NCBI RefSeq assembly: GCF_910592395.1
Contig: NC_088313.1
Span: 15,266,437 to 15,330,436 of the forward strand
Length of the DNA stretch: 64,000 bases
Reading direction: 5' to 3'
From: Lineus longissimus
Lineage: Eukaryota; Nemertea; Pilidiophora; Heteronemertea; Lineidae
The position numbers and the translations under genes were made by a program. How positions within the stretch are numbered: the stretch's first letter is position 1; every line of letters begins with the position of its first letter. Shown in pieces: positions 1-64,000 of this stretch. The notes beneath the pieces were generated by a model. That model did no database searches and was not told where the DNA came from. It worked only from the letters and a program-made list of their open reading frames with translations.

Positions 1-582
1 CTGACCTTGAAAAGTAGGTCAAATAGAAAGCCCATGTGATATCATGTAAAGGAGACTTATTGTACACCAACCATAAAATTCATGTCACTCTGGATACAGC
101 AAAGGCTTTAAAATAGAAAAAAAAAACCAAGATGGCCGCCCACCAAATTATTCAAAAAAGTAAAGAAAATGTATTTACAAGTGAAAAAAGTAAAAATTAA
201 AAAAAAAAAATTGATCCGAAGTGGGATTGGAACCCACAACCTTCAGAGTCATACAAGAGCGGGAAATTCAAATCAAGCTTAAACTAGGTCAACACAGATT
301 TTGGCTCAGTAACGCCAACTGGTAGTATCAATCAAAACTACTCTTAGTAGTTTCAAGACCTACATGCATGCGGTCCTTTTCAACTTTATTTCAAGCTTCT
401 ATCTGCTTGAATAAAGCGCCAAAAAATTGTTTTGTGATTTAGGCTTTTTGCCCCCTGGTGGCCAAACTGTTAATCCTGCCGGACCCACACTTGGTCTATT
501 CAGGAGTCCTGAAGGGTCTAAATGGCTTATAGGGAAAATCTATCGCCTATCCGCCATAGTTTTGAAACGTGCCTGTTTAACG

Positions 583-613
<31 letters not shown>

Positions 614-670
614 GGACATTCATTCTACCATTTACTCATATGAATAGCTCAGCTTGTCAGCTGAGCTAAA
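1..670. mobile_element. Composite repeat: tRNA-like head, (GACA)n microsatellite and terminal hairpin
   Basis: Three features lie close together: a tRNA B-box-like match on the minus strand at 224-234 (GGTTCCAATCC) next to an A-rich run, a (GACA)n microsatellite at about 583-612, and a perfect 9-bp-arm hairpin with a 4-nt loop at 646-667 followed by AAAAA. A microsatellite just before a terminal hairpin resembles the non-autonomous, microsatellite-carrying elements known from marine invertebrates (inference). Boundaries are not certain and it may be two elements. Confidence 0.45.
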
Positions 671-3600
671 AACCTTGATTTTAGTCAGATTTTAGCCAAT
701 TTTCTGACTGGCAGAGGAAGGAAGAGTTGCTTGTCATTCATTTAGCCAATACAAAATAAAGAGCTTTTACACCAAGAACTTCCGAAGAACTTCCGCATAG
801 GTTACATACTCTGTTGATAAAGTAGGCTTAAACTTCGCCTTTCTCGTTTGTATAATCTTAGCACAATGGTAAGGTCTTGTCTTGGGGTTTGTCATATGTG
901 AATCACAACCCATCTTTTCTGATGATTTAATTCCTGTTTTGATCATTTGACATTAAATAGGCAATTCCTCATAATTATGATACCATAATTATTAGGCTGC
1001 TGGGCCACTGGGTTACTCGGTTACTATCAAGGCTACAAACAAGCAAACTGTTTGGTTTATGGCCCAGAGAAGACAAAAGGAATAAATCATCATGTCATCG
1101 ACGAGGGGAATGAGGGGGGAGATGTTGGGAAAGATCAACAAATTCCTTTGGGAACCACTAACAAAATACTGCCTTATCATAACTACTGAAATGTATCAAG
1201 CGTGCAGCCACACCCAAAACAGCACGCTGTTGCAGTCTGACTCATTACCCTTCAAAGGCAACCCCGTCGCTGGAGGGGGGGGGGGCATGGCGTGCATCGA
1301 GGCGCTATCAATTAAGTAAAGATAGATCCCTTCACCAGCCTCACGTCTTAAGTGACACGAAAATGATTGACAACATGGACATTTTTCATAGAAGAGATCA
1401 AAATATTAGACTTTTCTTTTTAATAATTGTTAATTCATCAAATGGCCTTCATTCCTTTCTCTATCCTCAAGATTGATGGTAGACTGAGAGAACAGGCAAT
1501 CAAGGCCATGAGGATGATGAGTGAATTCAGTAACTGCTTGTTCCAAAATACACAGGAGGGTGACACGGAAGGGGGTGGAAGGCTGATGATCCAAGCCTAC
1601 CTGTGATTTTTCTATCTTAGCCGGTTGCTGACTAGGGCTAAGGAGGCCAGCCTCCCCCTGATTACACCTGCGTCATCCCAGAACAGATTTGGGTATGTTG
1701 TGAAAATGTCGCTACATTAGCTTTGAGAGTATCATTCGTGCAATCTCCCTTGATGCGCCTCATCTTTAAGTCTCTGCTAGATGATCAATCAGCCCCGTGA
1801 CACATAGGAATGTCATTAAATGATGGAGTGCTATCAAAGGCAATCACCATCCAGCACGACCAGCTCATATTGCCAGTAAGAAATGGAGATAATCTTCAAG
1901 CAGTTCTCCATCCCAAGAGGCAAAGCAATGCGTGAACCGAGGATCTGTCATGCTGGCATCAAGGGGAGGGTGTTAAGATGGAAATCATCTTCACAGCCCC
2001 AAGAGGGAGACTGAACGGCCCTGCAGAACTCGAGCAAAGCAATGCACAAACTGATGATCTGTCATGCTAGCAGCACGGGGGAGGGTGTATATCTGATCAC
2101 ATTGCTTGCAACAAAGTGAAATGATCTTCATTGACAGCTTTGATAGGGGAATCAGAGATCCCATAAGGGAGTCTGGATTGCGCTTCAAAAGGCTGACAAC
2201 ATAAGACAGATGCAAAGTTGTTTTCATTTGGTGTCCGATGCTGTAGCCTATATTCTATGAGTCTCCTCAATGAGGGAAAGTTTTCTTGAGAATTACTGCT
2301 ACCAAGGCATCTGTACTTCTGTCATATGAAAGGCCCAAACCATCAACTTCAGCTTCTTCGACGACTGCGAAAGCCTACATTCAGAGCCGATCTTAGATCA
2401 GTGAAACTGGAGTAATATTAAAGAAGGCCATATCATGTCAGTAGGCCTAATAGCTCAAACATCTTGCAACCTACATTGTCCTTCAATGAAGTATTATACT
2501 CTATGAGGCAACCTCCTGGCTTGAAGGGGTCAGCGGTAACACTGAATGATGGATGAACAGACTTCCGAGAAACACCCCATTATATTGACACGCATATAAC
2601 ATTTTTACATGTTGAATGCCACACATGAATAAATTGGTGATATCAATAACTTGGAGAGGTAGGCTAACTACAATGCAATGGGAAATGATAAATGCACTGC
2701 CAACAAGCAATCATAAGCAGGAAGAAGAAATATAGCTCTCGAGCTTTTGAAATAGCAGATCAAAATAAGGTTTCATTTCGTTCCATATAATTCACATGAA
2801 AACATTGTGAATCATGACAAATTTGTTATGGCAATGTAAACAAAAGATATTTTCCAATTCAATGACATGCTCCCTGTATTTCAATCATATCACAGCGCAT
2901 CCGCATCAATCTATTCTGGGTGACAACATCATACTATCGAAGGCCACAATCACCACCTGATCATATTTACAAATATCCTACAACTGTTTATGACAAATAT
3001 TGACTGAAAATGACAAATATTACGCTGATATTCGATATAAAGTCAACAAAGTACAACAGTACGTGGTGGTAAACTGTAAGAAAACCAGAGGATTGGCGGC
3101 CAGTGTGACTCTGCTGTGGAAGAGTGAGTTGTTGCCCATTCCTTTTCTCTCTAGCGGACGTATGGACGGACCTGGACTGGAGGTGCCTCTCGTTTCAACC
3201 CAATCAAGCTAAAGTGATGGCCAGTGTGGTTGGCAGCTTGCTGAAGAGAACGGCCTGCAGACGTTGATAAATCCCAGGATTCTCGGAGCAGGTGGTCATC
3301 CTAGGCACATCTGTATCATCCATCTTCACTGTGTCCCTCAGGCAACAACAACAAGTTGAAGAATACTTTAGCCCTGATCGATACAACATATGCGAACAAA
3401 GCTATACTGGATGTTTGCCGTTAAACAAAGTAAAACTTCTGCCCAATCAGTTTAAGGGCCTCACATGATACCAGATGCTACAGGGAGATCTGCCTATTGG
3501 TCCAGACCTAGCCTTATCAGTAGTTTACACAAAATTCAAGGCTACACATCCTTCATAAATTTCCCCAATGTTTCTTCCAGGAAATAGCAATCAATAAATT

Positions 3601-4140
3601 CTTAGCATGCGAAATTTTTCATCGAATTCTGCCTCAAACCTCTTGGCAGAGATGATTTAGGTCTAGCTGTTTAACAGTTTACATGGTAAGTGTAATACAC
3701 AGGAATGCTGGATCATATGATAAGAGCAAAGAAACAACATGTTGTCTGAGAAGGAGTTACATACTTGGAAAAGTTTCAAGATGAAACAAAAAGTTTACTG
3801 AGTATCTTATCAATTGTATACATATGATGAGAAAATATCTTTGTGAAACTCTTATGAGAGTCAAGGTTGAGGCCTGGTGTAGAAGATTTAGAGCCATGCA
3901 ATCCTAATATTCGAACATATTAACTAAACATATCGTAAGGGATGTTTACATGATGAGCACCCATTTACACACACACCAGAGTACAATCTGGCCTGGTGTG
4001 GTCGAAGGTAAGACTCTCTTTTCCATGATATTCAACACAAGGAAATATTTGTCAACACTGTCTTCAACAATCCAGCAGTTTGAAGCCAGTTTCACCTGGG
4101 CAAGTCCCCTGATATCTATAGTACGGTTTGTATAACTTAC
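671..4140. other. KDM3 intron 6 (part); no exon recognised
   Basis: This stretch is non-coding as far as I can see. It holds a poly-G run near 1276 and a degenerate direct duplication at 1920-2095. A possible but unsupported minus-strand open segment lies at 3210-3330 (frame ...MDDTDVPRMTTCSENPG...). No phase-0 KDM3 continuation exon could be recognised. Confidence 0.5.
1920..2095 (+). repeat. Degenerate direct duplication, about 113 bp apart
   Basis: The segment AAAGCAATGCGTGAACCGAG...ATCTGTCATGCTGGCA...GGGGAGGGTGT near 1922 recurs near 2035 with about one change in four or five bases. This is an old local duplication within the intron. Confidence 0.7.
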
Positions 4141-4223
4141 CCCACTTTGTGAGTCTTTATTGTTGCAGGATCTTCTCCTAGGTGTTATTCCAACATCTAT
4201 ACCTTTCAGAATGGAGTCGACAA
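4141..4223 (-). CDS. KDM3-like exon 6 (residues 241-268)
   Basis: This 83-nt exon has acceptor CTTTCAG at 4230-4224 and donor GTAAGT from 4140. Read from the split codon it gives VVDSILKGIDVGITPRRRSC then NNKDSQSG. It corresponds to JMJD1C 'VHSLLKG-x-x-(I)GITSRRRS', a basic conserved element that precedes the long variable region. It ends in phase 0. The next exon should start in phase 0 on the minus strand, but I could not recognise one between 1 and 4135. That exon probably lies beyond the left edge, or is a poorly conserved low-complexity exon I cannot identify. Confidence 0.88.
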
Positions 4224-7200
4224 CTGAAAGGTAAGAGAGAAGAGGGTGAGGTTCGTAATGCTCAGGGGACATGTCATCCGACAGTAGATCACAATCAGAG
4301 AAAGACATCTTCTTGTTGATTCATAAAAGTTTGCAGAACGTTTTTGTCCAGTCTTTTTTTGTCCAATTTCATCCAATTATCGGCACTCGGTAATCTCCTC
4401 TCTGACAAAGATGTCAAGAAGTCAAGATTCTCCACATATATGAAGCAATGTCACTGTCTGGTAATTGTGCTGAGAAGAAGGGTCCTGTCTGTCGTCCCAA
4501 CTCAAATCCTCGTGAAAGGTTTTTGAACCTCTTGAAAAATAGATTTGTTGTCGCCTTCTTCTTGTCCAACAGTAGGTGGAAGAAGTGTCCAACCCTTCAC
4601 TTGCGCTCAAAGCCCAAGCACAGAGCCTTTAGGTCACAATGCAGTATCTTTCTTCTTCCTTTTCGTCAACTCGAAGGTAGACTAGTTGTTGTTGTGGTTG
4701 ATTTGTCCTGTTCCACCCAAAGAGTTTTAGTCCAATTTCCGTTTATCGACAAAAGTCTGTTGTTGATGTGACTCAGTGTTGTAAACATCACAATCTCAAA
4801 TCAGGTTTCTTGTACTTTTTCTGATCCGCAATCTCTTCGAATGCTCAGGAATTTTAATGTGTTCCGGAGAGCTGTAAAGCAATGTCCTATTAGAGCAAGT
4901 ATGATTATCAAAATGTGACCGATGATTAGACAAAAATGACTAGCTACCTTGGAAACAAAGAGACGATTACTAAGAATTGCGCACTATTTGAAAGCGGCGT
5001 AGTACACTCACTCACCCTGTTGACTCAGACCCAGACGGTAGAATCAAACTCTATGACTCCTACGAACTGATCAACATCATGATGCGAGGCGAGCGCTTCA
5101 TCGCTTTCTTGGTGTAGCCAGCCATCGAGCTTTTATTGATCAACATGAACACAGGAGTTGTAGTCATATACCAGACTGGTATGTACTCAACACGAGATGG
5201 AGTGCGACGACTGTATCCACAATTATGCCATTCTCGATAACGCAGTGATGATGCATACCAACCACGAGGAGTTATGCAAAATCAACGGATAGTAAATACA
5301 GCTAAATAATTACCAGTAGTAATTTCCCACTTGCAAATAACAAGTACGCAACATTTTTCACAAATATTGCACAGGCTTCGATAACTGTGAATTACACTGT
5401 TTGAAAAGGTAATGGAAAGCCTTAAGTATCTTCATTCCAACCATGAGAACTATCCACCAAGATCCTGAAGTATTCTCCTTGATGATGGTGTACTCAAAGG
5501 ACGAACACTAAATGTTAACTTTTATCTGAGCGAGCTTCAGGCGAACAGCCTAATTGCGGCTGACCATGGATGGGTCCGGAACACTCCTGGCACAATACTT
5601 TCTCAGATGAACCTGAATGCGAGTACATATGCAAAAGTCTGCGCTGGGTAGAGTAACAAAGAAACATGGAAACTGACAAAGCTCATATTTCTAGAAAGAT
5701 GGCTTAAGTTCTTTCAGCAAAGACCTTGAACAGGTCCCAAGGTTAGTTTAAGACAGGGTGGAGCACCCAGGTATTTACTTGCTGCGCAATAGCAAGAAGC
5801 CACACTAAACCTTCCTAGCTTTTTGCTGCCACAGAATAGTAAATAGTACAGAAGATAGCCCACGGCGCGATGAACTTTTGTAGGCAGATTCAAACAGAGC
5901 TATAAAGGTCAGCGCTTTAGAGATGCTGTGAGTGATACAGAGTGGCTTCTGCTTAATAGCTTCCTAGGGAATGGTAACCACAAAGTAGTATCTATATTCT
6001 AGTCTGACCTTGGCAATGGCAGTGATTAATCAAACGTGACGGGAACACATGATGTGATACGACGTCATGGCGGTACAGTGAAGGAAAACCTGTTGGGGAC
6101 TTTGACCGGAGGTTTCGGGACGCAGCGGCAGAGAGACGGGAAGTATCATCAACATGTCATCCATATGAATAACCTACGCTGGGGCTCAAATTGAACCAAG
6201 GCTACCATCATCACCCCCACTGCCTTGTGGTTTCTGCTCATAGCTTTCTTGGGAACAGGTGACCTCAAAAATTGTCTTCGTGCCCTTGGCAAGTCTCTAC
6301 TGAACAAGGCACAAACACACTAAAATACCTAATAATGTACCAGTAGTCTAATTTACACAGAAAGGAAGAGAGAAGATCAGTGAAAAGACCAGCATGGCTC
6401 ACAGATGCATGGAGGTGAACACCAAAGATGTTTCTAAGACGATAATGAAAACATGAGAACAAACAAGGTTAGGACATATCGAATACTAGCATGGATGAAT
6501 CACTATCCATCAGCCTCTGGTGATGATGACGACCAACATCGACCTTGAAAAATGCCGTCATAACTCAGACTTGGTGATGAGTAATAGCCATTTCAGCCCT
6601 CTTGAGGGACAGGAGACTAATCGGATTTTAGCCCGATTGACGTGCTACATGTATGAATGGTGATGGAGCTCAAAATCATTAATAACTTCGTAGTCATAGA
6701 CAGATTACCTGTGTTTACATCAACAGAGCGCAAAAGATAAAACCATTTGATCCCAAGAAAGTTACAACCTCTCCCAGATGAAAAGTGGAAGGCATCAACT
6801 TGCCCGTCTCCAAGATCTAAATGATCACATTTCCTGAGATAAATAACTGAATCTTCATTTACCAGTTGTCAGACACATCTGAGACACGTCTTGAATCATC
6901 CGCGGTTAATATTCTTGAACTTCTCCCTCATAAGTCAAAAGATGGAAATAAAGTCATATTGACCAGGGAATCTATCTTAATTGCCAATTTCACCGCTGCA
7001 GTCAACAATGGAATGGAAACACTGGTTGTGTGTGAGTAGCTGGAGGCACAACTTAAACTGAGATGCCCTTCTACACTCCCACATCCGGTTGGGAATTGCG
7101 CTAGGGGGCTAGTGGGCTAGGAAGATGGGATTTTTGGACTTAAGTTGAGCAGGATGCCAAAATTTCCTTTTGACACTGTTCCAATTCCTAATGTAGCCAG

Positions 7201-10200
7201 CCAAATCCATGAGGTCAAAATTGTAACGAGATCCAGTCAAGGTGACCTCCAGATATCACAAATCAGACTGTCTACGCCCTAGCACACCAGCCATATCAAA
7301 ATATCATACGTAGTAAGCTAAAAATCAATGGTTTCTAGCTAACCTATTGATCAATGGAGACTAAGCATATAGATGGCTTGCCCTAATCCATAGTGGCATT
7401 TGGCCCATCTCGAAATAGATGTAATGGTTTATCTTGAGTGCACAAGTCAATGGCATGTTTACTGCTCTTGGTCGATAAACCAGGGAGATGGGAAGTTTTG
7501 GCTTCATCAGATTGATTGGGTATGGAGAGTTCTGGGAAGATGGCCCTTCCCTGGCTTTATAACCACTGCCATTGGAGTAGATCGGGACGAAACCAACCGC
7601 TATGATCTCTTGAGAGTTTGAGGATAAGGGTTACGGGAAGGAAGCTCTACGTAGCCAGCTTTATAAGACTAGCCGTTGGAGTAGATAGGGACAAAGCCAA
7701 AGATATTGGCTCATGATACTACCATGTATTCTTCTTAAAACAAAGGGCCGCTAAAGTACAAGAGCACAATTTGGCAGAATCAGCCAAACCAGCAGCAAAA
7801 TAACTTCTGCGCCCGGGAATTAGTCATGTGACAGGCAATCTATCACGAGAATATCATACCGGTAGCGAGAAACGGCCCACGATCGATGTAGCAAGAACAC
7901 GCCTGAATAGCACATTGTTCCAATAAAGGACTGCCTCATGATTGACGACATTAAATGAAAGCTACATTATGATGTAAATCGAGGAGCAAGGTACCATTAT
8001 TATGGAAATGGAATGTTGCCGTGGAACTGAAAATGGACAGTTCACCATAAATTCACCCTTTTATCTTGAACTGGGGCAAACAGCATCATTTTGTTGTTAA
8101 TATCAGGAGTCAAGACTGCACCGACCTTGCATCTGAATATGAAAGGTATGATTTATACAGTAGGATTTAACCGCTATGTTGAGTTCTGTTGTGGTACCAG
8201 GTCATTGTACTCTATTCCCAGGGGAGCCGATTTCCTGAAAGCTAACCGTAACAGGTTCATACACTATTCATACCGAACATGCATAATTGTGGCAACGCAT
8301 ATTATCAGAGGTAATGGTAGGTATTCATGTGTTCAGAATACATGATAATATTGTGACATGTTTCCAGGTTATTTAGATGAACTATTAGTGGTTATTTATG
8401 GACGGAGTACAATGGTCCAATATGCAGGTTACAAATGGTAAAATAAACACTTTAATGGCAACAGCATGGCTTTAATCATGTCCGTGGCACAAAATTAGAG
8501 CTCTGGGATCCAAATTCGAGCGAATCAGCTCTGATTTTCAAATAGTACATGAATGCATTAGATAATTCAATCTGTATCATGCTATTATAATATTTTTAAT
8601 TGACCTAAATGGAGAAACTCCAACTACTGGTTAAACCATTTAGAAATCTGTGGACCTGACATCGATTGATTTCTGTCAACTAGATGCACTCATCTGATCT
8701 TTTCATCACGTAATGTGAGCTTGTCAATAAATGTAACTTTGTCGGCCAATTGATCAATTGAGTCTGTGTGGCGTTTGGTTACAAATGGCATATCCTTTGA
8801 TAAAATGAGATGCTCGTGGTAAATGTACTTAGTAGTGGATTTATCGATATAAAAACAGAAAAAATCTTGTTTTTCCATGTTGTATTTATTAAATGCATGG
8901 TAATGGGAAAGAAAAATAATATCACTATTGAAAAAATCTTGCTATTGATTGAACAATAGGTAAACAGACATACTTTGTTTTGATATCAGCCCTAACGACG
9001 GATTCCAGGGTTGAAAACTCACTGTCATTAAAAGATGATATCTGCTCTATCCCGGTGACAGAGCAAGGAATGAGCCTACACAAAGCAAAGGAGGCATCAA
9101 AAATACCAAAACAAGATTATGCCATCCTGTCCATAACTCTTTCAGAGTGAAATGGCGAGCTAAAGAACCGGGTGTGGTGTTTCGAAAAGAGACACCACAC
9201 ATTCCAAGTCTTAGTTGACTGTACCCAAATGTATCCAAAAAGGAGACAACTTTCCCTCCACAATAATTCCAAAGCGACAACTAACCAACCTATCCCTATA
9301 TTTCTTTCATAAATGATACATTAGGGCCGTTTAGACGACAGGCGAAAAGACCGCATTCGGATCGAATCTGGATGAATCCGGATTAAAACCACCCAAGGCG
9401 ATGGTACCTTTTTAGTCCGGATGCAACCACATTGATCCGGATCTTTTTGCGTTTACACGACGAAAAATTAATCCGGATTCGGGACGCATCCGGATTTTTT
9501 CGCGTCGTCTAAACGGCCCTAATGTCCTCATTCTTCAATAACAATGGAGTGTAGTCATAATTTTTAGAATAATATGGGGAAACGGAAATGATAAGAAACA
9601 TACTCACATGAGTTGCAAAGCTGAACAGCTTCAAGTCAGACTTAGCATGATAGCTTCTTTCACCAGACACTCACCTGCCTGTAATAGGTCACCTGTTGAC
9701 AAAGCTGGAATACCGCGTCTCCATGGTAACGTATGATTTACTATTAACAATAAGATGAGATGAGATGAAAGCCGAGCTGAGCCAGCTCTTCCTGGGAAGC
9801 TAGTCACATCAGACAATTCCTGATACATTAAATTATAGCCTGTTCAGAGGATGTAAACTTGGCAATTTTTTTACCATATTTTAGTATTATTTCATCTCTT
9901 TTAGCAACAAATTCCTCAAACTGTTACCCGGTTGCCAATAAAAACCAGATTTTTGGCTGAATGTCTAAAAACCATCTCCCATGACACCTGATTTGCTGTT
10001 CATGCAAACAGCATTCTGTGCAAAAAAATCTGTTGTTGAAGAAAGAAGAAATACTTTCCAATTGGCATATTATCATTCAGAACAGCCACCACAGTCTTTA
10101 ATTCTATTGTCGTATTCATAGACTATGAATTAGGATGCACAACTGGTTGCCAAAGAGACCATCAAGGCAGGGGAAATGGCTTTGTACTCCATTAGTAGGT

Positions 10201-13200
10201 CCCTGTAAGTGGGGACGTCAATTTCAATGAAACAAGGCGACAACAACCTGTTAATAACAATACCAGTAACTGATAACCTTTAGATTGATATTCAGGTGAC
10301 TTCGGCAACTGGTTGAAATGACTTCTGTTTTCAAGGAAGATGAGTTCCAAGAGGATTTCTGATGGTAGATGCATAAAAGGAGAGAGGCCTTAAAGATATG
10401 TGGTACATGTACCTGCCCGAATGAAAAGTAGGATTAGAGAAAGTTTCATTATGTCTAATATGTCAATCTTTGATATTTAGTTGATGGGGAAAAAGAAAAG
10501 TCATTTTATTCTTACATTACTTTCAGCAAAAGGATACAAGACATGTGAAATGAAAGCATTGCTTGCCTACTAAAAGCCCCCAATCGCCAGAATTTGGGAC
10601 CGTGTGCAAGATAAGATGCTGAAGTATTGCTTTCTTTAACAATTCTTGGTGTTGCCTGTCATGTCAGCAAAAAGCTTGCATTAGTCTGAACCATTTTGCA
10701 AAGCTAAGGATAGGAAAAATCACAACTGATGCAAAACTGCCTCTTTTTACTATATACAAATGCAAGAGAGAAACCAGCCCATGGCTATTCTGCAGAGCAA
10801 CCTTTAGCCAGGAACCACTTCTTATTCCATTCTATTGAATTCATTCGACATCAAAGGAAGACGCATGGCTAAGCATCAAGTGCACTATCCTGCCCAAGGC
10901 AAAGTGACATCTAAAGACTAATCTCTAAAGACTGAGCATATCGGGGCACTGTCTGTCCAAGTCAGTTTCTCATACACTTTGACATATCAAAGCACATCTC
11001 ATTAAATCATCCTCATTGGGCACTGAGGTATTGACACATTACTGACATAATGAAGTTTAGCCAAGCATGATATCAGGAAGACTTGACAGTAAAGGGACTT
11101 TCTCACCCAGTACACATGACCTTGGTGTTACTGGCAAACAACATCTAATGCAGGGCCGTGAAAACCACTACACCATCCAAGAAATGGCTGTCCCAAAGAT
11201 TTTCTGCATCACCGCAAGCCATTGCACCATGGTGCCAGCAGCGGGATCACATTGGACACAGTCTGCCTGGCCTTTCTTTCCTCTCTAGCAACCAGTCAAT
11301 GATTCATGGCACCAATGGGTCCAGCTGGTTAATATCAATAAATGAAGAAGCATGACCATCGATTTCAACTAGCAAGCACGCTGCATGCCGATGGCGTTCA
11401 ATGGGGAAAAGAGATGTAGATTTCAATGGAAGCTATCTGCCCAATATGTCCCGAGGTCAGAGAACTCCCAACTAGTGTGAAAGACAGTGGGATTCATAAA
11501 GGTTTTTGATAGATGCTCAGTAGCATACCAACAGTGTGAAACCAATGGACCAGGCAACACAAACTGGAAATTGGGAATACCAAAACATTTGACGCCAACT
11601 GCTAATGCAAAGCTGTAACACTGTCCAATGCGCCAAAAAGTGAAGTGTCACATGCCATAGTCTTTCATAACCAACAGATGTTACGTTTCCCTGAGACATG
11701 ATGCCCCCTCTTCTTCCCCGCATTTTTATTAGACCATTGAGAAACGTTCACGGAAATTCCTAACTGGATATCAAAAGAGCCAATCCATGAAAAAATCATA
11801 TACGAATCCAAGTGAAAACTCAATACTTTCAGACTGAATCCATCTAACAAATTGTGTCATGCACTCTTCGTGTACTATGCACTCAGCGTTTCTTTTCATT
11901 TTATTTTCCTGTGACTCTTTCCCCATCATCAATCAATGAGACTGACAAAACAAACAGAACTACCAAGAAAACCTCATATCATTTTACGCAGAAACTGCGC
12001 AAGACAAACACTTTTGCCTGCAAAGCTGAACGGCCTTTAGAACAACCTCAGGGAATCCGCTCCAAAACTCCATCGCACAAATATACGATTTGGAAAAAAC
12101 CGTGAACGGCATATGCGAGTTGATTAATCCTGCGTGACAAGTAATCTGGAGCTCACATGAATTCTTTATCGATTGCTTGGATGGATAAATGCATCGTTAT
12201 TATTCACTCCAGCAGCTTACAATGCGAATTCCAGGGTGGCAGATTCGTTGTGGCAACGTTGAAATTTGTACAGTTGACCTTTCATGAGACACACCATGAT
12301 AGACTAGGATGTCAATATGGCGATGGTAAGAATGAGAGGACGTCTCCTCATCGCACTATACGCCGCTGTCTTTTGGCTTCAAATTCTGACTTGCCATTCT
12401 GTATTTTAGAGACAAAACGATTGAAAGTCTTTTCCCTTTTCATGATCTGTAGAACAGTTTCAAAGCATTTGACTTTTTTCAGAAGCTGCAGTGGTCCATT
12501 GGCACAGATGTCAGGCTTGTGGTCACGACGTCCCAGGTTTAAATTCTATCTTCACTGTCAGCATGAGTTTTTTGGCAGGTCTTCATGCCGGTCTTTCCTC
12601 ACGCCGCCCACATGTTAAAATCTCATGTTGTGGGGCTGAAAAACCAGAGTTCTACTGAAAAGTTTAGGAAAACTGTGTAAAGGTGTAAAGTTTAGTGATA
12701 CTTTTCTATTTTTGATATCATCAGACTCAAACCTGAACTTCAATTCGGTATTTTAATATTGGTGAAGCTTTTTACTATCAAAGTTGATGATTCTTGGGGT
12801 CTGACTTATCGGAGCTAGTGCGTACAAATATCCTCTACTATCTTAGATTCGACGCAACAGAATGGAAATTATTAAACTGCTGCAGCCGAAAAAAAACTTA
12901 TTTCCAGTTTGACTGCACCTTATAAAGAGTACCTTATTTTTCATATCTCAATAGTCTAAGAGCGAAAAAATCTTGCGCTGGATTCCATCAAGTATTTTTT
13001 CCGTTTTGCATTTGTCGCCAAAAAAATATCGGATTTGGTGAAGAGTGGTTGAGCGACATCAGGAAATAAAGCCGCCATCAAGGACTTGTCGAAGACTTAT
13101 AGAAAATCTATTGATTACAAACAAGCGAGGAGCAGGAAATCGATAAGGCGGCAACTCGAAGTTTTTTATCAGCACGTCTTCCAGTCATGTTTACTCGAAA

Positions 13201-16200
13201 AATAATGGTGACAAGAACTATTCTGAATCTGATAGAATCTTTTCAGTTTTTGATAAATTGGTGGGCAGTGGTTTGTAAGAAACATTTTCAACTTTAGTTT
13301 GTCAGTAGAAGTTGCACAACTGTCAATATTTCTTAAAGTGGGATGTACATACCAGATCGACAAGCTTCAACTGGCGATACTGTTCAGTCGAGCTTCGTTC
13401 ACATTCCATGCTTGCACAGCCTGAGAAGCAGACGAAAGCGAAAATGGCGAACACTTCAATTCGAAATATCATGGATGATGTGATTCTGAACCAGATGAGC
13501 AATGCTGTCATATCATCAGGTGAGTCTATATAACAGCACTGGGCAGCACTGGTCGATGTGGGGCATATCAGACTGACCATGCCATTCAAGCTTCAATTAG
13601 CGATATCTTTAGACCAGCCAACAACATACCAATATGATACAGATTTCATGATGAATGGGCTGAGGAGCAGTGGCTGAAAGTTGGTAGATCAGGCAGTATG
13701 TGAATCTCCACTTAGAACGCCACCCCATGGTCTCGTGAATCAATCTAATCTCATTAGCGAGAAGTCAATATTGGTCGATGTGGGACGAACCAGACTGACC
13801 AGCTTCAATTGGCAATATCGTTAGGACAAACCATCTGCATACCAATCTCATTCACATTCCGTGATGCACGGACTGAGGAAATTAGACCAGAATTAACGTC
13901 TGCCCAGCATAATTATCGAGCATGCAAGTTGTACCATATTTGATTTAGGTTCCTCAGCCAGCAGCTTCTTTTCAATGGAGCAACTGTATTGAAGGGTGGA
14001 ATGTGGAATGGAATAGAACAAACACATGTTGTTAGGGATGCTGACTTGGATAAGAATTGACTACCCAGAGCGCAATTATCGGGCATGCAAGTTGTAACAG
14101 CAAATTTAATTTGCGTTGGGTTACCTTATTACTCAGCAATCTCGTGCTGAAGGACTGAATGCAGATATTGGGTGACAGAACTGGTGCGTTCAATGGGGAT
14201 GTCATCGCGGGTAATGTCTGTTTAGGAACCAGGATGGGGCCAAAAATTCTGTCAAGATTTCAGGAGCTTTACCAGAGATATTTGGAGGGCACCTCAGGAA
14301 TTTTGTTGATCAAGGTGGCTACAAGTGTCCTTCAATCACTGTTCTCTTGGCAGTCCCACTTGTCCCCTCCGTCCTGACAGACAAGGGGAAATAAGGCTTT
14401 GCATGGTACTGTGTTTAAATAAACCCTTGTCAAGCGTAGCAATAAAATTTCCACCTAAAAATTACGATTCACCATTTTTATAAAAACACGCAACATTCAC
14501 ACAATTTATTTATGAATTTAAAACACATCAAAGCTATCATAAAGCTTTTTAAAGGCAAAATAGTAGAAATACCATTAACAACCTACGCTTGCACAAACTT
14601 AGATATCAAACAGAAAAATATCTGCTGTTTATTACATGCTATTTTCAATCATATACAAAATCCAATATAAACGCTACATCTCTCCTATTTACTCCTGCCA
14701 TAAAAAGAAAATGTCCGCAAGCTACAATAGTCATATTGATCATGACAGTGATTAAAAATCACGTCCTCTGATAAAAAATTACAACCTACAGCGTAGATAG
14801 GTTGGATTCCTATTTCAAGGCGTAATTTCCAATAATATCTAGGGAAGCTGGCATGTCACTGCCATTACCATACACGGTAAGAATTGCGTTGATAATGGAG
14901 ACGAAATTCCCCCAGGGAAAAGTTAGCTGAGCACACTTAAAGAGATCACATGGATTCGAAAGTGAAATCAATGCTGGTTTTTAATAACGTGGCCTAAAAG
15001 GTTTTAACCGTTTGTATTCAGCAACATTTTTAGAGTTCAATGATACAGACTTTTTCCACTGTGCCAATCCGACAGCCCATGGAAAGCAGCCTCAGCTCCA
15101 GGTGACAGTGACATGGCATGCACATGTAGCTGGTCGCATGACATTCGAGGTACCCCATCCGAGGTATTTTGGTGGGTAACACGATCATTAAGTTTCATTG
15201 CAATAGCTGCAAAGTTGCTTCAGTTAGAGCACCCGCAACCTGTAGACTAGGCAGATGACGTGGGCGCAGAAATCAACCAAGAACATAATGTCACGAAACT
15301 CAACTTTGAGTGGGGCAAATAAGCTTGCCGAATGACCCAGAGGTACATGTAGCTGCATGGAATTCCAACTTCTAAGGACTGGTTACAGACACTGAACAAA
15401 GCTCCGCACTTGGATTTGTTCGATTTGTCTCCGGAAGGTCTGACAGACTTGGCAATAACTCTGCAAGTTGGTCCTCTGAGAGTCTTTCTTTCCACTCGGT
15501 GTCACATTAAGACTAAATGGGTCAGACGAGAGCTCCTTTTCTTTCCCAATATTGACACTGTTCTCCCGACAGCTAATGGTCCAATAACCACAAATTACCC
15601 CTGCACACTTAGGAAGAACATCAATATGAAGGGCACATTTCGTTCAAGCAGTCTTCACTTGATCCTGACCAAACATTTTGTACATACAAGCAGCAAATAC
15701 ACTGCTCATACAAGGTGGGACTCCATTCTAGGTACAGCATCCTAGATAACTTTCTAGAAATAATTTTGGTAAATATATATAAATATGTATAGGAAATTAG
15801 CCCATTAATTTTGTACAGGATGAGGACATTTACTTCTGAAGCCAACTGTAGTTCAGAAGTGGGTTTCAGTACTCTGTGGGCCACCACCTACACTTATCAT
15901 TGAGAGTAAGTGTCAATAGGCTATATCAAAACGACTGGGCTCAGTGCAGACTGGTTCAACTGAAAACGAAGTCACACTTGGCCACATTTACGACCTTTAT
16001 CACTTGATTATTATATCAATGAACAATGTGAAGGAGGAAACTGGTGAGTGTCCCCAACCTCCATCAAGAGCACAAAATGTTTGCCTTTTCACTGCCAATG
16101 GGCGGACCAGACACACTTGACATTTTTTTGAAGTGCTGACCCGCTATGGTGAGGACAGCTTTGCACTCAAAGTGAAATACTCCACTGACAGGACCATTAT

Positions 16201-19200
16201 CCTAAAACTAGAGCTAGCAAGAAATGCACTCAAAGCTGATATTGTACATTGCTATCAAATGTCCCTCAACTTGTAGCACCAAAATAACCAAATTAGGAGG
16301 TGGGATTTGGCAAAATGTGGCCACTTTAGTTCACAAACCAGTACATTCAGGCTCCTTGTGGTTTGTATCACTCCATTCTTCTGTAATAGGAAGCATACAG
16401 GAATTCTTGTGATGTCAAAGACCTGGAGGTCAAGATGAGACAAGTAAAACTGTCAAGGAAAGCAGTTACTGTCTTGTATTGATGAAGACAAAATTCACAA
16501 AGCAACCTTCACTACTGAAGGATTACATGCTGCCTGGACTACTGAATCTCCAACAATGACCCTTGCTTGATTGATTGGATGTATCCCTTTATTCAAACCA
16601 GATCTTCACTCAACCAGTGGTCAATCGAATTTAGATACTATACTCAGCATCCAGCAGGGGTTACCTGTAAAGAATCCATATCATTATCTATTAGGTTTAG
16701 ACAATAAAGGACAGCCACCCAAAGCCTTTGTCCTAGAAAAATGACATGCCAAAACTGATGGGCATCAACACAATCCCCAGCTCCCTAACATATTCAGGCA
16801 ACATCAACTGTAGAGCAAAGACCATCCAGGCCCGTTTGGTTGTAGGAATACAATATAATCCCGGATTATGGCAGACGTCAATATGTCAAATGTTAATCAG
16901 AACACTAAAGCCGTGTATCTCTCGTGACAACTGATGGATTGATGGACAAGGAGGTCTGGATTGTACGTAAAGAGATACCAAGGCTGTATCAAGCCAGGGT
17001 CACGTATGGTTAGAGATTCAATGCTGGTCCAAGTAGCATCTTTAATTTCTCCACGTCTCCTCCTCACAAATCAACTGTCAGAGTGTCATATTCCATCCAA
17101 ATTTCACATCAACAATGTGAAGAGGTTGCATGTTCCATCATCTCTTCTATCTTCAATCAAAGTCTTGGTGCTTGTCAAGCGGCTCCATCATATGTGTGGT
17201 CCGAAATCCTTTCATTTGAAGATTGGCACTCGAAACTGATGGTGCTTGCTTCGGTTGGAGAACACATTTGAAGGTAAATTGTCCAGAGATGAGTATGAAG
17301 GTCATGGTCATTTTCCTTTTTTCTGCCAAGCTAGTAGATGTATCTATCAAATAATATCCACCGTCGCCAAAAAGCAAAAAGTTGCATTAAAACGACATAC
17401 AATCTCTTGTGTTTCTTGAAATGAACTGAGTAAATTCTGATTTTTCAGAAAGAGCTACTTTTTCACCGACATTTAACGGCAGCGGATATCTGCGCCTCAA
17501 CATCTCACGGGAATTTCATCAAATCAGACAATTAGCGATCAAAGAATGAGAACAAATTTCTTCCGCACTCACCTCCATCTCCAATTAATTTCATCTGCAC
17601 CAGGGAAGGATCCTCATTGTGTTCTTCTAACACTGTGTCATCAACCACAGTCAACTCCTGCAATGGGAAAACGGACACGTTTGATGAGGATTTGTTGGAA
17701 AAATGGAACTCGATGTGAATCTCATAGCTTCAAAAATTGTGTGAATGATGTAAGTTAACCCAACCACTAACAGTTAGCTCAGTTCGTTGTTATTGGGCTG
17801 TAAGAACTTTTTGTCTCAGATTTTAGAATATTGAGTTAAAAGCTAAGCATCAACTGGAATCAAAGCAGCTACTAAGAATACACTTGGCTTTGAGTCCAGA
17901 TCAAAACAGATCCTACTCTTCTGCATGGAGAGATTTTGACACTTTCAAATCTTAGCCAACTAATCATCCTGCAGCGAGGGCATGGATCATAGAAATCACT
18001 TAGCATTTTGAAAGCTAGCGGCAATCAATTCTCCCAGGGCTGCATCAGTCACACAGCGAAGGTAATCAATCATAACCAGGATGAAGAACGACTAAAAAAT
18101 CAATCATTTCTATGATTCTTTATTTTTTCAACAGCTGATGCTACCGTGCATTCAGTTTGATATCGAATATTAAATATCGGGACGGATTGGTGACATTTGG
18201 TGCAACCAAATTGAGCTGATGGGTCTGCTCAGGCCAAGCCACACTATTCAAGTAGTCAACAGGACTGGAATTGGGACGATTGTAGGGATCATTCATCATT
18301 CCCACACATTTCTCACAATAACATTCACTTTGCACTCCTTCATGGTTTCAACCACATTTTCACCAGTATGATACCAAATGAACCTCTTGTTGCCGACCAA
18401 AGCACGTCCCCCAGGCTTTCCATCACCCGCCATTCTCAGAAATGCCAATCAATTCCAAGGGCTCAATACCTCTGTTGCTTAATCAGCCGGAGATCTCCTT
18501 AACCCTTATCGGGGAAAATTGCCAGGTATAGTAATTTGAGGCTAACGATAATTCATATTTAGTTAATTACAGTTGCCCGTGCCACAATTGAGACTACAAA
18601 GATGAAAACTCGACTCTTCTTTTTCAGCTCACAAGCTCGCACTTTCATTAATTCTACACAAAAAGCAGCCCATGGGAAGACGAACAATGCCCGATGTCAA
18701 TTTACATACTGCGCTGCACTGGAGTCAATATCGAGACTTTTCATCACCAACGATAATGAGAGAGAATTTCGTATTCACATTTCAACAAGACAAAGAGATT
18801 GGTTCACCAGGGTAATCAACTTGACAGGAAGTATGTATATTTTATCATGATATTAACTCGGTCCTTGTTTTCGTTTCCATGCACAGATCCATTTTTGATA
18901 CTAATAATTTACCTCATTTTTAGAAAGATCAACAGGTTTAGATTTCAAAAAAATTTGAATTTGTGCCAGGGTATTTAGGCCTGAAGTAGGCCTATTCAGA
19001 TGAATTTGCCACTGGCCAATAATAACATCACACAGGGAAATTAGAATGGGGACATTCATGTCCTTTGCTGGGACAGTCTTGATCATCGCCATCATAAGTA
19101 GGACAACGGGTCAATTGACTCATCCCCTTAACCCAGTGTGATATATCATAACACAGGCAGGAACTGACCATTTGAACCTTTGCCACTGATGAATGACGAA

Positions 19201-22200
19201 CATCTGTTACAATATTGATGATATTGAGAATTTTTAATAATATTATCATTACTCATGGCCAGCTGAAAATGCGTGCTCGAAACTAAAGGTCATCAAGTGC
19301 ATACATCATTGTCACCAAATTCAAATGCATGATGCGGATATCGAAAAGGGCTGGAATTGATATTCTAGCGAGGCCTAAAAGAAGCTCAAGTGAATGTATG
19401 TATGGTAGGCCTTTATATCTGTAGTGCCCCCGCTACGCTTGAACTCGGTAATTATCATGATTCAACTAAGAAATGGAGTTCTTGGCCAATACAAGACCAA
19501 TAATATCATCCTACTGCTGATGACCTTGACCTCTGATCAGAAATAAATGATAACTTGCACCTAAAAATGTCATGGTGTATCCTATCATAATTAGAATTCC
19601 CAGGCAAAAGCATACTTTTATTGATGCAGCCAGAGGCATCCTAGCAAAAATCATACCGCCTTTGTATCCAACATTTCGTTTTTTTACACGAATGTGAAAA
19701 ATGATATAATAAGTATGCACTCTCTGATAAAATGAGCAAGCGCACAAGGGATATATACAATGTTTTCCCAATTATACCTCAAACTATGTCAATTACATAG
19801 AAACACGTAACAGCGGGTTGTTACAGGCAGCCATATAAGGAGTTGTTTACTAGGGATATTATTTTTTATACTTCCATGTATTGTTATAACGATCGAGGCA
19901 CTGTTGTCGAGGAGAAATAACATGAAGTTAATATTGAGTTTAAACCTGGCATAAAATGTACCAATCTATGACAGTTTGCCAAGCTCTTCCGGCCATGATT
20001 TTTCTCAAATGTTCATCATCTTACAAAATAGTCATATTACTTGAATAGACCTTGACATTTATAGCCAACCATAACATGAGTTCAAAAGTCCTACTTCAAT
20101 TAATCAATATTAAAATATTACTCTGCAGTTAATGATAAAATCCATGTGTCGATCAGGTGATGTACTTTTTCATCGGGATACTAATAGCAGCTAAACATAA
20201 AACACTAAATACAAATATGGAATGCAAATATGATTGAAGTTTAATGGAGATTATGAATAATGTACATATTTATTGTCATTTAACTGTTATTAATATGTCC
20301 ATGGGCAGACACAAATGATGGCTGTCTGCATATAATGAGCAATTAATAATCCAAACAGGCTACCAACAACAGCCTCTGACCACCTTACATAGGTGAAGGT
20401 CAAATTACCAACAATTATATATTGAGTTTAAATATTTTGATCAGATACTTCTGCAACACATGAGTATGTCTGGACCAACAAAGAATCAACCTCGAGACCT
20501 CAAAGGTGACATGATGACCGACATTTCCACTGCGTGACTCCTAGCAGACCGTCAGAGGCCTTAATATTATTTGCCATCCCCATTGTTACATTTCACACTA
20601 ACCCTCCTGAGCGCAACCACTCAATTTAGCCAAGCCAACACAAATCTGCATACAGATGTAGGTGGCGGATGAGGAATTGTCGGCGGGATCATTGATGGTG
20701 CCAACTGGACGATTTATCATCTCATTTACAAGTAGAAAACATTTGGAGAGGACTAATGTTCATTTCCTACTGCGTCTCCAGAGCCATTCTAAAGATTGAT
20801 GGCAAATTGTGAGCAAGGGGCTCAGTTCACTTTGATAACATTACACTTTTGTCTGACAAGTGAAAAGGATGGTGCAAAAGGTCTGCACCAAACACGACAT
20901 TGGACAGTGGAGAAGACTACCTTCATCAGGCAAATGGACACTCTGACAATATGTGGTTTCAATTCCAAAGTGGTGACATCATGAAAGCATGTGAGGTCCC
21001 TTTCCACTCATGACTGAGGGGGTCACTGCACATGAAAATACATCATATTGGATAATAATTGCTTCCCCAATATCAATGATAGTACAGACAGACAAAGACT
21101 CATGACCTTGACCTCCACGCCACTCAAGTCTGGTGGATCTTATTCAAACACAAGTATCAGAGGAATTTCGTAAGATGCGCCGGTCTATCAAAGATAATGA
21201 AATAGGGTTAAAACACCTAAGGTCAGGTTATCAGAATAAAGCAAATCATATGTTTGGGTACTGGTGTCAAGAGACAAGACAACTCAAAATCATGAACCAG
21301 ATATGACCTCTTAGAACTGACATCCTCAAGTATTTATATAAAATGTTCTTAAGTATTCTGATCAGATATTCCGACTTCCAGTTCAAGTGCTCCTCTGATT
21401 TCTCAAAAGAATGAGATACATGACACAAATTTGAATAGTGTGACCAATCAAGTACTCAAAACATTCAAAGTTAAAATAGGTCAGTACATTCTGATGAAGA
21501 GATAACGTCAACCCTTTAAAAATAACATGAGAACTGTGTGAGGCCTTCCTCCTCAGACCATATCTTTAGACATTTACCATGTCAAGGGCCAATTCCTGTT
21601 CAATTCAGGGTCATAAACTCTCCAGTCATTTTTCTATGTCTCATTATCATTCATCCGGTAACAATGGATAAGATAATCTTGTGTAACAATGGATAAGATA
21701 ATCTTGGGTCACAGTATAGAGTGACAGGGCAGATGCAATGAATTATAACATGAAACCTGCCAATAATCGCACAGCAAGGCAATAGTATGCTGCCTGCAAG
21801 CGATTATATACATGGCACAAGGATGACCCTTGGTGACATTCCTTGAACAACCTGTTGTTTTGAGAGACAAATTCAGAACAGGTGGCATAGTTTATACATA
21901 TGAGGTTTACTTCAGGAACTAAATGCACTAGTTATTTGTTGTAAAACGTTGCATTGAAAGTATATGGAGGGAAAAGGTCGGTCTTTATTATGATAACGAC
22001 CTTGACCTTCAATGAAGATAAATGACCAAAAAGTTCTACCGCCCAGACATGTGAAGTGGACAGCCACCATTGCCACTGGTCAACATCACAGAACATAGAT
22101 GCTGATGATTCAGCAGCAGATATCGGAACAGGTGGTGATGCTACGGGTATCGATTTTCAGAGATCCAATAATGCCATAGACTGGCTCTGAGGGACTAAGT

Positions 22201-25200
22201 GCCCAAGGGACACAGAAGGGATGTGACGGCTGTCATCGTGGACAAAGGGGAGGAGGGAATAAATGAATAAGCAACAACGGCCAGTCAAGTTCAATTACAA
22301 TGGAGATGCTCTTCAGTAGAACTAGCCTATCTCGAAGACTGTATATTTTCTGGTATCAACTGTGTACAGTATATGAACATCCCTGCCAATATTTTGAGAA
22401 CTGGTCAATCTGTTTATCTCATGAGTACACCTACATTCCATTTTTGTTTGTTTAACTATATTTGCTTGCGTATTAGAAAATCGTTAGAAACCACCTCACC
22501 TTAGTCACATCGTTATAGGACTTGATGACCGCAGTGTACCACTGTGTCGTCCCCTCAGACCGATACACCCGTAGACGATATCCAACAAGAACTGACGGCG
22601 TTGTCAGCAAGATTTTCTGACCATCCTGGTCCTCTATCCAGTTTTTCACAGCTTTTCTCACTTCGGGGTAATCCTTGACTAGATTTGAAACAGGCGCATC
22701 CTCTTCCTGTAAAGACAAAGATAAGACAACAGTTAAGAAAAACTTCAGCATATGCCTAAAAGTTTTAACAACTATATTCATAAGATGAGGGTTAATACCA
22801 GGCAGACAGTATGAAGCACATCAAGGAGTTAACCACACGGACCTGGCCTGTTCTCCAGGAAGAAACTTCTCACCACCTGGATGGGATGAATAGAATAACA
22901 TGTTTACAAGTACCATGAAACAGGATGCTGTAGAGCCCACAACTATTCCACATGGAAATCATCGCAAGAAGGGGAAGCAGACACGACTGAAATCATTTTC
23001 TCAGCAAAATATATTTGGCTGTTCCCATTGACAGCAGATGTCAGAAAGGACACAGGCAAGGGAAAAACATGAAAACACCTTCTCGGCCTCATCCTTTCCT
23101 CAAAAGGCCAGGTCTGTCGGTATAGTTGTACACACAGGCCTACTGGAAAAAGTATATGCCTCTCCACACACATTGGCCCAGGAGTAATATTCACACACCG
23201 TACCAAAAAAAGAATTTCTAGTGCATAATTTTACCGACCAACATGTCAAAGGGTGGAGGATAAAGTGAGCAAAAACTATGCCAAGTTCACCAACAACAAA
23301 TGTTCTGCCAAGTCATAAATAGGAAGTATTTGCAAAAATTATGTGTGCATGTTGATTGATTGCTTGGCCCTCGACCAAGATTGACTTTGTCGAGAAAAAA
23401 ATGCATACGGCCAACCTAGTCGGCAAAATATATTGCACTAATTCAATATGATTAACATAGTTTGCTTAGACCACAGACCGTGTTGGCGTTGCTGGCCTTG
23501 CCTATTTTGACTGTGAGTCATGAACACGCCAAAGAATGTCAATATTATTTCCCTGCAGGGATGTATGGGTAATTTAATCACTAACGCAATAATTGCCAAG
23601 GTCAAGGTCATCTGGGGCCAATGTTTGTACTATGAACATCAAACAAGCACCTAAAAGAATCACACTTCCCCTCACAGGATGTCTCCGCCCTCGGGTTTTT
23701 AACCCGTCCCCACCCAGTCGAAGAATTCCTTCCAATATGAACATGTAGACCCCCCACCCCCACCTCTTGAAGTGTTTTCTATTGTTAGATGAGGAAAAAG
23801 ATCGCCCATGACTTGCTCTAGAAATACTGTATGATGGAAGCATTCTCAGAGCTGCTATTACCTGATATTTCTGTTGATTTTTATGAGGGGAAAGCCTGTT
23901 GGGGGTAGGTAGCTACGTCTACTCACAACCATGGTTGTAATGATCAGCACCTGTATTTACAAGATACACGATTCCACAGCCCAGAGCAGTCTTATCACTC
24001 AAACAGCAACAGCCTCACGAATGTATTGCACCTGGTTGGCTTTTTCTGCACAACTATAAGGCTGATCACAGGCACATGGAGACCCAAGTTTTATCGTATT
24101 CAGAGAGCCAATAAAACAATAATTACTGGTACACCAAACCTATTTTATTCCATCATTATTGGATCATGACTTTTAAAATGGCACTAAAAACATTGAAACT
24201 CAATATAAAAGGCCAAATGAATCTGCAACAAACAGTGCAGAAGACTTCAAAATGACAAGTTAAACTTAAAGACCAAGCATTCTAAAAGCCTTATTCTTCA
24301 TCATCACTTCAACGAATGAATTCACAACAGCATCTCTGGCCTTCCCATCACATCCAAAATTGCCTTGCTCAGGCAATGTGTGAAATGAGAAAGGTTTTAT
24401 CAACGCATCTACTGCTTGTGGCAAAATTGCTTTGCCGTTGCTGCTGACTGATCAATCTTTCTACAACTAGACATGTCACATTTCCGCAGCGCTCCTTGGG
24501 AGAAAAACTACGACGTATTTTCAATTACCATACCCGTTGCCATGGAAACCAATTTGCAACGTCTCCAGAAACGCAGGGAAGACATTTACTCGACTAGAGT
24601 AACTGTATTATTTATCCTTATATCCCTTGGCTATAGCATTAATGGTATATGGATTCTCAGAAGGATGCTAATGCCACTAGCAGCGGCCTATACATTTCCA
24701 ACAGCGTCAAATAAGTTCAAAGGGGTATGATCAAAGAACGTAGGGATATCTGGAATAGGATTAGATGCCTGGCTTTCTGATTATAGGGTTATCCGATTGA
24801 CGCCTTTTGAAGATTGAAAACAAGAGATAATCGGAAGGACTGGACACAAACAGATGGATGGCTGGATGGATGGATCCGAAACAAACATAAATGGATTTGT
24901 TCAATGATGAGTGATACTGGCAAGGTCTCTTGAATTTTCAGAACCTGAGAAGCACCATCAACTGAGACCGAACACATCCCATTGTCACGGGATGCCACTC
25001 AAGAGAAAGGCCGCCCTGAAGTCTCAAGATAATACAGATGACATTTTGACCTGATGGAATCGGTTTCCATGGTTACCAAGAGGCAGCTAGGTTCACTGGT
25101 GCCAGTTGGCTCTTGTGAAGCGTGCGGCTTCATCCCGAGAGACTGAGAAGGCAGGCTCACGAAATGGTGCAGCGGAGAAAACAGGTGGATTATTGTATTT

Positions 25201-28200
25201 GTTTGATATGAAAATCTTCATTGATTTCCAGCAATATCATTTTCAAAGCACTATTCAGGTCATTTTAAATGTTTTTTATGATAGTAAATCTTCCACAATT
25301 TTAAAGTTTGTTATTTGGGTCAGCAGTAACGTTTAAAACAACTTTAAAATGACTTAATAATGTCATTTTTCACACTCTTGATATGTCACGTGACAAGCTC
25401 ATGACAAGCATGCTGTAGTGGTGGGTGTGTGTGTGTGTGGGGGGGGGGGAATCACATCATTTCCCTGGATGGAACAGATGTTTTACAGTTGATCTGAAAC
25501 TACTATAAACTTGACGTCTATGAATTCAATCATTTCTTTGAGATCAACAAAGGTGAAGGTCATACGATATGCAATCTAAAAATATGCCATCGGCTGGCAG
25601 ATAACATGAACATAATGAGAATAATCCATCATCACTATTATGTATCCAGGCTTCATATCATTATGCAGCCGCTATGTCACAAAGAGCATTTATATGCAAT
25701 ATCGCCATGTGAATTGACCATGTGTTTAACCAACATTGTATGCGCCGGGCTCTTGATTGAATGTAAATTCTATTGCGTCTAATAGCAGGAAATGAAAGAG
25801 AAATCGATTTCATGACAAGTCCAACAGCCAGGCCAAACAAATTTCATTTCAGTCACAACATTGTAAGAGAAACACTAGGTTTTAGATACACCTCTCTGCA
25901 TCTCCCCCAGGCCTGCAGATCAGACTATCTCACGCATAGCAGCGTTCATACTGGGTTCATACTGGCTCAGGAGTACTGATACGCAAGTGATCTATACTGA
26001 GGAAACCCACCAGTTATTGGCTCCCGCCCAAACACTGGCGGTACTATTTGCTATACCATCGACAATGAGTCCAGTTGCAATCGTAATGTAATACCTAACT
26101 CCCGCAAATATTGACCGTGGCCATGGCCCCTTATTGATTACCGTCAGAATCCATAATTCAGCCCAACATTGTACAACTCCGCACTAGACTGAGTTTACCT
26201 ATTGAACTGGGAGCTTTGGGTTTTCTTGTTATTGAGCTGTGATGTGTGGTGGTACCTGAGGATATTCAAACTATTGGATAATGTGCGTTCAGTTGTTTTT
26301 CCTCTCATATAACGGGAAGGTTATGTTTTCGAACGAGCAGTTAGCGCTGACTTGGTGAAGTAAACACAAGATTTTTTTAACAGACTGTTCTCGGTCACAT
26401 AAACAAGGATGATCTACGTTCAAAAAGGCATGACACTTTTAAAGTGCACCTTCAATCAAAAGCATAGCTCAGATCAAACAATGTCTCTTATATTTATGAG
26501 TTCTAGAAATGATTTGTGCTTGGAAAGGTAGGCCTATCTGATGGTCCCTCTTGCAACATCAGGCGCCTCCATGACTATTGACATATCTAACCCCAAACAT
26601 AGATTTCAACCAACCTGCCATATGCCGTGGTCACACTGGGGTTTTAACACGAATTGAATTCGAATTAAAACGTTGATACGTATTGGGGCGTCACACTCAA
26701 TTCGGTTCATACCGATCTCAATCCGCTTTAACCAACACGGTTCTTAAACCGAATTGAATGCGAATCAGCAAATCCGAATCAACGAAACCGTATTGAGATT
26801 TCAAGTGTGACGCGCTTGATACGAATTAAGGTTTTCGATCGCACTGCGCATGCGCCCGGCGCATAGAAGGTGACCTTTGACCGCGGGAACTAGTGCTCCG
26901 AACTAGTTAACTGATGTATTTAAATGATGTCATTAACTCAAATCGTTTTTCGTTATGCCATAGAATAGGGAAAAATCAACTCCCTTGCACGTGACTTGCA
27001 TTTCCATTTCCTGGCAAGGTATGTTGCCGCCGGTTCATTGGTCAAAGGTACGCTGGTCAGCAACATCGTCGCGGCGGGGTTTTCCCCGGTTTTGGCCTCG
27101 TTTTCCAGGGCGAGGCCGGGATTCTCCGCATTTAGCGACGGTGGTGTTGACTCGCTGAGGACACTCCTCTTTGACCCGAACTTTGGCAATAGGCATGGCC
27201 GGGAGATGGAAATGGTCAAGCACCTTACGCGATTTTAACTTGTTAATAATGACTGTGTGATACTGTGATATTATATACTTATATGTTTTGTACTTGTAAA
27301 TTTTATTCTCCCATATGGGAGGTTAATAAATAATAATAATAATAATAATAATAATAGATGGCGCGTTTTAAACCGATTTGAATGCGTATTCGGGCCAGTG
27401 TGACGCGACCGTTCTGAAACTGGATTAACCAATTCGTATTCCGGAGAGCGCTCTACGGAGTTCGGTTTCAATTCGCATCCAGTGTGAACACACCATTAGA
27501 GTAGACCACAAACTAAGTCCAATTAACCTAAATGCCTGGTAATGGGACATAAAAGGGCACACTGTGTATCAATTAGATGATTGCATGTCATCAGAGTCAT
27601 CATAATCAGACCTTGGACACTCTGATCAGAAGTGACCCAGTTCCAAACACAATCCACTGTAACATACACTGAGAACATGTCGTTCTTGGTCCAGCACACA
27701 GAATGTCTCAAAGTCATTTTTTTAACACTATCAGTAAAATCAAACAAAGCAAAGTTACTGTACTTGCTTTCACCTACTCAGTCGGATGAAGAAAAATTAC
27801 ACCTTTACTGACAGAGAATCGACCTTGGAGGCCACAGGCGCTGACGTTTCCACTGTGCCACTTCAACAGCCAAGATATTCACCTGAACAGTTATCATTCA
27901 GGAAGGTATGAGGGGTCGATCAATGTTTTCGACATTACCTCATGAGTACAGAGAGTGCTCTTTTATCACTCATGTCATTGACCCTCCCTCCCAAACAGTA
28001 CATCAACATGAAGTTTGTAAAAAAATAATTTGCGCACGAATGCGATCAGAACAGAGACACTAGAGAATAAAAGCACCTTCTCAAACAACATAGCACGAAA
28101 TATTTATAGGAGACAGGAACAACCAGATCTTATTGGCACATTCATTATTTTCACTGCACCATTAGCTCAATCCTGCATGCCCTGCTTCAATAAACCATTC

Positions 28201-31200
28201 CCTGAAAGAACCGCGTCGTACTTGAGTGCACTTTCTCCTCTCGTAGCATATTACCATATTGCCTCTTCAGACTCCCCTACATAATTTATCAGAGTAATGT
28301 ACGGCCGTGGGGACGCTCTATTCACTTTCATCCATTTGATAATACATATTCAGTGATTAACTCGTCCAAAATGAATGCAATTCCGCTCTTTGTCTTTTAC
28401 TGAACACCGCCAAGAGGGTTTGTTCATTTTATTGGACACATTAATTGTCTTTGTTATATTCAGACGAGAGCGCTAAAATGCCACAAGGTTTAAACACAAC
28501 GTAAAGCTATCATTTTACCAGCAGGTAATGGTTGTTCATTTAGTAAAAAATTGTGTTAAAAAAGTTGTTACATTAAACAAGGACTGCAAATATAATTATA
28601 TTAATTTTGGTTGATATCAAAAAAGTTTCAAAAAGAATTCCCCTGATGCATGCACGAGGAGTTTCTAAAGCATCATGGGATTGGTTTTACTGAGGTAGAT
28701 TATAAACAGCTCTCACTTATTTCAAGGAGACCATTCTACAATCGGAGGAAAAAGGACAAAGGATTGTCGCTTGCACACCACAAGAGGAAACTGACATGAT
28801 GATCAGGCTTGCAATAACTGATAAGTCTGATTAGCGAAAGGTAAGGAAGAATTGTCATGCGATGGACAGCCTGACTGAAGACTTGGATTGGAAAAACTCT
28901 GCAAGGACCGGCAAGAACTACTCTTTTAATAGAGGCTGCCAGTCTGGATATGCATAGGCTATTCTCTTGCGGAGATGTGGCATGGTGACCTTGCGACCTT
29001 GCAAAAGAATGAGAATGGAACATTCTTTATATTCCAAGGCAAAAGGTACATATGTCGTGATATGACATGCTAAAGATGAAAAGGTCACACAGTACAGCCT
29101 ATGAAATGTCCGAAGAGCCAAACAATGGTTCATTGTCTGTGTGGCTCATAACAAGGTCAAAAGCGAACACAGAACAGAGAAAAACTGCACAAGGTCACAG
29201 TCAATGGATACCCGGCTTTAACAGCATCTGAATAACATTCTCCTTTTAAAAACAACCTGAGCTGTCCGAATACTGGGACTGCGGTGATCAACAATGTGGA
29301 TACTGCTCCATTGATAACACCAGCCTATCGAGTTAGTCAAGCAATACAACTGCACTCATTACACAGTTGGTATTTGAAAAACCCTAGAGAATACCAGTTC
29401 TCATCATCGATCATTCTAACATACTGCTACCAGTCACGATTTAGAATTCCCCGTACTGCTAACGCCATTAACTAAGGTTGATATTGGTATTCGCTTCTGG
29501 TGCGTAGTGTTTGCGTTAATGTTGTTGCTTGTCCGATACTGATGGCTATCGAGCCATTTACGAGCGCGGCAGACTTGAGTTGCATGAATTATTCACCGAA
29601 CACGAATCTGACGTACGTCGAGGATCGGTGAAAAGTTCTCTATTTCCTCATTATTACGAGGTGAACAGTATTAAAGTGAAGGCTGATGTTTACCCTGCAC
29701 AAAGCTGATTGATAACCAATGCGAGGACAGGGTAAGAATTGAGAATCAGAAATCGCTAGCAACAAGGTGGGTGGATGCAGCGCAAAAATGAATGACATTC
29801 AACAGAGCAACTTTGCAAGCTTTAAAACAGATTGTCTACCACGTGACAAAATCAAAACGACCACATCTGTACAGAGGCATGCACTGCAGACAAGTGATTT
29901 TTATCACTGTGATGCAGAGTGATAACAAGATCACTAAGCTGCAAACAAAACTGCAAACAAAACTGCAATCAAACTGGTGGTGACCTTGCAGACTGGTGAC
30001 TTTTGTAACATGCAATGTTGGCTGCATTGAAACTTGCTTGTCTGCAATATCTAATGGTGAATTAATCAGTATATTAGTTGCAGTCGCAACTGTCATCGCA
30101 ATGTGCCGGTAATAAAGAAAGTACACCCATCATAATTCATCTGACTGCCATTAAGGCATGGATCGAGACATAAGTACATTTAATTACAAATTTATTCTTG
30201 TTTTGAAGGTTAATTTATCATAAAACTTATTTGGTTCACCTACATGGTGTAGTAAACACATCATTATCAGCATATAAAAACTCCGAATCAGGCGAAATAT
30301 TTTAGGAAATCTGAAATTTGACATTTTGACAGCGTTTGCTCAACACTACATTTGTAGACCTGGCAACTTAGGTCAAAATTCAACCTTCTGTTTATCTCTA
30401 CTGAATAGAGTACCTCTACAGTTGCTAAAAGGAAATGTTGAAGAAGCCAACCAGTATCAATCTTCAGCCTTGGTGATAAAGACCCAGTGATGAAAAACAA
30501 GATACAAAAAGAAGCGATCTCTTTCCTGCATTCCAGGCATGACCAGCCCATCAAGCAACGTCTGCTTTTCATTATGCGATTTCATATCCACTCAACTAAC
30601 CTACATGTACTGAGAAAAACCGCCAAGATATCTCACAGTACACCACACAACGTTTCCACATAGAGAAGAAAAAAATACAATTTACCCAGAAGCAATATTG
30701 GAGAAGATTGGCTTGGAATAAATTGAAAACCGCCAGTGCTGCCACCTTGGTACTGATCGTTGAACTATAAAGTGGGTCAACTGAATTTATAAACAGGAGC
30801 TGCCAGGTTGATAAACTCTGGCACACATTGATCAACATATACTATGATAATGAATGTAAACATGGGTTCCCGGCAACAGATGGTGGCTTGTTGGTTGATG
30901 AGAGAGCAGATGAATTGTGTAGTATACTACAAACCATTTGGAAATATGGAAATGGATTTTTAAAATTTCTATGCAGTGGTAATGGAGGAAGCGATATTGT
31001 CAATATTGACATGTTTTGGTGCCAGATGTAAGCAATGGATATGTGCATGACAAATTCTCTCTCTGTAATATTTGTGGACATCTGCACCACAACCTTCTTT
31101 AGTGCAACAAACTGATTCAAGGGTCCGAGAGTTTATTTACAATGCAGGGGAAATCGCCAATCGTCTTTTACACAAATTTGAAGGACCATTTTGTATCCTC

Positions 31201-34200
31201 CTTCAGATTATCTTTAGAGCCAGGCAAATTTAAAGCATCACCAGAAGTCAGACATGGACTCGGACAATCAAAGATGTATGGACTCACCTTAAAAACACAG
31301 ACTTCCCCTTCGTCAATAAATTCCAGGTGGTTATCCTGAAGAAATTCAATTGGTTTCAGCTTTCCATTTGCTATCCCTGCTTTATCCACTAACTGTTTGA
31401 AATTCTGCAAGAGGAGAGAGCATAGTTGAGTTAATCTGCTTTGTTACAGACAACATATATGTCACATGTAAAGGTGGATTGTGATTCTTTGACCTCGGAG
31501 AGTCCTGGTTGTGAGGCCTTTCACCATTGAAAAATTACAAAATGACAAATTTTCCGATGATACCTAGTGGATCTTATAATTACATGCGCCTCTTGCCACG
31601 CTCTATGCGGCCTACTTTACGTGGGCTCCTGACATGATAAGTTCAGGGTTTTGACCCACAATCTGTAACTATCTTTCCAACTCATCCCCCAGTATTATGC
31701 TTCAAGAGAAGAATGCTCATCATCAGTTAAGTAGATGGCTCCATTCTGTGAGAAGACCATATAAATTCTATCATTGTCCACAAATCCCACAACCATGTTT
31801 ATGGTTGCACTTTGATGATATCTCACCGCGCCACAGTCACACAACGGCCTGCCAAATCTCCTTGCTGGCGCCTCCTTCTAAATTAGTACTACCCGACCTG
31901 TTTGGGAAATGGCCCATTGATTTTCTTCAACACACATCAGCCAAAAGCTAAGCGAGCCACCGCTGTTCAATATTTCATATCTAAGGCCAACATATCAGAC
32001 GCACATTGAATATTCCCCCACTCATTTTGAATGCTTGTGTATTCAGGCAGGTTGTTGGCTGTTTAATGATAGTCAGTTTTGATTCAAGAATGGGCCGGTT
32101 CTAAGAACTGTTCTATAGACGATCTGATAAATATTTCGGAAAAAAGAGTTGGCCGGATTGAATTGGCTCGTTTGACTGACACTGCCTAAAAGGTTCACCC
32201 ATAAAGTCTGGTCCGTCACTGCCTGACACTGACACGTAAAACTCTAGTCAGTCGCTGCGTTGAGAGATCACCCATGAAATTTTGTCTATCACTGCATTGA
32301 GTCTACATTCTTTAAGTCAACTTCTGGAGTACTTTACAGGACTTTTTATATTGTGTATACCTACCAATGCTGGCCAGTCTAGTTTCTGCTTATTTTTGGT
32401 AAGATCTGTCCTAGATCCCCATATCAGGTTTTCCTCCACCAAGAATATCTGAAAGATGTTTTCATGTATTCTAATCCATTCACGGCGCGACCAATTGCGA
32501 TCATCGAACTCGACCAGAACCTGAAAATACATGAGAAGAGACTAAATGAGATATCTTACATGATAAGGAATCCATCTTCTTCTTTGAAATTGGCACTAGC
32601 TCCGAAGCAGTTATGACAAAAATACAATACAAACTATGCAAGGGGGGGGGGGCACAGGCAACAAAATTACAGATTTCAGGGAAACAAAGACGTTTCTGAT
32701 AATTAGAAGGAAGAAAGCAACAAGACTACAATTTTTTGATGATTCACTTTATTTCCGTTTTCCTTCAGTAAACAAAATATTACAAAAAGACAACACCTGG
32801 TAGTTTTTTTTCTTCTAAATACTTAGATATAAAAAATATCAAGTTGTTTGAAAATCATCACAGTAAGCCTCTACATCCTTCTGCTGTTCATTTTTAGTCA
32901 GATTTGTTACTTGCACATGTCATGAACTGACAACAATACAAACTATTTCAGATATTTCAAGTCAAGGGGCTAAGCTATAAGACATTGTAAAACAGGACTT
33001 TACAGGTTTGAAAAGCAATAATGAAGGTAATAAACCAACTGCTACTTAGCCACCTTACAAACCCCATTATTTCCCATACAATTTGTATCTGAAGAGATGG
33101 CCATCTGGTATCTACATGGAATTGGGGACAGGTTGTTAATTGGCATGCTTCGGGCAATCAAACAGTTAGTTGGAGTTCGGAAATAGATGTCCTGAGATGA
33201 CCACATGCAAGGCTTATGCATGGATGGGCTGATTGTCTGATGCATTAGTGAAACATGTTTAACGGAGATCCAGAAATTCCCTTTGACCTTGACAATCTAT
33301 GGTGGAATTATAAGGAGGGATTGCCAGCTTTACATGTAGCTTCACAGACCTTTTCGGACAAACCAGAAACACAAAATCTCGGAACCTGCTTTCAGAAATA
33401 CATCCAGCTCCAACAAAAGAATATAACGACACCCAAATACGAGCCGATTCAAAGTAGACATGAAAGGCGCAATTTATATCTCTCGATTCGATGATACATT
33501 TGATTTTCCGATGTGTGCACCTTGATTACGCTAGTGCAAGGGTGCGAACTGCGTCGATGGGTTGAGTAGATGTGCCTTAATGGAGTACGCCACCCAGGGT
33601 ATCAAAGATTAACAGTGTGATTGATGTTCTGCCTCCAACACAGTTTGACAGGAAGAGATTTTGGTCCAACAAGAGTGCCATTATGTTTTGAGATGGGAAC
33701 TGTCTCCCACACAAAAAAGCATCATATTTCCAGTACGAAATGTGTAAGTAAATCTACTATGTTATTGAATGAAAAGTAATTAAATGGGCCTGATATTGTT
33801 GGACTGCACTTGACCTTGTGAGATTCCCAGGGATATGATAACAGGTCAGCCTATACGAGCCTCCCCATACTCAGATGAGAAGGCCAAGGCAACAGCAGAG
33901 TTGAGTACATAGTGAAGCTATGGAGCAGTCTTGAGTAGACAGTTTTAGATAAGTTATTTCTAGACACTACATTCCTGAGTCAGTGAAAATGATACCACAG
34001 GTACTGCTAATTGTATGGAGAGTGTTACCTCTACTCCACAAGGACTGTGAGTGTGTAGATAGGCAAAAGGCAAGTCCATCTGGATAGAAATAGCAACTCA
34101 GGTGCAAGGGTAGTCAGATCAAGAGCGACCACCAAAACAGACATGAAGTTGCAGCATTTTTAATCAGGCAGAGGCATATTTTTGACAGGTTTTTAGTGAA

Positions 34201-37200
34201 CTTGGCACTGTCAATGTTGACATCAGTCATTGCAGTTTTAGCTGGTTCTTCGTGTGAGGATGGATGCTGTTGTAGCCCGCGAAGAAAACACTCGAGCAGC
34301 AAAGAAAAGTGTTTGCTGACACAGACGTCTCAGGACAGTAACGCCTCGAGGGATGTGGTGGCACAGTTGACATAGAAACAAGGAAAAATCAAGTTGCCGG
34401 AGTTGGTGAATGCGTGTGCAAAGCCAAACCTACAGTCCATACATGTATCTCTGAACAGTGCCTAATCATTTTTATAGTTATTTCAACTAGCCTTGATGTG
34501 CATGATCAATAGAGAACTGTTATTGCAACACCATACACAGATCATCAACACATCTGTGTCATCGGGGCACTGCAGCAGCCCAACAAAGGAAATATCTTGC
34601 TAAGACAATACATTAAACCTGTCATGTCTTGGTGGTCGCAGGAGTGATGAGCGAAGTATGGTCAAATAACATGGCATTGTACTCTGCAGAGAAGCTGAAG
34701 TGATAGGCTAGCAAAATGTGCCAAGTTTGCACATATTCGTCATCAGTTTTAGCAGCAAATGCCTTTCACAAGAACATAGGCTCTCCAAGGAAATGGCTTG
34801 CAGCATCAGCAGTACTTGGTGTACTCAGTTGTATGAGAGCATGCAGGCAAAGGTGTAAGAATAATTAGACAGCAGCACTGAACAGATCCCAATCATTTTC
34901 TTATGATACGCCAAACAATGCACGCTCAGCTGGGAACCTCCATAAAAACGGTACCTGCCATCACATAGAGGAGAAAGAGTTCTGTATACTGAGTACAGCC
35001 GTCGATACAAATATGGACACCAAAGTGTGTTCATGGTGGAAAGTATGAGATGAAGCCAAAAAATTACTGTATGCAAAGTTGCTTTATCAAACACGCAACA
35101 TCAAAGACCACAATGGCAGTGAGATGAAACCAATAAAGTAGAGATTCTCCTGAAAGCTGCAAGCTGGGTGAAGAACAACTGTTTCCTAAAAACTGATTTT
35201 GATCTACATCTCTTGTTTACTCTCAGGCATATACTGGCACCATACTCTCTGAGGTGAAATGCAGGATTTGTTTTTAAAGTAGTCGACCTGGCCACATACT
35301 GCTTGCATGTTGGCAGAGCACTAAAAGCATTCCTTTTGACAACATGTTTCAAACTATAATATACTGAACTAATTTTCTCTTCCAAACTATGATAACTGAA
35401 TTTTGGTATTGCAGGCAAACACAAGATAATTAATAGGCCTACAAGCTCAACAAGATGTCAAGCACAAAACACTGTTCGATATACATGCATAAGTAAGTAA
35501 TTGAAATGTATGAAATACATTGTAGATAGGCTATGGTAAAAGAGATAAAATGAAAGGTTGCCAAAGAACATTCAGAACTGTGCTAATAGCATAATGGTTT
35601 GCATGAATGGAATGATATTCTAAAGGTTTGATAGGGGGTCCTTTGTATCAGCTCTATAACCATCTGCGTTGAGTTGATACCTGGTGTGTGCAAACATTTT
35701 GAAAGTAGGCCTAAAACAAGTTCATGCATGCAGTTACAATACACATGGCATGAAAGAACAGCATTTAGGATTGACTCCACTCTGAGTGTTTTAACAAAAC
35801 CGCTCTTGGCCATTTGTAGGTTGCCATTTTTGCATTTTTTAAAGCTTTTGTCGCAATGGCAAACTGAGGTTTCCTTGCTTTGAGGAATCGATCCTTCAGG
35901 CCTACAAGTCCATGCATGCAGTTACTATCTACATGATATGATGATAAAAGAAAAGGACAACTTGCTCAAGCTCGCCACATAAAATATTAGTTGGCCATTT
36001 TCGCTCCCTACCCATCATGCCCCTGGCAAAATGCAGAGAATGACCATAACACAAGTTGGCTCTACACTGAACTTCAGAAGGTCACCAGAACTAACAAGAT
36101 TTGCATAGCATATCACAGGATATTTGGCTGACCTCAAATTTGCCCCTAGATATTGAACTAGTCAATTTTAACTCATTCTATTCCCACAATAGAATAATTG
36201 TCAGTAATCTTACAGACAGATACACTGCTTACGGGACAGTGAACTTTCAAGAGAGCTGACCCCAACTTGTACTGGAAGGGTAATCATCAGGGTTCACCCA
36301 TTGTGTCAGTCACACAATACAATCTAAGAATACAATATCTATGGGCATGATGGAGAAGTACCAATCATCTTCTTACAAATACAATGAAAATCACCTGTTG
36401 GGGAAGAAATAGCACCCGTGTCAACAGCAGTCAGATGGAACTAAATTCACTGCCGACCTGATCAATGCATCTATGATGGGTACCCAAAGCTCATTAGGAA
36501 TTGAACCTGTTCTCAAGAATCTGATGGCGCACTCCAATTGCTACAATACCCCACAACTCATGTGCCTAAAGGAACGAAGCAAGTTCCAAGACTCATGAGT
36601 TACAGTACCTGTGTATGTGTGTAAAGGACTGGAACATGGTCCCAGATTCATGTTTTAGAAGATAACATGTTTGTAAAGGACTGAAATGTTTTCAGACTCA
36701 TGTGTGAAGAGAATAAAATGTTCCCGAGAACCATGGGTTACAGTACCCATGAGTATAAAGGACTGAAATATTCCACTTGAGAATCATGGGTTACAGTAAC
36801 CATGAGTATAAAGGACTGAAATATTCCACTTGAGAATCATGGGTTACAGTATACCCATGAGTATAAAGGACTGAAATATTCCACTTGAGAATCATGGGTT
36901 ACAGTACCCACGAGTAAAAGGACTGAAATATTCCACTTGAGAATCATGGGTTACAGTACCCATGAGTATAAAGGACTGAAATATTCCACTTGAGAATCAT
37001 GGGTTACAGTACCCATGAGTGTGAAGGACTTGAACAGTTTTAAGAATAAAGTGTGGCAGTATACCCATGTGCGTAAGGATGGCAAATGTGCCCAGTCACA
37101 TCTTACATGGTGTACTCTACCCACACCAAAGTGGCAAAAGGTTATGTTGGAATACAGATCAGACAAGTTATATTACTGGTTGACAGATGCTGGCATCATA

Positions 37201-40200
37201 TGTCAAAAGGGAACTGATCCAGCCAAAATAAAAGAACCCTCTTAACATGAAGCATTCAGCATCCTTGATGAAAATCATGTATTCTATTCTTGTATAATGT
37301 CTTCAGGCATGTCACATTCTCTCTCCACTTTGCATTGCCACAGGCACTTTGCCCAACATGCCACCATGGAAATAATGCCTGTGTCACAACACACAATGTA
37401 TGTCTCTATTATCGATTTTCTTTGCCTTGTATTTGAAGCATCACTCTGTCAACTCTCTATAATCTAACTACAAAGAGAAACATGAGAACATTGAATCACC
37501 AGCAGCGGAGAAAATAGCAGAGCAAACATTCCGTTTGAACATCCTCCTGCGGGGCATAAAACTGTTCAATGAGTTCAAGGACTGTAATTCATTGAAAATA
37601 CAAATTTTTTTCTGACTTGCGAGTAGATACCTACTCTACAGTGATGTATAATGTGGTACACAGAAGAATTTATTACCGGTACCAATTTCAATGGCAGAAT
37701 ACATGTACGCATGAATTCAGTTAACACCTAAACGAACAATCTCCAAACTATCTCAGTAAGCCCAGAACTGACAACTCAACAGATGACGCCAAAGACCATG
37801 TGTTACTATGAGCATTGTGCGTAGGGGTTTAGTTGAACATGAACATGACTTTTGATTACCAGAATGACCGGATGATGCTTCAACACATCTATTAGAAACC
37901 CAAAATTATGTTACAATTCGTCACAGCACAACTGTGCAACCAAAATATGCTCAGGGAAGAAACACCACTTCTGTGTAACGGTAGTCAATTCATGACATTC
38001 CCATGCATCATTGCAACAATGAAGCCAAGTTCTGATTCCATTAGTGCAAAATCACAGCCGCAGATTCAAAATAAGGCACCAACAAAAGCTCAATAGAAAT
38101 ATCCTGGTTACCCAGCAACAACAACCAAACAAGTGGATGCAACACGGTTGAATATCTGATACAGTGGCAAGTGGACATGACCACCATTTGGAGATGACCT
38201 AGGCCGAGACCCCTATTGGTGATAAATAGTACTTTGTAGTAACAACAAATCTGCCCCATCATGAACATTCCGAAGATATTTTTACTGTTATGAAAATGAT
38301 CTCGTCTATTATGCACTAACCTAGATTTGAAGTCTGCTGGCTGACAAAAAAGTAGTCCCAGCCATAGTCAATGTGCAGTGAAGCTATGCTGATGAGATGG
38401 AAAAATTCAATACCACGGCACAGCTTGCAGAAACTGTGCTGTGTATGTACAGTACCAGCAGGCGAGCTGCACGATAAGCACCACTGTGGGCGCACAAACA
38501 TCTAAATCACTAGCAAGCAATCTCCACGCCATCTTGACAATATCAGGCCATTTCACTCGATACATACATTCTAAAGAGCTCCCTCCCATGCATAAGGAGG
38601 TGTCATGTTGTAGGGCCTGTTTGCAAGAGGATGTCTTCAGGCAGGTTTCAATATCAATAACTAATCCCATCGTACAGTTGGATTATTAAAAAGCTTCACT
38701 ACAGTCTACAGAACCAGGCCCATGTTGCTAATGAACCTGGCAGTGGTCCCTTTTTCTGTCCCTGATACCTGGAGCTTTTTAATTGCCTCTACAAATGCAC
38801 CGTTCGCCCAATTCAAATGAGACAGTACCATTCGGGAATTTAACTAGGTTGCATCTTCCTTTTGATCTCTCTCAGTCCTAGGGAAAAAAATGAGATCAAA
38901 ATTTTAAAATGTCAGCTTGAAAATGCACCAACCAGTAACAGTCTACAAGGAAAACGATTTTTTACCCCCACCCTGCAAAACCCTTCATGACCCTGCCATT
39001 TGAAACAAAGTAGGCGAACTTTATACACTGGCTGTCTAGCTGCAGTGTTTACCTTGGCAGTAGATGGAGACTAGCGCTAACATGAGCCATGAGAAGAGAA
39101 TGTGGATGCGGATGCATCTGCATGTGCCCAACAATCTACATGTAAACATTCTACTTCAACCCACAATAATTTGCGATGAACAGCAATGTAGTTTTATATC
39201 TCATCTCAACTCTCCTGGCCATGAACGGACTAGCAGTGATGCAAAACGAATCTTTTTGATAATCATTTACAAATTGGTTCTGGCATGCAAATTCAACTCC
39301 AAGCTTACCGGATAAAACTAAAATTTCCACAGGCAATATTTCTGCGGATTTTGCAATTGAGGGCTAATTCGAAAACATTGGGTCAAGATACAAGCTGACT
39401 TTTTGACATGCATGGCTCCATTGCAAACAGTGAACATGCACATCATTCAGTTTCTGAGTTAGTGAACAGCAGGGATGGTTCGGTGAGTCAGTCTGCTATT
39501 ATCAGTGGGATACACTTGAATCAGCCAACAGAAATTCAATGCAGCTTGAACAGGGAGGGACTGCTTTTTACAGCAATGGAAAAGTTTAACCCTTCAAGGT
39601 GCTCTCGAAAGAAACCCGGTCAGCGAGACAATCGTTCAATGACGGAGAAGTTTCTTCTTGCATTATTGTAAGGTTTATTACCTTGATCGTGAATACTGGT
39701 AACTGAGAAGACCATGCCATCTAACCGATGCTGTAAACAGCCCAGCTGTAAACAGACCGCATTCATGACATTAGTTGCATAAAATTGAATTGAGCATGAA
39801 CAGTTAGCCTACATTAAATTGTATTTCCAAATCATCTCTCCCGGCAATTTGTAACTGACTGTGAATCAAGCGTTGGGGTGAACCGACTTCTCTTCATTTT
39901 TCCTGCTGATGTGATGAACAAATATCTTTTGCAGGAGGAAACTTATATATATATGTATACATGAAACCTTTCTCTGGACACATGAAAAAATATCATTTGG
40001 CAGAGTGGAAGAGTACGATTATGCTCTTCTAGAGGTTCAAGATACTGTTAGTGTAAGGCCTGAAATAGTGCACTTTTTATTATTTTTGCATATACACGTA
40101 TTCGCAAAAAAACTATAGATAACCACGAAGAACGAAAATACTTGCAGGAGGCTATACATTCTCATGTCGCCAATAAAGTAGATTCCCTCTGGGATAGAGC

Positions 40201-43200
40201 GCCAGAAAGATATTGATTATGCTCGGCCGCCAAGGTCAAGGTCAAATCAAATACGAGTAAACAAATGATAATGATGACTGATGACTGATGATGAGGAGAC
40301 GATCGGAAATCACTTCTTTTAGGAATAACGAAAATCGGTTCCAATTATTGCTAAAATTGCTTTCCAATTCCATCCTTGCATGCAGTTGGGATGTCATGTC
40401 ATTTCAAAAGCCACATCCTGCCACTTAAAAGTCGAAGTGTTCTGTACACTTTTATTCTAAAGAATGCATTTTGACCAAAATACAACCGTTAGTTGGGCTT
40501 ATCTTGACCAACATACACACAGACCTACACTAGACTGCATGGGTATACATGCCAAATATAAATAAGTACGCTACGCCAACTTTTAAATTGGTAACAACAC
40601 AACAATGCTGGCACCACATTGCCCAAAATAACAAACAACATAATGATAATGTATTGGTCTACAGCCTGGAGATTTGGTGCATAGGTAGGCATATGCCACA
40701 ATGTACATTCAATTCTGCATGCAAACCATGAGTATGTCCAAAATAGTAAATCGCATAGGTAGGCCTACCACTTATACCAGAGAATTACCACTGTGTAGGC
40801 ATAGGTAACTTATCAAGAAGAAAGTTTTATCTTCGATGATAAAATGCTTTAGATATGGGGGTTGACATCCAACAAGCTAACAAATTCAACGCATAACAAC
40901 TACAAAAAGAAAGATATTTAGACCTCTCTCTAGGACTGTGGCCGTTTTTTTCCCAAGACTAATAGCCAAATTTTTTTGATGTTTGTGTACTCATTTTGTT
41001 TCTGCACAGGAAACCTGGTAGTGGTACGACAGAATGATATATGTAAAGTAAAGACTTTTAAAATACTATCATGACATGCAGAAGGTCATGAGCATTATAT
41101 GACCTTCGAGGGTCATTAGTATGACCTTTCCAACTGTACAGACTCAGTGTCCTACACAGGTCGAGCTGTACAGTAATAGCTCATTGATACCTTACATTAC
41201 ATTACCTTGTCTCTTTTCTTTGACATTTAGCCTTTTATATGCCTTTTTCAGCTCTCAGTACACTTTGTAAATGGTGCTGTGAAAAAATGCATTCGACAAT
41301 GTTTCCTAGAAAGCCTCTGTGAAAATGGATCTGAGGAGATCCCTAGGCCTTGTAAGGACACTTGTTGTAAAGTGTTTGACAAGAGAGACCCTGGTCAGTG
41401 CAAAGTCCTATAATATCATACTATCTACTGCTGATGCTATATTATTATTATCTCAGTCTGAGATGATCAAACTAAACAGGCCTTGACCAAATCAGCCCAG
41501 CTTTTGCACCAGGACTATATCTGACTTGCCTGAATCGCACAGGCTGAGCATACGCATATTTCATGAAAACATTGATTCAAAATGGTGACCACACAATGCA
41601 TGAATAGGCAAAAATAATCTTATACTGTATGCATAAACCTGTTTTCACTGATACAGAGTTCTGGTGTGTAATCTATTATGTAGTACACCAAGTTACATAC
41701 AATCAAATTTATTGGCGCTTGGCCAGTCACATTCATAATTGAGGAGGCTACACTTTTTTCTATCATGTCAATATACGGTAGTCACAACTCACATTGCATA
41801 CACAATGAATAAACAGCAATATTCAAGGCACTATAGGGCTACACAATGCATTATAGGCCTACACCGTATACCTACGTTAATTTACAGGTGACAGGACTTG
41901 TCAATAACTCTTATCACTGGAATTTATTATCACCTGGTTCAAACTTGCATACAAAATACAATGCACAAATTTTGCAGAGTAGTAAATTTGAGAATTGATT
42001 TTCACAAAAACAGACAGCTGGGACATGAACTAGTCTACAGTAAACATAAATGTTTTCAGCCTACATGTTATCAAGCTACTGTATAATGTTTTCTATGTTT
42101 GAGTCCCACATCGCATCTATCATGATTGCCAACAGGACATCCTAAGAATTGAACTACACATATTTTGTCAAAGTAAAAATATTAGCCTATCACTCAGAAT
42201 TCGCGAGAAGAAGATTGACTCAGTCAGTAGTAGTGGACATGGACCATTCAGGATATATGGTTATAATTATAAGTACCTTATATTTACAATAAAGTAGATA
42301 GTGTAGCCTACATTACACTAAGTACATAGAAACCGACAGGCACTCCTGCTGGTAGGTCAATCAGTGCTAAAACGATGGAAATGCACTATGGCATGTCCAA
42401 TACCTATCATGACCATAAACATGTCCAATGCAACTACCGGTTTGTCATTTTGCCATCATTCATAGAGAGTAGTGTGTCAAGACAAGGTTTAAAATACATG
42501 TACATGTACATGTACAATGAGGGAAATAAGTCTTATAACACTTGCATGACTTGGTAACACAGACATTTTTAAACATTTTATTCTAATTTTGATTTAGAAG
42601 TGGATTACTGGGGATTCTCTAAAGTTGCTTGATCCCTGATGTTCTTAATACCGATGAGAGTATGGTCCCCCCCCCCCTAGTCCTACACTGGCTACAGTAT
42701 GTTGGGGTGCAAAGTTTCAATGGCGGAATTTGCTGAGCAAGACATATATGTAGACAAAGGTACATACATATTTACATGGTGATTATGCTCTCAAACCTGC
42801 TCAAGTTGTATGATCAGAATGTAGTCAAAACACTACTTACCTTCAACCAAAATGAGATAGGGGAAAGTGTATATTGATGTTACCCTACCTACCTACCTGT
42901 AGAAAACAACCCCTACCCAAACAATTTTGAGTTGGGAAGGAATAAAAGCAGCCAAATTCTTGCATTTTCCCTTTATTTTGAATAGTCTTAAAGAGATATC
43001 TGGAAAAAATAGTTAGTTGTTGATAGAAGTTATTTGCCTGGTACATTCCTTCTGTAAGTTTTTATGAGATGTACAGCTGAGTATATTTCATCAAATGATA
43101 ACTTAACTAGTTACCTTAAGGATAGTCGGACTAATGAATTTCTGTTTATTAGTACACTGGCAGGTCTTTTGTTTACCAATCAAGAATAACTAATCTGTGA

Positions 43201-44011
43201 TTAATTGGCCTCATTATCACTCAAGGGGAACTTAAATTGTATACAATATGTTCAACACTAATAATCGAAACTGACCAAGTGTTTGATATTAGTCCCTGAA
43301 ATAGAACTATTATGATTAGAGAACAATTAGAATATCAAGAAGCATGTAAAATGAGGTATAGTCTAGTCTAGTCTATTAGTTTATTCTCAATAACACTAGT
43401 AATAAGTAGTATTTACAGTATACCGTAGCTACATTTTACATGTATTTCTATCTCAGTATCTAATCTAATTTCTGAACGTTATTTCTGACAAAAACAAACA
43501 CTAAAACTGAAGTCCTAGAAAGTAAGCCTCTTTAACAAAACACAGCATGGGAAAATTCAGCACATGCACTTGTAGTTCAGGTACAGGTAGGTAGCCACAC
43601 TATTAAAATACATTGGCCATACACATTCTTCTACACGATACACGGACGCACTATATAGTTACAATGTAGTGCCATGACGACTATTCCAAATCGTGACCGA
43701 AATTCGAAAATACTACACTAGTTTTCTTGGCCCGCTTGAGAGAAACTTCAACATACTTAATATGAAAAGTACGGCCTGTTTATGGGGAATAAATCAGGGT
43801 ACATGTTTAAGCATAAAACAAGGAGAAATCGGTATTACTTATGAGGTGAACTTACCGAGAGTTCTGGGTTCTGAAGATCTTTGTGAGTGGCGGCTCGAAC
43901 AACTCCAGCCCGCCATTCCCACTCAGTTATCTTGCTCAATTTCAGCTTTAAGGCGCTCCGAACGGATAGGAACCGTTTGCCAACGATCTCCTCCCTGTAT
44001 TTAAACGCCAT
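4141..44011 (-). CDS. KDM3/JMJD1-family histone demethylase-like gene, N-terminal six coding exons (partial)
   Basis: Six exons join in frame into 268 codons: 44011-43856, 32520-32365, 31404-31288, 22706-22500, 17657-17573 and 4223-4141. All have AG acceptors and GT donors and compatible phases. The joined protein matches the N-terminal part of JMJD1C/KDM3B along its length: VGKRFL near residue 10, WRAGVVRA near 33, LVEFDDRNW near 54, LDWPAL at the end of exon 2, KPIEFL in exon 3, VGYRLRVYRSEGTTQWYTAV in exon 4 and GITPRRRS in exon 6. KDM3 proteins are nuclear Fe(II)/2-oxoglutarate enzymes or cofactors acting on H3K9 methylation; this N-terminal part is Tudor/PWWP-like rather than catalytic. 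The zinc finger and JmjC domain are not in the window, so catalytic competence cannot be judged. JMJD1C-like is the best guess by resemblance, but an invertebrate is expected to have one pro-orthologue of KDM3A/KDM3B/JMJD1C. Confidence 0.93.
7551..7701 (+). repeat. Degenerate direct duplication, about 105 bp apart
   Basis: CTGGCTTTATAACCACTGCC followed by ATTGGAGTAGATCGGGACGA at 7551 recurs at 7656 as CCAGCTTTATAAGACTAGCC followed by GTTGGAGTAGATAGGGACAA. This is a local duplication with no coding potential seen. Confidence 0.7.
9318..9525. mobile_element. MITE-like element with 22-bp terminal inverted repeats
   Basis: The ends are perfect inverted copies over 22 bp (9318-9339 and 9504-9525; core GGGCCGTTTAGACGAC). 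A TA target duplication fits if the element starts at GGGCC. The 208-bp body carries TCCGGAT five times plus near matches, so it can fold extensively. No transposase is encoded; it would depend on a DNA transposon elsewhere. Confidence 0.85.
12491..12546 (+). mobile_element. tRNA-derived SINE head (relic)
   Basis: The sequence has an A-box-like TTGGCACAGATGTCAGGC followed about 25 bases later by a B-box-like GGTTTAAATTC, the arrangement of an internal pol III promoter. Spacing and order match tRNA-derived SINEs, but it would not fold as a functional tRNA. Confidence 0.55.
13340..14110 (+). repeat. Cluster of degenerate direct repeats, about 220-bp spacing
   Basis: AAGCTTCAACTGGCGATAC (about 13362), AAGCTTCAATTAGCGATATC (about 13588) and AGCTTCAATTGGCAATATCG (about 13802) recur. 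The last two follow TGGTCGATGTGGG and CAGACTGACC. A further pair, ATTATCG(A/G)GCATGCAAGTTGTA, occurs near 13912 and 14076. These are old tandem duplications with no recognised element type. Confidence 0.65.
17573..17657 (-). CDS. KDM3-like exon 5 (residues 213-241, last codon split)
   Basis: This 85-nt exon has acceptor ATTGCAG above 17657 and donor GTGAGTGC at 17572-17565, ending in phase 1. It encodes ELTVVDDTVLEEHNEDPSLV then QMKLIGDG. The pattern 'DD-x-V-L-E-x-x-x-x-DP-(S)-(L/M)-VQM' is the one that follows the VTK/FTR segment in JMJD1C. It is too short for automatic open-frame detection and was found by looking for that pattern. The phase-1 donor fits the acceptor of exon 6 exactly, making a valine codon across the junction. 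Confidence 0.9.
20483..20555 (-). mobile_element. tRNA-derived SINE head (relic)
   Basis: Read on the minus strand there is an A-box-like segment (ACGCAGTGGAAATGTCGG), then a B-box-like GGTTGATTC. It resembles the better preserved copy at 27814-27868, so both probably belong to one family. Confidence 0.5.
21657..21706 (+). repeat. 25-bp tandem duplication containing GATA motifs
   Basis: Two adjacent near-identical copies of TAACAATGGATAAGATAATC followed by TTGKG. Each copy has GATAAGATAATC, giving several GATA/TTATC motifs and a short AAGAT-A-ATCTT palindrome. Any regulatory role is speculative. Confidence 0.75.
22500..22706 (-). CDS. KDM3-like exon 4 (residues 144-212)
   Basis: This 207-nt phase-0 exon has acceptor TTTACAG above 22706 and donor GTGAGG at 22499. 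It begins EEDAPVSNLVKDYPEVRKAV and continues to KNWIEDQDGQKILLTTPSVL, then VGYRLRVYRSEGTTQWYTAV and IKSYNDVTK. The V-x-x-W-(I/V)-x-(D/E)-Q segment and the 'GYR(L/V)RVYR...TQW(Y/F)T' segment are strongly shared with JMJD1C and KDM3B. The WYTAVI strand looks like part of a second small beta-barrel fold; this structural reading is inference. Confidence 0.95.
24536..24549 (+). promoter_or_regulatory. RFX X-box-like site
   Basis: GTTGCCATGGAAAC is an essentially consensus RFX binding motif (GTTRCCATGGYAAC type) lying in KDM3 intron 3. Binding is inferred from sequence only. Confidence 0.5.
26622..27496. mobile_element. MITE-like inverted-repeat element split by a retroposon insertion
   Basis: The left end (TGCCGTGGTCACACTGG) and the right end read in reverse (TGGTGTGTTCACACTGG) form imperfect terminal inverted repeats. 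Subterminal sequence on both sides is filled with variants of ACCGAATTGAATGCG and GTGTGACGCG. The two halves (26622 to about 26840 and about 27357 to 27496) are separated by an unrelated GC-richer insert. Exact ends and target duplication were not resolved. Confidence 0.6.
26850..27356 (+). mobile_element. Inserted non-LTR retroposon-like fragment with (TAA)n tail
   Basis: The 3' end has a perfect 14-bp palindrome CTCCCATATGGGAG (27308-27321) followed by a TAA/AAT repeat tail to 27356, a layout typical of some LINE and LINE-dependent SINE ends. The upstream part is GC-rich and open on both strands (26996-27238 plus; 27219-26953 minus). The 5' boundary is approximate. No reverse transcriptase is present. 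Confidence 0.5.
27814..27868 (-). mobile_element. tRNA-derived SINE head
   Basis: On the minus strand there is a consensus-quality A box (TGGCACAGTGG), followed by GTCAGCGCC and then a B-box-like GGTCGATTC. It is the best preserved of the tRNA-like heads in this window and shares its layout with 20483-20555 and 12491-12546. Confidence 0.6.
31288..31404 (-). CDS. KDM3-like exon 3 (residues 105-143)
   Basis: This 117-nt phase-0 exon has a TTGCAG acceptor above 31404 and a GTGAGTC donor at 31287-31281. It encodes NFKQLVDKAGIANGKLKPIE followed by FLQDNHLEF. That corresponds to the JMJD1C stretch after WPAL, whose recognisable core is a 'PIEFL-x-D-x-x-L-x-F' pattern. The acidic IDEGEVCVFK end is less conserved. 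Intron 2, separating it from exon 2, is only 960 bp and is the shortest intron of the gene seen here. Confidence 0.92.
31405..32364. other. KDM3 intron 2 (960 bp)
   Basis: The intron runs from donor GTAGGT (32364) to acceptor TTGCAG (ending 31405). No repeats or additional exons were seen in it. Confidence 0.85.
32365..32520 (-). CDS. KDM3-like exon 2 (residues 53-104)
   Basis: The acceptor is TTTTCAG just above 32520 and the donor GTAGGT starts at 32364. The exon is 156 nt, phase 0 at both ends. It encodes VLVEFDDRNWSRREWIRIHE, then a segment ending LIWGSRTDL, then KLDWPAL. VEFDD-x-W-x-x-REW is the hallmark of KDM3 N-termini, and LIW and WPAL are also conserved. A second GT two codons downstream would break the frame with exon 3, so the first donor is preferred. 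This is the most diagnostic exon for family assignment. Confidence 0.95.
36556..37036 (+). repeat. Minisatellite, 53-bp unit containing a palindrome
   Basis: Units start at 36726, 36779, 36832, 36887, 36939 and 36992: five complete copies and a partial sixth, period 52-55 bp. More degenerate copies reach back to about 36556. Each unit contains CATGGGT-tacagt-ACCCATG, a hairpin with 7-bp arms, then TATAAAGGACTGAAATATTC. Copies are nearly identical, suggesting recent expansion. It lies in KDM3 intron 1. Confidence 0.92.
41081..41127 (+). promoter_or_regulatory. Cluster of AGGTCA-type half sites with an inverted repeat
   Basis: GAAGGTCAT at 41081 and ATGACCTTC at 41099 form an inverted repeat with a 9-nt spacer. 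They are followed by GGGTCA (41110) and TGACCT (41122). Such half-sites are bound by nuclear receptors. The clustering is visible; function is inferred. Confidence 0.35.
43856..44011 (-). CDS. KDM3-like exon 1 (start codon, residues 1-52)
   Basis: The chosen ATG lies at 44011-44009, with A at -3 and G at +4. It begins MAFKYREEIVGKRFLSV, which aligns with the JMJD1C start and its ELVGKRFL segment. The frame stays open upstream to another ATG at 44149, but that extension (MFCSLQTFDPKPW...) has no family resemblance and is probably 5' UTR. WEWRAGVVRAATHKD at residues 31-45 is the conserved block preceding the VEFDD segment of exon 2. The exon is 156 nt, ends in phase 0 at TCG, and is followed by a GTAAG donor (43855-43851). 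Confidence 0.93.
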
Positions 44012-44609
44012 GATAAACCTCAAGTATCCATAGTTTTGTGTAATGGTGTAAATTGAGAAAAAAATCGGGATAACACTGGAATGTCTCCCAGAATTACGGC
44101 GGATGAATACCCAGGGTTTGGGGTCAAAGGTTTGCAGTGAGCAAAACAATCTTTGTCCGCGGCCCTTTAAAAAACGTAGTTCTCTAATTTAACGCCGATC
44201 TGCAGTTTGTTCTTGTTTTATTTTCACAAAAATATAGAGATTGTAACTCGTACATTATACTTTAGTTCTGAGTATCTTAATTCTGTTTAAAGGCATGATT
44301 TCGAAAATTTAATTTGATGGGGATATCCCAATCACATTCCTCAAAACATCTGCTTCTGCTACGGAATTCCCCTCTTTAAACATTGAAACGTCGTTTCATT
44401 TGACTTAATTTGCCCTTGTTAGTTTAGATTATAACATTATGTTGCACATCATATAATAAACAATACAATATCAGATGACCAGAGTTGATTTTCAGGGGGA
44501 AATACTTGATTTGGTATGCTCAATCTTGCGTGATTGTCAAATCATGTGACCCCATTTCTGACGTCAAGTTTCAAAATGGTAGCCGTCTAACGACCACTGG
44601 ATAGGCTCA

Positions 44610-45563
44610 ATGTTATATCCAATCCGCGTTAGCAGGTCATGTGATCTTTGAGATTTTGTAAACAAACGCACGTGCGCAGTTCAAATGGTGAACATGAAAA
44701 GGGTTTCTTAAATGGGGACTATAGGTAGGAGCTGGGGGTGAAATTGGTGGTATTCATTTTACTAATACGCGCAGTTAGGGGCTTTAGCCTTAGGGGAGGT
44801 GGCGTTTTGTATGTGTCTCTGTCAATAGGATACTCCTCATTCCCCACTCTGAGTTATAGGTCTACCACCAGCCAATTTCTGCTGGTTCTTGCTTCTGGTA
44901 TTGGAGGCGTCTGGTTCTAGGTAATTCTCCATGGGGATACCGATTTCCCCGTTCATGATTTTCTTTAGTCGTATATTTTTACGTCTCTGTGCCAATGATG
45001 ACTTGGAACAGACCGTTCTACTACTCACGTGTTTGGTCAAAACACGTGAGTAGTAGAACGGTCAGGTAAATCAGGCTGTAAACCGATAAAGAATAATGAA
45101 TAATGAAAAAAAGCCTCATCATCTTTTCAAATCTCTCGGACGGTAAACTGGATTTATCATTAATCATTCCCATGGCCTTAAAAGCAGAGATTAAGTTCCA
45201 TTAACACGGCAGAGCACTGTCGCAATCAACTGGGCTTTCAGCTGGGACAAGTATAGACTTAGGGTACAACCTTTTATTCATTTTCCTCATACTTTTTTGG
45301 GCTCTGTGGTACTTAATGTCTTAATTGACTATGTCCTAAATAAAACCTATCCACAAAGGCATGGTTTATTATCAATGACACTACCGCAGCTCATACAAGC
45401 TCCTACCTATAGTCCCCCTTTAAGAAACCCTTTTCAAAAGTCCGGGAAAACCCAGGTCGGCAATTGTTGCCATTTGAACTGCGCACGTGCGTTTGTTTAC
45501 AGTTTTAATTCCCGCGAAATCTCGAAGATCACATGACCTGCTAACGCGGATTGGATATAACAT
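44610..45563. mobile_element. Large imperfect inverted-repeat element
   Basis: The left arm 44610-44733 matches the reverse complement of the right arm 45398-45563 with indels. Shared blocks include ATGTTATATCCAATCCGCGT plus TAGCAGGTCATGTGATCTT, GTAAACAAACGCACGTGCGC plus AGTTCAAATGG, and AAAAGGGTTTCTTAAA...GGGGACTATAGGTAGGAGC. The right arm carries two extra stretches (about 15 and 30 bp). Inner sequences are unrelated except for a perfect hairpin at the centre. No coding sequence; probably a foldback or MITE-type element, or a duplicated regulatory segment in inverted orientation. Confidence 0.85.
45011..45063. repeat. Perfect hairpin, 24-bp arms, 5-nt loop
   Basis: 45011-45034 is the exact reverse complement of 45040-45063, separated by GGTCA. 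Each arm includes the E-box CACGTG. It lies near the centre of the larger inverted repeat 44610-45563. Confidence 0.95.
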
Positions 45564-46940
45564 CGGCCTCTAGTTGCACTGTTTACTTTTTGTACTTACT
45601 CGAAATTTATAACGTTTCGACGACCTGAAGTGGGTTAGATTTTGTGATAATGGTTTCAGCATTAATCTCGCGGCTTATAATGTAAGTATACACCACCTTG
45701 CTCTCAGTTTAAACTGCGAAAAAAGATTAAAATCACACCCTTTTTTCAAATCCACCAATTTACACTGGTAGATGTACATCTACACACATGCATTATGTGA
45801 ACTGTACTCTGTCTGTAGTGTACACAGTGCACTACTACCAGGGACATACACATACATAATGTAAAATTGCACAACAAGTGCTTGAATGTCAGACCATGAC
45901 AGTTTGTATTAGGCAATAGACAGGCTGTCTGTATAATTGTATTTTAAGGAATTGTTGATTTGAGGACAACAGACAAAAACAGTAAGATTCAAAGACGAAA
46001 AGAACGTTATTCAACAAGCCTCCAAGTTCCAACTCAAACAGCATTTTTCCCTCTCTGTTTGTTTGTAAACCGACTCTTTTGGCACCTGTCATGGAAAGGG
46101 CCATTTTCCATTGTAATGTATGATATTACAGAATTGCCATTGACCCGCCACTGAGTGACCGAGTTACCCATCTTGCTATCAGTAACACTAACAGATATTT
46201 TTCTTATTTGTATAAATCCATTCAGTGCCATCATTGCATCAACCTATGAAAATAGTAAAATACTACTTTGTTCCAAAAATATGTGCGCTATCTCGTAAGA
46301 AATATCCACCTTTGAAGTTTGTCTGCCTATTCTTATAGTACGTCCCAGACGTGAGGAAATGCTGCAAAATTCTTTGCTGCATCACTTCGAGGCACCTTGG
46401 AATAAATAATGGGCCTAGTGGTAGGTATCTTGTCATGTCTGTTTGATGAAAGTACTTAAATGTATCAATGATGTGTCCTTAGCCCAATTACTTCTTTGTT
46501 ATTGTGTTACATTGGAACAAATTCTGGGCTGCGTTTATGTAAATGATGAGCAAATATTTTCCCCCTGTGTACACTTTACCATCATCGTTGTTCTGGTAAG
46601 GCTTTGCAAAATATGTTTATGTTTAGCTGTCCTACACTGGGATCAGAGTTCTGGTTGCAACTACAGATTGATTATATATCTCTAACTCGACTCTATTCAA
46701 ATTACTGATGGTGAATAGAGCTGATGGATTATTCAGCAAAACTTGAACGAAAGACTTATTGCTTGTGCAGTTGATCAGTGAACTTTGTTCATTGTTCCAT
46801 ATTTTTAGTTCCACATTGTAGAGCTTACAACACATTGACATTCTATATCCAGCCAGAGGAAATAGCGGCGAATGCAAACAGCTATTGATTCCTGGCATCT
46901 TCCTTGCTGCGCTCAGGTCTAAGTGAGGATCAGCTAGCAT

Positions 46941-46954
46941 GTTTCCATGGAAAC
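46941..46954. promoter_or_regulatory. RFX-like perfect palindrome
   Basis: GTTTCCATGGAAAC is a 14-bp perfect palindrome of the RFX/X-box type in the intergenic region. Binding is inferred. Confidence 0.4.
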
Positions 46955-49900
46955 TGAACCATCAGAAGTTTGGATGATCGCTGCGTCTTTCTTTGAAGCA
47001 GCTCCAGTGCAACTGATGGGTTTGGACACTCCACAGCATTTTATTTCATACTAAATTTGAATTGGTTCCAGTTCATTTGTAGATAAAATGTGTTTGATTG
47101 GAGCATTGACTAGTTAATATTCTGATTTATGATATATCTACATTGTATTATAAAGATTGTATTCCTGCATGTTGTTATGTTATAGGTTATTTTCATGTTT
47201 ACTTCAACGTCACACAAACACACTCCCAGTGTCTTTCCCACCTACAACATGTACTGCTGACGTGTTCCTGAAAGCTATCAGGGACATGATTGTATTGACA
47301 TAACCCCAAATTACCAAACCAATAGCTATTTGGAACTTGTCGGGAAGCTGGTGGATCACCCTTGTTACAGTGGCCTACTTCCCCAGAATTGAATTTTGTA
47401 TTATCAGGTGTGAGAGAACTAAACTCAGTGTTCACCGGATGATAAGAAATAAGAAGATTCTGTTGAGCACCATCAATAAGATCAAAAGATTGATTGGTTT
47501 CCATTCCAATGATCTGCCATGATCACATCGATTGCTTCATTGCGTCAGGATGGATTGGAATGTGTCTGGATAAGGAGAGTTTAAAACAGCTCACCCTTAC
47601 CCCATTGGGCGGTCTCAGTTGTATGGATTATCAAGTGATCAGTGGATAATAAGTAAGTTTGACGTTTCCTTTGTTCAAGATTAACTTGTGAGCTTCGAGA
47701 TGATGTTACTCTTCTTCACTGCTTGACCTTGTATTCTCCCGGAGTATTTCTCCAACAGTCCAAGGCAGGAATATTGTGTTCACAGGCTTTGTGACTCCAT
47801 TGCCACCCAGAGGAAGAGTTCATCACGAGCCATTTATGTTTCTCAATCGGTGTGGTCTCAAAGGCACCAGATACAAGAAACCTCAGTTTTACATCTTGTT
47901 TGAGGGACGAATTGGGTTAGGTGTCATGCTCAAGGACACAAAGATGAAGCAGTAGTGATCCTTCTGATAGTCAAGCTTAGGACCTCCTGATTATCAGCAC
48001 AGTGCCACTGATCTTAAAATTAGTGCCCAGTACCAGTGGTTCGTTGTCTGAAAACCAGACACAGGACTATCAGGGCCTAGCAACACTAAACTACATTGTC
48101 ATTGTTGATGCTGGAGCAATTCTACAAAAAGTTAGAAGGAGATTCGTTCTGTAATCACCTTGACAACCTTGCTATTGATAGTGCTAATGCTAGGCCTATG
48201 TATCCCGTTTGTACCTTGGTGGTATTGTTAGCATATCAAGCACCTTCAAAGCTTAGTAAGGAAAGTCAGCAACATAACATGATTGCTTATCCTGGCATCT
48301 TGTTTCCTGTTAGTGCAGTCTTGCTTTGTGAACTTGAAGAAAGCATTGGTAGCGTTGGTTGGAAATATGTTTTTCAACTACACATATCACTGGTCTAGGT
48401 ATGTTGATCTCATTGCTTTTCTGTTGGAGGAAGAAACTGATGTTACCTCTGACAGAACTACAGCTATGAAGCAGGTCTATTTGTTTTGTGAGAATGCCTC
48501 TGTCCCTGAGATGTCTAATAACTTCAGGCCTACATATAACATGATTGTATTGTACATCAAGCAGCCCTCTCTGATGTCTAGAACTACTCTTATGATGAAT
48601 CTGATGCATAATTGAAAGTGTAGTAGCATAAGCATGACAAGTTCTGATTCCTGAGGAGGTGCTTACCACTACCAGAGTGGACAAGTACACATTTCGCCTA
48701 TCATAATCATAGTATAATATCAAGTTGGCTTACATTTTGTGGCCTGTGGCCTTTTATCAACTCAGTATCTGCTATCTGAATGAAAAAAGACTCTTGACAT
48801 CATTTTACTGACAAACATGAAACAACTTGCCTATTTCCCGGACAAATGAAGAAGTGCTAGTTGAGTGTTCAAACAGATTGCCTGCTATATTCTATTAATC
48901 TTAAGTATCAGTGCCGAGTTCACACAAAGCGATATTTGTTCTTTGTCTGTTTTTTGCATCTTTACTTGGAATGTGTATCCCCTCCTTGAATCAGGTTGCT
49001 TCCTCGAGGATGGAAAGTTCTGATCGCCTGGGTTCTGAGTTCCAATTGTTCTATAATCTTCTGATCTCTGGGCCGTAGTTCGAGAGGGGCAAGGGTCACA
49101 AAAGTACCTGTAGTGGTTGACTGATTTGCTGATTGTAGAAGGGCAAAAGTTAGGTCTTGCCCCCACCCCTCATGACCAAAATGCCATGGAAGACCAGAAA
49201 TCATTAGTGTCTGTTTATAATCCCACTTTCTGTTCGAACAAAAAAGTTGTACTGGAAATATGTTTATCTGTCCCCAGTTCCTCCTTTAAAAAGTGTCATT
49301 CACCAACAGATAAAAGCAACCTTCTGCTTGAATGCTTCTATGCATAGTCTTATACGGAATCATGGTGCATTACTCGCTAAGATTGAATTTAGCAAAGTTG
49401 TGCGCACGTCACTGGATAACATCGGCGGTTGCCGATAGCGTGATACATCTTGTTTGGCCGAGGATGCCTTCGCATGATTAGTATTATCGATCTCGATTTC
49501 CTCGGCTGTTTACTGGAATGACAAGAAGATACATATGTATACACCAGTATCGATCATGGCGATGATGCTGTGTGATGTATTCTCCATCTCCTCTCAGCGC
49601 TGTGGGGAATTGCCTCCCAAAGACGCTCAATGAAGCTACTTAGCTGCTTAGACAAACGCAGTCACTCCTCGCAAGATGATAGGCAGGTCGCAAATCTTTA
49701 GGAACTTCTGAACATTAGTAGTAGTGTTTCTTTGCATGGTCTGATTTTAGTAGTGGTCCTGTTGCTAGGAACTTTAATGAGGCTGCCCAACTGGCCTCCA
49801 GATATTTCACATGCAATGGAGGACTACTGCCATACTGGTTCGTGAAATAGGATGAGCAGTTCTATGGGTGGATTGCAGGTTACTTTAGTTGTGCACCCCT

Positions 49901-52900
49901 GATCAAAATGTGAGACCTGGATCCCTTTGGTGTACATGTATGAAAAGCAGATTTGTCGATTACACAAGAATTGAAGAAACTTCAATGTAGCATTACATAA
50001 ATACAGCAGGTTTCCTTGGTTGCGACTACCAGCTGTAACACAACTTGCGTCATTTGTGCAGGGGCTGATATTCAGATCAGAGCCGCAGTAGGTTGACTTG
50101 CCATTGGAAAGTGTGATATTGGTATCCTTGGTTGCTGGCAGGAAATTTATGATGTTACGTTTATTATTGATTGGTATCAATGCTGTGCAATGTGTGTACC
50201 CAAGACAGAGCATGACTTTGGAGTGGGATCAAATTGTTAGAGAGATAACCATGAACTAGGAAAATTCTTCTGGGACGAATATTTGAAATCAGCATTACTC
50301 TGTATAAAGCTCTCATGATGGCATGCTTGAAGGTCTGAGCAAGTTGACTCTTCTTTCTATGACCTTTGCTGACAATTTCCAGCGAAAATCAGGCCGTGGG
50401 ACTATCATTTGTACAGCAGTGAGTGAACCTGTGTTCAATGGAAAGGTACTTGTCACCTCAACAGAATGAGTGCGTGTCGTCTGCAGCTGTTGCCGTGAAA
50501 TCGATTGTGAGTTGTTGAATCATGAGCATATTCCATTCTATGAAAGCACACTGTGAGTGTGAATCTTGCTTCATTAACTGACTTCCTCATGAGGAAAGAG
50601 GGTAAAACGTCGCCTCATCTTCCTTTTGAAGAAGATCTGTAAAACCTACTGGCAGCATGAGAGCTACTGATATCCATGATGGATATTGTCTGATTATTTT
50701 ATGGTTCTTCATCAGCTGTCATGTTGACACCATGCTCTTGGCCCTTCTCAAGTTGACACCATATGCCCTTTTTGAATTGCACCAGTATTTAGAAGTTATT
50801 CGTTTTGTTCACTGTTTCCAAAATAGGTTAAGTCATAAAGGTGCCTGTGTAATGGAAATGCCTGTTCTGTTGACGATATATATAATTGTCCAAATGATAT
50901 ATCCCTGAACGTCCATTCATGTATTCAATTGTCCTCTTCGCTTGCCATTTCAAAATTTAAAAGCTCTGCTCCCTGCAAAACCTACACACTTCGTTACCAC
51001 AAAAAAAGCTGAGCCGAAGTGTAGGCCTGATTTCATACATTTGTATGAAGGCTTTCAGCAAGCTACTTCAGTCATCTATTGTCACGCATGCATGCCCAGT
51101 TTTCGATATTTGAAATATGAATAAGTCCTTTGTTGTTGCTTTCGTAAATGTATGCAATGGTTTGTCATAAAGGTTCTGTAGAAAAAAGAGCAGGATGTTT
51201 GAAGTGTTCTAACAACGGAGTAAAATCGATATGTTTTGGGAAGTATGAACGATTTCATTCTCACAGTCTGTCGACCTGTTATGATTACTGTCTTGCATGT
51301 GCAGAATATAATAATCCACTTCGTCCTGTGGTAAAGCCCGAAGACACAGTCCATCAGAAATGTTGCAAAATGAATAAGACTTTTGTAACTTTCAGTCAGA
51401 CGCTTTTTGCTGGACCCCTTTCATTGGCATTTATGACCAGACCTCATTCCTCATTGACTTCATAGTATAATTCTTTCAATAGCATCATGCCTATTCATAA
51501 TTAGTTGTCAACAAAGTCCCCCTCTCCCCCAACATTTCCATGGTCCAGTTCAAGTTCTCTCCAGAGGTCATATCGTCGAAGGTGAGTCATGCCATCATCA
51601 AATTCGAGAGCCCCTCAAATGATACTGTTCATAGCAGCTGATCTAGGACCTCAAGGGTTAGTAAATTCTGGATGAGTGAGAAGATTGTCCGGGGATCGAT
51701 ATGAGGCTCAGCACAAATTATTGTTATGGATTACGCTGTGACTCAGAGCGAGTGCCACTCAAGATAATGGACCCGTTGTAGGGGCAAGCCAGCGTCGTAA
51801 GCGCAGACCTTTGGAAAGAAATGTTGCAAAATGATATCTGCAGAGAGAGTGGCTTATAGGTCTTTTTTGGCTGCAGAATATGTGCGGCGCATCATAAGAC
51901 TAAGAGTGAGGTCATCACGGGCGTATTCTCTTATTGTCACTTTTCAGGGAGTTTTGTTGGCGTAATGTTTGGATGGTGGTGACCTGGTTACTGGTGAAAC
52001 TCTAGTTTGAATTGCAACATGGTGTGGCAGCACCTCCCTATGTGGTCCAAATGTGTTGATAATTTCGAAATGTTTGCTATCTAGACACACATTGTAGGAA
52101 CTGCCGAAATGACCTTCTATAAGATTCCAATATGATATTGCATGTTTTTGAATTGGACGAAAGTGGATCAAGAAAATAATCTGATGACATTGTCAATGGG
52201 CAGTTTTCATATCCTGAATGTTTTTTCTTTGCTTTCAAAATCATATACTTACTGTTGGGGTTTTTACAAACCATGTCATCTGTATGCAAAGTTTGTGTGA
52301 AATTTTTATCCGTTTGAACCAAGATATTTGAATATCATCCATACTAATGTGAAAAATATTCTAATTGCCTCAAACCTGCATATGAGGACATCTCTGCGTG
52401 TCAAGGCATCTCCTTCCATTCTCCACTTCTAACCGGGTTTCAGTCCTTGGGCATTTCTTGTTCAGTTAGCCCAGTTATAAGCTGCCACTCTTCCGGTCAC
52501 CTCCATAAGAATGGAACAATTATCACTTTCGTACATAGATGAGAGGTTCACTTGGTATAGGGGTTTCCTGGTAATCTAAATATTATGCTAATGCAGCGCC
52601 TCTGGGATGTGTTTTCACCTCCCGAGAGATTGCGTTGTGCTCTGTTTAGTCTCAGATATTTTACCAGCATTCAATCCCATCAGATACGTCTTTCAGTATC
52701 ATATTGGTAACGTGGCGATAATTTATTTCTTATAAACAATCTTTATTCAGTAGATGAAGGCCTGCGCACTGCCTTTGTTTCTATCGTTTGATTCAATTGA
52801 AATTATTGAGATTTATGTACATTTGTGTGCAATATCATAGCTAATTATGTATGCTTAAGTTGAAGCAGTACCACACCATACCTTGTTCCCCGCAAATATT

Positions 52901-53969
52901 TTTAACCACACCACCTGTTAATTCGCTCTCTAGTCTAATCATACAGTTTCGAGGTACGTTCATCAGCATTAGCACTCCAGGGAATGCATTGGAAATGATT
53001 AGACTTGCTTTCGGACACCTCAGGGAGAAAGAAAGAAGAACGTTGGCCATTGTTTTGATGGAGAGCAGAATTTTCGTAACTTGATCTTGTGAAGCTAACG
53101 GCAGGCCTAGCAAGGTCGAACGATCAGAGGCGCAGAGGAGTTGGTTGTAGCAGCCATATCAAACATTCGGGATGGAAAAACAACTTTGAAAAAGTGATTT
53201 GTGCAGATTTCCTCGCAGCTTCGATTCATTTGTATTTGTGGACTTGTTGCCCTTTTTCTCCTGGATGATATGGAATTTTTTCAGTGTTTTGTGAATGATA
53301 GTTCTTAATTTACCTGTTTGTATGCTACCCAGAGTTATTGCAACAGTGTGTCTAGGCCTACAGAAATAGAGAACCTTAATACATTGGATGTAAGATCTGT
53401 GTTGGTCTTATGGGTCTAATTTTTCCCTTTACCATGATGAAGGCTATCCTTTGTGATGTTCCCCACTTCTTGTGTCCCAGAAAGGCTCATCAAGTTCTTT
53501 GTCTCAATGTTGCAACAGTTCTGGTGGTGCTGTCTTCACCGGGTTCATTTAGCTATTTTTCATTTGCAGCATGCTCTCTGATTATCAAACTCAGCACCTT
53601 CAAGCTCAGACATGGCCTTTTATGGATTCGATATTTAAGAACTGATTGAATTCATTAGATTGTGATTCCTTCTGTTTTCTAAGGTGAGCAAGACCCTAAC
53701 CCTGTGAATCAGCCTCGAGCGTGACTAAAGGTTTGTCATTGTTGAACCCTTTGCGGGGCTGTTAGTGTTTGTCCACTGCGTACCCCCAGGATGACTAAGG
53801 TTTAGTCGTCATGACACTAGAATCCCTGCAAAAGGCAGGCACTAAGGCGTGAAGTGGATGTTTGCATATCTGGCATGCTATCAGTCAATTCTGCGGCCAG
53901 AAGCAGCATATTCCTAAGTCAGTGGCCAAAAAAATGTACACAAGGACTCCCTCGGGATTGACAAGTGCT

Positions 53970-54080
53970 GTCCCTAATAGAGAGGTGTCCAGTTTAGAGC
54001 GGTCAAATTGAATTGAAACGACCAATTTGTGGCTAAAACTAGTGTCCTTAATGGACAGGTTGTCCTTAATAGAGAGGTGT
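53970..54080 (+). repeat. Degenerate minisatellite of TGTCC-TTAATAGAGAGG units
   Basis: GTCCCTAATAGAGAGGTGTC at 53970, GTCCTTAATGGACAGG at 54044 and GTCCTTAATAGAGAGGTG at 54062 are decayed copies of one short unit. Intervening sequence is too diverged to count copies. Confidence 0.65.
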
Positions 54081-54668
54081 TTGCTAAGGGATGGTCCGCT
54101 GTATATATGCAGATGGCAAAAAACCGTTATCTGCGGCTTATGCTGCACTTAAATAATCATTCATTCTGATGCCTGGGGATTTCACGGTGGTTTTTTAACA
54201 GTCGAAAGCTCATGCCGAGTACTTTACAGACATAAGTGTAATGTGTTCTATACAGGAATATGATGGTGTTGTCCCCAGTTGGCAAATATGGAATTGAGGT
54301 CAACTCTCCAGATCCAGCTGTTCCTGGGACCTCGTAAGCGGTGAAACTGCGGCACAAAGTCCTGAGCCATAATGAAGGCAATCTGAAATACACCTACTGT
54401 ATCATTATGTCGCCTACGAGCTAATTTGATCTGGACGAGATTTTGTTGGTGGTATGCGTATACATGTATGTGCCAATATCGAGTTCAATCGAATTAGAGT
54501 TTTGTTGGTATTGTTTGTACAATCAGTAACAGGTGGCATGGACGGATATCGTTTGATATATTGATGTGGCAGACCGTGCCTATTGGCTGCCCCTAAAGGT
54601 CACCTCAGGCCTACATGGCCTAGGCCTTATATGAAGGACTATCGAACCAGCCATTGTTATTCATCATC

Positions 54669-54703
54669 ATGATTCTCGGTGCCTTGACTTCGACTGTCAT
54701 TCA
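54669..54703 (+). CDS. REEP-like exon 1 (start codon)
   Basis: The sequence encodes [11 protein letters not shown] plus two bases of a glutamine codon, followed by a GTAAGT donor at 54704. A at -3 gives an adequate start context. The first base of exon 2 completes the codon, giving [20 protein letters not shown], which has the length and hydrophobicity expected ahead of the conserved [10 protein letters not shown] block (vertebrate forms start M-V-S-W...). No other candidate start lies close upstream. An alternative first exon is possible at 56948 (see findings). Confidence 0.85.
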
Positions 54704-57700
54704 GTAAGTTAATATTTTATTTTTGCCGGATTCTATCTTTGACTTTCTGCGTAGATTTGTTGGAAGGCGTATCTTGAGTATCCCCCTTGGTTTCTATTAC
54801 AAAATTCTCAAGCCTGGCTTCAGGTCGTACTAATACTCCGCCCCTCTCCTAGGCCTCCTAGTGTTAAGAGAGACGGTCCTCCTGGTATTGACAGGATTAG
54901 CCCTTGCCAAGGATTCTAAGAACTGTCTCTGTTTTGAGGTGCCTCGAACCATCAAACGAAGAATAAATCAATATCTTGCCTTATACATGTATGATCAGAG
55001 CAGCTTGCCCCTGCTGAAGGGATCCACAGAACAGCAATTCCCGCATTCAGTTACATTTTTAGGGTCAAAATGCTTGGTTTTGGAGTGACAAAGCTTGAAC
55101 CTTCAAGATTTAAAGTAAATTTTGACACAATCAACATCCTTTGACAGATTCAGATTCTGAGTTTGACTGCTAGGTGTCGTGGCACATAAACTTTGGTCCC
55201 ATATGTGACCTTGCTGGTACCTCACTTGTCCCAATTCTCAAAAACTAGCAGCCAAACTCGGAAGTTCTCAAGAAAGATGGTGTCACCATCTAAAATCATC
55301 ATTGGCAAGTTATTGGCTTGTTCTTGGTCTGGTCTGGCATGCCGAAGTGTGTATCGCTGCTGCAGCATTGTGTCAGGCTCCGTGACTACTTTGATGGACT
55401 AAAATATGCCCACCAGAGGAGGCGTAAGGTTCATGTAGCGGTTTACTTTTAGTTCAATTTCTGAAGCAAGGTCAGAATGGCTGCAGAATTGAGTCATCTT
55501 CTTTGTGCAAACTTCAACAATCCATAGGGAGGGGTGAGGGGTAGGATCAGCTTCTCTTCTTTGAATTTCTCCAGGATGCAGCCTCATGACCAATGTTTCC
55601 AAATAACCAAAAAAGATTCTTTGTTTCGGCAGACATCATGCATAATTTTGGTAATTTGGCAATTCCCAAATCATCTGGCGAGCACTTTAATTTATCGATG
55701 ATTCACAAATGTCATCACCGCTTAACTCAGGAGTTGTGACCTCATCACTCAATTTGAGATTGGACTTCCGATCTCTACCTACACAATGAAATTATCATTA
55801 ATTATCCACAGTTTGTTATTGATTTTTGTTGACGTTCTTTTGTTAGGCTGACCTCTTTCAAATATCCTCCTTTGTTATGAAATGACCATCTCCCTAGATT
55901 GCAGAGATGACCTGAGAGAGCCTGCGTTATTTGACATGACATTTCCAAAAGTGTTTTATGATTATAATGAATAATGATATTCAACTAAAATGGCCCTCCT
56001 TTGTTGTTGGTAGTTTTGACTGCTCAATTTTGGTGGCAATTGGTAATCCACAGTTTCTGAATTTGAACATAATTTCACCATTTGCTTAATATGGAGAGAA
56101 ATTGTCAGAAAGTTATTAGTTTCTATATATTCCTTTGTTTAGCTGACTTTGCTCATCTGTAATCAGATGGTAGGTTTTTGTGTCTGGCTTTTGATTGCTC
56201 AACTGGAATGAAAATTGGTGGAACTTGTCTGTGGGAATCCTTTGAACTTTTCATAAACATGCTTGATTGATGTCATTGGTTTGTTGCTGTGTTCGTTGAG
56301 TTGAGTTTCCAATTTGTTAATTTCTTTCTCATTGTAACACTTTCTGTCCCGAGTTGACTAATAAATAGAAGTCGTCATGAATCTCTTTGATCCTTTCCAT
56401 TTTCAGTTTACGAAACAATTAGAAAACTATAGGAAGCATTTACAACTAACAATTTGAAGAAATATGCGATATCTCCACCAAAACATATAAAGGCTCATTG
56501 ACTGCAGTTATGTAGTGTTATGAATTTCATAGCCAGACCTCTCATGTTTGGAATTTCGGGATTATATATATCCTTCCAAATTATCGGAAATGACACAAGT
56601 TTATGGAGTAATGTAAACTTTCAGGAAATGATAGGACCAAATTCCGCCAGAATGAACTTCCCTGGATAACATAAATTGACTATTTGGGATTTCAGCCAAT
56701 TTGGGAGACAAGAAAACAATGCTCATCCAGGAAGTCAAACAATGGAACTACGTATGACTGAATGCAGTAATGACTTTCAAACAAAAGCAAACTTGAGCTT
56801 ATTAAGGATGAACTTTCCCACCAGTCTTTGACAATTAAGTGACGCAAGAGATCCTATTAATGCCCTACTGTGCCCTTATTCCCTCACATGCCCGTGGCTC
56901 ACTCAGGGATGGTTCTTGAAACATACATTGACTGGTACCGTAGCGTGATGGTTCTCCTTATCTATACGTTTTGCAGATTGGTCTTCGGGACCCTCTACCC
57001 GGCCTACTCGTCATACAAGGCGGTCAAGACGAAAAATGTCAAAGAATATGTAAGTACTGAAACTATTTATCCACTTCACAAGTCAGATTCAGATTCAGTA
57101 CTGGCCATGTAGTACTTAACCATCACACGATTTTGTAGAAGTTATTGCTTATGAGAGTAAAAAGTTCTTTAAAATTTCTCCTACATCCATAAAAAATCAA
57201 TGCGTTGTCAATGTCATTAGCTTACAAATTCTTCCATTGTACCAGTTTCATTCTTGATTAGCTCAATCAGTTTTGAAATGGCGTGTACACCCTAGAATCA
57301 CTTGTTGGTACAACCTCCCATGGCAGATGATTCTCTCAGAATGCAAACTATGCAGTTATGTTTCCTCACTACGACCTGGTAGCGTCCGGAACTGTATTCA
57401 TAAAAAAAATCAGTCATGACTTATACATGTACACATGTACTGTGAAAATATGATTCAAGAGGACTTCTGTCTGTTAACAGCCTTGAAACAATAACAGTGA
57501 TTTACGTCTGTTGCTGGGCAACGGTATATCAACAATGACGTTGCTATGATAACGACTATCAACAGAGACAAGCCCAGTGGCTCTGGTCAATATTTCAGAA
57601 AAGCAGCACTAAGTTTACCACGAACTACAGCAACAGGTTGTATAGACCAGCCCTGACCCAACAAAATCCAACAAACTCGATGCCTGAGCTCTATATATTT

Positions 57701-60700
57701 GTATATATATCTGTACCTCCTTGATATCTCATGATCTTCATTTCATTCTGTATTTCAGGTACGCTGGATGATGTATTGGATTGTTTTCGCCTTGTTCACA
57801 TTTATAGAAACACTCACAGATGCCTTCCTCTCGTGGTAAGGAATGAAAAATGCGAGCCCTCTTACTTGCCCGACCCAAAGGCTCAAAATAGTTTTTTCTC
57901 CCTCTGTGGCATTTTCAAAAACACTTAAAAATGGTTTCAAATTGCCGTTAGGGCTGCCAAATTTGCATCAGAAGCAATGGAAAACATTGTTATCAGTAGC
58001 CAAGGTCATATTTGGAGGGGTTCCTTCTCGATATGCGCCACCCTCTTGTCATGTGGAGTTGATGATACACATGCTTCTTCAAGGAAAATGTCAATTTTGT
58101 TTGGAAAAGCTTTGAGAAAATGTTATTAGCTGATTAAGAACCTGAGTGATGACCTTGATCCAGTTTTCTGTATGAAGTATGAAAATAATCGGAGAGATGG
58201 AGTGGTCAAGTGGTGTATTGACTTGTGGTGTATTGACTTGTGGTCTGACTATCGCTGGTTTAAAGAATTGATATCAATCTGGACGGTTGTCTGTTCAGAC
58301 AATTTGAGGGTGGAGCTGAATTGTCCTCGAAGGCCAAAACTGAGGTGGCTGGCCAAAGTTTCGTACAAAATGTTGGCTCCACCCAAGCAATTTTTTGTGA
58401 GTTGAAGTAAGGCCGACTGCAAGATATGTTATAATCTCATTTCTATTCTCTTCCAGGATTCCATTTTATTACGAAATCAAAATTGTGTTTGTGATATGGC
58501 TGCTATCACCGGCTACCAGAGGGTCCAGTATTCTGTACAGAAAGTTTGTCCATCCACAGCTCATGAAAAGAGAAAGGGTATGTATTCCAATAGAATCATT
58601 GGACGATCAATGTCCTGGTGACTTTTGGTGAGGGAGACTTGATATGTGCTCAAGTTGTAGTGCTCATTGACCCTTATATTAGGTCTACTATTAAAAAGAT
58701 TGGGTTGAAGTGTGAAGTCGGATGATGACCTCTAGCATAGTTGATATCAGACTATAAACCCCAACTTTAACTTAAAAGGTCAAGCCTTACAAGAGACTCT
58801 GGATGAAAACACACCTTGCAAACTGAAGGACAGTCACAAAGACTGAAGTTCATAAATATTCCCGTTTTGCTTGCAGGATATAGATGATTGTATAGCCACA
58901 GCAAAAGACAAGGGTTGTGCTGCCTTAATGACGTTCGGTACTAGAGGTCTGAACTACGCAGCAAATACAGTTGTACAAACTGCTCTTAAGGTAAGTGCGG
59001 CTCCAACGTGAAAACTTGTCTTGGGATCTTTGAAGTGCCTGCTAGTGCTAGTTCAGTAGATTGCATTTTTCCACATAGAATACTTCAAGCCTGTTTTAAT
59101 GCTTTCAGTGGATGGTTATTTGGTCCTGTTGAGAGTTTCAAGTCAGAATCGTGAGGTTGATGACATTGGAAGTTTGAATCATCATTGCATGTCTAACTTC
59201 TCGAATGACTCTGCCCGATAGCTCTATTTTCGCCGCCATATTTCACTTCGATGTGTACATTTCAGGGCCAGTTTATTTTCCTACAATATATTATGTCAAA
59301 ACCTTGGCAGGTAAAGTGTATACTTTGATACTGTGTACATTTTTTGCTCTAAAGTGTCTTCTGCCATACCTTCATACAGTAGTATTAACCCATTGCATTG
59401 ATGTCTCTCTGCTGTAACCTGCATTGCCAACAGCCCTTGGTTGGGAACGAGGTTGCTCATTCTTTGATGCGTCTTCTAAAAAAAGGCTTATTTATTTACA
59501 CCAAGTCAAACTTGATGTTGAGATCTGCCAGGTTTGATTGAAACATTGTACTTCACCTGCTTCTAAGAGGGAGGTACTGTTATCAACAAACATGTCTGAA
59601 AACTAACTCTGCACTGGCTGATCAGGAAAGCAGAGTGGGGTTCTGGGGTCTGTCCCTGTTGATTGTTTTTGAAAACAGTCTTCAGAATTTTAGGGATGCA
59701 AATTTTCTTTAAATCTGTGATCTGTGTGTTATTGGTGGGAGAAGATGGAGGGGGGGGGGTTTCTTATGCTGTACCATAGGCTTATTTAATGATAACTTCA
59801 GCTTTCGCTCAACCTTGCTGCTTCTGATTTCTGATCAATGATTGAACTGAGTTCATGTGGTTTCCATCAGTGGTAGCAGTGTTTATCCATATTACAGGTA
59901 GTTGCTATGATTCATCACATCATAGACCGAACTGGAAGCTGTATCTGTGCTGCATCTGATCATAAACAGTCTCAATTAACCCTTTGGAGATTCTGATCAC
60001 AGCTAGCGGAATAACTTTATTGGTAGTGGTCATCTACACTGGGATTTATTATCAATCCTATCAAAAACACCTTGGTTGGGATGTAGCAGTGTTTACAGTG
60101 TGTAATGCATTGTGCCTTGTTTTGGTGGCAGTGGTTAGTATGGCAAATAAGCCTTATTTCTTTTCGTCTTTCCAGGGCCAAAGTGTCGTTGCGGACCACC
60201 TTAAGAAAAGTTACAGCATGAACGATTTATCAGAACGTTCGTCAAATGAAGAGGTATTCGATGAAACAGGTGCGTATGATACTGCAAATAACAAACATCT
60301 TGCAGGTTACACCAGGGACAGGGTCCTCACCAGAGGGTACGATTGTTACGTTTTCCATACCCTCCAAGAAGTTGATGATGGTTTTTATTTTCAATTGACC
60401 AATATTTTCAAAACTCAACATATTCAGAGGTACAGTACTCTTTCGGGAAGAGGGGAAGGGGTCTACCAAAAAATTTTTTTTTACTCCTTCAAAAATATCG
60501 ATAACAATAGATGGCCCCTTTCTTTTTCCTCATCAGGACAATGCAGTGCCTATATTTTATATGGTAACATGTTATCACTTGATACACGTGCCAAAATACA
60601 TGCATTATTGACATGCTGTGTTGTCTTTTCAAGACATGCCGCCAATATCGGGGAATGCCACTCTACCTCGAGCAAAAACCAAACCATCTGATCAGTTAAG

Positions 60701-62706
60701 AGCTGGCAAAAGTAACCTTAGTAAAACGTATAAGGAAGCAAATGTTAAGTATCTAGGTGTTGTGTTAGGCATACTAGTAGTTTATCCCACATTTTTTGTT
60801 CAAATCAGGATAGTGTTTTGTCTTGTAGTGGTTTGTCTGTTCCAGTCAAGCATCAGTCACTAAATGGGCGTTCAGATATGGCCGAGGTCTAGTGTAGTTA
60901 TCTCGTTAATAATCCCTTTGCATTTTCCTCCTCTCTTTTGATACAGTTTTCTTGTCTTCTCTTATACCCAGTTGCATCATCCAACTCTGTTGAACTTCTC
61001 TCCTTCCATATCATTTTGTCTTTTCTTATCTTTTACCCTTTCATAAACCTAACTTAACAATGCCTGATTCTTGTTGATTTTGGGCAACTGTACGTACATT
61101 TGACACTTGGCCAACCTGTTTGTGCACCAGACTCATTGGTCGAAAGTCATGTGTTTGACTCTTGGTGGTGTCTACATGCCAATCTACCAGCATTGGGCGT
61201 GTATATCCAGGAGACCTTAGGACAGATTTTCACCGCCTGTAAGTGTGCATGCTCAAACCAGGAATGTTCCAAGTGTCCCTCCATCAATGTTACCATGCTT
61301 CATCTTGATTGTCTTCCCTCCATCCCTTTTACAGATCTGTATGTTGAAAGACAACCACGACATCTTCACACAAGTAGCCACGAAAATCTTTCTACTGTAG
61401 GGCGACGAAAACGGCATACGATTAGTGAAAATTACTCATCAGGTACCAACGGTTCTTTGAAAAATCATAATCTGAATTTGTTGTATTTTGAGCTCAGATC
61501 CATTTTGGAAGGATTTCCTTGACCAACAGCTGACATCATAATGCTGGGCTTAATTTGTTCTTTGCTGTTGCCCTGTTGCCTAAAAGTTGTCTCAGTCTTC
61601 GTAATCGTATTGTAGATAAAGAACTATATGTCTTCCACAGTTGTCCACTTTCCTGGTTCAACTAATACTGGTTTGTTCCGCATGATTCCTCCTGATTCAT
61701 CTTGTCAGTACCAGTAGAAACTGTTTCAACTAACTGATTTCAAATTGTACTTTGAATCATATCAGATCCAGCTGAACTGTCCTGTAATGGTCTTGCTTAC
61801 AATTGGTGTCATATTTACTCATCAAAACTGACAAAAAAGTTGTGAAAGCAATTGTTCCAAATTCTATCAGCTTGTCCATCAAGATCAGACAGTTTGAAAT
61901 ATGCCATTTTCCTGATTTCTGAGGTGAATATCTGTTTTGAATTCTACATTTACAACCCTTTGGCGATATCCAGTTTATAATCTCATCCGCCATGTTTGTT
62001 TCAGAGTTATATGAGCTGCACGAACGTGATGAAGAGCAGCAGTACACACCCACTCCAGAAACATCCGACAAAGTCCAAAGAAGAACCCATGCTCAGAAAG
62101 AGGTGAGGCTTTAGCTTTAAAACTTAATACTCCTATTGTACAGGTCTTGGTCTTGAAAGTGTGTGATCAGGGCTTAGTGTTATAGAGCACCCTGAAGAAT
62201 CAGCACCACATTTTTCAAGGGTATTCCAAGTTCGAGGTAGGATTGCCTGAAAATGTTATCCATTTCCACGAGGTCACCTTGCTAACCCACAGAAAAAGCT
62301 AGAATGTTGCATCAAAATTTCAATTAAATGGCTCGAAAATACTAACAGAAAGAAGAGGAGAAAATCAAAATCATAAGGGGACTCATACTGCCTGAGTTGC
62401 ACCTTTGTAGAGATGATGTAACTTGGCAGATATTTTCAGTGGTGGGATAAGAGGGAATCTGGCTCTCAAAGGCTGTGGGTTAGCTCTATTTTCACCCCAG
62501 AAGCATGAGGAGGCAGGTGGTGTATTTTTACAGAAAATAAGAATGAAATGTCTAAAAATGAAGCAAACCCTGAATACTAATGCCACATTGCTTTACTACA
62601 GGAGTTCCTCGGTCAACCTCCCCGCGGGCCCATTGTGCAGACCTGGCGTGGCGAGGGGCGCTGGATTAACCGCTTCCAATACTGGAAAGACCGGGCAGAT
62701 CAGTGA
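54669..62706 (+). CDS. REEP1-4-type receptor expression-enhancing protein (TB2/DP1/HVA22 family)
   Basis: Ten exons join in frame: 54669-54703, 56977-57049, 57759-57835, 58457-58577, 58877-58990, 60176-60269, 60634-60720, 61335-61442, 62005-62102 and 62602-62706 (stop TGA). The product is about 303 residues. [65 protein letters not shown] and a GQSVV...SYSMNDL segment are REEP1-4 signatures. The family are ER membrane proteins with hydrophobic hairpins that curve tubules, and some bind microtubules through the cytosolic tail. Hydrophobic segments lie at about residues 3-21, 39-60 and 63-82. [10 protein letters not shown] and the GLNYA block resemble insect ReepA. The N-terminal 172 residues are secure. 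The tail exons (7 onward) rest on splice phase only. Drawn as REEP1-4, not REEP5/6, because of the long tail after the TB2 domain. Confidence 0.92.
54704..56976. other. REEP intron 1 (2.3 kb)
   Basis: The intron runs from donor GTAAGT to acceptor TTTTGCAG. No repeat or exon was found inside, but its last 100 bases are open in the frame of exon 2 and could form an alternative first exon (see findings). Confidence 0.8.
56977..57049 (+). CDS. REEP-like exon 2 (residues 12-36)
   Basis: Acceptor TTTTGCAG and donor GTAAGT bound a 73-nt exon encoding [20 protein letters not shown] then VKEY. This is the near-invariant first half of the TB2/DP1/HVA22 domain in REEP1-4. Exon 1 plus exon 2 make exactly 36 codons and the exon ends in phase 0. 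Confidence 0.96.
57050..57758. other. REEP intron 2, with RFX X-box-like site
   Basis: A 709-bp intron with canonical borders. The only site noted is GTTGCTGGGCAAC at 57510-57522, a palindromic X-box-like motif. Confidence 0.8.
57759..57835 (+). CDS. REEP-like exon 3 (residues 37-62, last codon split)
   Basis: Acceptor TATTTCAG and donor GTAAGG bound a 77-nt exon encoding [20 protein letters not shown] then DAFLSW, with the last tryptophan split TG|G. The segment is a membrane-embedded hairpin arm. The 'WMMYWIVFA' core is shared by almost all REEP1-4 proteins. Confidence 0.96.
57836..58456. other. REEP intron 3
   Basis: A 621-bp intron, GTAAGG to TCTTCCAG. It contains a 15-bp tandem duplication (TGGTGTATTGACTTG twice, about 58211-58240). 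Nothing else was seen. Confidence 0.85.
58457..58577 (+). CDS. REEP-like exon 4 (residues 62-102)
   Basis: Acceptor TCTTCCAG and donor GTATGT bound a 121-nt exon encoding [20 protein letters not shown] then [20 protein letters not shown]. The 'YYE-x-K-x-x-FV-x-WLLSP' and 'LYRKFVHP' motifs are the family signature. SPATRGSS is closer to insect ReepA (SPAT) than to vertebrate SPYTKGSS, by memory of those families. Confidence 0.96.
58877..58990 (+). CDS. REEP-like exon 5 (residues 103-140)
   Basis: Acceptor CTTGCAG and donor GTAAGT bound a 114-nt phase-0 exon encoding [20 protein letters not shown] then [18 protein letters not shown]. It matches the amphipathic segment after the membrane hairpins ('EIDD-x-x-x-x-AK-x-(R/K)-(G/S)...(F/L)G-x-(R/K)-GLN-x-A') that precedes GQG in vertebrate REEPs. 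Confidence 0.95.
58991..60175. other. REEP intron 5
   Basis: A 1.2-kb intron, GTAAGT to TTTCCAG, with a poly-G run near 59750. A long open frame runs from 59984 through exon 6, but its first part has no resemblance to the family and reads through the acceptor. Confidence 0.8.
60176..60269 (+). CDS. REEP-like exon 6 (residues 141-172)
   Basis: After the acceptor TTTCCAG the exon encodes [20 protein letters not shown] then [11 protein letters not shown], corresponding to vertebrate 'GQGA(L/I)(S/T)ERLRSFSM(Q/H)DLTT'. Two donors are visible: GTATTC at 60254 (phase 0) and GTGCGT at 60270 (phase 1). The second is the better donor and fits the phase-1 acceptor of exon 7, so it was chosen. Confidence 0.88.
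60270..60633. other. REEP intron 6
   Basis: A 364-bp intron assuming the 60270 donor. Open in the frame of exon 6 for its entire length, so retention would add residues rather than an early stop. Nothing else was seen. Confidence 0.65.
60634..60720 (+). CDS. REEP-like exon 7, cytosolic tail (end uncertain)
   Basis: A CTTTTCAAG acceptor fits a phase-1 entry, giving [20 protein letters not shown] then QLRAGKSNL. Two candidate donors, at 60721 (GTAAAA) and 60757 (GTGTTG), are both phase 1 and both compatible with exon 8. They differ by 12 codons. Neither is strong. The Ser/Pro/Lys-rich composition suits the variable REEP tail, but there is no motif to confirm it. Confidence 0.6.
60757..61334. 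other. REEP intron 7
   Basis: Intron between the exon 7 donor (60721 or 60757) and the exon 8 acceptor. T-rich, with no repeats or exons noted. Confidence 0.6.
61335..61442 (+). CDS. REEP-like exon 8, cytosolic tail
   Basis: Acceptor CTTTTACAG and donor GTACCA bound a 108-nt exon with phase 1 at both ends. It encodes [20 protein letters not shown] then [15 protein letters not shown]. The exon is symmetric, so skipping it would keep the frame. Basic and Ser/Thr-rich content fits the microtubule-binding or phosphorylated tail of REEP1-4 proteins (inference). The open frame continues past the donor, so the exact end is by splice-site choice. Confidence 0.68.
61443..62004. other. REEP intron 8
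   Basis: A 562-bp intron, GTACCA to TTTCAG. Nothing else was seen in it. Confidence 0.65.
62005..62102 (+). CDS. REEP-like exon 9, cytosolic tail
   Basis: Acceptor TTGTTTCAG and donor GTGAGG bound a 98-nt exon, entering in phase 1 and leaving in phase 0. It encodes [20 protein letters not shown] then [13 protein letters not shown]. It is acidic then basic, with no stop in the required frame, and both splice sites are good. Phase agreement on both sides is the main support. Confidence 0.7.
62103..62601. other. REEP intron 9
   Basis: A 499-bp intron, GTGAGG to ACTACAG, if exon 10 is used. Nothing else was seen in it. Confidence 0.55.
62602..62706 (+). CDS. REEP-like candidate last exon 10
   Basis: The acceptor TTACTACAG leads in phase 0 to [20 protein letters not shown] then [14 protein letters not shown] and a TGA stop at 62704. 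The segment is clearly GC-richer than its surroundings, which suggests coding sequence. A second frame is also open here ([15 protein letters not shown]...), but it does not agree with the phase of exon 9. No homology could be recalled for this tail, so it remains a phase-based call. Confidence 0.5.
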   Translation, partial: EFLGQPPRGPIVQTWRGEGRWINRFQYWKDRADQ

Positions 62707-63763
62707 TGGCCCGTACGCTCGCTCGTCAGTTCGAGCTGTGATTAAAGTGTGTAGCTGTGTATGTTGGTGTTTTCGACCTTGCCTGCTTCCATTTTACAGT
62801 TGCTGGAAGATTTTACATTTTCTTTCGTGTTGTTGGGTCAGAAGCATTGGGTCTATAGGACTGAACGACTATGGGGTGTGAACAGATGAAAGGCTAGGGA
62901 CCAAAATGACTAAATACATGGGCCCGTGTGTGGTATGAAACACCTTGTGCAATCTCTAATCTATCTACATGTAGCTTCTGCCATATTTGCAGTCAAATTC
63001 AAGTGAGAAAGAACAATGGTCTTCCAGCATCTGTCTACTAATAAGATTTTTAGCTCTTTTCAGCGCCTTTCCCTTCCCTCTCTTTGCAAAGTGTTGTGAA
63101 GCATGATACTACTGCATGTTTATCAGGATTACGTTTCTCATCAAAATTGATGTTCTTTTTTTTCTCGCCAGATCAAAGTGTGTCAAATTTAACAAGTTAA
63201 CTTTTCATGAGAAATAGTCGTTTCCCAACTTACATTGCATTCCATTTCCTTCAAGCTTTCACCCACTTTGAGGTTCACACCCGAGTACAAACAGTATCTG
63301 ACTTTACCTCCGGGTCCTGGGTCGCGAGGACCAAAGGCCAGGCTACCCACCCCATACCCTGGCCCTAAACATGTCTGGGTGCCATGAATAAGGGCCTCAG
63401 GTGACATATAACTTCCTCTTTCCGACACTGACATGGCATGTTAGTTTGAACAAGAAATAACATAAATTCACACCATTTTATCACACTTTCATAGTCACTG
63501 GCATGTTTGAATTTAGCAGGTTATTTTGAAATAAACCTTGACAGAGATTAGAATTGTGGATAGAAATTGCACATTCTGTGATTATAGAGGTCTGCCTTCT
63601 AAACTTGTTCTTTTAGCTTCTTCAGTTTCAGATCAGATGTGATAGTCTAAAGAGTTGCAGTAAAATCCTTGCATGCTGAACTTTCCCTACCCAGCTAACG
63701 CACGAGATAATACAAGAGTCATTATTTTGTTTCTAAGTTACCTTTATTTGTATTTTCTTTCAG
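62707..63763. other. REEP 3' UTR or intron; GC-rich patch at 63240-63370
   Basis: If exon 10 is terminal this is 3' UTR and beyond; if the 63764 exon is used it is intronic. A GC-rich, proline-rich open segment lies at about 63255-63392 after a TTCCTTCAAG acceptor-like site (LSPTLRFTPEYKQYLTLPPG... in phase 0 up to a TGA). It may be another alternative end or nothing. Confidence 0.4.
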
Positions 63764-63808
63764 GATATATATTTTAGTGAACGTAAGTCGTGGATTGACG
63801 CAAAATAA
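63764..63808 (+). CDS. Candidate alternative terminal REEP exon
   Basis: A strong polypyrimidine tract and CTTTCAG acceptor (ending 63763) are followed by a phase-0 frame DIYFSERKSWIDAK and a TAA stop at 63806. It could be joined directly to exon 9 as an alternative C-terminus. A GTAAGT donor at 63783 inside the same segment could instead make it an internal exon that continues beyond the window. It cannot follow exon 10 unless the stop there is avoided. Confidence 0.35.
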   Translation, partial: DIYFSERKSWIDAK

Positions 63809-64000
63809 GTTCTTCCTTTTGTAGCCTCAAAATTACCCTTACTTTTTGGTGTCGCTTCGTTACAAAGCTATGACATCTGGTCAATTTCCAAAATCCAATT
63901 CAATTACCTGTGACTCAAGTATCGAGTCCATCTGTCTACATGTATCAGGTTCATGATGCTAATCAGCCTGAGAAAATGTCATCTCACTGATTCTCTGAAC

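Follow-up and report, generated by a model that had tools for sequence, protein, structure and literature searches.

Why does a KDM3 gene lie head to head with a REEP1-4 gene in a nemertean worm, and does this arrangement represent the state from which the linked human loci arose? KDM3 is an H3K9 demethylase of the JmjC family, and REEP1-4 are ER membrane-shaping proteins. On the human map, KDM3A/REEP1 (2p11.2), KDM3B/REEP2 (5q31.2), JMJD1C/REEP3 (10q21.3), and HR/REEP4 (8p21.3) are each near-neighbours. We analysed a stretch of 64,000 nucleotides (the window) from Lineus longissimus, a heteronemertean of the phylum Nemertea, at positions 15266437-15330436 of contig C6 (NC_088313.1; 21,663,950 bases) in the 391 Mb, 30-contig assembly GCF_910592395.1. 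In the window, the minus strand carries the 5' portion of KDM3 and the plus strand the greater part of a REEP1-4 gene. A sequence-only reading had proposed this head-to-head pair, and exon matches, Pfam domains, and start codons lying 1,638 bp apart confirm it.

KDM3 exons were located by tblastn with 11 KDM3 protein queries, which gave six exon matches on the minus strand of the window, from 44,011 down to 4,135. The match at 44011-43805 (7 of the 11 queries) identifies coding exon 1 at 43856..44011, with 52 codons, the start of DUF7030 (67.6 bits, Pfam cut-off 27), and a GTAAGT donor. The match at 32532-32362 (9/11) sets the 3' bound of an exon at 32362..32520 that encodes the end of DUF7030 and the start of the PWWP domain, both below the cut-off in this exon alone. 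The bounds of the remaining four exons are those of their tblastn matches: a PWWP exon at 31288..31404 (2/11; 31 bits, cut-off 27), an exon with the PWWP end and the start of Tudor_KDM3B at 22497..22715 (8/11; 50.6 bits, cut-off 27), a Tudor exon at 17574..17663 (9/11; 34.3 bits, cut-off 27), and a weakly conserved exon past the Tudor domain at 4135..4284. The last is the weakest match (4/11, E 1e-4) and has no KDM3 match in Pfam. DUF7030, PWWP_KDM3B, and Tudor_KDM3B each exceed their Pfam cut-offs in separate exons, as in the N-terminus of KDM3 (JMJD1) proteins. The proposed span of the pair, 4141..62706, begins within the weakest KDM3 exon; no REEP exon was found at its right end.

The gene continues to the left of the window. 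Long linker exons are found there, as are an exon rich in Cys, with Pfam zinc-finger matches below the cut-off, and the JmjC exons, which lie between approximately -46.3 and -48.2 kb on the window's scale. The JmjC domain scores 29.6 bits in Pfam (cut-off 24). When the joined JmjC part of 282 residues was compared with solved structures, all 7 matches were KDM3B or JMJD1C (best E 9.5e-119), placing this C-terminal domain closest to KDM3. The HxD motif and the later histidine, which serve as iron ligands, align with KDM3B. In all, the coding exons cover approximately 92 kb, the exon at 4.1 kb being separated from that at -31.0 kb by an intron of approximately 35 kb.

On the plus strand, exons between 56888 and 62102 match L. 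longissimus REEP proteins, the first two exons exactly. Models P0001 and P0002 both start at 56,888, in sequence that reads through the acceptor of exon 2. Farther left, at 45,650, a short sequence followed by a GTAAGT donor is matched by the REEP N-termini of Capitella and Lingula (E 1.0, weak alone). Joining 45650-45681 to 56,977 yields 21 residues that closely resemble a 21-residue stretch of Capitella REEP, and the eight joined exons are open for 239 codons. Although unproven, 45650..45681 is taken here as the conserved first coding exon (MVSALISRLI), and the spacing of 1,638 bp depends on this placement. Protein matches and exon joining place exon 2 at 56977..57049, exon 3 at 57759..57835, and exon 5 at 58877..58990, together with two exons of isoform X3 at 61335..61442 and 62005..62102. 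Exon 4 at 58457..58577 encodes the TB2/DP1/HVA22 domain (protein match, PF03134). Protein matches also support an optional exon that both L. longissimus models include (59266..59310), an exon with a segment resembling the region of the 14-3-3 site (60176..60269), and the alternative last exon of isoform X9 (60633..60860, match to P0002). Isoform X3 ends with an exon beyond the window (65961..66029).

Both domain content and similarity assign this gene to the REEP family. PF03134 is above its cut-off at 58437-58556, and a search of the genome found two PF03134 loci, the other of which, on C2, is REEP5/6-like by eye. In full alignments the window REEP scored 221-293 bits against 29 REEP1-4 rows and 84.7 bits against the C2 locus. 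In a tree of 31 rows, which holds no vertebrate REEP3-6 and has a very long outgroup branch, the Lineus gene pairs with that of Tubulanus, another nemertean (91/87), and the clade formed by fish REEP1 and REEP2 (100/100) excludes it. Within that sampling, scores and tree group the gene with REEP1-4 and not with REEP5/6, in line with the proposed clade. The proposal of one unduplicated ancestral pair is supported for its REEP half, since the protein falls outside vertebrate REEP1+REEP2 and the genome search gave a single locus of REEP1-4 type; both results are consistent with one gene that predates the duplications. A region with a 14-3-3-binding serine sets REEP1-4 apart from REEP5/6, and the 14-3-3 site RLRSFSMQ has been published (PMC3411107). 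A 10-residue stretch in the exon at 60176..60269 looks like it by eye only and is a putative 14-3-3 site. The comparison of REEP with solved structures returned no match.

The 1,638 bp between the start codons (44012..45649, from exon positions) is the proposed shared promoter region; the three ORFs within it have no Pfam match. The CpG observed/expected ratio is 0.72-1.02 in ten 500-base windows across 43251-46000. This increase is only modest: the ratio averages 0.55 over the surrounding 164 kb, and one of the ten windows passes the 95th percentile of that region, 0.99. In non-repeat 43857-44600 the ratio is 0.90, in 44601-45564 it is 0.77, and in the short stretch 45565-45750 it is 1.17.

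Most of the gap is enclosed by inverted copies of a dispersed repeat, the left at 44601..44750 on the plus strand and the right at 45398..45564 on the minus strand. The left copy has at least 51 matches in the genome, including both copies here, and a symmetrical promoter built on long inverted repeats was accordingly rejected. Nor do the data support a single two-armed element as the rule: seven other repeat loci examined each have one copy within 1.5 kb, and we therefore do not claim a single insertion, although opposite-strand matches a few hundred bases apart exist on C3, C4, C10, and C17. If all of 44601-45564 were inserted, the remaining gap would be approximately 675 bp. As the gap lies mostly between the two copies, the closeness of the genes may in part reflect rearranged sequence.

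To what extent are the two genes linked elsewhere? Contigs were compared by eye through their sizes in protein listings (the best 120 of 1746, 1616, and 3070 proteins), an approach that shows linkage and not adjacency. Among the matches listed, 12 species occurred in both a REEP and a KDM3 list; Clastoptera arizonana, which came without contig sizes, was excluded. Of the 11 other invertebrates among these matches, five carry both genes on a single contig (Mactra antiquata, Babylonia areolata, Pomacea canaliculata, Macrosteles quadrilineatus, and Pieris napi); they make up five of the six listed species in which both contigs are chromosome-sized. B. areolata has a second listed REEP on another contig. 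The genes are on different contigs, again among the matches listed, in Tachypleus tridentatus, Lingula anatina, Trichonephila clavata, Ylistrum balloti, Nucella lapillus, and Gryllus longicercus. At least one gene lies on a contig below 5 Mb in five of these six split species, with KDM3 of L. anatina on 18 kb, whereas both T. tridentatus contigs are chromosome-sized, making it a chromosome-scale counter-example. For the listed matches, a binomial model with a 10% same-contig chance gives 5.5e-5 for at least 5/6 and 0.0028 for at least 5/11; with a 25% chance the values are 0.0046 and 0.11. These values are rough because the species are related. For the claimed persistence across phyla, the listed matches show linkage in five of 11 species, with Tachypleus as an exception.

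In vertebrates, a REEP1-4/KDM3-HR/EGR paralogon has been described, and the legend of Fig 4 in the same paper identifies amphioxus relatives of REEP1-4, of EGR1-3, and of HR/KDM3A/JMJD1C/KDM3B (PMC3411107). Duplication of the pair in vertebrates, part of the sequence-only reading, was therefore already in print. The paralogon resembles Lineus in having the identical two families as neighbours, with a single amphioxus counterpart named for each; Lineus differs in being a nemertean, in having its gene spacing and orientation known at base resolution, and in showing no EGR-like motif within 204 kb. Among the papers listed by searches that named these genes, this was the only one judged relevant by title and the start of the abstract. 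A literature search for REEP, KDM3, and microsynteny, with supplementary files outside its reach, found no paper. Ancient gene pairs are reportedly listed by Irimia et al. in 2012. Since KDM3 and REEP are neighbours in vertebrates as well, their association probably predates the divergence of worms and vertebrates. What Lineus adds to the published vertebrate half is a lophotrochozoan case in which REEP is single and the layout is compact and divergent. Overall the sequence-only reading is partly supported.

We lean towards the following explanation as a whole. The window would preserve, in its unduplicated state, a KDM3/REEP1-4 pair of ancient bilaterian age that originated divergent, with one shared promoter region driving both genes. 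A break within this region would cost one gene regulatory sequence, and the pair would therefore have tended to remain together. In vertebrates the promoter would later have been pulled apart while the neighbourhood persisted in the duplicated copies. The divergent layout makes the proposed regulatory constraint plausible. The identities, orientation, and spacing of the genes in Lineus are observed, as is their linkage on one contig in five other invertebrates among the matches listed. That the genes were already adjacent in the bilaterian ancestor (drawing also on PMC3411107), that they shared promoter activity, and that regulation kept them together is inferred.

The distance of 1,638 bp between start codons, the raised CpG, the linkage, the REEP tree and locus count, the published paralogon with its amphioxus counterparts (PMC3411107), and the frequency of bidirectional promoters in amphioxus (25%, compared with 12.83% in mouse and 7.84% in zebrafish; PMC6292497) support this explanation. 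That paper also describes ancestral bidirectional promoters as disentangled in vertebrates; its main text mentions neither KDM3 nor REEP (0 and 0 occurrences). The Lineus pair resembles those it describes in that two divergent genes of an invertebrate have their 5' ends near each other, but it is known from start codons and not from transcription starts. Weighing against the explanation are the REEP models that start at 56888 rather than 45650, the repeat-framed gap, and the CpG that is only modestly raised. The different contigs in 6 of the 11 species among the matches listed, including Tachypleus, count against it too, as do the location of Drosophila KDM3 and REEP on different chromosomes and two tandem human pairs. 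The human pairs are divergent at 2p11.2 and 10q21.3 and tandem at 5q31.2 and 8p21.3; orientation altered at two of four loci argues against a strict shared promoter at those loci.

An ancestral neighbourhood might also be merely unbroken, without selection. Slowly rearranging lophotrochozoan and chordate genomes retain many such pairs, and conserved whole chromosomes alone could explain the shared contigs. Microsyntenic blocks of great age abound. For the bilaterian ancestor, 256 newly formed blocks have been estimated, compared with 45-56 when genomes were shuffled, and of the hundreds of old blocks many were lost in vertebrates (PMC8851819). It is against this background of loss that retention in four vertebrate copies, indicated by the published paralogon (PMC3411107) and by the human map, speaks against inertia, which we regard as possible but rather unlikely. 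Independent origin, with Lineus and chordates each having brought the genes together on their own, has no supporting result. The chance that a given pair is adjacent is about 1 in 10,000, assuming 15,000-20,000 genes, and among the matches listed both molluscs and insects include species with the two genes on one contig; we set this origin aside as highly improbable.

A regulatory block would hold the genes together in another way. Enhancers of REEP or of a nearby gene such as EGR could lie within the large KDM3 introns, and the genes would therefore be unable to part. The extent of the KDM3 coding exons, with their intron of approximately 35 kb, suits this idea, as does the membership of EGR genes in the same vertebrate paralogon (PMC3411107). 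However, ORFs of at least 30 residues in 204 kb around the pair contain no EGR-like finger motif, a search that a split domain could escape, and an EGR gene beside the pair was rejected on this result. A short fragment of an EGR finger, used as a query, gave noise only. We give the regulatory block little credence. A combined course, in which a bilaterian pair with a bidirectional promoter lost it at all four vertebrate loci and enhancers in KDM3 introns serving REEP took over, appears quite unlikely. If it were true, the human and invertebrate loci would form a natural series from promoter sharing to enhancer sharing.

The favoured explanation, a shared promoter region in an ancient pair, has a parallel in PDI/RhoGDI, two unrelated genes that have stayed together since early animals and through vertebrate duplication (PMC5722932). 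Those genes share one orientation, and coexpression and physical interaction are reported for them, whereas the Lineus pair is divergent and known from sequence. Should adjacency hold in more phyla, the vertebrate and amphioxus neighbourhood would date back to the last ancestor that worms and vertebrates share, and start codons 1.6 kb apart offer a concrete ancestral form that can be tested by reporters. REEP1 is a spastic paraplegia gene, and association signals exist at JMJD1C/REEP3 and KDM3B/REEP2. With adjacency so confirmed, the linked human REEP1 and KDM3 demethylase loci would gain a common history, which would bear on these signals.

An Rfam search of the window gave no matches. To the left of the pair lies a Cu/Zn-SOD repeat protein. 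Among the ORFs to its right, an HMG box, an SH2 domain, and a weak match to uracil-DNA-glycosylase were recognized.

Both Lineus longissimus REEP models start at position 56888 of the window, and the sequence from 56888 to 56976 continues through the acceptor of exon 2. Either the gene has an alternative start at 56888-56976 or the annotation there is an artefact, because a conserved REEP first exon is located at 45650. The alternative last exon of isoform X9 (60633-60860) codes for a hydrophobic tail.

In the interval between the KDM3 and REEP start codons a dispersed repeat occurs twice, the two copies being inverted relative to each other (44601-44750 and 45398-45564). The left copy returned at least 51 matches, and the inner part also matches repeats in 2 of the 7 other loci examined (L014-L020). 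A perfect inverted repeat of 24 bases with a 5-base spacer is positioned at 45011-45063 in the same interval, and CACGTG is present within it. The first KDM3 intron contains a tandem array of 5.7 copies of a 53-base unit (36726-37030).

To the left of KDM3, a long minus-strand ORF encodes three Cu/Zn superoxide dismutase repeats (3121-4971 of the left-flank sequence L022). In the right flank, repetitive long ORFs on both strands, which look like a tandem repeat array, are placed between REEP and the next gene (window coordinates ~71-77.7 kb, L008-L009). The right-hand neighbour ORFs include one with a weak, below cut-off UDG match (L010:2984-3322), one with an HMG box (L010:9303-9833, 77 bits) and one with an SH2 domain (L012:4806-5099, 22.6 bits).

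Among the matches listed, the mollusc Babylonia areolata has two REEP1-4 proteins (P0050 and P0056) encoded on separate contigs, and its KDM3 shares a contig with only one of the two.
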